From Polychytrium aggregatum (taxonomy: Eukaryota > Chytridiomycota > Chytridiomycetes > Polychytriales): a DNA stretch of 64,000 nucleotides. A program made the translations under genes and the position numbers. The notes under the pieces were generated by a model, which saw only the letters and a list, made by a program, of their open reading frames with translations, searched no databases and was not told the DNA's origin. Below, piece by piece: positions 1 to 64,000 of the stretch (its first letter is position 1; the number at the start of each line of letters is the position of its first letter). The DNA lies in contig NW_026516225.1 in assembly GCF_025602895.1 (NCBI RefSeq), positions 595,636 through 659,635 of the forward strand, written 5' to 3'.

Positions 1-967
1 CACAACCGACCAAACTCGGTGTCGAGAGGAATGTTGAGCTGATAGTCGGAGAAATCTTCAAACTGGACCCCAAAGAGAGCAACAGGTTCACTATCGGCCA
101 GAATCGCCTCCGTGATATCTCGAAATGAGTCCATTGGTGCACCCATAGAGGCCGCCTGAGCCGTGTCCCGACTTGGGGCGGAACTTGGCTGTTCTTGAGT
201 AGCTGAAAGCGGCGCCGGGGACAGGGACAGCCCAATCGACAGCGGTGGCGACGGCGACGGCGAGCGGGATGGCTCGGGCGGAGGCCGTTCTCGAGCAATG
301 TCGCTATCCCACACGTCGTCGTCCACAACTTGATAGTCGCTGGATCAGGGAGGATATGGATGGACGCCAGGCTTGAGAGTGAGTATCGCCACCAGGAAAT
401 AGGACGGTATACCTAAAGTACGACGACACGAGATCAGCAGACGCAAGTGCAAATACAACTCGAAAACCTACTTGGGTTCCTCTTCAACCGAGTTGGTGTC
501 ATCCTGGGGATGATTTTGAAGCCAGACCTCTTCATCTTCGAACGGATTCGATGTGAGCGCCGATTGAAGACTGAAGACAGAGGTTCGTTTGAAAAGCTCC
601 TCCAACTGTTGCTGTGATAAAATCGGCTCGATTTCTTGGGCAGCCGACTAAGGCGATCAATTGCATGGAGACATACGGGTGTCTGAGAAACACACGACAT
701 GTACATTGCTTTGCGAGGGCGGTGGAAGCGTTTCGGAGTGACACCGAGAGCGGCTCAGCAGTCGATGCCGGCCGCCGTCAAAGCAGCAGCGGCATCTGGA
801 CGGGTTACCTCGCGGGGCTGACTGGATGATGGATGTTCTGAAACGACCTCTGTCGGCGTCTTGCGCTTGGATCTGGGTTTTTTCTGGGTTGGCTGCACTT
901 GCAGTTGTGTTTGCTGCTCCCGCTGGACCTCCATCTGTAGGCGATCGAGCTCCTCAAACTTCTTCAT
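1..967 (-). CDS. Partial host gene of unknown function, three visible exons, 3' end off the window
   Basis: I do not recognise this protein. Three exons can be read on the minus strand: 967-809, 611-472 and 339-1, with GT..AG introns 808-612 and 471-340 whose phases (0 and 2) agree. The first exon is rich in Glu, Gln and Lys and looks coiled-coil-like, ending in a basic KKPRSKRK stretch that could be a nuclear signal. The second has an acidic tail, and the third has a Ser-Pro low-complexity run followed by an acidic, aromatic segment. The reading frame stays open to base 1, so the C-terminus is missing. The start is uncertain: the frame remains plausible upstream of the Met at 967 to about 985, after a possible acceptor (CCACCAG), so another 5' exon may exist. 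Composition suggests a nuclear regulator, but that is only inference. Confidence 0.5.
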
Positions 968-1351
968 GATGGCCTCGACAGACTCGTTGTCCTCGGCATA
1001 ACCGACATACCATGCGGAGCTGGTGGTTCAGGTGCAGGGGCCAGTGAGTGAGGAAGCGTAGAGCCGTCTGAGAAGCGACATGGGTGCCTGGCGGTGCGAA
1101 GCGATGCAGGACCACTGGCAGCAGATGTCCGTGGCAGGGATAGCATTGCCGCAAGGCGGGCGAGATCGACAAACCTGACATTGGGGGCCGAACGGGACTT
1201 GCGGGCCCGAGAGGACCTGCGGGACATGGGAGGAAGACCGGATCGCAGAAGCCGGCAGGCCGGTCGCGGGGTTCGGCACCGACTGGAGCAGCGATCAGAG
1301 GGAGGAAAGCGAAGAATCCATTTGCCCAAAGAGGCAAGTGCGGCTGGATCC

Positions 1352-1416
1352 GGCTCGAGTGGGTGGCTCGAGTTTGTGGCTCGAGTGTGTGGCTCGAGTG
1401 TCTGGCTCGAGTGCGC
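1352..1416. repeat. 13-bp tandem repeat, five copies
   Basis: Five consecutive copies of GGCTCGAGTNNNT with a period of exactly 13 bp. The core GGCTCGAGT is identical in all five. The period is not a multiple of three and no gene covers it. Confidence 0.8.
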
Positions 1417-1533
1417 GTGCCTGGATTGAGTGTGAGTTGCGCGATGACTCGGGTGGCGTGCTTGCCTCTGGAGAGCGTTTTTGGGGCGGCAGCCAACAAG
1501 GAGATAGTTCTGGGCACCGCCCGAGACCGCGCA

Positions 1534-1567
1534 GTGCAAGTGCAAGCGCAAGTGCAAGTGCAAGTGC
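1534..1567. repeat. Hexamer microsatellite (GCAAGT)n
   Basis: About five and a half copies of GCAAGT, one of them GCAAGC, in the intergenic region. Confidence 0.75.
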
Positions 1568-1680
1568 CGTTCGGCGGAGGCAGCCGCGAGCGAAACAGGG
1601 CGAGTGCGGGCGAGGGAAGGGCCAAGAGGTAGATGCAGAGACCGGCTGCGGTGGTGTCGGGCTCGACGACTCGCCCCAAC

Positions 1681-1725
1681 ACATCCAACACATCCAACAC
1701 ATCCAACACATCCAACACATCCAAT
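1681..1725. repeat. 9-bp tandem repeat (ACATCCAAC)5
   Basis: Five copies of ACATCCAAC, the last ending in T instead of C. A nine-base period keeps every frame open, which explains the spurious long frames over this stretch. Confidence 0.85.
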
Positions 1726-2145
1726 ACACTCGGTGCAATGGCGCACGCGCTGGGCGACAAAACACTCGGTCTTGTGGCACCCGCCATTGTCCAAGCACGG
1801 GCCGGCGGTCTTGCCACCTCACTCTCGCTCTCGCTCTCGCTGTCGCCTCGCTCGCTCTCTCATGTACTGTGTGTGCTGTCTCGCGTGCTGTCTTGGAGTG
1901 CTGTGCTGCCCCTCGCTCGACCTCCCGCGAGATGCGTCTCCTGTATGGCGATCACTTTTTTTTTTGATCGCTGTTTCCATAAATTCTCACACATCCCCCT
2001 TCCCTCGCTCTCCCTTCCTCGCCAATCGACCGACCACAACTGGGCTGGTTGCTGGGTTGCTGTCTGCTGTCCGCTGCCTCTTGTCCGTTGCGTTCTTGCT
2101 TCGCTTGCTCCACCCGCCTGCTCCTTTGATCCGATCGCCGCCAGA

Positions 2146-4430
2146 ATGGATTCAGGACTCCGCCAGCGCCCTGCTGTCTCCAGCACCAAGCCCGTTGCTG
2201 CCTCGGCCGCCGCTTCCAAGAAGCGCACCGTGCCCTCGGCCCCCTACTCCCTCAACCATGAGACCCCAAAGTTCACCCTCAAGGACGTCCGCGATTGCAT
2301 CCCCCCGCATTTGTTCAAGCGCTCGCTCGCAAAGTCCTTTGCCACGCTTGCCCACGATCTGATCATCCAGGCCATTCTCTGGTATGGCGCCACCTACATT
2401 GACCATCTCCCCCATCCCTTCAACTGGATCATGTGGCCTGTCTTCTGGGTTTGCCAAGGCGTCGTCTGGACTGGCGTCTGGGTTATTGCTCACGGTAAGC
2501 TTTGTGTATGCAGATCGTGCCCGATCGCCGAGCATCCGAGAAGGGACCGGAGTAGAGACGCTGGACGGGCCATAGCGAGGGGAGAGCTACTACTCGCACG
2601 ACTGCGTGTCTGCTTGATCGTTGTCGCTTGGACGCGCAGCGTTGTTGATCCTGATAGTCGGAATCGACTGCCGCCCGCTGCACGTTCTCACCGACCATGA
2701 GCTTTTCTGGGCTTTAGAATGTGGCCACCAGGCTTTCTCTGACTACGCCTGGGTCAACAACCTCGTCGGCTGGGTCCTCCACTCGGCTCTGCTTGTCCCC
2801 TACTTTTCATGGAAGATTACCCACTCGGTATGCCACATTGTCGCTTGCTTGGGGCCGCTGTGCATGACTGGTTTTAAATCTCAGAACTAGATTCGCCAGC
2901 TCGATACTGTTGCTTCCGCCCGTACTTCCCTCCGGTGGCTTCGGTCACTTTGCGCAACAGCTAGCTCCCGGCATGGATACGCCGCTTCTGGCCTCTCCTC
3001 CGACCCGCTCCAGCTCTCGTTCCTGCTCTCGTTCCTGCTCTCACCGCCTCCACACTCGATTCTTCTACCAGAAACACCACAAGGCCACCTGCCACCTGAC
3101 CAAGGACCAGGTCTTTGTGCCCTACACCCGCAGCCAGTTTAATCTTCCTCCTCCTCCTGCCAATGTCGATACGCTTGAGGAAGAGTCGATCATGGATGAC
3201 ATTCCGATCTTGAACGTGTTCCGCGCATTGAAATACCTCTTTATCGGCTGGCCTGCCTACCTGCTTTTCAACGCCTCCGGCCAGCAGTACAAAACCTGGA
3301 CCTCGCACTTCCGCCCCAACTCGCCCATCTTCGAGCCCAAGCAGTGGCTGCTGATTGTGTACTCCGACATTGGCTTTGCTCTCACCGTGATTGCCCTGAT
3401 TGTCGCTGGCCAGCACTTTGGCTCTATCGCGGTCTTCAAATACTACGTCCTCCCCTATCTCGGTGTCAACTTCTGGCTGGTCTTTATTACCTTCCTGCAA
3501 CACACCGACTCCAAGGTTCCTCACTACGACGACGACGAGTTCACCTTCCTGCTGGGTGCCCTTGCCACCGTTGACCGCGACTATGGCGTCCTGAACTATT
3601 TCCACCACCACATGTAGGGAATCGCTGTCACTGTCACTGTCGCTGTTGCTGTTGCTGTTGCTGTTGCTGCATGGCGACCAGTCCGCGCCCCGCAGCAACG
3701 CAGAGCCCCATCACGACCCCAACACTGACCCTCCACCGCTCTCCCCCACCTTGGTTCATGCATGTGATTTTCCTGTTATCCCATATCCGCGCCGGTGTCA
3801 CTTTGCAACAGCGCCGACACCCACGTCGTCCACCACCTGTTCTCGACTATGCCTCACTACAACGGTAAGAGCAAACGTGTCGGCCCCACTAGCTGCATTC
3901 TGTGCTGTGCTAATGACCAAATGCTTGTGCTTGTTCAACGTGGTACAGCCGTCGAGGCCACCGAGCATGTGAAAAAGTTCCTCGGAAAGTATTATCTCTA
4001 CGACGACACCAACATCTTCCTTGCGATGTACCGCTCCGTTCGGGACTGCAAGTTTGTTGAGGACACTGGTATGGAACACGAGCGATGGCGACGCCTGCAA
4101 CACGGTGAAATGTCGTTGGGCCGCGTGCGGTTTAGGCTCTGCGGGATGGCGAGGGTGGGGATGAGGGCGAGGGTGTATTCGTGGGCAGGATGGGACGGGT
4201 GAATGACAGAGGATGCAACCTTTGTGCTTCGTGGTCGCCAGACCGCCAGCCTGGACCTGGAGGACTGGTCCGATCCCTCCCATCGCTTTGTTACCCAGCA
4301 ATATCACATGGCGCCCGACCTTTTACTACACCTGCACCGCTCTGATATCCACGATTTGTTTTCACACACTCAGGCCGAGTCCGATACTATAAGAACTAGA
4401 ATCGGTCCCTGTCGGTCGGCGATAGCTTAG
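2146..4430 (+). CDS. Delta-12 fatty acid desaturase (FAD2-type), six exons
   Basis: Membrane di-iron desaturase of the ER that would convert oleoyl to linoleoyl chains. Exons: 2146-2494, 2718-2827, 3072-3613, 3812-3864, 3949-4068, 4210-4430 (1395 nt, 464 aa), all introns GT..AG (223, 244, 198, 84, 141 nt). The three histidine boxes appear only after splicing: HECGH at residues 116-120 (split by intron 1), HSKHH at 152-156 (split by intron 2) and HVVHH at 338-342 (just after intron 3). Box spacing fits FAD2. Hydrophobic segments flank the boxes (about 65-110, 125-150, 220-280). The start Met at 2146 is followed by a Ser/Ala/Lys-rich cytosolic tail. The last exon is the least certain part: an extra intron ending at the CAG at 4371-4373 would shorten the tail. 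Delta-15 or bifunctional activity cannot be excluded from sequence alone. Confidence 0.9.
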
Positions 4431-6245
4431 CGCCGCCAAAGTTGACGGGAACGCACGCGCTAATCCTGGCGCTTTGCATGCATCTCCACTTCCGGCCAGC
4501 TGTGTGATCTGACTGCGGCCGCCACCTAATGCATTTTGCTTGCCTCAGTCAACTTCAATACATTAATGTCAAGGAAGCCACCTCGAACATGGGTTACGGC
4601 TTCATAAGCGATGGTATTTGTGGTGATGATACCGACACTATGGTCTGCGACGCAGCTGGACCCGCCGACAAGCCAGCCGATGCGGATTGTTATATGCGTC
4701 CCTTCCTTGGTGGGCAGGTGAAGAGGAAAATGACTGTCGGGCCCCTGGGAGCGCCGATGGATGCCCGTCAATCCGCACAAGCCGTCCGTGGGCTGAAAAG
4801 TCCCATCTCAAAATAAACTGCCTAAACTCACGTAAGGCTCAAGAGTCTGCGTGGAGCATGAGCCCTTTGACAGGCGCAATAGAGTTGGCTTGCAGGCAAC
4901 CGCAGGCAAGGTGCGTGGGGAGGATGCATGCGCGGGAACTTGCCGTCTGCCCGCGGATGGGGGAGAGCCGAACAGAGCAAGTAGGAGTGCTGGCGGAGCT
5001 AAATGTTGGTGAGGACAGACGCGAGAGAAGACGGAATGTTGTCGATGACAGACGCCCGACGGGAACGGAAAGGCAAGCAGGCTGAACAACTTGTGTGAAC
5101 CAGCATTCGAGCGCGATCACGGCGGTATAGCCAGCGGCAGTGCCGATAGCGACCATGACGGTTGGCCACGGATATGCGAGCCTATCGAAACATGCGCTTG
5201 GTGGCCCATGGGTTGATGGGGGTAGTGCTGAGAACACTTATTGCAGATAGTTGCCTCTGTGGATTCTTGTCACAGAGGCACTTGCCATCTGTGAAGGGAT
5301 ACAGCATGTTAGAAAGACCACGGAACCACATTTCCTGGACTGACTCCTCAGGGACAGTCAAGTTGGCTGCTTCGGATTGTGGTGTGTGTCAAGTGGGTAC
5401 AGCGAGCACCAGCGAGCCGCTGCAGACGGATTCGCTGCAGGTCAATGCAAGGGACGACGCCTTGGCGGGTGAGGCATAGGGATTCTGTTCCCTGTCTTCA
5501 TCCGAGTCCCACACAGCAATGCGAGCGCTGATCGACGGCATGCAGCCAAGGCCGGCGAAAGTCGTGTGCATTATCGGACGGCTATGTCATCGGGCCGCGA
5601 AACAGGGCCCTGGGAAGGATCAGGAATCCGGGCGGCTCGCTGAGCCCACTGCCGCCAGCCAATGGGCAGGCGCGGCAGCACGTGATGTGGGGTTGGACCA
5701 CTCAGCGCAGCGGGCGATGCTGCGCGTGGTGCCAGCATCGCATGGGGAGAAGACGCGCGGGCGGTGCACAGGCGGCCTCGGACGGCGGCATGAGTCACCC
5801 GCAGTCAGGATGGTGATGTGTGATTGCGCAAGGTGATGCGGCGACGCGGCGACACGGCCAGTTTAGGCGGGACGCGTGGCTGCGGCCGCTGTCGAAGTGG
5901 GGGCTTGGGCCGACAGAAACTGCGGCGTGGCCAGTGCCACAGCTGCAAACGATGGCGCGCAAGTCTGTGTCGACAGGGACTGTGGGATGTCGCGTCTGCC
6001 ACGCGCAGTCCGGTCTGTCCCCGCCGCGGGGTTGGCCCACAGCCCCCGTTCCATCGGCTCCGTCTGCGCTGTCCAATCCCGCCCTGGCCGTTCTGGCGAC
6101 TTTTTTTTTTTTTTTTTGGAGATGGGGTATATATCCGGCTGTCCATCGGCCATCCTTCGCTGGGTCGCATCCGTCCAGCTTGCTCTCGTCTCCTCCCAGG
6201 TCGCATCTACATCCTCCCTCATCACACCTGTCTAAAGCGCCAGCC
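4431..6245. other. 1.8-kb region without a supported gene
   Basis: It lies between the desaturase and the HIG1-domain gene. Several frames of 60-130 codons occur on both strands, but none has recognisable family features or a consistent exon chain. The right end holds the promoter elements of the downstream gene. Confidence 0.5.
6073..6134 (+). promoter_or_regulatory. Putative promoter of the HIG1-domain gene
   Basis: CCAAT at 6073-6077, a T17 tract at 6101-6117 and a TATATAT box at 6128-6134, about 112 nt before the start codon. The order CCAAT, poly(dT), TATA is typical of fungal polymerase II promoters. The function is inferred. Confidence 0.55.
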
Positions 6246-7401
6246 ATGTCCACCATTCCTCCAACCGAAGACCCAAACGAGGATATCGTTGGTGGAGCCG
6301 CCAAGCAACTGCGGTATCGCAACAAAAATGAAATGCACTGGCGAGTCATCAAGGAGAGTGCTCCCTACGGCCTGGCTACGACCGCCACTGCCTTGGGACT
6401 CTCGGCCTTTGCCCAGAAGCGGTGGCCCTTCTACCAACGATTGACCCTGCCCATCAAGGTATGTCCGTGTTTCTGGATCCATGGTGCGCACTCGGGTTGG
6501 CTCGTTGGATTGGATTCGTGCGGCTTGCTTGGATTCGTTGGCCATCTGGGCCAAGGTTTCGGATAACCGTGCGCATTCGAGTTTGCTGTGGCGACCCGGA
6601 ATCCCTCCGCTTGTCCAACACCGTTGGCGATGATCTTAGCTTGGTCATCAAGAGCATCTTGCCCTTTCCGCTCATATTCGCATCCTCACCCACATCTAAA
6701 CACTCTCATCCTCCACCCCATCGCCAGGTGTCTCTCGTATTGGCCTCCACAATCGCCGGATTTTTCACTGCCAGTGATGTCGTTGCTATGCGTGTCGATC
6801 GAGAGTTTGCTCAGCAGTTCTCGGTTGTCCACGAAAGCGAAATCGAGCCTCTTACCTCAAGCGATCAGATCAACTTCACAAGCGCTGAAGGGCTGAAAAA
6901 TGCCTTCATCCAGTATCGCTACAAGTTTGTTGGTAAGAATCCTATGAACCACATTCATTTCTGCAACGGTGCTGTCCGGAATTTGTCGGCCAATCGTCAC
7001 CCACGGCTGACCCGAGCCCTTGGCTTTCAACACTGCCGACACTGACCCTGCAACTTTGTTTTGTCTGTCTTGAAGCCGGCCTCTGGGCCACTTCGATGGT
7101 AGCCGCCCTCGGCTACAACTACCGACGAACAGATATCACCCAGGCCCAGAAAGTCATTAACGCCCGTATGACTGCCCAGCTGTTGGCCATTGCGGGTGTC
7201 ATGGGTGTCGCAGGTGTATCAACCCTTGTCGACGTCAAGCCTGTTGCTGTTGTCGGTGAGTTTCGAGTTGAATTTGTTGTGCTGCTCATGATGCTTGGTT
7301 GGCCGTTGATCATCCCATGATTTGCACTCACCATCGATTGCTTTGCAGATCCCTACTACGAACGTATTGTCAATGGCGAGGCGGTTAAAACCACTGCTTA
7401 G
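6246..7401 (+). CDS. HIG1-domain inner-membrane protein, Rcf2-like respiratory supercomplex factor
   Basis: Four exons, 6246-6458, 6728-6932, 7076-7255 and 7349-7401, join to 651 nt (216 aa, close to yeast Rcf2 at 224). Introns are 269, 143 and 93 nt, GT..AG, with phases 0, 1 and 1. The product has four hydrophobic stretches, at about residues 50-63, 72-91, 140-155 and 180-198. The second half (about 130-200) has the HIG1 pattern: a glycine-rich helix starting GLWATSM, a polar loop with YRR, then the motif INARMTAQ before a second helix. HIG1 proteins of the Rcf1/Rcf2 type sit in the mitochondrial inner membrane and help associate cytochrome oxidase with the bc1 complex. Four helices and the N-terminal extension favour Rcf2 over Rcf1. 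A clear TATA box lies 112 nt upstream. Confidence 0.82.
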
Positions 7402-7583
7402 CAAGGACCTCGTCGTTTCCGTGGACCATATGCCCTCTTCCTTCTATCAAGCAGCGCCAGCCAACACTGGGGGAGTGCAGAACGGCAGTCTGTATTTGAA
7501 AGAGATCGAGATCATCGAATCTCACCATGCTTTGTAAATTATTAGAGCCCCTGAGCCTGGCTTTTATCCTTCGGGCAGGCCGC

Positions 7584-7817
7584 TCACGTCAGCTTGTCCT
7601 TGGCGATTTCCCCCTCCCACCTCGCGATTTGTGCCAACTTGAACTGGGGAGCAAGGATCATGATGGACTCTTGAGTAGTCACGCCACCCACGATATGTTG
7701 CATTCTTCGATCATCATCCGGTCGAAATACACTTGAAGCGATATCATCAGAGAAGCAAATACGACTTTCGCAGACCGTTGGGATGGTCAAACCGCTGGTT
7801 CGCAACATGTATGTCAT
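7584..7817 (-). CDS. Possible terminal exon of an unidentified minus-strand gene
   Basis: An open frame of about 78 codons with balanced composition, unlike the low-complexity frames nearby. It ends in a charged tail with the motif WEGEIAKDK. No upstream exon could be joined with confidence. It overlaps the likely 3' flank of the HIG1-domain gene, so convergent transcription would be expected if it is real. No family recognised. Confidence 0.25.
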   Translation of the reverse strand: MTYMLRTSGLTIPTVCESRICFSDDIASSVFRPDDDRRMQHIVGGVTTQESIMILAPQFKLAQIARWEGEIAKDKLT

Positions 7818-8043
7818 TCGCAACGCCAATTCCTGAGTTGTTGAGTCACAGTTACGGTCAGGTCAAGAGCTTATTCATAGTACGTAATGATGGACCTGCT
7901 GGGGTGAGGCCGTTTCGAGGTAGATGGAGGCAGATGGAGACAGCTGCAGATACTTTATACATTGGCAAACGGGGCACCACCCGCTTCGTGAACATGGTGT
8001 AGGATGAGCTTGCGTCAAGCAGAACCACATGCAACTCAACAGA

Positions 8044-8271
8044 TCACCTCCGAGTAAAGACCACTGGTCGCTCTCCGATCTCCACAATCGACCTGCACTG
8101 CTCAAAGTACCGAGCAATCCGCTACGTCTTGGGGCTGGATGCATAGTCCTTTTTTGACGCCACGACGCATTGCCAGCGATGCATGGTGCTCTTGGAAACA
8201 CTGAATATGGCCAGGGCCACCTCGGATCCTAGGCGGGGAAGGATCCGTCTGAGGCAGCTGCAAGCTCGACA
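8044..8271 (-). pseudogene. Decayed fragment with a helix-turn-helix motif, transposase-like
   Basis: Read on the minus strand from 8271, this frame encodes a compact basic segment with EVALAIFSVSKSTMHRW, a typical HTH with the recognition helix around SVSKSTMHRW (about 8226-8173). It then runs through one in-frame TAG (8124-8122) into a second coherent stretch ending at TGA (8046-8044). Sequence on both sides of the TAG still looks protein-like (RIARYFEQCRSIVEIGERP after it), so this is probably a recently broken coding region. Alternatively the TAG lies in an intron. DNA transposases of the Tc1/mariner class and many fungal HTH proteins carry such motifs, but no catalytic DDE segment is visible. 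Confidence 0.35.
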
Positions 8272-8635
8272 CTACTATCCCAGGACGCTGTGATTTGCCG
8301 ATACATGAATACGTACCCATCGCCCGTCGTGTCCAAACATCATCCTCGGCCTGCGTCAAGTTGCCACCATCTTCAGTTGTCCAAGAGCGCCATCTATCTG
8401 GTACCTGGACACTGGTAACCCACACCTCCCCCAACAGGGAGGTGGCGACGGTCGGACAGATATGTGGAGCAGGCACATCTATTCCGCGATGCAGAGGTCG
8501 GGCACCGTCGACCTTTAAACCAGCACATCTCGTTTCGTCCGTTTGTTGGCACTGCTGACAATTTGAGTGGCCGCGAGACAAAGTGAGGGAAATGTTGTTG
8601 TCGGGCCAACTCGGTCTGTATCGAGCCAACTCGTT

Positions 8636-9520
8636 CTACCACGGGCTGGCAGAGACACAAAATCGTCGGCAGCGCATTTGGTTGAGCCAATAACCCGCAT
8701 AGACACGACCCATAATCTGGAAGTGCGGGAAGCGAACCTCCCGCTGGAAGACAGGCTCGCCCATGACAATGCCTGAGAAGTGTAGAAGCTTGGGGTCGTT
8801 GAGATAACGGTAGATCGTGTCGACTCGAACAAGCGTGGGTTTGTCGCCAACATTCGCCCAGATATGATCGCCAAGGAACAGAACCTCGCCACCAATCCGA
8901 GCGACCTCAAAGAATTGGATCGAGTTCCGAAGTGCGCAAGTCTTGTGTGGGAGATGGGTCGCAGCCAGCCGGGACTCGGTTGTTTTCAGCGACAGCAAAA
9001 ACTTGATGAGAATCGGATCCAATGGCGCCGTCGTTTCAGCGAGTTCCAGCGATTTGAGGTCGACGGAGTCGAGGAACGTATATCCGCCAAACGGCGGAAC
9101 GTAGGCGCACGGGCAGAGGCACATTTCGGGGAGTCGCAGCTGATCCAGGTTCAGACCATTGAGCCGAACATCGTAGGTTATGAATGAAGCTTGAACGATT
9201 CCGTCAAAGATCTGGGGAGTCTGGACTTGGACGACAGCTTTACCTAAATCTTCGGCAACTCGTGAGGCTGGGTTCGATGACTTGATCACCAAGGGGGTCG
9301 ACCAAACATTGTGGTGTGGCCCCTGATCGTGGACTCTATAGATTATCGCTGGCCAATATATTGGGACGCCGTTGAAATCGCTGGGGTCGACACGAATGCA
9401 TGACCTGATATCGAGAGCTTCAAACTCCAGCGGGTGATGCTTGTTTAACTGAAGGAACACTGAGACGAACACGACCTCTCCTCTCCGGAAGACTGGGTGC
9501 GAGGAAATGGGACTCGACAT
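8636..9520 (-). CDS. Hypothetical protein, weakly like the Clr2 C-terminal domain
   Basis: A single-exon frame of 294 codons with a clear ATG at 9520-9518. Near the N-terminus FRRGEVVFVSV is followed by WPAIIYRV. Near residues 225-255 it reads GGEVLFLGDHIWA and then VRVDTIYRY. A GEV/GEL-type opening, a WPAI segment and a later GxEx-GD segment recall the repeat-like C-terminal region of cryptic loci regulator 2 (Clr2) proteins, which take part in heterochromatin silencing. I recall this from memory and have not aligned it, so the family call is tentative. The protein may continue past its stop through an intron, because the last 12 residues look unlike a domain end. If correct, a silencing-type factor sits next to a retrotransposon-dense block. 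Confidence 0.4.
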   Translation of the reverse strand: MSSPISSHPVFRRGEVVFVSVFLQLNKHHPLEFEALDIRSCIRVDPSDFNGVPIYWPAIIYRVHDQGPHHNVWSTPLVIKSSNPASRVAEDLGKAVVQVQTPQIFDGIVQASFITYDVRLNGLNLDQLRLPEMCLCPCAYVPPFGGYTFLDSVDLKSLELAETTAPLDPILIKFLLSLKTTESRLAATHLPHKTCALRNSIQFFEVARIGGEVLFLGDHIWANVGDKPTLVRVDTIYRYLNDPKLLHFSGIVMGEPVFQREVRFPHFQIMGRVYAGYWLNQMRCRRFCVSASPW

Positions 9521-10433
9521 GCGAGCGTGCCCAGTAAATAGGACAGCGGCTGTGGATGATTTGGATTCAGCGGCGTGGTCAAGCGATCGGAGGAGCAGAG
9601 ACCACAGGAAAGAGTCGCAAATAGCCGTCTGAAGGATGGATCCAACAATGGTGCTAGAAATATGAGAACAGAGCTGAATCCATCAAGCGCAGGGCGTGAC
9701 AGCGGGTGCCTTTGAGGGTGACCTTGGATTTGAGATGGGCGATCCGAGAGACGCACTGGGCCAGACCGATCAAGCCAAAGGTCAGCCGATCATTCAGCCA
9801 AAGGAAGAAGGCTGCCGGTTGGACACGGTGTGGATGGGGGGCGTGGTGTTGGCAAGACGGCAAAGCACGGTGTTCAGGCTACAAGATCTCGGCAATCCCC
9901 TATTGCCATCCATCAACCCACCCCGGTCCGAGCATAGATGTTGAAGGAGTCTGAGATCTGACACAACAGAGAAGCTGATCGCTGGCTCTTCACATGGTTC
10001 GACAGGATTCAGAGGACAGCGCCAAGACCGGCCATGCCCAGCCCCCAGAAATGTGGAGAGTTGCTCTGGTTGTGCTCCTCCATTCGCTGCCGACCGGTCT
10101 CTCATATCTCCCTCGAATTATCTCGCACTCATGCAGACGTGTTATCCAATAACATTATCAAGAGATAAAATTGCAAGTCCAACGTGCATGGATGGGACTG
10201 AAACTGCAACGGAACGTGCTACGGAGCGCAGCACGGAGGGCTGGAAAAGCTTCCAGCGCCAAGCTGTGCTGCGTCCCACCGGTTTGCCTTCCGCAGGCGC
10301 CCGCCGTGATGCCCGCCATTGCAGATAAAAGCTGCTGGGTTTTGGCCCTCAATAAACCAGCAGGGACACAACGCCGTTCAAACCAGTTTTGTAACGAACG
10401 GGCAAAGAAGAGAGTATAACCCAGCTGTCGAGG
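9521..10433. other. Region without a supported gene
   Basis: Short frames occur on both strands (for example 9654-9863, minus) but no family motif or splice chain was found. AT-rich patches around 10,140-10,170 and 10,320-10,330 include ATAAAA-like strings. Confidence 0.4.
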
Positions 10434-10488
10434 CAACGGGATGACGGGCAACGGGACAACGGGGTAACGGGGTAACGGGGCAACGAGG
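10434..10488. repeat. Irregular minisatellite of ACGGG(G)-type units
   Basis: Repeated units such as CAACGGGA, CAACGGGGTA and ACGGGGCA with an 8-10 bp period. It directly abuts the outermost retrotransposon end at 10,489, so it may be the original insertion site. Confidence 0.7.
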
Positions 10489-10793
10489 TGTTAGAGTCCG
10501 AAGGGGACTCAACAGCAAAAGAGAAAGTGAGCTCGAAGTGAGCTCAGGGAAAGCAAAGGAAAGGTCCGAAGTGGACTCGGAGAGAGCGAGGGAAGCAAAG
10601 ATCCGTTCAAGATAAGACCAGTCTCGAAATGAGACGTGAGGAACACTCAGAGAATAAAGTAGAAGGCACTTTATTTAGTCCTATTTTGAACGCTGAGGTT
10701 CGACTACACATCGCGGGGGTCAGGCTATTGATACACAAGTCAGGCCTTGGCAGCGAAGGGCGGCCAAGGGAGGGAAAAGTGGGCGATCGAGCG
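10489..10793 (-). repeat. A-1 3' LTR, truncated
   Basis: It begins TGTTAGAGTCC, the complement of the LTR end, and matches the family A LTR for about 305 of 790 bp before breaking into LTR-H at GATCGAGC. The TATA box is mutated, as in its partner at 32,004. Confidence 0.85.
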
Positions 10794-11132
10794 TGTCATG
10801 AACCATGACTTGTGCGGGTGTGCAAAGACTGACCCTGGCCGCCAACCGATACTGATTGGATGGTGAGCCTTGCTGTGCTCGAGGAAATCAAGATGCACAG
10901 CCCCTGTCTGGACGCACCAACTCTCCAGGCCGAGCATTCTCCGCGGAGCCTTCTTGGCAGTATTGCCCCTTTCTAGATGTTTGTCAGCACAGGCCACCAG
11001 CCGGTTATATACCAGACCTCAGCCGCGCTTGTAAACCTCCCCAGTGAAGTATTCAATAAATCACCACTCTACCTTGTTCTCTGCTCCCCTCAGGCCATCT
11101 CGTTCGCCCAACCCTTTGACTCTCTGACCATC
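10794..11132 (+). repeat. LTR-H: solo or truncated LTR of an otherwise unseen family
   Basis: It starts TGTCATG with a terminal 6-bp hairpin (GTCATG..CATGAC) and ends near CTCTGACCA. It has TATATACC at 11,006 and CAATAAA at 11,053. An AGTGAAGTATT lies 37 nt after the TATA box, in the place where the family E primer segment AGTGAATTAT sits, so H looks like a relative of E. The exact right end (11,130 or 11,132) is uncertain, and no 5-bp duplication is evident. Confidence 0.6.
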
Positions 11133-11535
11133 TGTTAGGGATAGCTCCTGCTTGTTCTCCACTTTGACTGCACACTTGGCTGTTCTTTTGCCTTTCTGTT
11201 TGTTTGTGTGTAGCTTTGCAGTTCCCCTCCAATTTTCCGCCCTTTGCCTGTCTTTTCCGCTCCTTCCGCACTTCCGTTTTCCCGCGCTGCTCCGCTTCTC
11301 TTGTCTTCTTCGCACGCGCCGGTTTGTTTGTGCACGCGCCTTGCTGCGATTGGTTGCAATTCGGCTCCCGGTCATGTGTCCCCCCACCGGTGACTCATGA
11401 CCTGCCTGACCACCCCAAACCTTCGCCTATCTTGCATGCGTTCGCCCCAATCGGTTCTTTGACCAATCCGCTTCTTGGACGTTGAGTCACATTGCTTCGC
11501 CTTTGCACGTTTCTCCTGCCTGGTGCTTCGCTTTT
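11133..11535 (+). repeat. A-x: 5' half of a plus-oriented family A LTR
   Basis: It begins TGTTAGGGATAGC and follows the family A LTR for 403 bp, then breaks at GGTGCTTCGCTTTT where LTR-G starts. The orientation is opposite to the surrounding A-1, so it belonged to a separate insertion. Confidence 0.85.
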
Positions 11536-11926
11536 TGTTAGGGACGGACGCGGGAGCAGGGCGAGGCAAAGACAAGAGCGTGGGAACCGGGAGTAGTCAA
11601 GGTCTAGAAGAGTGATGATCTTATATTGGAGTAGTGAGAAGTTAATTCACTTGATGAGCTTTCTACCCACGTCCTGAGCCCGTCTATTTATACCTCAGCC
11701 GTCTAGTCTATCTGATCTCCGAGCTCAATCGGTGACAAGCCACGCCGTGATCAAGGAAGGGAATGAATGAATTGACTAAGCTAACGAGCTGCGCAGAAAA
11801 GTCCCGAACGTTGTCGGCCATCCTTTGCATAGGTAACATGACTAACTGCCCCGCCACACCCCAATCATGACCTGCACCCCAAACACGCGATCCCTGAACC
11901 CTTGTACCTTTGGGCAAGTTCTAACA
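11536..11926 (-). repeat. LTR-G: 391-bp solo LTR with mismatched flanks
   Basis: Bounded by TGTTAG and CTAACA. A TATAAATAG box on the minus strand (11692-11684) gives the orientation. The left flank is family A LTR in plus orientation and the right flank is A-1 pol, and the 5-bp neighbours differ (CTTTT, CTCGC). This fits LTR-LTR recombination between two different G insertions. The expected primer segment CAAGTGAATTA lies 39 nt after its TATA box. Confidence 0.7.
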
Positions 11927-12199
11927 CTCGCCTGTAACCGTCTTCGTGGTGGGCACAAAGTGTGCTTGTTTGGACAGGCGGTCCTTAACCACGAAGATCG
12001 AGTCAAAACCGTTCGAAGGTGGGAGATCCGTGATGAAGTCCATCGACAGGTCCCACCAACGTTCGGAAGGAACGGGGAGAGGGTGAAGTAAACCATAAGG
12101 GGAGTGACGGGACGGCTTGGCTCGCTGGCACGCTTCACAATTAGCAATGAAGCGACGCACAGACTTACGAAGCCGGGGCCAGTGAAAGTCCCGGGAGAT
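11927..12199 (-). pseudogene. A-1 pol, integrase fragment downstream of the F insertion
   Basis: Continues the A-1 integrase in frame from base 28,418 across F: the HHCC zinc region (NCEACQRAK), the catalytic-core start with SMDFITDLP and the first catalytic Asp. It stops abruptly at LTR-G, so the second Asp, the Glu and the chromodomain are gone. A-1 therefore cannot make a complete integrase. Confidence 0.85.
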
Positions 12200-12524
12200 T
12201 GTCACGGACGGGCAGGGCTGGAGAGGACGGAACGGCGGGCGAGGCTCGAGCGAAGGCAGGACGGAAGCGAGGCGACGGCAGGGCGGAAGCAGGACGGGAT
12301 CGGGGGGACGGGGACTGGAGACGGTCGTTTATTTGGCGAACGACGCAGGGCAAGGCGGAGAATACAGGTGATTCCTCTTGCTGGGCCTCTCGGGCGACGG
12401 GGATGGCGCCTTTATATAGTTTGGGCCCAGCAAGAGTCGGTGCGGGGAACCGGGTCGAGGTTCTCACGCTGCGTCGCTCAGTCTGCGTGCACGCGCTATG
12501 TGACGAACACGCCGGTTCGTCACA
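12200..12524 (-). repeat. F 3' LTR
   Basis: 325 bp, TGTCACGG to GTTCGTCACA on the plus strand. It begins only 2 nt after the pol stop in element sense. The first 26 bases (element sense) form a perfect 10-bp hairpin with a 6-nt loop. Confidence 0.9.
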
Positions 12525-12541
12525 TCACACCCTTCTCAACC

Positions 12542-12850
12542 TGTAACGTCCACTACTGGGACGTTGGGGCAAGACGGGGAGGGAGGGGGTACAAGACAAG
12601 ACAGGACGGGGCAGAACAGGGCGGTGCTAGGCTACTCTAGCGGACGGGTGAGCTCGGGGAGCACTTACGTTTATTCACGATAAAACCGAACTCCAGACAA
12701 ACGGGGGGAACGGGGGCAACCCGCAGGTATACCCTGCGGTGGCCTGCCTGCGGTGCGTGAAAACGCAAAGCGCAGCACAGGTCACGACCCACTGCGCCGC
12801 GCAGTACGCGCAGTACGCGCAGCACAGCGTCGGAGATACCATCTCCTACA
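12542..12850 (-). repeat. B-1 3' LTR
   Basis: 309 bp ending CTCCTACA on the plus strand. In element sense it opens TGTAGGAGAT and has a terminal hairpin GGAGAT/ATCTCC. The polypurine stretch AAGTGTGGGAG precedes it, between the pol stop (12,860) and the LTR. Confidence 0.9.
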
Positions 12851-12859
12851 CTCCCACAC

Positions 12860-15800
12860 TTAAGAAGGCTTCCTGCGAGGAGCCCTGCGTGTGCTCTTTA
12901 TTTGGGGCTCCTCGAGGTGTTTACCGTATTTACTCAGCTCCTCGGGTGCATGGGACAAGTCCTCCAGTGTTTGCCATGTGTTGCCCGAGTGTGGGTAACC
13001 AACCCACTTGACATAAAACCGAAGTGACCCATCAGCCACTTTCTTGTGCCTCACGATCCTTTCGACTTCATATTCTTGAGTATAGTATTGTCCGAGGTCG
13101 TCTTCCAGTGGTGCGTCGTCCGGGACACCTTCGTCGGCGTCGGGGAACTGTGCTGGACTGCGGGTCGTGTGGCGACGCAGCTTGGACACATGGAAGACAG
13201 GATGGAGCTTGCTTCCAGGTGGCAAGTCCAACAGGTAGTTGAGGGGACTGGGTCGGGCCGCTATCTTGAACGGTCCTCGGTACTTGGGCAACAACTTCTT
13301 TGACTGGGCTTCGGGGACCTTGATGTTGTCGGCGTCCAGGTAGACAAGGTCTCCAACTTCAAAGGAGACATCCTGGTGTCGGCGGTCGTAGTACTTCGCC
13401 ATCACTTGTTGCGCATCCGTGAGCGCGTCGGCGATCATCTTGTGTCGGACTTGATGATCTTTGACAAAGGCACTTGGTTTGGGAGGCAATCCAGCCGTGG
13501 ACTCGGTCAGTGTCAAGGAGGTGGGAACATCAGGCTGGAATCCGTAGAGCGCCTCAAAGGGGCTCAAGCCAGTTGTGCTCGACTTGGCGGTGTTGTATGC
13601 AAACTCTGCATGACTCAGCTGTATGTCCCAGTCGTCTTGGCTGGTCGAGGCGTATGTCCTCAGGTATTGCTCGAGGGTGCGGATCGTCCGCTCGGACTGT
13701 CCATCCGTTTGTTGGTGGTGCGAGGTTGACATGTTCAGCTTGGTGCCGAGATGGTCGAACAGACTTGTCCAAAACAAGGAGGTGAATCGGGGGTCTCGAT
13801 CACTGACGATGGACTTTGGGAGGCCGTGGTGCTTGAACACATGCTTGAAGAACAGCAGTGCAAGGTCAGGCGCGGAGCATGTCGTCTGGCACGGCACAAA
13901 GTGTGCCATCTTGCTGAACCTGTCGACAAAGACAGCGATTGCATCGTGGTCCAACTTGGTCGTCGGTAGATGCGTGATGAGATCCATGGACATGCTGGTC
14001 CAGGGGCGGTCGGGAACAGGCAGGGGTTGCAGCAATCCTTGCTCTCGGGTCGTGCGTGACTTGACCATCTTGCAGGTATGGCAGGACTCGATGTACTTCT
14101 CGACGGTGCGCTTCATTCCAGGCCAGTATGCGACTTTGGCCAGTCGGTCGTATGTCTTCTCGACTCCAAAGTGTCCAGCGAGGGGCGAGTCGTGGACCTC
14201 TTGGAGCAACTTGGTCTTCAACGACGGAATGTCCGGCACACAGACACGGCTGTCCTTCTTCAGGAGGAGCAGGCCATCACGCACTGTGTACTCGGATGAT
14301 TCGTCGTCCTTGGGGAGCTTAGACACCTTTCGGAACAGTTCTCCGAACTGTTTGTCGTTGGCGATGTTGTCTCGGACAACATCCAGCATCGTGTTGTCGA
14401 CACTGACAGTCGACTCGTACAGTGACGCCAATTGGTAGTCGGGGCGTCGGGACAGTGCGTCAGGCACCACATTGAGTTTGCCTTTCTGGTATACAACCTC
14501 GTAGTTGTACTCGGCGAGGAACTCCATCCATCGCGCTTGGCGTCGGCTCAGGTTCTTCTTGGTGTCGAGGTAACGCAGTGACTGGTGGTCCGTCACAATC
14601 TTGAAGGGCTTGGCGGTACCGTGGAGGTACACTCGGAACTTCTGCAGCGCGTAGATGATCGCAAGCTGCTCCTTCTCGTGCACGGGATAGTTGATCTCGT
14701 GTTGGGACAGTTTGCGCGACTCGAAGGCAACGGGCCTTCCCTCCTGCATCAAAACAGCTCCCACCGCAAAGTCGGAGGCGTCGGTGTGCACGGAGACATC
14801 CGTGTTCGGGTCGAACACAGCGAGGACAGGAGCGTTCGTCAAGGCGTGCTTGAGGGTCTCGAACGCTTGGCGTTGTGGGTGGTCCCACACGAAGGGGCAC
14901 TCTTTGCGGAGTAGGTCTGTGAGTGGACCGGCAGTGCGCGCCAGATCGGGGATGAATCGGCGGTAGTAGTTGACGAGACCGAGAAACGACTGCACGTCAG
15001 AGACGCATGCGAGCGGCGGCCACTCGACCACAGACTTGACCTTGGCGGGGTCGACTTCGATTCCTCTTCCTGAGACAACGTGTCCCAGGAACGGGACTTG
15101 ATTCTTGAAGAACTCACACTTGGACAGTTTGGCATACAACTTGTGCTCGCGTAGCTTGGCCAGCACGCGGGCGACATGACCTTCATGGGTCGCTTCATCC
15201 TTGCTGTACACAAGGATATCATCCAGGTACACGATGACAGAGTTGTCGAGCTCTTGGCGGAACACATCGTTCATCAGCTGCATGAACGTGGCAGGTGCGT
15301 TCGTCAATCCGAACGGCAGCACTAGGAACTCGTACAGTCCGTAGCGAGTCCTGAAGGCGGTCTTGTGGACATCATCCTCGTGGATGCGGATCTGATGGTA
15401 GCCTGAGCGGAGGTCTATCTTGCTAAAGACCTTTGCTCCACTCAGACGATCCATCAACTCGTCGATCCTGGGCAACGGGTAGGTGTTCTTGATGGTCTGT
15501 TTGTTTAGTGCGCGATAGTCGACGCACATCCTGAGATCACCTTCTTTCTTCTTGACAAAGAGCACTGGTGCACCATACGGTGACTGGCTCGGGCGGATGA
15601 ACCCATGGGCGAGGAGGTCATCCAACTGGCGCTTGAGTTCGTCCATCTCCGTCAGCGACAGTTGGTACGTCGGTCTTGACGGAGGCGACGAGCCTGGTTC
15701 GATGTCGATGCGATGATCGACGGTGCGTTGGGGTGGCAGGCATTGTGGCAACTGGTCGGGGAATACGTCCTTGTACTCGTCGAGCAGCTTGGTCACCACA

Positions 15801-16771
15801 GGCGGGGGACCGGGACCGGCTTGGTCGGTGTCGTCGACCTCACGCACGACACAGAGGAACGACGTGTCCTTCTTGATCAGCCTCTTGAATTGCATGGCTG
15901 AGAGGAGAGGTGGCATGTTGGGTGAGGCCATGCCCTGCAGGACAATGTCAGGGCCAACACGGACAGTGCGGCCTTTCCAGTCGACGACTGGAGTCGGCTC
16001 GGCACGAGCAAGCCAGCTCATGCCGAGGATGGCATCGAACTTGGTGTCGATCACTTGGAACAACAGGACAGGATGGTACTTGGGATGGAGGGCCACTCGC
16101 AGGACCACTTGGTGTGTGCACTGCTGCACACGATCGTCTGCAAGCGCCACACTCATCGGCGACTTCTTCTTGGTTGCATGTATGTTGAGCTCCTGGAGCA
16201 AGCGTCTGCTGACAAAGTTGCAGCTTGCTCCAGAGTCCACCATCATTCGGACGGTGTGACCTTGGACGGTGGCAGGGAGGTACAGCAGGGACTCTTCATG
16301 GTCCTCCTGCACAGCCTCCTGCACCATGACTTGACTTGGGGGAACGGGCGACACTTGGTCTTGGTTGGCTTCATCACGGCCACTCGGACATTTTGGATAG
16401 GGTTCGGCCATTGCGGGGGCCTGCGGCGTCAGCACGCCATTGCACACGACGTCCACGGCTTGCGGACACATGTCGGAAGCATCCGACACACACGACTTGA
16501 CAGGGGTGAGGGCACAGGCGGTCCTGTCCCTCAAGGGTTCTTGATTTTCTTTTTTGTTTTGGTTTTCAATTTTGGTTTTCTCTTCACGTTCGTGGAGAGG
16601 CAGGCGGCTTGCGCCACCATGCACCTCTCGCACGACGCACAACACTTGGTTTGTTTCTCCTTCGGGGGAGGGGGCGAGGTGAACTTCCTCTGGAGACGCG
16701 TGGACTGCATTGAGCAATCCACGGCGTTGGTCTCCTACTAGGGCTCCAGAGCCACCTAGTAGGGTCGGCCG
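12860..16771 (-). CDS. B-1 Pol (protease, RT, RNase H, integrase, chromodomain)
   Basis: About 1303 aa read after a -1 shift at 16,771. Order: a spacer with a Lys/Glu/Asn-rich linker, retropepsin with [11 protein letters not shown], reverse transcriptase with FVLPFG-type motif [11 protein letters not shown] and catalytic YLDDILVYS, RNase H with [11 protein letters not shown], integrase HHCC ([15 protein letters not shown]), catalytic core with [17 protein letters not shown] and the Glu region [11 protein letters not shown], then a C-terminal chromodomain ([13 protein letters not shown]). It makes and integrates cDNA from element RNA, and the chromodomain is expected to steer integration to marked chromatin. 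No ATG suits this frame at the gag junction, so expression by frameshifting is expected. All catalytic residues are present. Confidence 0.93.
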
Positions 16772-16777
16772 TTTCCC
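16734..16777 (-). promoter_or_regulatory. B-1 predicted -1 frameshift signal
   Basis: The Gag-frame heptamer G GGA AAC (16777-16771) is followed by a 7-nt spacer, then a hairpin with 9-bp arms CCTACTAGG and CCTAGTAGG (16763-16734) that can extend into the loop through GCTC/GAGC. The gag stop TAG lies inside the stem. This is the standard layout of a programmed -1 site. Confidence 0.85.
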
Positions 16778-17577
16778 GACTTCATGGGGCACTCCTTGGC
16801 CTGGTGTCCCGGTCGGTGACAGAAGAAGCAGGAACCATGGCGGAGGTCCTCCTGCTTCTGTCTGTCCTTGGGGGAGACAGTGGCAGCTTGCTGGAACCGG
16901 GAGCGGGGAGGGCCACGAGCCTCCATGGCGTTGACGTCAACGTCCATGGGCTCAGGCATGGGTCTTGCGGGCGGGGCCGGGCGAGGCGGACGGGCTGGGA
17001 CGTGATGAGACCGATGGCCGCCTGCCAGCTGCGGGTAGAACTGGCGGCCATGGTACTGGACGTTGTCGAGGTTCTCGGCAACGTCCATCATCACGTCCAG
17101 GGACTTGCGGGCATCAGGGTTGCTGGCGATGTACTCTCTGATCTTGGGCTTGAGGCCCTTCTGGAAGAGGTACATCGCATCAGCAGAGCCCAGCTCCTCA
17201 ATCTGGGAGGAGAGGTCTTCAAACTCCTCGATGTAGCGGGTCACAGAACCACGCTGCACGAGAGAGTATAGCTTGTCACGGGCAATGAGTTCAGCATTGG
17301 GGCTGCCGAAGCGGCGACGGAGGCGGTCCTTGAAGTCGTCAAACACACCTTCGCTCTGCTCGTCGAACCCTTGGCGGCGGTACCAACGGTACGCCTGGTC
17401 CTTTAAGCAGAGCTTGGCGGCGACGATGTGGTGGGTGGGGGCGACTTGGGCAGCATCGAGGTAGTCCTCGAGTTGCTGCAGCCAGTCCTCCACCGAGGAG
17501 GAGCGGCTCTTCCCAGTAAACACTGGGGCACGGAAGGTCTTGAGGAAGGCTTCCGGAAGTGGGCGGGGGTTGCTCAT
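16756..17577 (-). CDS. B-1 Gag with CCHC zinc knuckle
   Basis: 273 aa from the ATG at 17577-17575. The central part is a retrotransposon Gag domain (about residues 20-170; key words YRWYRRQG and [12 protein letters not shown]). A Pro/Arg-rich linker follows, then one zinc knuckle [14 protein letters not shown] with canonical C-X2-C-X4-H-X4-C spacing. It forms the particle that packages element RNA. The last codons contain the slippery site shared with Pol. Confidence 0.92.
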
Positions 17578-17687
17578 GGCAGGGGCAGGCTCCAGGGACA
17601 GAGAGGAGAGTCGGTCGGCAAGAGAGGCGGGATCCAGCTTGAGGATCTAGAAAGAGGACAAACAGGACGAAAACAAGACGAGGATTT

Positions 17688-17699
17688 CCGATGCTACCA
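17688..17699 (-). other. B-1 tRNA-type primer binding site
   Basis: In element sense TGGTAGCATCGG follows the 5' LTR directly. TGGTAGCA pairs with the 3' end TGCTACCA typical of eukaryotic initiator Met tRNA. The same 12 nt occur in D. The tRNA identity is inferred. Confidence 0.75.
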
Positions 17700-18008
17700 T
17701 GTAACGTCCACTACTGGGACGTTGGGGCAAGACGGGGAGGGAGGGGGTACAAGACAAGACAGGACGGGGCAGAACAGGGCGGTGCTAGGCTACTCTAGCG
17801 GACGGGTGAGCTCGGGGAGCACTTACGTTTATTCACGATAAAACCGAACTCCAGACAAACGGGGGGAACGGGGGCAACCCGCAGGTATACCCTGCGGTGG
17901 CCTGCCTGCGGTGCGTGAAAACGCAAAGCGCAGCACAGGTCACGACCCACTGCGCCGCGCAGTACGCGCAGTACGCGCAGCACAGCGTCGGAGATACCAT
18001 CTCCTACA
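17700..18008 (-). repeat. B-1 5' LTR
   Basis: 309 bp, same bases as the 3' LTR as far as I can compare. It is followed by the TSD CAACC. Confidence 0.92.
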
Positions 18009-20475
18009 CAACCCTTGCGCTTGCTTGTTGGGGGGAACTGGCTTCTCTGGGAAGCGCTGGTGGAACTCCTTGACAATCAGTGGTGCGTGGGCAAGATTCG
18101 AAGCGGGTTCCCAAGTGGCTTCGGTGATGTGATAGCCTCTCCAGGCGACCAAGTATTGGATTCCCCTCCCTTGCCTTCTCGAGTCCAGAATCTCTTCAAC
18201 TTCGTATTCGAGTTGGTCTTCCACCTCGATTGGAGGTGGAGGAGGGATATCCCGGTTGGGGATCGTTGACTTGTGGTACGGCTCCAGGAGTGCGGTGTGG
18301 AACACCGGGTGCACTCGGAAGTGTGCTGGGAGGTCCAGCTCGAACGCTACCTCGTTCACCTTCCTCTTGATCTTGTAAGGGCCAATTCGCCTATAATCGA
18401 GCTTCTCCGACGGGCGTGTGGTCTTGATGTTGACCCGCCGGAGCCACACCTTGTCGCCCGGTGCATACGGCGGTGGTTCTGCCCGGTGATGGTCGGCAAA
18501 TCGTTTGTGTCGTTCTTGCGCCTCTGTCAAGACCTTTGTCAGACGCTGACGAACATCTTCAAGGAGCTTTGCGTGCCCCTCCGCGGCGGGATTGACCGTT
18601 GCTTGTGGCTGGAGGACTGAGAAACGAGGGTGCAAGCCATAATTAGCGTAGAATGGGGACACTCCTGTCGACTCGTGAGTTGCGTTGTTGTACGCAAACT
18701 CTGCAAGTGGCAGGAGTTCCAACCAGTCATCCTGCTGGTATGACACATAACAGCGGAGATACTGTTCCAGGATCTGGTTCACCCGCTCGGTTTGCCCGTT
18801 GGTCTGCGGGTGAAACGCAGATGAGAGATTGACCGTGGCACCGAGCAGTTCCATGAGTCGCCTCCAGAAGCGGGAGACAAATTGTGGGCCCCGGTCGGAC
18901 ACGATCGTGTCTGGCATCCCATGCAGTCGAGCAACCTCACGGATGAACAGCGAGGCGGCCTGTGGAGCAGTGGTTGTTTTGGTACATGGTACGAAGTGAG
19001 CCATCTTGGTCAGGCGACACACGACGACCATGACCGAGTCCATTCCCTTTGCTGGCGGTAGGTCCGTTATGAAGTCGACTGATGTTGAGCCCCAAGGCCG
19101 ATTTGGGACTGGGAGTGGTACCAGGAGGCCACTTGGAGGGTGTCTTGGAGTCTTGGCCCGTGCACACGTATCACATGTGCGCACGTAATCGGCAACATCA
19201 CGCTTCATTCCGGGCCATCTGTGGTCACGACTGAGCAGCTTGTACGTCTTGGAGATCCCGAAATGTCCTGCGAGCGGACTGTCGTGATACTGACGCAGTA
19301 ACTCAAGCTGGCGTTCCGGGCTTGGGGGGTGGTGCTGGTCGTCCTGACTTGGGAGAGGGTCGGCATCTTCTGTACCATCCGGATGCGTATCGTCCAGGTC
19401 ATTTGGGCAAGCGTGCGCATCCTCCTTGTCGAGGTCGCTCTCGTCGTCGTCGGCCTCGTCTTGATGGATGGCGCTGGCTAGGACTTGTTCGGGTCGTATG
19501 AGCGGCTGTTCGACCCGGGCGGAGCCTTCTCCCTCCTCAAAGCCATGCTCCGCCCTGCGAGACAAGGCGTCGGCCTTGGTGTGGAGCTTGCCAGGTCGGA
19601 AAGTAATGACAAAGTCAAAGTTTGCCAGGGTCATGGCCCATCGTGCTTGGCGTCCGTTGAGCGCCCGTGCGGTCATGAAATACTGCAGATTTCTGTGGTC
19701 GGTGTGGACCGTGACTCGATGTGCCGATCCGACCAGGAAGTGCCGCCATCTCTTGAATGCATCCACGATGGCGAGCAACTCCTTGTCATGCACATCGTAG
19801 CGACTCTCGTTGGGCAGCAGCTTTCGGGAGTGGAAGGCTACGGGGCGTAGCACATCCTCCCCGTCCGGCTGCGAGAGTACTGCTCCGATGGCAAAGTCGG
19901 ACGCATCAGTCTCGACCACAAATGGGGCATCCATCCTGGGATGTGCAAGGACGGGTGCGGACGTAAAGGCTTGTTTGAGTGAGTCGAATGCATGCTGTGC
20001 CTTGGGTGTCCACGCAAAGGGGATGTCCTTGCGAGTAAGTTCGTTGAGCGGGATTGCCACGGAGGAGTATGCGTTGATGAATTGTCGGTAGAAATTTGCA
20101 AATCCCAGGAACCGTTGCACTCCCTTGACCGAGTGGGGAGGCTTCCATTCGATAACAGACTGGACTTTGGCCGGGTCCATGCTGATACAGCCTGTAGATA
20201 CGACATAACCAAGGAATTCGACCTCTTGGCAATCGAAGTGACACTTTTCGAGCTTGCCGAAGAGCCCGTGGCTTCTGAGGCGAGAGAGGACTTCCCGGAC
20301 GTGTTGATCGTGTGTCTTCTGTGATGGCGAGAACACCAAAATGTCATCCAAATAGACGACCACATAGGTGTCTAGGAGGTCACGGAACACATCGTTAAGG
20401 AAATGCTGAAACACGGCGGGTGCATTCGTGAGCCCAAAGGGCATCACTAAGTACTCGAAGAGGCCGAACGGGGTG
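18009..20475 (-). pseudogene. F pol, middle and C-terminal segment (RT to chromodomain), split by B-1 and B-2
   Basis: Reads from the RT core ([20 protein letters not shown]) through RNase H (VETDASDFAIG), integrase HHCC (HFGISKT, CDTCARAK), core (SVDFITDLP, VSDRGPQF, HPQTNGQTERV) to a chromodomain (LVAWRGYHITEATWEP). After B-1 the frame resumes at 12,541 and stops at 12527-12525, just before the LTR. No internal stop is seen. The protein is broken only by the inserted elements, so it is a recent casualty rather than a decayed copy. Confidence 0.9.
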
Positions 20476-20784
20476 TGTAACGTCCACTACTGGGACGTTG
20501 GGGCAAGACGGGGAGGGAGGGGGTACAAGACAAGACAGGACGGGGCAGAACAGGGCGGTGCTAGGCTACTCTAGCGGACGGGTGAGCTCGGGGAGCACTT
20601 ACGTTTATTCACGATAAAACCGAACTCCAGACAAACGGGGGGAACGGGGGCAACCCGCAGGTATACCCTGCGGTGGCCTGCCTGCGGTGCGTGAAAACGC
20701 AAAGCGCAGCACAGGTCACGACCCACTGCGCCGCGCAGTACGCGCAGTACGCGCAGCACAGCGTCGGAGATACCATCTCCTACA
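20476..20784 (-). repeat. B-2 3' LTR
   Basis: 309 bp, same ends and length as the B-1 LTRs. GGGTG lies to its left. Confidence 0.9.
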
Positions 20785-20793
20785 CTCCCACAC

Positions 20794-23700
20794 TTAAGAA
20801 GGCTTCCTGCGAGGAGCCCTGCGTGTGCTCTTTATTTGGGGCTCCTCGAGGTGTTTACCGTATTTACTCAGCTCCTCGGGTGCATGGGACAAGTCCTCCA
20901 GTGTTTGCCATGTGTTGCCCGAGTGTGGGTAACCAACCCACTTGACATAAAACCGAAGTGACCCATCAGCCACTTTCTTGTGCCTCACGATCCTTTCGAC
21001 TTCATATTCTTGAGTATAGTATTGTCCGAGGTCGTCTTCCAGTGGTGCGTCGTCCGGGACACCTTCGTCGGCGTCGGGGAACTGTGCTGGACTGCGGGTC
21101 GTGTGGCGACGCAGCTTGGACACATGGAAGACAGGATGGAGCTTGCTTCCAGGTGGCAAGTCCAACAGGTAGTTGAGGGGACTGGGTCGGGCCGCTATCT
21201 TGAACGGTCCTCGGTACTTGGGCAACAACTTCTTTGACTGGGCTTCGGGGACCTTGATGTTGTCGGCGTCCAGGTAGACAAGGTCTCCAACTTCAAAGGA
21301 GACATCCTGGTGTCGGCGGTCGTAGTACTTCGCCATCACTTGTTGCGCATCCGTGAGCGCGTCGGCGATCATCTTGTGTCGGACTTGATGATCTTTGACA
21401 AAGGCACTTGGTTTGGGAGGCAATCCAGCCGTGGACTCGGTCAGTGTCAAGGAGGTGGGAACATCAGGCTGGAATCCGTAGAGCGCCTCAAAGGGGCTCA
21501 AGCCAGTTGTGCTCGACTTGGCGGTGTTGTATGCAAACTCTGCATGACTCAGCTGTATGTCCCAGTCGTCTTGGCTGGTCGAGGCGTATGTCCTCAGGTA
21601 TTGCTCGAGGGTGCGGATCGTCCGCTCGGACTGTCCATCCGTTTGTTGGTGGTGCGAGGTTGACATGTTCAGCTTGGTGCCGAGATGGTCGAACAGACTT
21701 GTCCAAAACAAGGAGGTGAATCGGGGGTCTCGATCACTGACGATGGACTTTGGGAGGCCGTGGTGCTTGAACACATGCTTGAAGAACAGCAGTGCAAGGT
21801 CAGGCGCGGAGCATGTCGTCTGGCACGGCACAAAGTGTGCCATCTTGCTGAACCTGTCGACAAAGACAGCGATTGCATCGTGGTCCAACTTGGTCGTCGG
21901 TAGATGCGTGATGAGATCCATGGACATGCTGGTCCAGGGGCGGTCGGGAACAGGCAGGGGTTGCAGCAATCCTTGCTCTCGGGTCGTGCGTGACTTGACC
22001 ATCTTGCAGGTATGGCAGGACTCGATGTACTTCTCGACGGTGCGCTTCATTCCAGGCCAGTATGCGACTTTGGCCAGTCGGTCGTATGTCTTCTCGACTC
22101 CAAAGTGTCCAGCGAGGGGCGAGTCGTGGACCTCTTGGAGCAACTTGGTCTTCAACGACGGAATGTCCGGCACACAGACACGGCTGTCCTTCTTCAGGAG
22201 GAGCAGGCCATCACGCACTGTGTACTCGGATGATTCGTCGTCCTTGGGGAGCTTAGACACCTTTCGGAACAGTTCTCCGAACTGTTTGTCGTTGGCGATG
22301 TTGTCTCGGACAACATCCAGCATCGTGTTGTCGACACTGACAGTCGACTCGTACAGTGACGCCAATTGGTAGTCGGGGCGTCGGGACAGTGCGTCAGGCA
22401 CCACATTGAGTTTGCCTTTCTGGTATACAACCTCGTAGTTGTACTCGGCGAGGAACTCCATCCATCGCGCTTGGCGTCGGCTCAGGTTCTTCTTGGTGTC
22501 GAGGTAACGCAGTGACTGGTGGTCCGTCACAATCTTGAAGGGCTTGGCGGTACCGTGGAGGTACACTCGGAACTTCTGCAGCGCGTAGATGATCGCAAGC
22601 TGCTCCTTCTCGTGCACGGGATAGTTGATCTCGTGTTGGGACAGTTTGCGCGACTCGAAGGCAACGGGCCTTCCCTCCTGCATCAAAACAGCTCCCACCG
22701 CAAAGTCGGAGGCGTCGGTGTGCACGGAGACATCCGTGTTCGGGTCGAACACAGCGAGGACAGGAGCGTTCGTCAAGGCGTGCTTGAGGGTCTCGAACGC
22801 TTGGCGTTGTGGGTGGTCCCACACGAAGGGGCACTCTTTGCGGAGTAGGTCTGTGAGTGGACCGGCAGTGCGCGCCAGATCGGGGATGAATCGGCGGTAG
22901 TAGTTGACGAGACCGAGAAACGACTGCACGTCAGAGACGCATGCGAGCGGCGGCCACTCGACCACAGACTTGACCTTGGCGGGGTCGACTTCGATTCCTC
23001 TTCCTGAGACAACGTGTCCCAGGAACGGGACTTGATTCTTGAAGAACTCACACTTGGACAGTTTGGCATACAACTTGTGCTCGCGTAGCTTGGCCAGCAC
23101 GCGGGCGACATGACCTTCATGGGTCGCTTCATCCTTGCTGTACACAAGGATATCATCCAGGTACACGATGACAGAGTTGTCGAGCTCTTGGCGGAACACA
23201 TCGTTCATCAGCTGCATGAACGTGGCAGGTGCGTTCGTCAATCCGAACGGCAGCACTAGGAACTCGTACAGTCCGTAGCGAGTCCTGAAGGCGGTCTTGT
23301 GGACATCATCCTCGTGGATGCGGATCTGATGGTAGCCTGAGCGGAGGTCTATCTTGCTAAAGACCTTTGCTCCACTCAGACGATCCATCAACTCGTCGAT
23401 CCTGGGCAACGGGTAGGTGTTCTTGATGGTCTGTTTGTTTAGTGCGCGATAGTCGACGCACATCCTGAGATCACCTTCTTTCTTCTTGACAAAGAGCACT
23501 GGTGCACCATACGGTGACTGGCTCGGGCGGATGAACCCATGGGCGAGGAGGTCATCCAACTGGCGCTTGAGTTCGTCCATCTCCGTCAGCGACAGTTGGT
23601 ACGTCGGTCTTGACGGAGGCGACGAGCCTGGTTCGATGTCGATGCGATGATCGACGGTGCGTTGGGGTGGCAGGCATTGTGGCAACTGGTCGGGGAATAC

Positions 23701-24704
23701 GTCCTTGTACTCGTCGAGCAGCTTGGTCACCACAGGCGGGGGACCGGGACCGGCTTGGTCGGTGTCGTCGACCTCACGCACGACACAGAGGAACGACGTG
23801 TCCTTCTTGATCAGCCTCTTGAATTGCATGGCTGAGAGGAGAGGTGGCATGTTGGGTGAGGCCATGCCCTGCAGGACAATGTCAGGGCCAACACGGACAG
23901 TGCGGCCTTTCCAGTCGACGACTGGAGTCGGCTCGGCACGAGCAAGCCAGCTCATGCCGAGGATGGCATCGAACTTGGTGTCGATCACTTGGAACAACAG
24001 GACAGGATGGTACTTGGGATGGAGGGCCACTCGCAGGACCACTTGGTGTGTGCACTGCTGCACACGATCGTCTGCAAGCGCCACACTCATCGGCGACTTC
24101 TTCTTGGTTGCATGTATGTTGAGCTCCTGGAGCAAGCGTCTGCTGACAAAGTTGCAGCTTGCTCCAGAGTCCACCATCATTCGGACGGTGTGACCTTGGA
24201 CGGTGGCAGGGAGGTACAGCAGGGACTCTTCATGGTCCTCCTGCACAGCCTCCTGCACCATGACTTGACTTGGGGGAACGGGCGACACTTGGTCTTGGTT
24301 GGCTTCATCACGGCCACTCGGACATTTTGGATAGGGTTCGGCCATTGCGGGGGCCTGCGGCGTCAGCACGCCATTGCACACGACGTCCACGGCTTGCGGA
24401 CACATGTCGGAAGCATCCGACACACACGACTTGACAGGGGTGAGGGCACAGGCGGTCCTGTCCCTCAAGGGTTCTTGATTTTCTTTTTGTTTTGGTTTTC
24501 AATTTTGGTTTTCTCTTCACGTTCGTGGAGAGGCAGGCGGCTTGCGCCACCATGCACCTCTCGCACGACGCACAACACTTGGTTTGTTTCTCCTTCGGGG
24601 GAGGGGGCGAGGTGAACTTCCTCTGGAGACGCGTGGACTGCATTGAGCAATCCACGGCGTTGGTCTCCTACTAGGGCTCCAGAGCCACCTAGTAGGGTCG
24701 GCCG
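20794..24704 (-). pseudogene. B-2 Pol, frameshifted in its N-terminal linker
   Basis: Same protein as B-1 Pol from residue 87 of the open frame onward, but the A6 run in the Lys/Asn-rich linker is A5, so the N-terminal piece (24725-24465) ends early and the enzyme part (from 24,468) is in another frame. All enzyme motifs remain. Either the copy is dead by one base, the run is itself slippery, or the base was lost in sequencing. A homopolymer site makes the last possibility real. Confidence 0.85.
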
Positions 24705-24710
24705 TTTCCC
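24667..24710 (-). promoter_or_regulatory. B-2 predicted -1 frameshift signal
   Basis: Heptamer at 24710-24704, 7-nt spacer and hairpin at 24696-24667, unchanged from B-1. Confidence 0.8.
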
Positions 24711-25510
24711 GACTTCATGGGGCACTCCTTGGCCTGGTGTCCCGGTCGGTGACAGAAGAAGCAGGAACCATGGCGGAGGTCCTCCTGCTTCTGTCTGTCC
24801 TTGGGGGAGACAGTGGCAGCTTGCTGGAACCGGGAGCGGGGAGGGCCACGAGCCTCCATGGCGTTGACGTCAACGTCCATGGGCTCAGGCATGGGTCTTG
24901 CGGGCGGGGCCGGGCGAGGCGGACGGGCTGGGACGTGATGAGACCGATGGCCGCCTGCCAGCTGCGGGTAGAACTGGCGGCCATGGTACTGGACGTTGTC
25001 GAGGTTCTCGGCAACGTCCATCATCACGTCCAGGGACTTGCGGGCATCAGGGTTGCTGGCGATGTACTCTCTGATCTTGGGCTTGAGGCCCTTCTGGAAG
25101 AGGTACATCGCATCAGCAGAGCCCAGCTCCTCAATCTGGGAGGAGAGGTCTTCAAACTCCTCGATGTAGCGGGTCACAGAACCACGCTGCACGAGAGAGT
25201 ATAGCTTGTCACGGGCAATGAGTTCAGCATTGGGGCTGCCGAAGCGGCGACGGAGGCGGTCCTTGAAGTCGTCAAACACACCTTCGCTCTGCTCGTCGAA
25301 CCCTTGGCGGCGGTACCAACGGTACGCCTGGTCCTTTAAGCAGAGCTTGGCGGCGACGATGTGGTGGGTGGGGGCGACTTGGGCAGCATCGAGGTAGTCC
25401 TCGAGTTGCTGCAGCCAGTCCTCCACCGAGGAGGAGCGGCTCTTCCCAGTAAACACTGGGGCACGGAAGGTCTTGAGGAAGGCTTCCGGAAGTGGGCGGG
25501 GGTTGCTCAT
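24689..25510 (-). CDS. B-2 Gag
   Basis: 273 aa, residue-for-residue the same as B-1 Gag as far as compared, including the CCHC knuckle. The tRNA-type primer site follows the LTR at 25632-25621. Confidence 0.9.
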   Translation of the reverse strand: MSNPRPLPEAFLKTFRAPVFTGKSRSSSVEDWLQQLEDYLDAAQVAPTHHIVAAKLCLKDQAYRWYRRQGFDEQSEGVFDDFKDRLRRRFGSPNAELIARDKLYSLVQRGSVTRYIEEFEDLSSQIEELGSADAMYLFQKGLKPKIREYIASNPDARKSLDVMMDVAENLDNVQYHGRQFYPQLAGGHRSHHVPARPPRPAPPARPMPEPMDVDVNAMEARGPPRSRFQQAATVSPKDRQKQEDLRHGSCFFCHRPGHQAKECPMKSGNGRPY

Positions 25511-25632
25511 GGCAGGGGCAGGCTCCAGGGACAGAGAGGAGAGTCGGTCGGCAAGAGAGGCGGGATCCAGCTTGAGGATCTAGAAAGAGGACAAACAGGA
25601 CGAAAACAAGACGAGGATTTCCGATGCTACCA

Positions 25633-25941
25633 TGTAACGTCCACTACTGGGACGTTGGGGCAAGACGGGGAGGGAGGGGGTACAAGACAAGACAGGACGG
25701 GGCAGAACAGGGCGGTGCTAGGCTACTCTAGCGGACGGGTGAGCTCGGGGAGCACTTACGTTTATTCACGATAAAACCGAACTCCAGACAAACGGGGGGA
25801 ACGGGGGCAACCCGCAGGTATACCCTGCGGTGGCCTGCCTGCGGTGCGTGAAAACGCAAAGCGCAGCACAGGTCACGACCCACTGCGCCGCGCAGTACGC
25901 GCAGTACGCGCAGCACAGCGTCGGAGATACCATCTCCTACA
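25633..25941 (-). repeat. B-2 5' LTR
   Basis: 309 bp, matching the B-2 3' LTR. GGGTG repeats on its right. Confidence 0.9.
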
Positions 25942-27313
25942 GGGTGCGGAAGGCTGTTTTCCATTCGTCGCCTGCACGGATGCGTACAAGGTTGTACGCA
26001 CCGCGCAGGTCGATTTTCGAAAACACCTTTGCCCCGCTCAGGCGCTCGAGCAGTGCGGGAATCAGTGGAAGCGGATACCGGTTCCGAACTGTGATCTTGT
26101 TCAGGCTTCTGTAGTCAACACACAAGCGCAGTGTGCCGTCTTTCTTCCGAACGAATAGGACAGGGGAAGCCGCGGGAGACTTGGACGGGCGAATGAATCC
26201 CTTCGCAAGATTCTCGTCCAAGTACTCCCGTAGTGCTTTCGTTTCTTCCACCGACAGATTGTAAATGGGACCGAAAGGGGGGGACTTGTCGGGGACGAGG
26301 TCGATGCTGCAATCGTATGGGCGGTGATCGGGCAGTCGGTCTGCCTTTCCCTTACTGAACACATCGGCAAAGTCACCGTACTTCTCCGGCAATGTAGCTG
26401 GAGGATTGCTTCCTCCAGTTGGGTGAGAGGCGGCAACAACGATGGGAGCCGTCGGGATATCGACGGTCCCGGCCGCCCAGTCGACTGTGGGATTGTGCTG
26501 GTGAAGCCAAGGCAAGCCAAGCACAACTGGCGCGTGCGGGCTGGGCATGAGGTCGAGCACGAGGGGCTGCTCGTGGCCGCCGACCGCAATCGTCAGCGGC
26601 TCGGTCTCTTCGGTGATCGTGGGAAGGGCGTGTCCGTCGATGCCTTCCGCAGCCAGTGGCTTGTCTTTGGTGTGGATGGCAAGTCCCACTTCCTTGGCAA
26701 ACGTGGGATCGATCAAGCATGCGGAGCATCCGCTGTCGACCATGGCGAGCGTTGGGGCCACGAGGTCACCTTGTTGGAGCTGGATGGGGATAAGGAACAG
26801 CTTGGAGTCTTGGCGGCGTGCAATCATTGACAAAGCGGCAACCATATGCACGCAGTCGGGGTCGGGCGTGTCGCCACCACCATGCGGGGGGCATGTGGTG
26901 GGGGCGGTGTTGGCTGTGAGGGGCGTGCTGCCAGGTGGGGGAGCATGTGGGGGGACTGGGGCATGGGAAGTCTGCTTTGGGAAGTGGATGGGCAGGTTGC
27001 TGGACTCGAGGATGGGTGGGTGCATGAGGTAACGGAGGTCCACCTTGGCCCGAGGGCAAGTGGTAGCGGCGGTGGTCGAGGTGTTTGAGAGCGGCGCATG
27101 CTCTTGGACGGGTCGAATGGTCTGGGGCTGGGGGGCGGCCTGGAAGAACGAGGCGGGGCTGGGTTGCGGGATGGGTACGGGTCGGGGAGTTAGGGCAGGT
27201 TGGGCCTTGGGATGGGCGGTAGCAATTGGTCTTTGAGGTTTGGAAAAGACTTTATTGCTGACATTGTCGGTCAGCGCCAGAGCAGCGGCCCTTAGAGGCT
27301 CTGGCGCATGTCG
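25942..27313 (-). pseudogene. F pol, N-terminal segment (protease and start of RT)
   Basis: This frame opens exactly at the F slippery site (27,313) and runs without a stop to the B-2 insertion. It holds a Pro-rich spacer, retropepsin ([12 protein letters not shown]) and the RT N-terminal part ([34 protein letters not shown]). No ATG, GTG or TTG occurs in frame for about 270 nt after the slippery site, so independent initiation near the junction is unlikely. RT continues at 20,475 after B-2. Confidence 0.9.
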
Positions 27314-27319
27314 TTTCCC
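27274..27319 (-). promoter_or_regulatory. F predicted -1 frameshift signal
   Basis: The Gag-frame heptamer G GGA AAC (27319-27313), a 5-nt spacer (GACAT), then perfect 10-bp arms GCGCCAGAGC and GCTCTGGCGC (27307-27274) closing a 14-nt loop that contains the gag stop TAA. Confidence 0.85.
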
Positions 27320-28059
27320 GACTCGGTGTTGGTTCGGCGGTTGGGGCAGGCCTTGACAAAGTGTCCGGCCTCCCCGCAGTACAGGCAGAGATTATTGGCT
27401 CTGCGATGTCTGCGTTCGGCTTCGCGGGAGGCCGAACCGGAGCCGGAGACTTGAGCCACCAAGGGGTCGTCTTGGGCTTCCTTGAATCCTGCGGGTGGAG
27501 GCAGCTCGAGGTTGGGACGGCGAGGGCGGCGGTCCTCCTCGAGACGGCGCTGGTAGATGCGGGCGTCGAGGCGAGTCGCCACTTCGATGAGCTCTTCAAG
27601 CGTGGCAGGCAGCTCGCCTCGAATCGCGAGCATGTCTTTGACGTCGGTGTTGAGCCCGCGGTAAAACTGGGCGATCAGAGCCTGTTCGTCCCAGTGGATC
27701 TCCGCTTGGAGGAGCTGGAACTCAGAGGCGAAGATCGCAACAGACCGCTTGCCTTGGGTGAGGCGCATGATAGCGCCTTCAGACCGGACGACGGAGTGCG
27801 GGTCGCCAAAACGAGCTTCGAGCTGGCGAACGAAGGTGGCAAAATCTTGGATGGCGGGGCTCTCCGTTGCAACGAGGCTGGCGAACCAGTCTGCGGGTGG
27901 TCCGGCGAGCAATGTGCCCACAAGGCCCACCCGGTGACGGTCCGTGGGGTAGCGGGCCTCGTGGATGGACAGGATGATCTTGACTTGGGTCAGGAAGGAA
28001 CGGAAGCGACGACGGTTGCCGTCAAATGGGTCAGGGAGGCGGAGAGGAGCGTCGGCCAT
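27292..28059 (-). CDS. F Gag with CCHC zinc knuckle
   Basis: 255 aa from the ATG at 28059-28057. The Gag domain (about residues 15-165) resembles that of C (GNRRRF and GNRQGF near the N-terminus), and one knuckle [14 protein letters not shown] has canonical spacing. It is short for a chromovirus Gag because it lacks an N-terminal extension. It overlaps Pol by about 20 nt at the shift site. Confidence 0.9.
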
Positions 28060-28074
28060 GGCAGGCAGGGTAAG

Positions 28075-28087
28075 AAGAGGAATCAAA
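28075..28087 (-). other. F self-priming site (Tf1/sushi type)
   Basis: Bases just after the 5' LTR in element sense are TTTGATTCCTCTT, with no TGG. Eleven of them (28085-28075) are the exact complement of AAGAGGAATCA inside the LTR (28267-28257), 39 nt downstream of the TATATAAAG box (28306-28298), where the RNA should begin. Confidence 0.8.
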
Positions 28088-28412
28088 TGTCACGGACGGG
28101 CAGGGCTGGAGAGGACGGAACGGCGGGCGAGGCTCGAGCGAAGGCAGGACGGAAGCGAGGCGACGGCAGGGCGGAAGCAGGACGGGATCGGGGGGACGGG
28201 GACTGGAGACGGTCGTTTATTTGGCGAACGACGCAGGGCAAGGCGGAGAATACAGGTGATTCCTCTTGCTGGGCCTCTCGGGCGACGGGGATGGCGCCTT
28301 TATATAGTTTGGGCCCAGCAAGAGTCGGTGCGGGGAACCGGGTCGAGGTTCTCACGCTGCGTCGCTCAGTCTGCGTGCACGCGCTATGTGACGAACACGC
28401 CGGTTCGTCACA
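28088..28412 (-). repeat. F 5' LTR
   Basis: 325 bp, with the TATA box at 28306-28298 and a CAAATAAACG polyadenylation-like signal. The outer end carries a palindrome with arms TGTGACGAAC and GTTCGTCACA. It appears identical to the 3' LTR. Confidence 0.9.
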
Positions 28413-31009
28413 GAGATGAGCTCAACGGTCTTGGCAAGACCAAAGTGACCAGCGGCAGCGGAGCAGTGACGTTGCTCAAACACTTTGAGCTGGAGCTCGG
28501 GGGAAGGGACAACGATCAGGTCTTTAAAGTAAAGGAGACCGTCACGGGAAGAGTAATCGCCATCAAGACGTTTGGCGTTAAAGTCAGAAAGGAGGGAACA
28601 AGAAAGGGTGGCAGCTCGAATCTCGGAAAGAAAGTCGGGATTCGAGCCGATAACAGTGATGCTGTCGAGAGAAATAGACTCGAACAGCTGAAGGAAGTTG
28701 GTGGAGTGGAGGGAGTCACCAGGCTTTATCTCAAAGTCAGAACGGCGACTGAGAGCATCGGCTTTGGTGTTGAGACGACCAGGGCGGTGGTAAATGCGAA
28801 AAGCAAAGTCAGAAAGGAATTGGGCCCACCGGAACTGGCGGCGAGAAAGTTGGGAAGCGGAAGTGAACCGGGTGAGGTTCTGGTGATCAGAGAAGACAAG
28901 AGTGGGATGATCGGGGTCGGCAGCCATCAAGTAATGACGCCAGGCAGTAAAGGAATCGACAATGGCAAGGAGCTCTTTGTCGTGAGTGTCATAGTTCACC
29001 TCGGCGGGACGGAATTGCCGAGAGTGAAAAGCAACGGGGTGAAGAGCGCCGTCAGGGTCAAACTGAGAAAGGACGGCACCCAAAGCAAAGTCAGAAGCAT
29101 CGGGCTCGATGACAGCGGGTTTAGAGAAATCAAAGTAACGAAGAATAGGTGCGGAAGTGAAGGAATGTTTAAGAGAATCAAAAGCCTCTTGGGCCTCGGG
29201 AGACCAAGAGAAGGTGGAGGATTTGGTGGTGAGTGAAGTCAAAGGACGAGCAAGTGCGGAAAAGTCCTCGACGAAGCGGCGGTAAAAGTTTGCGAAACCA
29301 ATAAAGACTTGGATGTCGCGAGCAGAAGAGGGAACAGGCCAAAGAGAAACGGCCTCGACCTTGGCAGGGTCCATTTTGATGCCATCGGCAGAAATGATCA
29401 TGCCGAGAAAGTCAACTTCAGAAAGGTCAAAAGAACACTTGGCCGGATTGACCTTAAGGGAGTGTTCACGAAGGCGAGAAAGAACAAGCTTAACATGCTC
29501 CTCATGCTCCTGGGGATCTTTTGAGAAGATCAGGATGTCGTCAAGATAAATGACAACACAGACACCAAGGAGGTCCGAGAAGATGTCGTTCATAAAAAAC
29601 TGGAAAGCAGCGGGGGCATTCGAAAGACCAAAGGGGATAACGTTGTACTCAAATGAGCCAGATTTGCAAACAAAAGCAGTCTTCCACTCATCGCCCTTCT
29701 TGACACGAACCAAGTGGTAAGCATCAGGAAGGTCAAGGTGTGAGAAGACGCGGGCAGAAGAGAGTTTATCCAGAAGATCCTGGAAAAGGGGAAGAGGGTA
29801 ACGGTTCTTCTTCGTGATGGCATTGAGGCCCCGGTAGTCGACGCAAAGGCGAAGACCACCATTGGGCTTCTTCACGAAGAAGCAGGGAGCACCAACGGGA
29901 GAAGAGGATTTGGAGATCCAACCACGTGCGAGGGCGTTGGTCAGATACTCCGAAAGAGCAGATTCCTCGGCCGGGGACAAAGGATAGACTTTCCCCGGCT
30001 TTGGCAAACGAGGTTCCTTTCCATCCTCGGTCCGTACAAACTCAATAGACAAGTCATACGGACGATGAGGAGGCAAGGAAGAAGGAGGGTCAGACTTGAG
30101 GCTGAAAACGTCGCCAAACTCATTGTATTTGAGTGGGACACCTCGAGAGTCAACAGGGGTGCCAGACTCGGCATACACCTTCGTCGTGAGCACGGACCTT
30201 ATCGACACCGTAGGATACGTCTCCGGCGAAGGAGGACGGATATCCATTTGGGCAGCGAAAATGTCGAGCTTGTCTTCCCGTGCAAGACGGAGAAGACTCG
30301 CCGCATTAACGAGCTCAATGTCGGGCGAAGATAAAGCCGTTGGCTCTTCAGAAAGCGAAGCAGAGTCAAGGCGGGAAGAAAGGGAAGGCGAAGTGCCAAA
30401 GGAGGGAACCGGTGTAAGGGAAGGACCGGAGGGAGGAAGAGTCAAAGGCGAAGTGCCCGAAGGGGGAGGCGAAGTGCCGGAAGTGGACGAAGTGTCCAAG
30501 GAAGAAGCAGAGACATCCGCGAGGATGTGTCCATCAGCAAGGCAAGAGGGATCGGAGAATGAAAGGGAGAGGGACTTCCAATTGACAACTGGATTGTGCA
30601 AGCGCATCCAGGGAAGACCAAGAGTGATGGGAGTGGTGGAGAGTCGAGTCACAAGGAAAGAAATCGACTCGGTGTGGGAACCAATGGTCAACGTCAAAGG
30701 CACGGTTTGGAAACGAATGAAACCGGCCGAAGAGCCATCAGCAAGAGAAACGGAGTAAGGAGTAGAAAGAGGGATAAGAGAGAGTTTATGGAGATCCGCA
30801 AAGGCAGGATCAATGAGGGCAAGAGCGGTACATCCATCATCAATAAAGACAGAAAGGGAGATGGAGACCGGGCCAGAAAGACTCATGACGACAAGGGTGG
30901 CCGGAAGAAGAAGCTTATCGTCCGATAGTGACGAGTCAGAGGGGGAAGATGTTCGTATCGCCGAACAGACCACCTCGCTTACTTGCGAGGTGCTGCTCGG
31001 CTGTGGGCA
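28413..31009 (-). pseudogene. A-1 Pol, protease to start of integrase
   Basis: Opens at the A-1 slippery site and stays open to the F insertion. The retropepsin motif reads FIDDGCTALALID, so the usual D-S/T-G is D-D-G. RT (VIPFGLSNAP, YLDDILIFS), RNase H (IEPDASDFALG) and the start of the integrase zinc region (HFGLAKTVELIS) follow. The integrase resumes at 12,199. Of the 3819-nt family A pol, about 2865 nt survive in A-1. Confidence 0.88.
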
Positions 31010-31015
31010 TTTCCC
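30960..31015 (-). promoter_or_regulatory. A-1 predicted -1 frameshift signal
   Basis: Heptamer G GGA AAT (31015-31009), 7-nt spacer, then a two-part stem: GCCGAGCAG with CTGTTCGGC (one G-U pair) and CACCTCGC with GCGAGGTG, a GT bulge, and a 6-nt loop holding the gag stop TAA. Shared by A-1, A-2 and A-3. Confidence 0.82.
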
Positions 31016-31932
31016 GAGTTCCGTTTGACCAGAACCGGGCACTGCTGAACATCGCGACTGCCGGGACAAGACTTTTCCCCGCAGTACAAACAGAGACCCT
31101 GCTCACGACGTCGCTTTTTCTCGACGTCGGAGAGCTTAGCAGGGCGGACCGAGACAGAGTCAAGGTCCATGGGAGTGGGTGCAGAAGAGGAGGAAGAAGA
31201 AACATGCGCGGGAGAATGGTGGTGATGGGGAGCAGAGCGAGAAGAAGGAGGAGGAGGTTGGGAACGGGAGGAGACCTTGAGACGATGAAGGGCATCGTCG
31301 TACTCGGCCGCTGCCTTGATCAACTCGGGCAAGGAAGCGGGAACGGGGCGGAGACCGATCGGGTGGAACTTGACCTCAGACTTCAAACCCTCCTTGAAGA
31401 AGTGCATCTTCGTGGGTTCATCGGTCTGGACTCGGGCGGCGAGCTGGACAAAGCGAGTGGCGAAGGCTTGGCAGGACTTAAGTTGAACCAAGCGCTTGAG
31501 GTCGTTCAAGGCCTTATCTTGCGAGGAGGCCGTGTCCTCACCGAAGGTCGACTTGAGGGCAACTTCAAAATCCGCGAAGGAAGCCGGGAAGCAGTTGGCC
31601 ATATAAAAGGCGGCCTCGTACCATTTGAAGGCTTCGCCGCGGAGGAAGGAGGTGGCGTAGAGGACCTTCTGGCGCTCGGGCGCGAAGAAGGCGGGATCGG
31701 CGAGGAAGACGAGGTGGCACTGGGCGAGGAAGGCCGTCGTCTCGTCGGGGGAACCGAGGAACTCCTTGGGCTTGTTGACCTGGTAGACCTGGCGGGGAGC
31801 GGCGGCGGGAGCTTGCAGATCTTGGATCTGACGATGGAGAGCAGCGTTCTGGGTCATGAGGGCGTTCATACGCTCCTCCATGCGCGCCAGATACGCATTG
31901 ATATCTGCAGGGGGTGCAGCAGGCTCAGCCAT
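30979..31932 (-). CDS. A-1 Gag with an atypical Cys-only knuckle
   Basis: 317 aa from the ATG at 31932-31930. It has a short predicted coiled coil (LARMEERMNALMTQNAALH), a Gag domain (about residues 45-200, with WYEAAFYMAN and FFKEGLKSEV), a Ser/Pro/His-rich linker and a C-terminal CLYCGEKSCPGSRDVQQC. That last motif has Cys where CCHC knuckles have His, and longer spacing. The same form occurs in every A copy. The frame is intact although the element is broken elsewhere. Confidence 0.88.
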   Translation of the reverse strand: MAEPAAPPADINAYLARMEERMNALMTQNAALHRQIQDLQAPAAAPRQVYQVNKPKEFLGSPDETTAFLAQCHLVFLADPAFFAPERQKVLYATSFLRGEAFKWYEAAFYMANCFPASFADFEVALKSTFGEDTASSQDKALNDLKRLVQLKSCQAFATRFVQLAARVQTDEPTKMHFFKEGLKSEVKFHPIGLRPVPASLPELIKAAAEYDDALHRLKVSSRSQPPPPSSRSAPHHHHSPAHVSSSSSSAPTPMDLDSVSVRPAKLSDVEKKRRREQGLCLYCGEKSCPGSRDVQQCPVLVKRNSGNAHSRAAPRK

Positions 31933-32003
31933 CGGATCGACGAGGGAAAGAGAGGCGAAAGAAGAAGAAAGGCCGGGAAGCCAAGAGGGAGCGTTCAAAA
32001 TGA

Positions 32004-32333
32004 TGTTAGAGTCCAAAGGGGACTCAACGGCAAAAGAAGAAGTGAGCTCGAAGTGAGCTCAGGGAAAGCAAGGGTAAAGTCCGGAGTGGACTCGGAGAGG
32101 GAGCGAGGGAAGCAAAGATCCGTTCAAGATAAGACTTGTCTCGAAATGAGACGTGAGGAACACTCAGAGAATAAAGTAGAAGGCACTTTATTTAGTCCTA
32201 TTTTGAACGCTGAGGTTCGACTACACATCGCGGGGGTCAGGCTATTGATACACAAGTCAGGCCTTGGCAGCGAAGGGCGGCCAAGGGAGGGAAAAGTGGG
32301 CGATCGAGCAGGGCGAAGGGGGCGATGCACGAA
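32004..32333 (-). repeat. A-1 5' LTR, truncated by insertion of C
   Basis: Matches the 3' part of the family A LTR, beginning TGTTAGAGTCC on the plus strand. It breaks after GCACGAA, where C begins. ACGAA (32329-32333) is the likely target sequence of C. Confidence 0.85.
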
Positions 32334-32752
32334 TGTGATGACCAGCATCACAACGGACCAATGAGATTGTCCCGCATGCTCTCGCCCTCCGCACCAATCA
32401 TGAGTCCCCACGTGTTTGTTTGCCCCCATGCATGAGCACGCGCCGTTGCCACCCGCGTCTACTGGTTTCCTGCCTCCCCCACCGCTCGGCACATGTCCCC
32501 GGGCTGTGCCAAGCCTCTCTCGCTTGCACACCAGCCACTCTCGCACCCCCTTCTCGCTTCTCTGTGATGCTCCACCCTTCTCGCCCACTTTTGCCCCTCG
32601 ACCTTCTCCCGGTCTATAAATAGCCCTGCATGTCTGAGCCTATGTTGAACACCAGTTCGAACAAAACTTGTTCTTTGGTGTTCGGGGCTAAAAGCTAATA
32701 AAGCTCATACCAAGCACTTGGTCTTCGTCCTTGCGCTTGTTCACTCCTCACA
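32334..32752 (+). repeat. C 5' LTR
   Basis: It begins TGTGATGACCAGCATCACA, a terminal hairpin with 7-bp arms. TATAAATA is at 32615-32622 and TAATAAAG near 32,696. The right end (CTCACA at 32,752) was set from the self-priming site that follows, because no 3' LTR is in the window for comparison. Confidence 0.7.
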
Positions 32753-32753
32753 C

Positions 32754-32765
32754 TTTGTTCGAACT
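32754..32765 (+). other. C self-priming site
   Basis: TTTGTTCGAACT is the exact 12-nt complement of AGTTCGAACAAA at 32654-32665 in the LTR, which starts 39 nt after the first base of the TATA box. Confidence 0.78.
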
Positions 32766-32924
32766 CTCTTCTACTGATACCACCTGCTTGGTATCTTCCG
32801 TTCCTAGCCCCGCCCCTTTCCTAGTCCTGTCCGAACATCAAGCACACTTGTGCCTGAGCCCTCTTCGCTCTCCTGTTCTTGAACCTCCTCGTTTTTTTTT
32901 TCCAGTCCCAGTCCCAGTCCCGCC

Positions 32925-33902
32925 ATGGATCCTGCCCTCGTGGACCGCCTCCGTGCCTTGGAGGCCGAGCTCGCCGAGCTCCGGACAGCTCGCGATGCTC
33001 CTGCCGCTGGGTACAGCGTGCAGATGCCGGACCGTTACGACGGTAACCGGCAAGGGTTCCGGGCATTCGTAAATCAGTGCAAACTGTATATACGAATGCA
33101 GCCCCACCGGTTCCCTGCTGACCCGATTGAGGTCGGATTCGTCATTAGTCTGCTCACTGGACCGGCTCTCCAGTGGGCGACTCCGATGCTTGAGATGGGT
33201 GATCCCCGACTCAACTCTTTTGGCGATTTCCTAGAACGCTTTTCCAAAGTGTTTGACGACCCTGATCGGGCCAGGACTGCCGAGTCAGTGATCACCACAC
33301 TGTCTCAGGGCAACCGCCCGTGCGCAGTCTATGCATCCGAGTTCCTTCGTATTGCCGCCGATACGACTTGGAACGACGGTGCAAAGATCTCGTTCTTCCG
33401 ACTTGGCTTGTCGGATGATGTCAGAGACGAACTTTCGCGAGTTCGCCCTCTGCCACGAGATCTGGAGGAGTACATCGAGCTTTGTAACGAGCTCGATGCA
33501 CGAATCCGCGAGCGCCGTCAAGAGCGCCGAAGCACGCCTGCCCGCTACCGGTCTTCCCAGTTCGCCTTTGGTTCCGCCTCCGCTGCCGTTCCCGCCATCG
33601 CTCCCGCGCCCGTCCTCGCTCCGCCGCACCCCTCCTACATTGTTTCCGAGCCCATGCAAGTGGACTCTGCCGTCTCTGGACCCCTGACCGCCGAGGAGAA
33701 ACAACGCCGCCGCCGCTTTGGACTCTGCCTGTACTGTGGCAAGAAGGGCCACTTGGTACGAAACTGCCCCGTCAAGTTTGGATCTACCAGAGCTACCGGA
33801 CCGCCCCCTGGACCTCCCGGCCCGAGGATCATCCGCACCATCGTTTACGAGGATGGAGAAGTGCAAGACTTCAGTTCGGGAAACGACCAGGCCCGGTTCT
33901 AA
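32925..33902 (+). CDS. C Gag with CCHC zinc knuckle
   Basis: 325 aa from the ATG at 32925. It has a short N-terminal coiled coil (RLRALEAELAELRTA), a Gag domain (about residues 30-185, with YDGNRQGFRAF and FFRLGLSDDV), a Pro/Ala-rich linker, and the knuckle CLYCGKKGHLVRNC with canonical spacing. A second, acidic tail follows the knuckle. The frame is intact. The slippery site is in its last 24 nt. Confidence 0.9.
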   Translation: MDPALVDRLRALEAELAELRTARDAPAAGYSVQMPDRYDGNRQGFRAFVNQCKLYIRMQPHRFPADPIEVGFVISLLTGPALQWATPMLEMGDPRLNSFGDFLERFSKVFDDPDRARTAESVITTLSQGNRPCAVYASEFLRIAADTTWNDGAKISFFRLGLSDDVRDELSRVRPLPRDLEEYIELCNELDARIRERRQERRSTPARYRSSQFAFGSASAAVPAIAPAPVLAPPHPSYIVSEPMQVDSAVSGPLTAEEKQRRRRFGLCLYCGKKGHLVRNCPVKFGSTRATGPPPGPPGPRIIRTIVYEDGEVQDFSSGNDQARF

Positions 33903-33924
33903 GTGAAGGCCTTGAACCGGAGCC
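33878..33924 (+). promoter_or_regulatory. C predicted -1 frameshift signal, touched by the A-2 insertion
   Basis: Heptamer G GGA AAC (33878-33884), 5-nt spacer GACCA, then GGCCCGGTTC pairing with GAACCGG plus GCC (one bulged A), loop TAAGTGAAGGCCTT with the gag stop. The A-2 target duplication AGCCG (33921-33925) is the last part of this hairpin. Confidence 0.82.
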
Positions 33925-33925
33925 G

Positions 33926-34715
33926 TGTTAGAGTCCAAAGGGGACTCAACGGCAAAAGAAGAAGTGAGCTCGAAGTGAGCTCAGGGAAGGCAAGGGTAAA
34001 GTCCGAAGTGGACTCGGAGAGGGAGCGAGGGAAGCAAAGATCCGTTCAAGATAAGACTAGTCTCGAAATGAGACGTGAGGAACACTCAGAGAATAAAGTA
34101 GAAGGCACTTTATTTAGTCCTATTTTGAACGCTGAGGTTCGACTACACATCGCGGGGGTCAGGCAATTTATAGACAAGTCCGGACTTGGCAGCGAAGGGC
34201 GGCCAAGGGAGGGAAAAGTGGGCGATCGAGCAGGGCGAAGGGGGCGATGCACGAACGAGGGCCGAGAAGGACCACCGAGACGAGCAGAGAACCAAAGCGA
34301 GAGAGGCGCAAGCAAAAGCGAAGCACCTGGCAGGAGAAACGTGCAAAGGCGAAGCAATGTGACTCAGCGTCAAGCAAGCGGATTGGTCAAAGAACAGATT
34401 GGGGCAAATGCATGCGAGATGAACAAGAGATCGGGGCGGTCAGGCAGGTCATGAGTCACCGGTGGGGGGACACATGACCGGCAGCCGAATTGCAACCAAT
34501 CGCAGCAAAGCGCGTGCACAAACAAACCGGCGCGTGCGAAGAAGACAAAGGAAGCGGAGCAGCGCGGGGAAACGGAAGTGCGGAATGGGCGGAAATGACA
34601 GGCAAAAGGCGGAAAATTGGAGGGGAACTGCAAAGCTACACACAAACAAGCAAAGCGCAAAGGAACAGCCAAGTGTGCAGTCAAAGTGGAGAACAAGCAG
34701 GAGCTATCCCTAACA
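33926..34715 (-). repeat. A-2 3' LTR
   Basis: 790 bp, ends TGTTAG and CTAACA on the plus strand. It is preceded in element sense by the polypurine tract AAGGAAGGGGATGA after the pol stop. Confidence 0.92.
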
Positions 34716-34727
34716 TCATCCCCTTCC

Positions 34728-36896
34728 TTAGCGACGAACTCCGGGCGTCGCCTTCGGCTTTGAGGGATAGCGAAGGTGGAAGTCAGCAACAAGATCAGTG
34801 GCGTGGGAAACATTGGCAGCGGGCTCCCAAGACCGGTCAGTCTCGGAATAGCCCTTCCACTGAACCAAGTACTGTAAGCGACCACGGAAGAGCCGAGAAT
34901 CGAGAACAGTCTCGACCTCAAACTCTTCCTGGGAGTCAACAAGAATGGGAGGTGGTTCGGGTTGGGTGAACTCGGGAACAATGTCCTTCGTTCGGGGCTC
35001 AAGGAGGGATACATGAAAGACGGGGTGGACTTTAAGTGTGGAAGGGAGTTTAAGTTCAAAGGCAACGGGGTTGATGCGGCGAAGAACTTTAAAGGGGCCA
35101 AGCTTTTTCTGGTCAAGCTTGTTGGAGGGACGAAGGGTGCGGATGTGGCGACGATCAAGAAAAACGAGGTCGCCAACGGAGATGTCGGGAGTGGGGAGAC
35201 GAGATTTGTTGGCCTGCAAAGTGTAGGACTCTTGGGCAACCCGGAGGTTGGCCTTGAGATCCTCGAGAACGGTCTGAAGTCGGTCGACACGTTCCTCGGC
35301 AGAGGGCACAACAGAGGGATCACGGATGATGGAGGGATCAAAAATGGGGTGATGGCCATGGACTGCAAAGAAGGGAGTCATGCCAGTGGAGGTGTTTTCC
35401 GAGTTGTTGTAAGTGAACTCGGCAAGGGGAAGGTGAAGGGTCCAGTCGTCTTGCAGGTAATTGCAATGGATACGCAAATACTGCTCGATGACCTGGTTGA
35501 GAACCTCGGTCGAACCGTCGGTCTCGGGGTGGAAGGCAGAAGAAAGGGAGATCTTCGTCTTCAGAAGCTCATTGAAGCGCCTCCAGAAGGCCGAAGTAAA
35601 CTGAGTTCCTCGGTCCGAAACAATAGACCGGGGACAACCATGCAAGCGGAAGATGTGGGAGAGGAAGAGTTCGGCGGTTTGCTCGCCTGTAACCGTCTTC
35701 GTGGTGGGCACAAAGTGTGCTTGTTTGGACAGGCGGTCCTTAACCACGAAGATGGAGTCAAAACCGTTCGAAGGTGGGAGATCCGTGATGAAGTCCATCG
35801 ACAGGTCCCACCAACGTTCGGAAGGAACGGGGAGAGGATGAAGTAAACCATAAGGGGAGTGACAGGACGGCTTGGCTCGCTGGCACGCTTCACAATTAGC
35901 AATGAAGCGACGCACAGACTTACGAAGCCGGGGCCAGTGAAAGTCCCGGGAGATGAGCTCAACGGTCTTGGCAAGACCAAAGTGACCAGCGGCAGCGGAG
36001 CAGTGACGTTGCTCAAACACTTTGAGCTGGAGCTCGGGAGAAGGGACAACGATCAGGTCTTTAAAGTAAAGGAGACCGTCACGGAAGGAGTAATCGCCAT
36101 CAAGACGTTTGGCGTTAAAGTCAGAAAGAAGGGAACAAGAAAGGGTGGCAGCTCGAATCTCGGAAAGGAAGTCGGGATTCGAGCCGATAACAGTGATGCT
36201 GTCGAGAGAAATAGACTCGAACAGCTGAAGGAAGTTGGTGGAGTGGAGGGAGTCACCAGGCTTTATCTCAAAGTCAGAACGGCGACTGAGAGCATCGGCT
36301 TTGGTGTTGAGGCGACCAGGGCGGTGGTAAATGCGAAAAGCAAAGTCAGAAAGGAATTGGGCCCACCGGAACTGGCGGCGAGAAAGTTGGGAAGCGGAAG
36401 TGAACCGGGTAAGGTTCTGATGATCAGAGAAGACAAGAGTGGGATGATCGGGGTCGGCAGCCATCAAGTAATGACGCCAGGCTGTAAAGGAATCGACAAT
36501 GGCAAGGAGCTCTTTGTCGTGGGTGTCATAATTCACCTCGGCGGGACGGAATTGCCGAGAGTGAAAAGCAACGGGGTGAAGAGCGCCGTCAGGGTCAAAC
36601 TGAGAAAGGACGGCACCCAAAGCAAAGTCAGAAGCATCGGGCTCGATGACAGCGGGTTTAGAGAAATCAAAGTAACGAAGAATAGGTGCGGAAGTGAAAG
36701 AAAGTTTAAGAGAATCAAAAGCCTCTTGGGCCTCGGGAGACCAAGAGAAGGTGGAGGATTTGGTGGTAAGGGAAGTCAAAGGACGAGCAAGTGCAGAAAA
36801 GTCCTTGACGAAGCGGCGATAAAAGTTTGCGAAACCAATAAAGACTTGGATGTCGCGAGCAGAAGAGGGAACAGGCCAAAGAGAAACGGCCTCGAC
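34728..36896 (-). pseudogene. A-2 Pol, late RT/RNase H to chromodomain, split by D
   Basis: Opens at the D insertion with VEAVSLWPVPS (the RT thumb/connection). RNase H (IEPDASDFALG), integrase HHCC (HFGLAKT, CEACQRAK), core (SMDFITDLPPS, VSDRGTQF, HPETDGSTEVL) and a chromodomain (LVQWKGYSETDRSWEP) follow. The frame matches the N-terminal piece at 43355-45004 across D. All catalytic residues are present, so only D disables it. Confidence 0.9.
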
Positions 36897-37197
36897 TGTG
36901 ACACGATTGAGGATAATCGAGGTATAGCCGTGAGCGAGAGCTTTCTTACGATACCGATTTCATCCAGAACGGATGAGAACTGACTGCTGTAGCACCGTGG
37001 GAAAGATTGTAGTGTATCGAGGGAGTAGTCCTGGGTTACTGTGTGTGTGTGTGTAGCTGGGGAACGGATAAGGAAATGGTGCGCGCTCCTGTATGACTCT
37101 GGGCGCGTCAACGCGTCAGGCTGCTGGACATATAAGGCCGCCCCCTCGCCCTGCTCTGCTGGAGATCATCTGGAAAAATATAGTGGCCTTGGCTACA
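36897..37197 (+). repeat. D 5' LTR
   Basis: 301 bp, TGTGACAC to GGCTACA. A (GT)n run and CATATAAGG (TATA box near 37,133) are inside. It reads the same as 43049-43349. Confidence 0.95.
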
Positions 37198-37209
37198 TGG
37201 TAGCATCGG
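37198..37209 (+). other. D tRNA-type primer binding site
   Basis: TGGTAGCATCGG directly after the LTR, the same 12 nt as in family B. TGGTAGCA fits the initiator Met tRNA 3' end. Confidence 0.78.
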
Positions 37210-37240
37210 CAACGACGGTTCTCCTCTCGCGTCCAGTTTT

Positions 37241-38075
37241 CCCAACGTTCCGATCTCTCCTCCTGTCTGTCTGCCCGAGGCCCCCGCCGTCTGCCCAACG
37301 TTCCGATCTCTCCTGTGAGGCTCTGCCGTGAGCCTGTCTGTCTGCCCGAGGCCCCCGCCGTCTGCCCAACGTTCCGATCTCTCCTGTGAGGCTCTACCGT
37401 GAGCCTGTCTGTCTGCCCGAGGCCCCGCCGTCTGCCCAACGCTCCGATCTCTCCTGTGAGGCTCTGCCGTGAGCCTGTCTGTCTGCCCAAGGCCCCCGCC
37501 GTCTGCCCAACGTTCCGATCTCTCCTGTGAGGCTCTGCCGTGAGCCTGTCTGTCTGCCCGAGGCCCCGCCGTCTGCCCAACGCTCCGATCTCTCCTGTGA
37601 GGCTCTGCCGTGAGCCTGTCTGTCTGCCCAAGGCCCCCGCCGTCTGCCCAACGTTCCGATCTCTCCTGTGAGGCTCTGCCGTGAGCCTGTCTGTCTGCCC
37701 GAGGCCCCGCCGTCTGCCCAACGCTCCGATCTCTCCTGTGAGGCTCTGCCGTGAGCCTGTCTGTCTGCCCGAGGCCCCGCCGTCTGCCCAACGCTCCGAT
37801 CTCTCCTGTGAGGCTCTGCCGTGAGCCTGTCTGTCTGCCCAAGGCCCCCGCCGTCTGCCCAACGTTCCGATCTCTCCTGTGAGGCTCTGCCGTGAGCCTG
37901 TCTGTCTGCCCAAGGCCCCCGCCGTCTGCCCAACGTTCCGATCTCTCCTGTGAGGCTCTGCCGTGAGCCTGTCTGTCTGCCCAAGGCCCCCGCCGTCGGC
38001 CCAACGTTCCGATCTCTCCTGTGAGGCTCTGCCGTGAGCCTGTCTGTCTGCCCAAGGCCCCCGCCGTCTGCCCGA
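37241..38075. repeat. 70/71-bp tandem repeat array in the D leader, about 11.8 copies
   Basis: Units contain CTGTCTGTCTGCCC, then (C/A)GAGG or AAGG, CCCC(C)GCCGTCTGCCC, AACG(T/C)TCCGATCTCTCC and TGTGAGGCTCTGCCGTGAG. A run of four or five C makes units 70 or 71 bp, and the T/C variant (ACGTTCC or ACGCTCC) goes with that length. The array fills almost all of the 913-nt leader between LTR and gag. It also creates long repetitive frames on the minus strand, which I do not count as genes. Confidence 0.92.
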
Positions 38076-38110
38076 CGCCCGAACTTGCTGGGGAGGCCCT
38101 GCCAGTACCC

Positions 38111-41100
38111 ATGACGGAGGATACAATTACTTTTGAAGACCTTATTGCAGGGGAGTGGAAGCAATTCTGCAGTGTGGATGGCGACCTCAATCGGCTTGCC
38201 ATCTCACTCACCCCCGAACAGCAAACCCTGGTCAGAACATTTTCTGCCAATTATCGACTCCGAGGACCCGCTGCAACGGACGTTCAACACACCCAACGCC
38301 AGTGGGAGATCAAGGTTGCTTTCCTCAGAAAGCTGGAGGCTGCGGTGCCGCCTTTCAAAGGCAGCCGCGAGGCCGGCACTGTGAATGCCTTCCTTGTTTC
38401 AATGGATCAGGTTTTCTCGTATGCGGAGGACTACTATGTCGGACCAGCCCAGGTCCAGGCTGCCGCGACCCACTTCCAAGACAAAGCTCACACATGGTGG
38501 TTCTCGCAGGACAACGCTGCCATGAGGTCCTCGTTAGACTCGTGGCAGAGCCTGCGGGACATCATAGTGGCAACATTCATTCCTGCGGACTCAGCCACAA
38601 AGGCTGAACAGGAACTTAAAGCCTTTTGCCAAGCAAAGAAGCTTCGAAGCCTCTCCAAGTATATCGAGCGATTCCTGGAGCTCTCCGCAGCCGCAACAAA
38701 ATTGACCACCTTTTCGAAGACCGGCTACTTCGTGGGCGGCCTTCACGACTCAGTGAGGCCGTATGTCCAGATGCTGCCTAACTACGAGACGGAGCTCCGC
38801 GAGGACATTCCAGCACTGATCCGAGAGACGCTTCGTCTCGGCAGCATCTGGGACAAACAAGCTGCAACGGCTTATCAGCCCCCGCCTCCGCCGCCGCTCC
38901 CGCAAGTAGTCCCCATGGACATCGATGCTATCCATAGGGGACCAAGAGGTAGTGGCTCGTACCTCTCCTCACGAGAGAGAGAGTTCCTTATACGAAACAA
39001 AGGGTGTTTCTACTGCCGCAAAGCCAATGCTGGGCATGTAGCCGCCCGTTGCCCGGAGAAGGAGAGGAACAAGACCCGTCAGAGAATCCCCGTGCGACAA
39101 GTCACGGCGACCTACGACCCCTACGAGCAAACGAACGCCTCCCACAGCTACCGATTGGAACCTCCCAATGCCACCGAGCCAAGACAGTCTCATGTTGGAA
39201 GCGATGACTCCCCTCAGTACGTATTCGGACCTGCTGCTCCGGACAATCGTGACAAGCCTGGACTAACGGGTTGCCGCTCTCCAGTCAAGGTTGAACAAGT
39301 TCAAGGAGAGCAGACCCGTGGCCAGGAAGTCACGAGAAGTCCGCATGGGAGCGCAGATGCCGAGGTACATGAGGGTGATGTCTACGCTTGCCAAATAAAG
39401 ACACTACCAAGTTCAATCGACCTGACGAGAGTGGTCGGGAAGCGAAGAGAGCCACCGCACGAAGGAGCAATGAACGCCATATCAGAGAGCGCTTGCTTCC
39501 ACTTCGTGGGTGCTGCTGGGGGACCAACCGGCATTCAAAAGCGCATCCGGTTCCTGCGAGACTCTGGAGCCAAGGGCAACGTTATCAAGCAAGCCCTAGC
39601 CCAGAGTCTAGGATGCAAGATGATCCCCTGCGATATACAGCTACGATTTGCGGACGATCGCACTTCTGTCTCGACAACAGCCACGGTCATCAGCCTCCGA
39701 TGTGGATCGTACACGAGGCTCATCAATTGTGTTGTCGCCGACATTAAAGATGACCTCATCCTGGGCAATCCATTCGATGAGGAGGTCCGCGTCCTGGATC
39801 AGAGGACCCAGGAGGGTCGGACAAGGATCACTTTCGTGGATCGGCGTAACACCCGACATGTTTGGACCAGCCTGCCAGCCGTGAAGGATCAACGAGTTAG
39901 GGCGATCCACATCGAAGCGGTATCCTTCAAGCAGCTCCAGAGAGAACTCAAAGAAGATGAAGTGCAGGTTGGAGTCGTCTTGGTAAGCCAATCCGAGGTC
40001 ACCCAGATTAACAGAAACCCGAACGATAAGTCGCTGGCGGAACAGAAGGAGGAATACCTGGCCAAGCTTCCGCCAGCCATCCGATCTGTCCTGGAGAGAT
40101 ACATGGACGTATTCGAGGACCCCAAAGGTCTGCCCCCGCCTCGGCCGGAAGATCAGCACATCGAGCTGATCGATTCGAGGAAGCCTCCACCGTACAGACC
40201 CATCTTCCACTTGAGTCCCGAGGAGTTGACGGTGCTGAAGGCCAAGCTGGACGAGTTGCTCGAGAAGGAGCATATCCGCCCCTCGACATCCAACTACGGT
40301 GCTCCGGTACTCTTTGTCAAAAAGGCCGACGGCACATTACGTATGTGTGTGGACTACAGGGCATTGAACGCCAACACGGTCAAGAACCGCACTCCGCTTC
40401 CGTTCATTGCGGAGATGCGGGACCGCTTGGCAAACAAAAGATTCTTCAGCGGACTCGATGTTCGCGACGGGTTCAACACGGTCCGCATGGATGAAGGCAG
40501 CATTGCGAAGACGGCCTTTCGGACAAGATATGGAACATTTGAATACCTAGTAATGCCGATGGGGCTTACCAACTCCCCGGCCTGCTTCATGACGATGATG
40601 AACCGCATATTTCACGAGTTCTACGACAAGTTTATGGTCGCCTATGTCGACGATGTCCTTGTCTACTCGGACACTTTAGAAGAGCATGCAGCCCACCTGG
40701 AACGAGTTCTCAAGAAGTTTAAGGAGAACGGCCTCTATGCCAAGTTGATGAAGTGCAGCTTCGCTCAGGAATCGGTCCCGTTCTGTGGACATGAGGTGTC
40801 CAGACATGGGCTGAGTATCACGAAGGACAAGGCCAACGCTGTCCTGGACTTTGGCCAGCTGTCCTCGATCACGGATGTGCAAGCCTTCCTGGGACTCACC
40901 AACTGGGTGAAGGACTTCATCCCCGGATACGCCGAGATATGTCTGCCATTGACAGGGCTACTTCCGAAGAACACCGGATGGATATGGACCGAACAGGAAC
41001 AGACCGCGGTAAGGGTGCTTCAGCACCACATATCGTCATACCCGGTCCTGAGATTCTACGACACCCAACTGCCGGTCGAGGTCCACTCTGACGCCTCCCG

Positions 41101-43018
41101 CTATGCGGGGGGTGGGGTGATCTTGCAACGATTCGACGATGGGCTTCACCCCATCCTGTATTGGTCCAGGAAGTGGACGAACACTGAACGCAACTACTCG
41201 ACGTACGAGCATGAACTGCTGGCATTGCATGATTTAGTCAAACATGGTCGGCCATATCTGATGGGTTGCCAGTTCCATGTGGTTACGGACCATAAGGCAC
41301 TCATCTGGCTCAACACCCAAGCCAATATCAATCGACGCCAGGCCCGGTGGATCCTGGATTTTCAAGATTATGACTTCACTATTGAACATGTCCCCGGATC
41401 TCGAAACACAATCGCAGATGTACTCAGTCGAGCGCCATGCCACAGGCCCCTCTGCTCCAAGTGTAGGGGGAAGATTGACTCGGACACAGCTGCAGTCGAT
41501 GTGAGGCCGGTCACGACCAGTCTCTCTGCCTCTTCCCTCCGTGACGAAGTAGGAGACGCTCTGGGGAACGATGAATTGGCAATGACACTGCAGAAGTATC
41601 TCGATGGTCAGGATGTAGATGGCCGCTCCAAGGACGCACCACTGGAGCGTCTTACAAGAGTGGATGGCCTGATCTTTTACGACCACGATCGACTCTACGT
41701 CCCGAAGGTGGAGTCGATACGAACACGGATCCTTCAAGAGCACCACGACGTCATCACTGTGGGCCATGTTGGACAGCTACGGACGCTCGAAAAGATTTCG
41801 CGCCAGTTCTGGTGGCCCACGTTGCGAGCGGATGTGACCCGCTATGTTGCAGCATGCGAGGTGTGCCAGAAGTCCAAACCCCGCAACCACCTCCTCGACG
41901 GCCTGCTGCATCCGTTGCCCATCCCTGAGGAACGATTCAGCTCGGTGTCCATGGACTTTGCCTTTATGCCACTGTCGAAGAAAGGCAACGACAAGTGTCT
42001 GATCCTGGTGGATCGACTCACCAAGCTGGCACGGTTCGTTCCGTGCACAACCAAGTCCACGGCCGAGGACGTGGCATTGTTGTTTATTCAATACTGGGTC
42101 GTCTCCTTCGGACTCCCGACGGAGCTAATCTCGGACCGAGACTCCCTTTTCACATCGAACTTTTGGATAAAAGTCCTGACCACGCTTAAGATTTCCCAGA
42201 AGCTTACGACGGCCCGGCACCAACAGGCCAATGGCCAAGCCGAAGCAACGGTCAAGGACCTCAAGCAAAGACTGGTCCCATTCGCCAACTACAAGGGCGA
42301 TAATTGGGACGAGGTGGTGCACCTGCTGGAGTTTGGACACAACGACTCGGTGCACACCTCCACCGGATTCTCCCCATTCTATTTGGCATTCGGGGTACAC
42401 CCAAGGACGATGCCCGGCAACGAGCATGCCACCGATGATCGAGTGGCAACCTGGAGTCTCCTGGAGGACCTCGAAGCCATACGAAGGATTGCAACACAAC
42501 AACTCCAGGAGGCTCAGGATCATCAAACCCGGAGCGGGAACGAGAGAAGACAGGCGGGGGAGGAGCTCAAGGTTGGAGACATGGTCCTCCTTGAGCGCGA
42601 AGGTATCAACTGGGAGGCCCACAAGTTCAGGCCAGACCAAATCATCCCGCGTCGGCTGGGTCCGTTCAAGATTACGGAGATCGAAGGACTCAACCACACC
42701 CTGGAGCTACCCCCTACACTAAGCCACATACACCCGACATTCCACCGCAAACTCCTGCGGAAGTTTATTGAGACGCCGGACGACTTCGCTTCAAGAGCGA
42801 CTTACACAAGACCACCTGCAATCTCGGACGTCGAACCAATATTCAAGGTGGAGAAGTTGGTCAACGACAGAAAATACCGCAGGAAGCAACAGTACCTGGT
42901 ACTGTGGGAAGGATATCCCCTTGAAGATGCCACTTGGGAATACGAAGACAACATCGCGGATGATGTGATAGGAGATTACTGGAGAGAGAAGGATGTGGGT
43001 GTAGGGAGTAGTATGTAG
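38111..43018 (+). CDS. D Gag-Pol polyprotein, single frame
   Basis: 1635 aa from the ATG at 38111. Order: Gag domain (about residues 75-240, with AHTWWFSQDNAAM), a zinc knuckle CFYCRKANAGHVAARC with two extra residues (C-X2-C-X6-H-X4-C), retropepsin (FLRDSGAKGNVI, about 480), RT (VMPMGLTNSPA, catalytic YVDDVLVYS), RNase H (VHSDASRYAGG), integrase HHCC (CEVCQKSK), core (SMDFAFMPLSK, LISDRDSLFT, HQQANGQAEAT) and a C-terminal chromodomain (LVLWEGYPLEDATWEYE). No gag stop exists, so Gag must be made by proteolysis or another route. It differs from all other families in the window, which split gag and pol. All catalytic residues are present. Confidence 0.95.
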   Translation: MTEDTITFEDLIAGEWKQFCSVDGDLNRLAISLTPEQQTLVRTFSANYRLRGPAATDVQHTQRQWEIKVAFLRKLEAAVPPFKGSREAGTVNAFLVSMDQVFSYAEDYYVGPAQVQAAATHFQDKAHTWWFSQDNAAMRSSLDSWQSLRDIIVATFIPADSATKAEQELKAFCQAKKLRSLSKYIERFLELSAAATKLTTFSKTGYFVGGLHDSVRPYVQMLPNYETELREDIPALIRETLRLGSIWDKQAATAYQPPPPPPLPQVVPMDIDAIHRGPRGSGSYLSSREREFLIRNKGCFYCRKANAGHVAARCPEKERNKTRQRIPVRQVTATYDPYEQTNASHSYRLEPPNATEPRQSHVGSDDSPQYVFGPAAPDNRDKPGLTGCRSPVKVEQVQGEQTRGQEVTRSPHGSADAEVHEGDVYACQIKTLPSSIDLTRVVGKRREPPHEGAMNAISESACFHFVGAAGGPTGIQKRIRFLRDSGAKGNVIKQALAQSLGCKMIPCDIQLRFADDRTSVSTTATVISLRCGSYTRLINCVVADIKDDLILGNPFDEEVRVLDQRTQEGRTRITFVDRRNTRHVWTSLPAVKDQRVRAIHIEAVSFKQLQRELKEDEVQVGVVLVSQSEVTQINRNPNDKSLAEQKEEYLAKLPPAIRSVLERYMDVFEDPKGLPPPRPEDQHIELIDSRKPPPYRPIFHLSPEELTVLKAKLDELLEKEHIRPSTSNYGAPVLFVKKADGTLRMCVDYRALNANTVKNRTPLPFIAEMRDRLANKRFFSGLDVRDGFNTVRMDEGSIAKTAFRTRYGTFEYLVMPMGLTNSPACFMTMMNRIFHEFYDKFMVAYVDDVLVYSDTLEEHAAHLERVLKKFKENGLYAKLMKCSFAQESVPFCGHEVSRHGLSITKDKANAVLDFGQLSSITDVQAFLGLTNWVKDFIPGYAEICLPLTGLLPKNTGWIWTEQEQTAVRVLQHHISSYPVLRFYDTQLPVEVHSDASRYAGGGVILQRFDDGLHPILYWSRKWTNTERNYSTYEHELLALHDLVKHGRPYLMGCQFHVVTDHKALIWLNTQANINRRQARWILDFQDYDFTIEHVPGSRNTIADVLSRAPCHRPLCSKCRGKIDSDTAAVDVRPVTTSLSASSLRDEVGDALGNDELAMTLQKYLDGQDVDGRSKDAPLERLTRVDGLIFYDHDRLYVPKVESIRTRILQEHHDVITVGHVGQLRTLEKISRQFWWPTLRADVTRYVAACEVCQKSKPRNHLLDGLLHPLPIPEERFSSVSMDFAFMPLSKKGNDKCLILVDRLTKLARFVPCTTKSTAEDVALLFIQYWVVSFGLPTELISDRDSLFTSNFWIKVLTTLKISQKLTTARHQQANGQAEATVKDLKQRLVPFANYKGDNWDEVVHLLEFGHNDSVHTSTGFSPFYLAFGVHPRTMPGNEHATDDRVATWSLLEDLEAIRRIATQQLQEAQDHQTRSGNERRQAGEELKVGDMVLLEREGINWEAHKFRPDQIIPRRLGPFKITEIEGLNHTLELPPTLSHIHPTFHRKLLRKFIETPDDFASRATYTRPPAISDVEPIFKVEKLVNDRKYRRKQQYLVLWEGYPLEDATWEYEDNIADDVIGDYWREKDVGVGSSM

Positions 43019-43040
43019 TTAGAAATTTGATTTCAAATTT

Positions 43041-43048
43041 AGGGGGGG
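43041..43048 (+). other. D polypurine tract
   Basis: AGGGGGGG directly before the 3' LTR. It would prime plus-strand synthesis. Confidence 0.85.
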
Positions 43049-43349
43049 TGTGACACGATTGAGGATAATCGAGGTATAGCCGTGAGCGAGAGCTTTCTTA
43101 CGATACCGATTTCATCCAGAACGGATGAGAACTGACTGCTGTAGCACCGTGGGAAAGATTGTAGTGTATCGAGGGAGTAGTCCTGGGTTACTGTGTGTGT
43201 GTGTGTAGCTGGGGAACGGATAAGGAAATGGTGCGCGCTCCTGTATGACTCTGGGCGCGTCAACGCGTCAGGCTGCTGGACATATAAGGCCGCCCCCTCG
43301 CCCTGCTCTGCTGGAGATCATCTGGAAAAATATAGTGGCCTTGGCTACA
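43049..43349 (+). repeat. D 3' LTR
   Basis: 301 bp, TGTGACAC to GGCTACA, followed by the TSD copy TCGAC. Confidence 0.95.
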
Positions 43350-45004
43350 TCGACCTTGGCAGGGTCCATTTTAATGCCATCGGCAGAGATGATCATGCCG
43401 AGAAAATCAACTTCAGAAAGGTCAAAAGAACACTTGGCCGGATTGACCTTAAGAGAGTGTTCACGAAGGCGAGAAAGAACAAGCTTAACATGCTCCTCAT
43501 GCTCCTGGGGATCTTTTGAGAAGATCAGGATGTCGTCAAGATAAATGACAACACAGACACCAAGGAGGTCCGAGAAGATGTCGTTCATAAAAAACTGGAA
43601 AGCAGCGGGGGCATTTGAAAGACCAAAGGGGATAACATTGTACTCAAATGAGCCAGATTTGCAAACAAAAGCAGTCTTCCACTCATCGCCCTTCTTGACA
43701 CGAACCAAGTGGTAAGCATCAGGAAGGTCAAGGTGTGAGAAGACGCGGGCAGAAGAAAGTTTATCCAGAAGATCCTGGAAGAGGGGAAGAGGGTAACGAT
43801 TCTTCTTCGTGATGGCATTGAGGCCCCGGTAGTCGACGCAAAGGCGAAGACCACCATTGGGCTTCTTCACGAAGAAGCAGGGAGCACCAACGGGAGAAGA
43901 GGATTTGGAGATCCAACCACGTGCGAGGGCGTTGGTCAGATACTCCGAAAGAGCAGATTCCTCGGCCGGGGACAAAGGATAGACTTTCCCCGGCTTTGGC
44001 AAACGAGGTTCCTTTCTATCCTCGGTCCGTACAAACTCAATAGACAAGTCATACGGACGGTGAGGAGGCAAGGAAGAAGGAGGGTCAGACTTGAGGCTGA
44101 AAACGTCGCCAAACTCATTGTATTTGAGTGGGACACCTCGAGAGTCGACAGGGGTGCCAGACTCGGCATACACCTTCGTCGTGAGCACGGACCTTATCGA
44201 CACCGTAGGATACGTCTCCGGCGAAGGAGGACGGATATCCATTTGGGCAGCGAAAATGTCGAGCTTGTCTTCCCGTGCAAGACGGAGAAGACTCGCCGCA
44301 TTAACGAGCTCAATGTCGGGTGAAGATAAAGCCGTTGGCTCTTCAGAAAGCGAAGCAGAGTCAAGGCGGGAAGAAAGGGAAGGCGAAGTGCCAAAGGAGG
44401 GAACCGGTGTAAGGGAAGGACCGGAGGGAGGAAGAGTCAAAGGCGAAGTGCCCGAAGGGGGAGGCGAAGTGCCGGAAGTGGACGAAGTGTCCAAGGAAGA
44501 AGCAGAGACATCCGCGAGGATGTGTCCATCAGCAAGGCAAGAGGGATCGGAGAACGAAAGGGAGAGGGACTTCCAATTGACAACTGGATTGTGCAAGCGC
44601 ATCCAGGGAAGACCAAGAGTGATGGGAGTGGTGGAGAGTCGAGTCACAAGAAACGAAATCGACTCGGTGTGGGAACCAATGGTCAACGTCAAAGGCACGG
44701 TTTGGAAACGAATGAAACCGGCCGAAGAGCCATCAGCAAGAGAAACGGAGTAAGGAGTAGAAAGAGGGATAAGAGAGAGTTTATGAAGATCCGCAAAGGC
44801 AGGATCAATGAGGGCAAGAGCGGTGCATCCATCATCAATAAAGACAGAAAGGGAGATGGAGACCGGGCCAGAAAGACTCATGACGATAAGAGTGGCCGGA
44901 AGAAGAAGCTTATCGTCCGATAGTGACGAGTCAAGGGGGGAAGATGTTCGTATCGCCGAACAGACCACCTCGCTTACTTGCGAGGTGCTGCTCGGCTGTG
45001 GGCA
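43350..45004 (-). pseudogene. A-2 Pol, protease to RT, split by D
   Basis: Opens at the A-2 slippery site. Retropepsin has the D-D-G form (FIDDGCTALALID), followed by RT with LCVDYRGLN, FSHLDLPDAYH, VIPFGLSNAP and YLDDILIFS. The frame is open to the D insertion and resumes at 36,896. Confidence 0.9.
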
Positions 45005-45010
45005 TTTCCC
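44955..45010 (-). promoter_or_regulatory. A-2 predicted -1 frameshift signal
   Basis: Heptamer 45010-45004 (GGGAAAT), 7-nt spacer GCCCACA, bipartite hairpin 44996-44955 with the gag stop in the loop. The spacer differs from A-3 (GCTCACA) by one base while both stems are unchanged. Confidence 0.82.
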
Positions 45011-45927
45011 GAGTTCCGTTTGACCAGAACCGGGCACTGCTGAACATCACGACTGCCGGGACAAGACTTTTCCCCGCAGTACAAACAGAGACCCTGCTCA
45101 CGACGTCGCTTTTTCTCGACGTCGGAGAGCTTAGCAGGGCGGACCGAGACAGAGTCAAGGTCCATGGGAGTGGGTGCAGAAGAGGAGGAAGAAGAAACAT
45201 GCGCGGGAGAATGGTGGTGATGGGGAGCAGAGCGAGAAGAAGGAGGAGGAGGTTGGGAACGGGAGGAGACCTTGAGACGATGAAGGGCATCGTCGTACTC
45301 GGCCGCTGCCTTGATCAACTCGGGCAAGGAAGCGGGAGCGGGGCGGAGACCGATCAAATGGAACTTGACTTCAGACTTCAAACCCTCCTTGAAGAAGTGC
45401 ATCTTGGTGGGTTCATCGGTCTGGACGCGGGCGGCGAGCTGGACGAAGCGGGTGGCGAAGGCTTGGCAGGACTTGAGCTGGACCAAGCGCTTGAGGTCGT
45501 TCAAGGCCTTATCTTGCGAGGAGGCCGTGTCCTCACCGAAGGTCGACTTGAGGGCAACTTCAAAATCCGCGAAGGAAGCCGGGAAGCGGTTGGCCATGTA
45601 GAAGGCGGCCTCGTACCACTTGAAGGCTTCACCGCGGAGGAAGGAGGTGGCGTACAGGACCTTCTGGCGCTCGGGCGCGAAGAAGGCGGGATCGGCGAGG
45701 AAGACCAGGTGGCACTGGGCGAGGAAGGCCGTCGTTTCGTCACGGGAACCTAGGAACTCCTTGGGCTTGTTCACCTGGTAGACCTGGCGGGGAGCGGCGA
45801 CGGGAGCTTGCAGATCTTGGATCTGACGATGGAGAGCAGCGTTCTGGGTCATGAGGGCGTTCATACGCTCCTCCATGCGCGCCAGGTACGCATTGAGATC
45901 TGCCGGGGGTGCAGCAGGCTCAGCCAT
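44974..45927 (-). CDS. A-2 Gag with Cys-only knuckle
   Basis: 317 aa, intact, differing from A-1 Gag by only a few residues. The leader between LTR and ATG (45998-45928) starts with the self-priming site. Confidence 0.9.
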   Translation of the reverse strand: MAEPAAPPADLNAYLARMEERMNALMTQNAALHRQIQDLQAPVAAPRQVYQVNKPKEFLGSRDETTAFLAQCHLVFLADPAFFAPERQKVLYATSFLRGEAFKWYEAAFYMANRFPASFADFEVALKSTFGEDTASSQDKALNDLKRLVQLKSCQAFATRFVQLAARVQTDEPTKMHFFKEGLKSEVKFHLIGLRPAPASLPELIKAAAEYDDALHRLKVSSRSQPPPPSSRSAPHHHHSPAHVSSSSSSAPTPMDLDSVSVRPAKLSDVEKKRRREQGLCLYCGEKSCPGSRDVQQCPVLVKRNSGNAHSRAAPRK

Positions 45928-45998
45928 CGGATCGAGGAGGGAAAGAGAGGCGAAAGAAGAAGAAAGGCCGGGAAGCCAAGAAGGAGCGTTCAAAATGA

Positions 45999-46788
45999 TG
46001 TTAGAGTCCAAAGGGGACTCAACGGCAAAAGAAGAAGTGAGCTCGAAGTGAGCTCAGGGAAGGCAAGGGTAAAGTCCGAAGTGGACTCGGAGAGGGAGCG
46101 AGGGAAGCAAAGATCCGTTCAAGATAAGACTAGTCTCGAAATGAGACGTGAGGAACACTCAGAGAATAAAGTAGAAGGCACTTTATTTAGTCCTATTTTG
46201 AACGCTGAGGTTCGACTACACATCGCGGGGGTCAGGCAATTTATAGACAAGTCCGGACTTGGCAGCGAAGGGCGGCCAAGGGAGGGAAAAGTGGGCGATC
46301 GAGCAGGGCGAAGGGGGCGATGCACGAACGAGGGCCGAGAAGGACCACCGAGACGAGCAGAGAACCAAAGCGAGAGAGGCGCAAGCAAAAGCGAAGCACC
46401 TGGCAGGAGAAACGTGCAAAGGCGAAGCAATGTGACTCAGCGTCAAGCAAGCGGATTGGTCAAAGAACAGATTGGGGCAAATGCATGCGAGATGAACAAG
46501 AGATCGGGGCGGTCAGGCAGGTCATGAGTCACCGGTGGGGGGACACATGACCGGCAGCCGAATTGCAACCAATCGCAGCAAAGCGCGTGCACAAACAAAC
46601 CGGCGCGTGCGAAGAAGACAAAGGAAGCGGAGCAGCGCGGGGAAACGGAAGTGCGGAATGGGCGGAAATGACAGGCAAAAGGCGGAAAATTGGAGGGGAA
46701 CTGCAAAGCTACACACAAACAAGCAAAGCGCAAAGGAACAGCCAAGTGTGCAGTCAAAGTGGAGAACAAGCAGGAGCTATCCCTAACA
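45999..46788 (-). repeat. A-2 5' LTR
   Basis: 790 bp, same length and, as far as compared, same bases as 33926-34715. AGCCG follows it. In element sense the TATA region reads TATAAATTGCC. Confidence 0.92.
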
Positions 46789-48110
46789 AGCCGTGCCCAC
46801 CGCCTTCCGAAAGTGAAGACATTGGTAAGGTGCCTTTGGTAAGTACTGGGGAAGCAGTGATGTGCGGACAGCTTCGCCTTGCCTCTGGACCGGCGGACAC
46901 TCTCAGCTCTGGCATAGTACCCGTGGCACCTCTGGTGTCACTGGGAACTGCACCTCATCCACAGGTGCAAATACCTGAGCTGTCCTGCCAACCCTCGGCA
47001 AAGTTAACTGTCAGTGCTAGCCGCAACCCTGGTGCCGAAGCTGGTACCGAACCAAAGTCTTGTGTTTCGTCTGTTCGTCGTTGCTCGTTGGTTGTTCCCG
47101 TCGCTGTTCGTCTTCCTTCTGGTGATTCTCTGTCGTGCGAAGGACTTGTCGATTCTGGTGCCTCTGGCAACTTTATCGACGAGGACTTTGTTGCTCGACA
47201 CTCTGTCCCCACCTGCTCCAAGGCTTCGCCCTTGGCAGTGGAAGGCGTGGATGGTAAGCCGCTGTCGTCTGGCCCCATCCTCCGCGAGACTGCTCCACTC
47301 GAGGTGATTCTCGGGGACGTCTCGCAACGCCTTCGGTTCGATGTGATCAGGTCTCCACATCAACCACTTATCCTTGGCTTTCCTTGGTTGCGCACCGCCG
47401 AGCCCAAGATTGTCTGGTCTCGCGGTCTTCTTTGTCTCCCTCCTTCTGTTGATTCCGACCCCTCTCCATGCACTACTTCTCTTTCGTCTTGCTCCACTTC
47501 CTCCAATGTCACTCCCCTTCTTGATGATTCCACTCCTTTGATTGATCTAAGCTCCTCTCCGCGTCTGCAGCATTGATTACCGCTCGATGCGCGAGTCTTT
47601 GGATGCATGCAGGCATGGAACGCAACCCCTGACCGTCTTTCAGGTCCATGTCCTGCCCACTGACGAGCCGAGCACTGCGACTGTCGAAGTGCCTGCGGAG
47701 TACAAGGACTTCCTGTCTGTTTTCTCTAAACAGGAAGCTGACTCCTTGCCTCCGCATCGCCCTTACGACTGCCCCATTGACTTGGAGCCGGGCAAGTCGC
47801 CAAAGTTCGGGCCTCTGTACTCACTGTCCGAGCCCGAACTTCACGCTCTGCGTGACTATCTCGACGAGAATCTTGCCAAGGGATTCGTTCGTCCTTCGTC
47901 GTCCCCAGCAGGCTCACCAATCCTCTTCGTCAAGAAGAAGGACGGCTCACTTCGTCTTTGCGTTGACTACCGCGCACTGAACGGTATCACGGTAAAGAAC
48001 CGTTACCCTTTACCGCTGATCGGCGAGCTGCTGGACCGACTTCGAGGCGCGAAGGTGTTCACTAAGCTGGACCTTCGTGGAGCCTACAATCTGCTGCGCA
48101 TCCGCTCCGG
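46789..48110 (+). pseudogene. C Pol, protease and start of RT, with frame breaks, cut by E
   Basis: Continues the C pol frame after A-2. Retropepsin reads GLVDSGASGNFID with a later ILGFPWLR. The frame ends at TGA 47574-47576 and RT resumes in another frame from about 47,587 ([42 protein letters not shown]). A third frame between them still reads like protein ([10 protein letters not shown]), so two small indels lie close together near 47,550-47,590. RT stops at E (48,111) before the YxDD motif. Confidence 0.85.
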
Positions 48111-48415
48111 TGTTATGAACGCGGTCGCCGATCATACGACGCGTCATTCATGACCCGCGCTGCATGGCCACTCGGGCGTGATTCATGACCGTGGGAAACA
48201 TAGGTCGGAGCTCGAATATATTCTCCGCAGGGCGAGCAGGGGAGGGTGAGGCATAGACTTAAATAGAACACCCCGTCCCCTCCTGGATGAACGCTAGTGA
48301 ATTATCACCTCAATAAACGATCATCACTCTCCTTGCCAGCCCCTGTTCAGCCCTGCCCCTGCTTCCTTGTTCTTGCCCTCGGTTCCTCAGTCCTGCCCCT
48401 GCCCAGTTCCTGACA
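48111..48415 (+). repeat. E 5' LTR
   Basis: 305 bp, TGTTATGAAC to CCTGACA. A CTTAAATA box is at 48258-48265 and CAATAAACG near 48,311. Similar in layout to LTR-H and LTR-G. Confidence 0.8.
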
Positions 48416-48427
48416 TAATAATTCACT
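48416..48427 (+). other. E self-priming site
   Basis: TAATAATTCACT directly follows the LTR. Its last ten bases (ATAATTCACT) are the exact complement of AGTGAATTAT at 48296-48305, 38 nt after the TATA-like box. Confidence 0.72.
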
Positions 48428-48442
48428 CTCTCAAACCCTGCC

Positions 48443-49405
48443 ATGGCCGACCCCAACCAGGCTCTCCTTGAGCACCTTGCCCTGCTCACAACCCAATGCC
48501 AACAGCAGCAGGAAGCAATCACCTTGCTTCAACAGCAACTCCAGCAACAGCTCCAACAACAGGAGCAAATCCACTTGCAACAGCAACAGTTCCAGAACAA
48601 TTTGCCTGTCGTTCAGCCCATCGTACAACCTATCCTGCCCCAGCCCAAGGAACCCAAGGTACCTTGCCCTGAGAAATTCTCCGGTGTCGCCCGAGAGCTC
48701 GAGAATTTCATCGCCGGTGTCAAAAATGTCATCGCCTTGCAACCTTCGCGTTTCCAAGACGAAGCCGTCAAGGTCCTCTACGTGAGCACGCTGCTCACAG
48801 GCCAGGCTCTCGCGTGGTTTCGCACGCTCCCCCATCCTCCCGCGACCCTCGAAGTACTCTGGGAGTCCCTCTCGGCCACGTTCGGAGACCCCCACGCGGT
48901 GTGGACCTCCAGAGCGCGTCTCAAGACCCTCAAGCAAGGCAGAACGTCGTGCGTCAACTACACCACCCAGTTCAAGCAACTCGCGCTCGAGTCTGGGTAC
49001 AACGACGTGGCCCTTCTTCAACACTACCACGACGGCCTCAATGATGCCATCAAGGACGCCCTAGCTCAAACCTTGACCATTCCGGAGAACTTGGAGGACT
49101 TGTCACGGCTCTGTATTGGCCTCGACAAGCGCCAGTACTCCCGCAGGATGGAGAGGGAACAAGGTTCCCACGCTTTCGGCAGTTCCAGACCACCCAGCAG
49201 TACCCCGATCCCAGACTCCTCTAGCCACGAGGCTATGCAAGTGGACGCCATCCACATGTTCCCCAAGGCGCCCCTCAGCCGCGAGGAGAAGGACCGCCGC
49301 CTCACAGAGGGCCTCTGCCTGTACTGTGGGGGCCCAGGACACATTGCAAGGACGTGCCCCAACAAGAAACAGCAGCACCCAAACTTCAAGGTCCAGGCCA
49401 AGTAA
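48443..49405 (+). CDS. E Gag with Gln-rich coiled coil and CCHC knuckle
   Basis: 320 aa from the ATG at 48443. An N-terminal Gln-rich coiled coil (about residues 10-60) precedes the Gag domain (about 75-225, with ALAWFRTLPHPP). A knuckle CLYCGGPGHIARTC has canonical spacing. The frame is intact. Confidence 0.9.
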   Translation: MADPNQALLEHLALLTTQCQQQQEAITLLQQQLQQQLQQQEQIHLQQQQFQNNLPVVQPIVQPILPQPKEPKVPCPEKFSGVARELENFIAGVKNVIALQPSRFQDEAVKVLYVSTLLTGQALAWFRTLPHPPATLEVLWESLSATFGDPHAVWTSRARLKTLKQGRTSCVNYTTQFKQLALESGYNDVALLQHYHDGLNDAIKDALAQTLTIPENLEDLSRLCIGLDKRQYSRRMEREQGSHAFGSSRPPSSTPIPDSSSHEAMQVDAIHMFPKAPLSREEKDRRLTEGLCLYCGGPGHIARTCPNKKQQHPNFKVQAK

Positions 49406-49423
49406 GGGGCCTCAGCCTGGACC
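49378..49423 (+). promoter_or_regulatory. E predicted -1 frameshift signal
   Basis: Gag-frame heptamer C CCA AAC (49378-49384), 5-nt spacer TTCAA, then perfect 9-bp arms GGTCCAGGC (49390-49398) and GCCTGGACC (49415-49423). The gag stop TAA is in the loop. Confidence 0.85.
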
Positions 49424-50427
49424 GCAAATCTGGCCCAACCCGCCGGGACACTGTTGTTTCCCACGCCCGGGTTAATAGCAGAAACTTCATTATTCCTTTG
49501 TCCATTTCCCTTCCAGACCAAAGAACGCTCCATCTTTCAGCACTCATTGATTCTGGTTCATCATGCAACTTGATTGATTCTCGCCTTGCCCGCAGTCAAG
49601 GACTCGACATCGCTGATCGCGAATCACCCTTGACCATCTTCCTTGCCGACAACAAAACCCGTTTCCAAATCGAAGAGCAAACCTCACCACTACCCGTTAC
49701 CTTCGATACTCTTTCATTTTCAGAATACCTTTCCTTCAACTTATTCAACTGCAACTCGCGCGAATTCTCCATCATCTTGGGTCTTCCTTGGCTTCAGATG
49801 CACAACCCAGTCATCGACTGGGTAGGTGGCCGCGTCTCCTGCAGCCATCCTCGTCCTGTCTCGCCCGACGCGCGTGCTTTGTTGACACCAACAGCTTCGA
49901 CGCGTGTCGCCAACCAAGTTTCCCACGCTCCCCTCACGGATCCATGGGAGCGCGACAACGACGACGAAGGTGCCACTGACCCCGTGACCGACAAGCAAGT
50001 GATTCCCGAAGCCTACCGTGACCTCGCCGAGGTTTTCTCGAAGGAAAAGGCCGAGTTACTTCCGAACCAAAGACCATACGACTGCGACATTCAGCTCAAG
50101 GACGAGAGCGTCGTGCCACCGTTCAAGCCTCTTTACAATCTTTCCCCTGCCGAGTCGGAGGCACTCGACGCTTACATCAAAGAGATGCTCCACAAGGGGT
50201 TCATCCAACCTTCCAAGTCCCCTTGTGGAGCCCCAATCTTCTTTGTGAAGAAAAAGGACGGAGGACTCAGGCCCTGTGTCGATTACAGGGACCTTAATGA
50301 AATGACTGTCAAGAATCGCCACCCCCTCCCGCTCATCTCCGAGCTCATGGACCGACTCGGGGATGCCAGAATATTCACCAAGATCGACCTACGAGGGGCA
50401 TACAACCTCGTCAGAATGAACCCCAAG
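49384..50427 (+). pseudogene. E Pol, protease and start of RT, cut by B-3
   Basis: -1 frame relative to gag. Retropepsin (LIDSGSSCNLID) with ILGLPWLQ, then RT start ([33 protein letters not shown]) up to NPK, where B-3 begins. No internal stop. The catalytic YxDD, RNase H and integrase are not in the window. Confidence 0.88.
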
Positions 50428-50736
50428 TGTAACGTCCACTACTGGGACGTTGGGGCAAGACGGGGAGGGAGGGGGTACAAGACAAGACAGGACGGGGCAG
50501 AACAGGGCGGTGCTAGGCTACTCTAGCGGACGGGTGAGCTCGGGGAGCACTTACGTTTATTCACGATAAAACCGAACTCCAGACAAACGGGGGGAACGGG
50601 GGCAACCCGCAGGTATACCCTGCGGTGGCCTGCCTGCGGTGCGTGAAAACGCAAAGCGCAGCACAGGTCACGACCCACTGCGCCGCGCAGTACGCGCAGT
50701 ACGCGCAGCACAGCGTCGGAGATACCATCTCCTACA
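50428..50736 (-). repeat. B-3 3' LTR
   Basis: 309 bp, same as the B-1 and B-2 LTRs. Confidence 0.9.
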
Positions 50737-50745
50737 CTCCCACAC

Positions 50746-53700
50746 TTAAGAAGGCTTCCTGCGAGGAGCCCTGCGTGTGCTCTTTATTTGGGGCTCCTCG
50801 AGGTGTTTACCGTATTTACTCAGCTCCTCGGGTGCATGGGACAAGTCCTCCAGTGTTTGCCATGTGTTGCCCGAGTGTGGGTAACCAACCCACTTGACAT
50901 AAAACCGAAGTGACCCATCAGCCACTTTCTTGTGCCTCACGATCCTTTCGACTTCATATTCTTGAGTATAGTATTGTCCGAGGTCGTCTTCCAGTGGTGC
51001 GTCGTCCGGGACACCTTCGTCGGCGTCGGGGAACTGTGCTGGACTGCGGGTCGTGTGGCGACGCAGCTTGGACACATGGAAGACAGGATGGAGCTTGCTT
51101 CCAGGTGGCAAGTCCAACAGGTAGTTGAGGGGACTGGGTCGGGCCGCTATCTTGAACGGTCCTCGGTACTTGGGCAACAACTTCTTTGACTGGGCTTCGG
51201 GGACCTTGATGTTGTCGGCGTCCAGGTAGACAAGGTCTCCAACTTCAAAGGAGACATCCTGGTGTCGGCGGTCGTAGTACTTCGCCATCACTTGTTGCGC
51301 ATCCGTGAGCGCGTCGGCGATCATCTTGTGTCGGACTTGATGATCTTTGACAAAGGCACTTGGTTTGGGAGGCAATCCAGCCGTGGACTCGGTCAGTGTC
51401 AAGGAGGTGGGAACATCAGGCTGGAATCCGTAGAGCGCCTCAAAGGGGCTCAAGCCAGTTGTGCTCGACTTGGCGGTGTTGTATGCAAACTCTGCATGAC
51501 TCAGCTGTATGTCCCAGTCGTCTTGGCTGGTCGAGGCGTATGTCCTCAGGTATTGCTCGAGGGTGCGGATCGTCCGCTCGGACTGTCCATCCGTTTGTTG
51601 GTGGTGCGAGGTTGACATGTTCAGCTTGGTGCCGAGATGGTCGAACAGACTTGTCCAAAACAAGGAGGTGAATCGGGGGTCTCGATCACTGACGATGGAC
51701 TTTGGGAGGCCGTGGTGCTTGAACACATGCTTGAAGAACAGCAGTGCAAGGTCAGGCGCGGAGCATGTCGTCTGGCACGGCACAAAGTGTGCCATCTTGC
51801 TGAACCTGTCGACAAAGACAGCGATTGCATCGTGGTCCAACTTGGTCGTCGGTAGATGCGTGATGAGATCCATGGACATGCTGGTCCAGGGGCGGTCGGG
51901 AACAGGCAGGGGTTGCAGCAATCCTTGCTCTCGGGTCGTGCGTGACTTGACCATCTTGCAGGTATGGCAGGACTCGATGTACTTCTCGACGGTGCGCTTC
52001 ATTCCAGGCCAGTATGCGACTTTGGCCAGTCGGTCGTATGTCTTCTCGACTCCAAAGTGTCCAGCGAGGGGCGAGTCGTGGACCTCTTGGAGCAACTTGG
52101 TCTTCAACGACGGAATGTCCGGCACACAGACACGGCTGTCCTTCTTCAGGAGGAGCAGGCCATCACGCACTGTGTACTCGGATGATTCGTCGTCCTTGGG
52201 GAGCTTAGACACCTTTCGGAACAGTTCTCCGAACTGTTTGTCGTTGGCGATGTTGTCTCGGACAACATCCAGCATCGTGTTGTCGACACTGACAGTCGAC
52301 TCGTACAGTGACGCCAATTGGTAGTCGGGGCGTCGGGACAGTGCGTCAGGCACCACATTGAGTTTGCCTTTCTGGTATACAACCTCGTAGTTGTACTCGG
52401 CGAGGAACTCCATCCATCGCGCTTGGCGTCGGCTCAGGTTCTTCTTGGTGTCGAGGTAACGCAGTGACTGGTGGTCCGTCACAATCTTGAAGGGCTTGGC
52501 GGTACCGTGGAGGTACACTCGGAACTTCTGCAGCGCGTAGATGATCGCAAGCTGCTCCTTCTCGTGCACGGGATAGTTGATCTCGTGTTGGGACAGTTTG
52601 CGCGACTCGAAGGCAACGGGCCTTCCCTCCTGCATCAAAACAGCTCCCACCGCAAAGTCGGAGGCGTCGGTGTGCACGGAGACATCCGTGTTCGGGTCGA
52701 ACACAGCGAGGACAGGAGCGTTCGTCAAGGCGTGCTTGAGGGTCTCGAACGCTTGGCGTTGTGGGTGGTCCCACACGAAGGGGCACTCTTTGCGGAGTAG
52801 GTCTGTGAGTGGACCGGCAGTGCGCGCCAGATCGGGGATGAATCGGCGGTAGTAGTTGACGAGACCGAGAAACGACTGCACGTCAGAGACGCATGCGAGC
52901 GGCGGCCACTCGACCACAGACTTGACCTTGGCGGGGTCGACTTCGATTCCTCTTCCTGAGACAACGTGTCCCAGGAACGGGACTTGATTCTTGAAGAACT
53001 CACACTTGGACAGTTTGGCATACAACTTGTGCTCGCGTAGCTTGGCCAGCACGCGGGCGACATGACCTTCATGGGTCGCTTCATCCTTGCTGTACACAAG
53101 GATATCATCCAGGTACACGATGACAGAGTTGTCGAGCTCTTGGCGGAACACATCGTTCATCAGCTGCATGAACGTGGCAGGTGCGTTCGTCAATCCGAAC
53201 GGCAGCACTAGGAACTCGTACAGTCCGTAGCGAGTCCTGAAGGCGGTCTTGTGGACATCATCCTCGTGGATGCGGATCTGATGGTAGCCTGAGCGGAGGT
53301 CTATCTTGCTAAAGACCTTTGCTCCACTCAGACGATCCATCAACTCGTCGATCCTGGGCAACGGGTAGGTGTTCTTGATGGTCTGTTTGTTTAGTGCGCG
53401 ATAGTCGACGCACATCCTGAGATCACCTTCTTTCTTCTTGACAAAGAGCACTGGTGCACCATACGGTGACTGGCTCGGGCGGATGAACCCATGGGCGAGG
53501 AGGTCATCCAACTGGCGCTTGAGTTCGTCCATCTCCGTCAGCGACAGTTGGTACGTCGGTCTTGACGGAGGCGACGAGCCTGGTTCGATGTCGATGCGAT
53601 GATCGACGGTGCGTTGGGGTGGCAGGCATTGTGGCAACTGGTCGGGGAATACGTCCTTGTACTCGTCGAGCAGCTTGGTCACCACAGGCGGGGGACCGGG

Positions 53701-54657
53701 ACCGGCTTGGTCGGTGTCGTCGACCTCACGCACGACACAGAGGAACGACGTGTCCTTCTTGATCAGCCTCTTGAATTGCATGGCTGAGAGGAGAGGTGGC
53801 ATGTTGGGTGAGGCCATGCCCTGCAGGACAATGTCAGGGCCAACACGGACAGTGCGGCCTTTCCAGTCGACGACTGGAGTCGGCTCGGCACGAGCAAGCC
53901 AGCTCATGCCGAGGATGGCATCGAACTTGGTGTCGATCACTTGGAACAACAGGACAGGATGGTACTTGGGATGGAGGGCCACTCGCAGGACCACTTGGTG
54001 TGTGCACTGCTGCACACGATCGTCTGCAAGCGCCACACTCATCGGCGACTTCTTCTTGGTTGCATGTATGTTGAGCTCCTGGAGCAAGCGTCTGCTGACA
54101 AAGTTGCAGCTTGCTCCAGAGTCCACCATCATTCGGACGGTGTGACCTTGGACGGTGGCAGGGAGGTACAGCAGGGACTCTTCATGGTCCTCCTGCACAG
54201 CCTCCTGCACCATGACTTGACTTGGGGGAACGGGCGACACTTGGTCTTGGTTGGCTTCATCACGGCCACTCGGACATTTTGGATAGGGTTCGGCCATTGC
54301 GGGGGCCTGCGGCGTCAGCACGCCATTGCACACGACGTCCACGGCTTGCGGACACATGTCGGAAGCATCCGACACACACGACTTGACAGGGGTGAGGGCA
54401 CAGGCGGTCCTGTCCCTCAAGGGTTCTTGATTTTCTTTTTTGTTTTGGTTTTCAATTTTGGTTTTCTCTTCACGTTCGTGGAGAGGCAGGCGGCTTGCGC
54501 CACCATGCACCTCTCGCACGACGCACAACACTTGGTTTGTTTCTCCTTCGGGGGAGGGGGCGAGGTGAACTTCCTCTGGAGACGCGTGGACTGCATTGAG
54601 CAATCCACGGCGTTGGTCTCCTACTAGGGCTCCAGAGCCACCTAGTAGGGTCGGCCG
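50746..54657 (-). CDS. B-3 Pol, intact
   Basis: The same 1303-aa enzyme as B-1 Pol with protease (DSG), RT (YLDDILVYS), RNase H, integrase and chromodomain all present. The element has lost most of its 5' LTR to A-3, so its transcription is doubtful even though the frame is perfect. Confidence 0.92.
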
Positions 54658-54663
54658 TTTCCC
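54620..54663 (-). promoter_or_regulatory. B-3 predicted -1 frameshift signal
   Basis: Heptamer 54663-54657, 7-nt spacer, hairpin 54649-54620, as in B-1. Confidence 0.82.
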
Positions 54664-55463
54664 GACTTCATGGGGCACTCCTTGGCCTGGTGTCCCGGTC
54701 GGTGACAGAAGAAGCAGGAACCATGGCGGAGGTCCTCCTGCTTCTGTCTGTCCTTGGGGGAGACAGTGGCAGCTTGCTGGAACCGGGAGCGGGGAGGGCC
54801 ACGAGCCTCCATGGCGTTGACGTCAACGTCCATGGGCTCAGGCATGGGTCTTGCGGGCGGGGCCGGGCGAGGCGGACGGGCTGGGACGTGATGAGACCGA
54901 TGGCCGCCTGCCAGCTGCGGGTAGAACTGGCGGCCATGGTACTGGACGTTGTCGAGGTTCTCGGCAACGTCCATCATCACGTCCAGGGACTTGCGGGCAT
55001 CAGGGTTGCTGGCGATGTACTCTCTGATCTTGGGCTTGAGGCCCTTCTGGAAGAGGTACATCGCATCAGCAGAGCCCAGCTCCTCAATCTGGGAGGAGAG
55101 GTCTTCAAACTCCTCGATGTAGCGGGTCACAGAACCACGCTGCACGAGAGAGTATAGCTTGTCACGGGCAATGAGTTCAGCATTGGGGCTGCCGAAGCGG
55201 CGACGGAGGCGGTCCTTGAAGTCGTCAAACACACCTTCGCTCTGCTCGTCGAACCCTTGGCGGCGGTACCAACGGTACGCCTGGTCCTTTAAGCAGAGCT
55301 TGGCGGCGACGATGTGGTGGGTGGGGGCGACTTGGGCAGCATCGAGGTAGTCCTCGAGTTGCTGCAGCCAGTCCTCCACCGAGGAGGAGCGGCTCTTCCC
55401 AGTAAACACTGGGGCACGGAAGGTCTTGAGGAAGGCTTCCGGAAGTGGGCGGGGGTTGCTCAT
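54642..55463 (-). CDS. B-3 Gag
   Basis: 273 aa, same as B-1 Gag as far as compared. The tRNA-type primer site (55585-55574) lies between it and the LTR remnant. Confidence 0.9.
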
Positions 55464-55585
55464 GGCAGGGGCAGGCTCCAGGGACAGAGAGGAGAGTCGG
55501 TCGGCAAGAGAGGCGGGATCCAGCTTGAGGATCTAGAAAGAGGACAAACAGGACGAAAACAAGACGAGGATTTCCGATGCTACCA

Positions 55586-55687
55586 TGTAACGTCCACTAC
55601 TGGGACGTTGGGGCAAGACGGGGAGGGAGGGGGTACAAGACAAGACAGGACGGGGCAGAACAGGGCGGTGCTAGGCTACTCTAGCGG
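55586..55687 (-). repeat. B-3 5' LTR remnant
   Basis: First 102 plus-strand bases of the 309-bp LTR, ending CTCTAGCGG where A-3 starts. AGCGG is the candidate A-3 target sequence. The remainder should follow A-3/A-4 outside the window. Confidence 0.88.
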
Positions 55688-56478
55688 TGTTAGGGATAGC
55701 TCCTGCTTGTTCTCCACTTTGACTGCACACTTGGCTATTCTTTTGCCTTTCTGTTTGTTTGTGTGTAGCCTTGCAGTTCCCCTCCGATTTTCCGCCTTTT
55801 GCCTGTCTTTTCCGCTCCTTCCGCACTTCCGTTTTCCCGCGCTGCTCCGCTTCCTTTGTCTTCTTCGCACGCGCCGGTTTGTTTGTGCACGCGCCTTGCT
55901 GCGATTGGTTGCAATTCGGCTGCCGGTCATGTGTCCCCCCACCGGTGACTCATGACCTGCCTGACCGCCCCGATCTCTTGTTCATCTCGCATGCATTTGC
56001 CCCAACCTTATACTTGACCAATCCGCTTCTTGGACGTTGAGTCACATTGCTTCGCCTTTGCACGTTTCTCCTGCCAGGTGCTTCGCTTTTGCTTGCGCCT
56101 CTCTCGCTTTGGTTCTCTGCCTGTCTCGGTGGTCCTTCTCGGCCCTCGTTCGTGCATCGCCCCCTTCGCCCTGCTCGATCGCCCACTTTTCCCTCCCTTG
56201 GCCGCCCTTCGCTGCCAAGTCCGGACTTGTCTATAAATAGCCTGACCCCCGCGATGTGTAGTCGAACCTTAGCGTTCAAAATAGGACTAAATAAAGTGCC
56301 TTCTACTTTATTCTCTGAGTGTTCCTCACGTCTCATTTCGAGACAAGTCTTATCTTGAACGGATCTTTGCTTCCCTCGCTCCCTCTCCGAGTCCACTTCG
56401 GACTCTACCCTTGCTTTCCCTGAGCTCACTTCGAGCTCACTTCTTCTTTTGCCGTTGAGTCCCCTTTGGACTCTAACA
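55688..56478 (+). repeat. A-3 5' LTR
   Basis: 791 bp, TGTTAGGG to CTCTAACA. TATAAATA is at 56232-56239 and AATAAA at 56290-56295. The 12-nt primer segment AGCGTTCAAAAT is at 56271-56282, 39 nt after the TATA start. Confidence 0.92.
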
Positions 56479-56480
56479 TC

Positions 56481-56492
56481 ATTTTGAACGCT
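56481..56492 (+). other. A-3 self-priming site
   Basis: ATTTTGAACGCT, two bases after the LTR, is the exact 12-nt complement of 56271-56282. The same pair exists in A-1, A-2 and A-4. There is no TGG-starting tRNA site. Confidence 0.82.
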
Positions 56493-56549
56493 CCCTCTTG
56501 GCTTCCCGGCCTTTCTTCTTCTTTCGCCTCTCTTTCCCTCGTCGATCCG

Positions 56550-57503
56550 ATGGCTGAGCCTGCTACACCCCCTGCAGACCTCAACGCGTATCTGGCGCGC
56601 ATGGAGGAGCGTATGAACGCCCTCATGACCCAGAACGCTGCTCTCCATCGTCAGATCCAAGATCTGCAAGCTCCCGCCGCCGCTCCCCGCCAGGTCTACC
56701 AGGTCAACAAGCCCAAGGAGTTCCTAGGTTCCCGCGATGAAACGACGGCCTTCCTCGCCCAGTGCCACCTGGTTTTCCTCGCCGATCCTGCCTTCTTCGC
56801 GCCCGAGCGCCAGAAGGTCCTGTACGCCACCTCCTTCCTCCGCGGTGAAGCCTTCAAGTGGTACGAGGCCGCCTTCTACATGGCCAACCGCTTCCCGGCT
56901 TCCTTCGCGGATTTTGAAGTTGCCCTCAAGTCGACCTTCGGTGAGGACACGGCCTCCTCGCAAGATAAGGCCTTGAACGACCTCAAGCGCTTGGTCCAGC
57001 TCAAGTCCTGCCAAGCCTTCGCCACCCGCTTCGTCCAGCTCGCCGCCCGCGTCCAGACTGATGAACCCACCAAGATGCACTTCTTCAAGGAGGGTTTGAA
57101 GTCTGAGGTCAAGTTCCACCTCATCGGTCTCCGCCCCGCTCCCGCTTCCCTGCCTGAGTTGATCAAGGCAGCGGTCGAGTACGACGATGCCCTCCATCGT
57201 CTCAAGGTCTCCTCCCGTTCCCAACCTCCTCCTCCTTCTTCTCGCTCTGCTCCCCATCACCACCATTCTCCCGCGCATGTTTCTTCTTCCTCCTCTTCTG
57301 CACCCACTCCCATGGACCTTGACTCTGTCTCGGTCCGCCCTGCTAAGCTCTCCGACGTCGAGAAAAAGCGACGTCGTGAGCAGGGTCTCTGCTTGTACTG
57401 CGGGGAAAAGTCTTGTCCCGGCAGTCGCGATGTTCAGCAGTGCCCGGTTCTGGTCAAACGGAACTCGGGAAATGCTCACAGCCGAGCAGCACCTCGCAAG
57501 TAA
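56550..57503 (+). CDS. A-3 Gag with Cys-only knuckle
   Basis: 317 aa from the ATG at 56550 (a TTG-started frame reaches back into the LTR but the first ATG gives the conserved start). Coiled coil, Gag domain, Ser/Pro/His linker and CLYCGEKSCPGSRDVQQC as in A-1. The stop TAA lies in the loop of the frameshift hairpin. Confidence 0.92.
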   Translation: MAEPATPPADLNAYLARMEERMNALMTQNAALHRQIQDLQAPAAAPRQVYQVNKPKEFLGSRDETTAFLAQCHLVFLADPAFFAPERQKVLYATSFLRGEAFKWYEAAFYMANRFPASFADFEVALKSTFGEDTASSQDKALNDLKRLVQLKSCQAFATRFVQLAARVQTDEPTKMHFFKEGLKSEVKFHLIGLRPAPASLPELIKAAVEYDDALHRLKVSSRSQPPPPSSRSAPHHHHSPAHVSSSSSSAPTPMDLDSVSVRPAKLSDVEKKRRREQGLCLYCGEKSCPGSRDVQQCPVLVKRNSGNAHSRAAPRK

Positions 57504-57522
57504 GCGAGGTGGTCTGTTCGGC
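57467..57522 (+). promoter_or_regulatory. A-3 predicted -1 frameshift signal
   Basis: Heptamer G GGA AAT (57467-57473), spacer GCTCACA (57474-57480), stem 1 GCCGAGCAG/CTGTTCGGC (57481-57489 and 57514-57522, one G-U), stem 2 CACCTCGC/GCGAGGTG (57490-57497 and 57504-57511), 2-nt bulge GT, loop AAGTAA. Confidence 0.85.
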
Positions 57523-60500
57523 GATACGAACATCTTCCCCCTCTGACTCGTCACTATCGGACGATAAGCTTCTTCTTCCGGCCACTCTTATCGTCATGAG
57601 TCTTTCTGGCCCGGTCTCCATCTCCCTTTCTGTTTTTATTGATGATGGATGTTCCGCTCTTGCCCTCATTGATCCTGCCTTTGCCGATCTCCATAAACTC
57701 TCTCTTATCCCTCTTTCTACTCCTTACTCCGTTTCCCTTGCTGATGGTTCTTCGGCCGGTTTCATTCGTTTCCAAACCGCGCCTTTGACTCTGACCATTG
57801 GTTCCCACACCGAGTCGATTTCTTTTCTTGTGACTCGACTCTCCACCACTCCCATCACTCTTGGTCTTCCCTGGATGCGCTTGCATAATCCAGTTGTTAA
57901 TTGGAAGTCCCTCTCCCTTTCATTCTCCGATCCCTCTTGCCTTGCTGATGGACACATCCTCGCGGATGTCTCTGCTTCTTCCTTGGACACTCCGTCCGCT
58001 TCCGGCTCCTCGCCTCCCCCTTCGGGCACTTCGCCTTTGACTCCTCCTCCCTCCGGTCCTTCCCTTACACCGGTTCCCTCCTTTGGCACTTCGCCTTCCC
58101 TTTCTTCCCGCCTTGACTCTGCTTCGCTTTCTGAAGAGCCAACGGCTTTATCTTCACCCGACATTGAGCTCGTTAATGCGGCGAGTCTTCTCCGTCTTGC
58201 ACGGGAAGACAAGCTCGACATTTTCGCTGCCCAAATGGATATCCGTCCTCCTTCGCCGGAGACGTATCCTACGGTGTCGATAAGGTCCGTGCTCACGACG
58301 AAGGTGTATGCCGAGTCTGGCACCCCTGTTGACTCTCGAGGCGTCCCACTCAAATACAATGAGTTTGGCGACGTTTTCAGCCTCAAGTCTGACCCTCCTT
58401 CTTCCTTGCCTCCTCATCGTCCGTATGACTTGTCCATTGAGTTTGTACGGACCGAGGATGGAAAGGAACCTCGTTTGCCAAAGCCGGGGAAAGTCTATCC
58501 TTTGTCCCCGGCCGAGGAATCTGCTCTTTCGGAGTATCTGACCAACGCCCTCGCACGTGGTTGGATCTCCAAATCCTCTTCTCCCGTTGGTGCTCCCTGC
58601 TTCTTCGTGAAGAAGCCCAATGGTGGTCTTCGCCTTTGCGTCGACTACCGAGGCCTCAATGCCATCACGAAGAAGAACCGTTACCCACTTCCCCTCTTCC
58701 AGGATCTTCTGGATAAACTTTCTTCTGCCCGCGTCTTCTCACACCTCGACCTTCCTGATGCTTACCACTTGGTTCGTGTCAAGAAGGGCGATGAGTGGAA
58801 GACTGCTTTTGTTTGCAAATCTGGCTCATTTGAGTACAATGTTATCCCCTTTGGTCTTTCGAATGCCCCCGCTGCTTTTCAGTTTTTTATGAACGACATC
58901 TTCTCGGACCTCCTTGGTGTCTGTGTTGTCATTTATCTTGACGACATCCTGATCTTCTCAAAAGATCCCCAGGAGCATGAGGAGCATGTTAAGCTTGTTC
59001 TCTCTCGCCTTCGTGAACACTCCCTTAAGGTCAATCCGGCCAAGTGTTCTTTTGACCTTTCTGAAGTTGACTTTCTCGGCATGATCATTTCTGCCGATGG
59101 CATCAAAATGGACCCTGCCAAGGTCGAGGCCGTTTCCCTTTGGCCTGTTCCCTCTTCTGCTCGCGATATCCAAGTCTTTATTGGTTTCGCAAACTTTTAC
59201 CGCCGCTTCGTCAAGGACTTTTCCGCACTTGCTCGTCCTTTGACTTCCCTCACTACCAAATCCTCCACCTTCTCTTGGTCTCCCGAGGCCCAAGAGGCTT
59301 TTGATTCTCTTAAACTTTCCTTCACTTCCGCACCTATTCTTCGATACTTTGATTTCTCTAAACCCGCTGTCATCGAGCCCGATGCTTCTGACTTTGCTTT
59401 GGGTGCCGTCCTTTCTCAGTTTGACCCTGACGGCGCTCTTCACCCCGTTGCTTTTCACTCTCGGCAATTCCGTCCCGCCGAGGTGAATTATGACACTCAC
59501 GACAAAGAGCTCCTCGCCATTGTCGATTCCTTTACCGCCTGGCGTCATTACTTGATGGCTGCCGACCCTGATATTCCCACTCTTGTTTTCTCTGATCATC
59601 AGAACCTTACCCGGTTCACTGCCGCTTCTCAACTTTCTCGCCGCCAGTTCCGGTGGGCCCAATTCCTTTCTGACTTTGCTTTTCGCATTTACCACCGCCC
59701 TGGTCGTCTCAACACCAAAGCCGATGCTCTCAGTCGCCGTTCTGACTTTGAGATAAAGCCTGGTGACTCCCTCCACTCCACCAACTTCCTTCAGCTGTTC
59801 GAGTCTATTTCTCTCGACAGCATCACTGTTATCGGCTCGAATCCCGACTTTCTTTCCGAGATTCGAGCTGCCACCCTTTCTTGTTCCCTCCTTTCTGACT
59901 TTAACGCCAAACGTCTTGATGGCGATTACTCCTTCCGTGACGGTCTCCTTTACTTTAAAGACCTGATCGTTGTCCCTTCCCCCGAGCTCCAGCTCAAAGT
60001 GTTTGAGCAACGTCACTGCTCCGCTGCCGCTGGTCACTTTGGTCTTGCCAAGACCGTTGAGCTCGTCTCCCGGGACTTTCACTGGCCCCGGCTTCGTAAG
60101 TCTGTGCGTCGCTTCATTGCTAATTGTGAAGCGTGCCAGCGAGCCAAGCCGTCCCGTCACTCCCCTTATGGTTTACTTCATCCTCTCCCCGTTCCTTCCG
60201 AACGTTGGTGGGACCTGTCGATGGACTTCATCACGGATCTCCCACCTTCGAACGGTTTTGACTCGATCTTCGTGGTTAAGGACCGCCTGTCCAAACAAGC
60301 ACACTTTGTGCCCACCACGAAGACGGTTACAGGCGAGCAAACCGCCGAACTCTTCCTCTCCCACATCTTCCGCTTGCATGGTTGTCCCCGGTCTATTGTT
60401 TCGGACCGAGGAACTCAGTTTACTTCGGCCTTCTGGAGGCGCTTCAATGAGCTTCTGAAGACGAAGATTTCCCTTTCTTCTGCCTTCCACCCCGAGACCG

Positions 60501-61291
60501 ACGGTTCGACCGAGGTTCTCAACCAGGTCATCGAGCAGTATTTGCGTATCCATTGCAATTACCTGCAAGACGACTGGACCCTTCACCTTCCCCTTGCCGA
60601 GTTCACTTACAACAACTCGGAAAACACCTCCACTGGCATGACTCCCTTCTTTGCAGTCCATGGCCATCACCCCATTTTCGATCCCTCTATCATTCGTGAT
60701 CCCTCTGTTGTGCCCTCTGCCGAAGAACGTGTCGACCGACTTCAGACCGTTCTCGAGGATCTCAAGGCCAACCTCCGGGTTGCCCAAGAGTCCTACACTG
60801 TGCAGGCCAACAAATCCCGTCTCCCCACTCCCGACATCTCCGTTGGCGACCTCGTTTTTCTGGATCGTCGCCACATTCGCACCCTTCGTCCCTCCAACAA
60901 GCTTGACCAGAAAAAGCTTGGCCCCTTTAAAGTTCTTCGCCGCATCAACCCCGTTGCCTTTGAGCTTAAACTCCCTTCCACACTTAAAGTTCACCCCGTT
61001 TTCCATGTATCCCTCCTTGAACCCCGAACGAAGGACATTGTTCCCGAGTTCACCCAACCAGAACCACCTCCCATTCTTGTTAACTCCCAGGAAGAGTTTG
61101 AGGTCGAGACTGTTCTCGATTCTCGGCTCTTCCGTGGTCGCTTACAGTACTTGGTTCAGTGGAAGGGCTATTCCGAGACTGACCGGTCTTGGGAGCCCGC
61201 TGCCAATGTTTCCCACGCCACTGATCTTGTTGCTGACTTCCACCTTCGCTATCCCTCAAAGCCGAAGGCGACGTCCGGAGTTCGTCGCTAA
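57473..61291 (+). CDS. A-3 Pol, full length
   Basis: 1272 aa in -1 frame relative to gag. The first ATG in frame (57596) lies 123 nt past the shift point. Order: Ser-rich spacer, retropepsin with IDDGCSALALID (D-D-G) and LGLPWMR, a Ser/Pro-rich linker, RT (KSSSPVGAPCFF, LCVDYRGLN, VIPFGLSNAP, YLDDILIFS), RNase H (IEPDASDFALG, DALSRRSDF), integrase HHCC (HFGLAKT, CEACQRAK), core (SMDFITDLPPS, VSDRGTQF, HPETDGSTEVL) and a chromodomain (LVQWKGYSETDRSWEP). It ends 12 nt before the 3' LTR. It is the best reference copy for family A. Confidence 0.94.
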   Translation, partial: CSQPSSTSQVSEVVCSAIRTSSPSDSSLSDDKLLLPATLIVMSLSGPVSISLSVFIDDGCSALALIDPAFADLHKLSLIPLSTPYSVSLADGSSAGFIRFQTAPLTLTIGSHTESISFLVTRLSTTPITLGLPWMRLHNPVVNWKSLSLSFSDPSCLADGHILADVSASSLDTPSASGSSPPPSGTSPLTPPPSGPSLTPVPSFGTSPSLSSRLDSASLSEEPTALSSPDIELVNAASLLRLAREDKLDIFAAQMDIRPPSPETYPTVSIRSVLTTKVYAESGTPVDSRGVPLKYNEFGDVFSLKSDPPSSLPPHRPYDLSIEFVRTEDGKEPRLPKPGKVYPLSPAEESALSEYLTNALARGWISKSSSPVGAPCFFVKKPNGGLRLCVDYRGLNAITKKNRYPLPLFQDLLDKLSSARVFSHLDLPDAYHLVRVKKGDEWKTAFVCKSGSFEYNVIPFGLSNAPAAFQFFMNDIFSDLLGVCVVIYLDDILIFSKDPQEHEEHVKLVLSRLREHSLKVNPAKCSFDLSEVDFLGMIISADGIKMDPAKVEAVSLWPVPSSARDIQVFIGFANFYRRFVKDFSALARPLTSLTTKSSTFSWSPEAQEAFDSLKLSFTSAPILRYFDFSKPAVIEPDASDFALGAVLSQFDPDGALHPVAFHSRQFRPAEVNYDTHDKELLAIVDSFTAWRHYLMAADPDIPTLVFSDHQNLTRFTAASQLSRRQFRWAQFLSDFAFRIYHRPGRLNTKADALSRRSDFEIKPGDSLHSTNFLQLFESISLDSITVIGSNPDFLSEIRAATLSCSLLSDFNAKRLDGDYSFRDGLLYFKDLIVVPSPELQLKVFEQRHCSAAAGHFGLAKTVELVSRDFHWPRLRKSVRRFIANCEACQRAKPSRHSPYGLLHPLPVPSERWWDLSMDFITDLPPSNGFDSIFVVKDRLSKQAHFVPTTKTVTGEQTAELFLSHIFRLHGCPRSIVSDRGTQFTSAFWRRFNELLKTKISLSSAFHPETDGSTEVLNQVIEQYLRIHCNYLQDDWTLHLPLAEFTYNNSENTSTGMTPFFAVHGHHPIFDPSIIRDPSVVPSAEERVDRLQTVLEDLKANLRVAQESYTVQANKSRLPTPDISVGDLVFLDRRHIRTLRPSNKLDQKKLGPFKVLRRINPVAFELKLPSTLKVHPVFHVSLLEPRTKDIVPEFTQPEPPPILVNSQEEFEVETVLDSRLFRGRLQYLVQWKGYSETDRSWEPAANVSHATDLVADFHLRYPSKPKATSGVRR

Positions 61292-61303
61292 GGAAGGGGA
61301 TGA

Positions 61304-61683
61304 TGTTAGGGATAGCTCCTGCTTGTTCTCCACTTTGACTGCACACTTGGCTATTCTTTTGCCTTTCTGTTGTTTGTGTGTAGCCTTGCAGTTCCCCTCC
61401 GATTTTCCGCCTTTTGCCTGTCTTTTCCGCTCCTTCCGCACTTCCGTTTTCCCGCGCTGCTCCGCTTCCTTTGTCTTCTTCGCACGCGCCGGTTTGTTTG
61501 TGCACGCGCCTTGCTGCGATTGGTTGCAATTCGGCTGCCGGTCATGTGTCCCCCCACCGGTGACTCATGACCTGCCTGACCGCCCCGATCTCTTGTTCAT
61601 CTCGCATGCATTTGCCCCAACCTTATACTTGACCAATCCGCTTCTTGGACGTTGAGTCACATTGCTTCGCCTTGCACGTTCCT
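61304..61683 (+). repeat. A-3 3' LTR, truncated
   Basis: Follows the polypurine tract AAGGAAGGGGATGA. It matches the 5' LTR with one-base losses (for example CTGTTGTTTG for CTGTTTGTTTG) and breaks at GCACGTTCCT, where A-4 begins. Confidence 0.88.
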
Positions 61684-62473
61684 TGTTAGGGATAGCTCCT
61701 GCTTGTTCTCCACTTTGACTGCACACTTGGCTATTCTTTTGCCTTTCTGTTTGTTTGTGTGTAGCCTTGCAGTTCCCCTCCGATTTCCGCCTTTTGCCTG
61801 TCTTTTCCGCTCCTTCCGCACTTCCGTTTTCCCGCGCTGCCCGCTTCCTTTGTCTTCTTCGCACGCGCCGGTTTGTTTGTGCACGCGCCTTGCTGCGATT
61901 GGTTGCAATTCGGCTGCCGGTCATGTGTCCCCCCACCGGTGACTCATGACCTGCCTGACCGCCCCGATCTCTTGTTCATCTCGCATGCATTTGCCCCAAC
62001 CTTATACTTGACCAATCCGCTTCTTGGACGTTGAGTCACATTGCTTCGCCTTTGCACGTTTCTCCTGCCAGGTGCTTCGCTTTTGCTTGCGCCTCTCTCG
62101 CTTTGGTTCTCTGCCTGTCTCGGTGGTCCTTCTCGGCCCTCGTTCGTGCATCGCCCCCTTCGCCCTGCTCGATCGCCCACTTTTCCCTCCCTTGGCCGCC
62201 CTTCGCTGCCAAGTCGGACTTGTCTATAAATAGCCTGACCCCCGCGATGTGTAGTCGAACCTTAGCGTTCAAAATAGGACTAAATAAAGTGCCTTCTACT
62301 TTATTCTCTGAGTGTTCCTCACGTCTCATTTCGAGACAAGTCTTATCTTGAACGGATCTTTGCTTCCCTCGCTCCCTCTCCGAGTCCACTTCGGGACTTT
62401 ACCCTTGCCTTTCCCTGAGCTCACTTCGAGCTCACTTCTTCTTTTGCCGTTGAGTCCCCTTTGGACTCTAACA
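61684..62473 (+). repeat. A-4 5' LTR
   Basis: About 790 bp, TGTTAGGG to CTCTAACA, with several one-base indels (CCGATTTCC for CCGATTTTCC, GCTGCCCGC for GCTGCTCCGC). TATA box and primer segment are retained, and the self-priming site follows it. Confidence 0.88.
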
Positions 62474-62545
62474 TCATTTTGAACGCTCCCTCTTGGCTTC
62501 CCGGGCCTTTTCTTCTTCTTTCGCCTCTCTTTCCCTCGTCGATCC

Positions 62546-63500
62546 GATGGCTGAGCCTGCTGCACCCCCTAGCAGACCTCAACGCGTATCTGGCGCGCAT
62601 GGAGGAGCGTATGAACGCCCTCATGACCCAGAACGCTGCTCTCCATCGTCAGATCCAAGATCTGCAAGCTCCCGCCGCCGCTCCCCGCCAGGTCTACCAG
62701 GTGAACAAGCCCAAGGAGTTCCTAGGTTCCCGCGACGAGACGACGGCCTTCTCGCCCAGTGCCACCTCGTCTTCCTCGCCGATCCTGCCTTCTTTGCGCC
62801 CGAGCGCCAGAAGGTCCTTTATGCCACCTCCTTCCTCCGCGGCGAAGCTTTCAAATGGTACGAGCCGCCTTTTATATGGCCAACCGCTTCCCGGCTTCCT
62901 TCGCGGATTTTGAAGTTGCCCTCAAGTCGACCTTCGGTGAGGACACGGCCTCCTCGCAAGATAAGGCCTTGAACGACCTCAAACGCTTGGTCCAGCTCAA
63001 GTCCTGCCAAGCCTTCGCCACCCGCTTCGTCCAGCTCGCCGCCCGCGTCCAGACTGACGAACCCACCAAGATGCACTTCTTCAAGGAGGGTTTGAAGTCT
63101 GAGGTCAAGTTCCACCTCATCGGTCTCCGCCCCGCTCCCGCTTCCTTGCCTGAGTTGATCAAGGCAGCGTCGAGTACGACGATGCCCTCCATCGTCTCAA
63201 GATCTCCTCCCGTTTCCCAACCTCCTCCTCCTTCTTCTCGCTCTGCTCCCCATCACCACCATTCTCCTCCGCAGCATGTTTCTTCTTCCTCCTCTTCTGC
63301 ACCCACTCCATGGACTTGACTCTGTCTCGGTCCGCCCTGCTAAGCTCTCCGACGTCGAGAAAAAGCGACGTCGTGAGCAGGGTCTCTGCTTGTACTGCGG
63401 GGAAAAGTCTTGTCCCGGCAGTCGCGATGTTCAGCAGTGCCCGGTTCTGGTCAACGGAACTCGGGAAATGCCTCACAGCCGAGCAGCACCTCGCAAGTAA
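62546..63500 (+). pseudogene. A-4 gag, multiply frameshifted
   Basis: Same region as A-3 gag, with an extra A after CCCCCT (near 62,571), a lost C near 62,751, a lost G near 62,863 and near 63,169, and further changes in the His/Ser linker and after the knuckle. The Cys-only knuckle sequence CLYCGEKSC is still readable. Decay or consensus error cannot be separated here. Confidence 0.85.
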
Positions 63501-64000
63501 GCGAGTGGTCTGTTCGGCGATACGAACATCTTCCCCCTCTGACTCGTCACTATCGGACGATAAGCTTCTTCTTCCGGCCACCTCTTATCGTCATGAGTCT
63601 TTCTGGCCCGGTCTCCATCTCCCTTTCTGTCTTTATTGATGATGGATGTTCCGCTCTTGCCCTCATTGATCCTGCCTTTGCCGATCTCCATAAACTCTCT
63701 CTTATCCCTCTTTCTACTCCTTACTCCGTTTCCCTTGCTGATGGTTCTTCGGCCGGTTTCATTCGTTTCCAAACCGCGCCTTTGACTCTGACCATTGGTT
63801 CCCACACCGAGTCGATTTCTTTTCTTGTGACTCGACTCTCCACCACTCCCATCACTCTTGGTCTTCCCTGGATGCGCTTGCATAATCCAGTTGTTAATTG
63901 GAAGTCCCTCTCCCTTTCATTCTCCGATCCCTCTTGCCTTGCTGATGGACATCCTCGCGGATGTCTCTGCTTCTTCCTTGGACACTCCGTCCGCTTCCGG
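63501..64000 (+). pseudogene. A-4 pol, N-terminal part, frameshifted
   Basis: Matches the start of A-3 pol through the D-D-G protease region and beyond, with an extra C near 63,582 and a lost CA near 63,950. It runs off the window. Confidence 0.82.

Follow-up and report, generated by a model that had tools for sequence, protein, structure and literature searches.

The gag-pol junctions of five retrotransposon families (A, B, C, E, and F) in the window, meaning the whole 64-kb stretch of Polychytrium aggregatum DNA analyzed here, are in all probability (about 0.9, judged from sequence) -1 programmed frameshift signals that would set the Gag:Gag-Pol ratio in young Ty3/gypsy chromoviruses. Frameshifting in the -1 direction with a stimulator that encloses the gag stop appears well supported, and because related elements carry a corresponding fold in which base changes compensate one another, the junctions very likely hold a real, inherited control switch. 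From this arrangement we infer frameshifting itself, its efficiency, and a role for the stop in termination and refolding.

Gag-pol junctions in the window

Frame analysis of the 64 kb places pol in the -1 frame relative to gag in A, B, C, E, and F, a domain search finds Gag and Pol domains on either side of the five junctions, and an X_XXY_YYZ heptamer stands in the gag register at each of them. On the reverse strand, copy B-1 carries GGGAAAC (gag frame G_GGA_AAC) at 16771..16777 and, after a 7-nt spacer, a 9-bp stem 1 at 16734..16763 (16755-16763 with 16734-16742), the 5' arm of which contains the gag stop TAG (16756-16758), 12 nt from the heptamer. Family F, on the same strand, has GGGAAAC at 27313..27319, a 5-nt spacer, and a 10-bp stem at 27274..27307 (27298-27307 with 27274-27283) with the stop TAA (27292-27294) in its loop at a distance of 18 nt. 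On the forward strand, family C has GGGAAAC at 33878..33884, a 5-nt spacer, and a stem with one bulge at 33890..33924 (33890-33899 with 33914-33924), its TAA (33900-33902) lying in the loop 15 nt from the heptamer; the automatic stem rule picks another register here, and the stop is in the loop for both. Family E (forward strand) has CCCAAAC at 49378..49384, a 5-nt spacer, and a 9-bp stem at 49390..49423 (49390-49398 with 49415-49423), with TAA (49403-49405) in the loop at 18 nt. In A-3, also on the forward strand, GGGAAAT at 57467..57473 is followed by a 7-nt spacer and a two-part stem of about 17 bp (57481..57522), and TAA (57501-57503), 27 nt away, occupies the 6-nt loop. All spacers fall within the 5-9 nt at which stimulatory structures are expected downstream of a heptamer. 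An earlier note on this DNA had placed these five sites, the -1 pol frames, the heptamers with their 5- or 7-nt spacers, and a gag stop inside the stem or loop of a hairpin, all of which were confirmed from the sequence.

Compared with background, the stem lengths have P values of 0.011 (B), 0.005 (F), 0.059 (C), 0.011 (E), and 0.014 (A), and the 45-nt junction segments rank 100/1581 (B), 19/703 (F), 27/594 (C), 11/654 (E), and 10/1608 (A) amongst windows of the coding stretches. Minimum free energy z-scores against shuffled sequence, over 50 and 60 nt respectively, are -6.4 and -5.8 for A, -2.7 and -2.4 for F, -1.9 and -1.0 for E, -1.3 and 0.0 for B, and -3.3 and -1.6 for C, whose segments extend into the adjacent insertion A-2. 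In this comparison with shuffled controls, which the earlier note had proposed, folding energy by itself does not support B and barely supports E. The whole-segment z-score is a poor test and was rejected as such, B having a value of 0.0 at 60 nt despite nine perfect stem pairs. The window contains no match to Rfam at gathering scores.

Chromodomains together with other Pol domains identify A, B, D, and F as chromoviruses of the Ty3/gypsy type (no protease model matched the A pol at E 0.01 or better), and C and E are interrupted by other insertions upstream of the chromodomain and other Pol domains. The window insertions are young, are flanked by 5-bp target duplications, and have LTR pairs that are identical in F (325/325 nt), D (302/302 nt), A-2 (790/790 nt), and B-2 (309/309 nt) and 99.7% identical in B-1. 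Copies B-2 (24710) and B-3 (54663) carry the B-1 heptamer, and the A-family heptamer recurs in A-1 (31015, reverse), A-2 (45010, reverse), and A-4 (63463, forward). A-2 sits one base past the stem of C, between target duplications AGCCG, and the C pol frame is seen only when A-2 is skipped; it is then open across the empty site and reaches the protease domain. It is scarcely credible that a once-fused gag-pol has merely been split by sequencing errors or decay, as could be argued from the small indels at the A-4 junction, from the C pol, which changes frame between protease and RT, and from family D, a counter-example in the same window with a single gag-pol ORF and no junction (37967..43018, forward strand). 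Against such decay, B-1, B-2, and B-3 do not differ at the junction, A-1, A-2, and A-3 have the same heptamer, stem, and stop with a difference at one base of the spacer, and the -1 layout recurs in the 18 junctions kept from the survey of related elements.

Stem 1 in related elements

The copies within the window are too alike for a covariation test, and the comparison set consists of 21 related junctions from eukaryote-like contigs within bacterial genome records (MAG). No relatives came up in three scans of IMG/VR, 388 genomes from the order of G002 contained none except G002 itself, and plasmids gave three records with <60% identity. Many loci have no upstream ORF in the available sequence and are uninformative. 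The survey excluded loci whose sole listed upstream ORF is in the +1 frame (L011, L040, L048, and L059, of which L040 was added later), duplicates (L015, L016, L020, and L036), and, before the count of 18, L010 (whose pol ORF already contains the protease motif), L031 (a run of N), and L037 (a 110-aa upstream ORF with neither kind of heptamer nearby). Of the 18 -1 junctions kept, 17 have a canonical heptamer, GGAAAAC, or GGATTTT at most 18 nt from the gag stop; the sole miss is L008, in which pol is in -1 but no heptamer stands close to the stop. Neither GGAAAAC nor GGATTTT is a textbook heptamer; GGAUUUU has a precedent as a shift site in a plant virus. In 11 of the 26 junctions, the stop precedes stem 1 instead of being located within it.

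Covariation in the relatives, the check that the earlier note had proposed for other copies, was positive. Across 12 sequences that include window families E and F, in a register that is ungapped relative to the heptamer, two-sided changes occur in 8 of the 12 pairs of stem 1, a count reached in 2 of 500 shuffles, and the covariation score is 0.492 compared with 0.200 after shuffling (0/500) and at most 0.118 for slid versions. These sequences are mutually related and include the decayed copies L109 and L130; with those two, L105, and L108 omitted, the remaining eight still show two-sided changes in 7 of 12 pairs. The conserved first G of the heptamer was excluded as evidence because the sites were chosen as heptamers.

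A different route to Pol, by splicing or internal initiation with the heptamer and hairpin incidental, has very little probability. The earliest ATG, GTG, or TTG of the pol frame in B, C, E, and A lies 42-120 nt past the start of the heptamer, where internal initiation could begin, whereas in F there is none until 276 nt from the heptamer start, in agreement with the gap of about 270 nt first reported for this family. An incidental heptamer also fits poorly with the covariation of stem 1 in ungapped register with it and with the gag frames of B, F, E, and A, each of which contains a single canonical in-frame heptamer, the one at the junction adjoining the stop; the gag frame of C has one more, at its far 5' end.

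A covariance model of 46 columns (R1), built from seven relatives without window letters, ranks the C site first (E 7e-4) and the F site second (E 9e-4) in the 64 kb and the family E site ninth (E 0.045), with E-values that are rough and a model that is blind to the letters of the window and not to length, the fit of E and F to a 46-column register having been known beforehand. Six partial matches (E 0.007-0.016), all in copies of the A-family LTR, outrank the family E site, and the search of the 64 kb did not recover the stems of A and B. R1 also gives 17-22 bits, equal to or above the scores of C and F, at other places in the MAG genomes. The RT tree, composed of the window families and MAG contigs only and free of named fungal elements, unites A, C, E, and F with module-bearing relatives in a single starred clade and places B in another lineage. 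Given the kinship of the C, E, and F stems and this RT clade, the module therefore looks inherited in these three families and, judged by phylogeny, also in A. By the same comparisons, the stem of A appears to be of its own make and B to represent a separate lineage.

The stop distance of 18 nt in E and F is common to most clade relatives, and this, with the recovery of C, F, and, more weakly, E by the model of their relatives, makes it unlikely that the stop-in-hairpin arrangement evolved separately in each family under selection favoring a stop close to the site of the shift. Such an origin would suit B, which belongs to the other RT lineage and has a 7-nt spacer and a stop in the stem, as well as the stem-located stops of L026 and L072, and coronaviruses share the arrangement (PMC8168617, available text). 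Convergence is likely for B and may apply to A. The contention that the stem sequences are unrelated and that the layout only is conserved fails for C, E, and F, in light of the R1 matches and the covariation. As for the frameshift interpretation in the earlier note, the stop-enclosing stimulator stands as well supported, the kinship was wrongly denied, and the plain hairpin may be incomplete.

Pairing between the loop and downstream sequence

Pairing of the stem 1 loop with sequence downstream, computed as contiguous helices on automatically defined stems, comes to -12.4 kcal/mol in the matched state over 26 junctions compared with -9.6 kcal/mol after loops are swapped, and none of 50,000 swaps is as good; the same is true of the 21 relatives alone (0/50,000). 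Downstream windows of 30, 40, 50, and 70 nt each give 0/20,000, and 2 of 30 pseudo-site control sets reach P<0.05. This final test used the automatic stem rule for all 26 junctions, with a 19-junction subset thinned by hand, while the first contiguous test relied on hand-set stems for 22 junctions, that of L050 being two bases off, and likewise gave 0/50,000. A bulge-tolerant version (window Fisher P 0.72, relatives 0.002, 116/20,000 swaps) was superseded by the contiguous helices. Across the whole set, the pairing suggests pseudoknots, and only 6 of the 26 single junctions reach P<0.05.

Within the window, stem 2 has P values of 0.045 (B), 0.19 (C), 0.46 (F), 0.68 (E), and 0.84 (A). The candidate in B-1 (reverse strand, 16688..16751) is a perfect 8-bp match of loop positions 16744-16751 (CUCUGGAG) with 16688-16695 (CUCCAGAG), for which P is 0.045 against shuffles and was 0.051 with hand-set stems and 0.21 with bulges allowed in earlier tests. 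In C (forward strand), the loop segment GAAGGC (33905-33910) pairs over 6 bp with GCCUUC at 46802..46807, a candidate 3' half of stem 2 that is now split from the loop by the A-2 insertion (33926-46788) and emerges once A-2 is skipped. Family E has a weak stem 2 on the forward strand (GGGCC, 49407-49411, with GGCCC, 49432-49436).

It is somewhat doubtful that -1 frameshifting in the window relies on a hairpin only, with pseudoknot pairing confined to other elements. In favor of that explanation, the five window loops alone do not pair beyond chance in the loop-swap test (6,189/50,000 swaps; Fisher P 0.27), the contiguous-helix search downstream of the loop found no stem 2 in A and no convincing one in F, the 17-bp stem of A is strong unaided, and L024 and L040, close relatives near C and F, have a stem 2 no better than shuffles. 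The B and C matches, however, weigh the other way, as do the candidate stems of 5-8 bp in the close relatives L001, L002, L030, L035, L060, and L105. The plain hairpin may thus not be the whole stimulator, with a pseudoknot-like form across the relatives and possibly also in B and C.

Proposed mechanism and known systems

Under programmed frameshifting, stem 1, 5-7 nt past the heptamer, would reach the mRNA entry and cause a ribosome reading gag to pause, whereupon the P- and A-site tRNAs could slip back by one base, from GGA-AAY to GGG-AAA or from CCA-AAC to CCC-AAA, and pair again there, after which pol would be read. Ribosomes that do not slip would unwind the stem, reach the enclosed gag stop 4-9 codons on, terminate, and leave, and because of this departure the fold could re-form ahead of the next ribosome. 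C, E, and F, together with A on the evidence of phylogeny, would have received the module from a common ancestor, and its stop usually starts 18 nt past the heptamer. The loop with or after the stop would, in many of the relatives and possibly in B and C too, pair downstream to form an H-type pseudoknot.

We infer that families A-F belong to the Tf1/sushi group of chromoviruses, which includes MAGGY, marY1, REAL, grasshopper, and Tcn1, as well as sushi-ichi. Like the window families, these are Ty3/gypsy elements with gag and pol in -1. Outside the fission yeasts, Tf1/sushi elements mostly use -1 frameshifting at gag-pol (PMC10085805, available text, citing Gao et al. 2003). The open-licence literature searched yielded no description for Tf1/sushi of a stem that covaries and encloses the stop, of a fixed distance to the stop, or of pairing between the loop and downstream sequence; within those searches, the first two of these appear new, as does a possible link to the mammalian placental gene PEG10. 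The loosely described "pol in -1" could thereby be specified as an RNA module whose stem covaries, whose stop distance recurs, and whose pseudoknot can be put to the test.

The available text of two sources describes the PEG10 (Edr) signal as a GGGAAAC heptamer, a 5-nt spacer, and a pseudoknot (PMC2800197, PMC4598141), and that of a third notes that PEG10 resembles sushi-ichi (PMC10570562). For a profile built from the Gag proteins of C, E, F, and six relatives, the best match amongst solved structures is the PEG10 capsid (E 2.8e-20). The likeness to PEG10 is thus one of published heptamer, spacer, and pseudoknot descriptions and of Gag. It can be proposed, tentatively, that the stop-enclosing module is an ancient Tf1/sushi RNA element kept by covariation in fungi and that the PEG10 signal is its domesticated, non-convergent descendant, which would provide a concrete ancestor model for that signal.

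The SARS-CoV-2 ORF1a/1b element combines a heptamer, a spacer, and a pseudoknot with a 0-frame stop five codons downstream inside stem 1, and the stop position increases frameshifting in the coronavirus (PMC8168617, available text). Its heptamer differs from those of the window families, four of the five families have the stop in the loop rather than the stem, and kinship is not claimed; the families could serve as a non-coronavirus system for asking whether a stop inside the stimulator boosts frameshifting via ribosome clearance and refolding. Tca2, for which a potential 3' pseudoknot is described (PMC2194720, available text), and Tj1/Tosmo are, like the window families, fungal retrotransposons with Gag-Pol control at the gag stop (PMC2194720, PMC10085805), but by the available text of these sources they differ in having gag and pol in the same reading frame, with an in-frame stop in place of a -1 shift.

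Junctions of the five families

At all five sites marked by the earlier note, in the Ty3/gypsy families A, B, C, E and F, pol lies in the -1 frame relative to gag with a heptamer in the X_XXY_YYZ register, and the coordinates given there proved exact. In each family the gag stop is held by the hairpin (stem 1) that follows the heptamer, again as the earlier note had it. The gag frames of B, F, E and A each contain one canonical in-frame heptamer, 12-27 nt upstream of the stop, and that of C contains an additional canonical heptamer at its extreme 5' end. The gag-pol overlaps measure 60 (B), 33 (F), 138 (C), 60 (E) and 41 (A) codons; by our own arithmetic, which allows any overlap position, a heptamer no more than 39 nt from the stop in all five families has a chance of ~5.5e-4, and the background probability of the stem lengths is 0.005-0.059 per family. 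The design is not universal, since gag-pol of family D is one continuous ORF. A tandem array (37141-38103; 70-71-nt units of two alternating types, period ~141 nt) covers the 5' region of D and extends to the start of this ORF.

The heptamer and the position of stem 1 are consistent with standard tandem slippage. According to the available text of Bhatt et al. 2021, ribosomes that do not shift terminate fast, which leaves the fold time to re-form ahead of the ribosome behind (PMC8168617); the location of the stop fits this model, and by analogy the stop may serve termination and refolding in these elements. Since -1 frameshifting is reported to predominate in Tf1/sushi elements outside the fission yeasts (PMC10085805, available text), the signal itself is of an already known kind. 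No published description of a covarying, stop-enclosing module, of a fixed 18-nt stop distance or of loop-downstream pairing was found by these searches of the open-licence literature.

Covariation of stem 1 and common descent

Eight elements, including E and F from the window, align gap-free over 46 columns that begin with the heptamer and end with stem 1. Two-sided changes affect 7 of the 12 stem 1 pairs (equalled by 1/500 shuffles), and the covariation score is 0.518, versus 0.167 for shuffled alignments (0/500) and at most 0.113 for slid ones; RNAalifold predicts the identical 12 pairs. Adding four sequences, of which two are decayed copies, gives 8/12 covarying pairs (2/500 shuffles) and a score of 0.492 (0.200 shuffled, 0/500; at most 0.118 slid). 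Judged by this comparison of sequences, stem 1 is real. A covariance model trained on seven relatives only, the register fit of E and F having already been seen beforehand, places C (33878-33924, E 7e-4) and F (27274-27319, E 9e-4) first and second in the window, both exact to the base. E ranks ninth (0.045), under six partial matches that all lie in A-family LTR copies, and the A and B stems are missed by this model in the window. In ten MAG genomes the model gives further matches that score 17-22 bits, level with C and F, the E-values being rough.

An RT tree of 45 rows, built by a quick method, with 29% of the columns available for placing C and E and with D on a long branch, unites A, C, E and F with module-sharing relatives in a single starred clade (18 rows, SH-aLRT 100); B falls outside, near fused elements, as does D. 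Of the 14 clade rows with a known -1 junction, 10 (E, F and the related loci L001, L002, L024, L030, L035, L040, L060 and L108) have a stop that begins exactly 18 nt downstream of the heptamer; it begins at 15 nt in C, 27 nt in A, 9 nt in L026 and 0 nt in L003. The distance is also 18 nt in L105, which is too short for the tree. The earlier proposal that layout rather than sequence is conserved thus holds for B and A and fails for C, E and F, whose common descent is visible at the nucleotide level. One member of the clade, L025, has an in-frame stop instead of a -1 junction. The same element occurs as L094 (contig 103 of genome G003), with gag and pol in-frame and a single TGA, then CT, between them, a design like that described for Tj1 and Tosmo elements in the available text of PMC10085805.

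In a search with a Gag profile built from C, E, F and six relatives, the PEG10 capsid is the best solved relative (E 2.8e-20); Ty3 Gag scores 1e-9 against the same profile. The PEG10 signal is reported as GGGAAAC, a 5-nt spacer and a pseudoknot (PMC2800197, PMC4598141; available text). The PEG10 signal may nevertheless be convergent, because GGGAAAC is reported among the heptamers most shift-prone on mammalian ribosomes (PMC5009743, available text).

Relatives and loop-downstream pairing

With an RT profile of A, B and F as query, 13 Ty3/gypsy contigs matched in the GTDB collection and were taken for eukaryote contamination. The cyanobacterial Trichormus MAG ERR2144891_bin.1, source of L002, yielded 60 RT matches, which points to a MAG heavily contaminated with eukaryotic sequence. 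A canonical, GGAAAAC or GGATTTT heptamer lies no more than 18 nt from the gag stop in 17 of 18 kept -1 junctions, L008 being the only exception. The final set comprises 26 junctions (5 from the window, 21 from relatives); in 15 of them stem 1 or the loop it closes contains the stop, and in the other 11 the stop comes 0-3 nt after the heptamer and so ahead of stem 1.

Stems were set by an automatic rule and the best contiguous helix was sought between the loop and the next 50 nt (stem 2). Its mean energy over the 26 junctions is -12.4 kcal/mol, versus -9.6 with loops and downstream pieces swapped, a mean reached by 0/50,000 permutations; the outcome is likewise 0/50,000 when the set is limited to the 21 relatives or to 19 hand-thinned junctions. 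The signal is stable across downstream windows of 30, 40, 50 and 70 nt (0/20,000 each), with P<0.05 in 2/30 pseudo-site control sets. Taken individually, 6/26 junctions reach P<0.05. For the five window junctions alone the pairing is not significant (6,189/50,000 swaps), and in L024 and L040 stem 2 is not beyond chance. These comparisons suggest a pseudoknot in many members of the junction set. The best candidates in the window are an 8-bp match in B and a 6-bp match in C, the downstream half of the latter lying at 46802-46807, past the A-2 insertion and so out of reach of the earlier note. Stem 2 of L105 and, with hand-set stems, of L035 includes the stop codon among its paired bases. Four other retroelement contigs (L042, L055, L057, L072) use GGATTTT, with a hairpin and a gag stop that follows the heptamer by 0-9 nt; L055 has a 7-bp loop-downstream match as well. 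A separate clade (L050, L051, L052, L054) has GGRAAAC, the stop 0-3 nt after it, and 7-bp loop-downstream matches that differ in sequence among members.

Nested elements in the window

The window is made up of Ty3/gypsy elements stacked inside one another, with chromodomains detected in A, B, D and F. The types of element suggest a fungal host. By self-comparison and target-site duplications, F (12200-28412, GAGAT) interrupts A-1 and itself contains B-1 (from 12542, CAACC) and B-2 (from 20476, GGGTG); A-2 (33926-46788, AGCCG) interrupts C and contains D (from 36897, TCGAC); E is interrupted by B-3, B-3 by A-3 and, apparently, A-3 by A-4. The LTR pairs of F (325/325), A-2 (790/790), D (302/302) and B-2 (309/309) show no differences and that of B-1 is 99.7% identical. 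The elements therefore inserted recently, and their frames should still be functional. The left part (1-10487) holds several ORFs of 200-355 aa; Pfam gave no match for the three of them scanned. The pol of C is broken between its protease and RT parts into ORFs in different frames (46551-47576 and 47551-48153), and because of this split at 47551-47576 the C copy would seem to be dead even without its insertions. A-4 (63463-63532) carries small indels relative to A-1, A-2 and A-3 in the upstream codons, spacer and stem, at the shift site and immediately ahead of it, a pattern expected of a copy that is decaying or was poorly sequenced.
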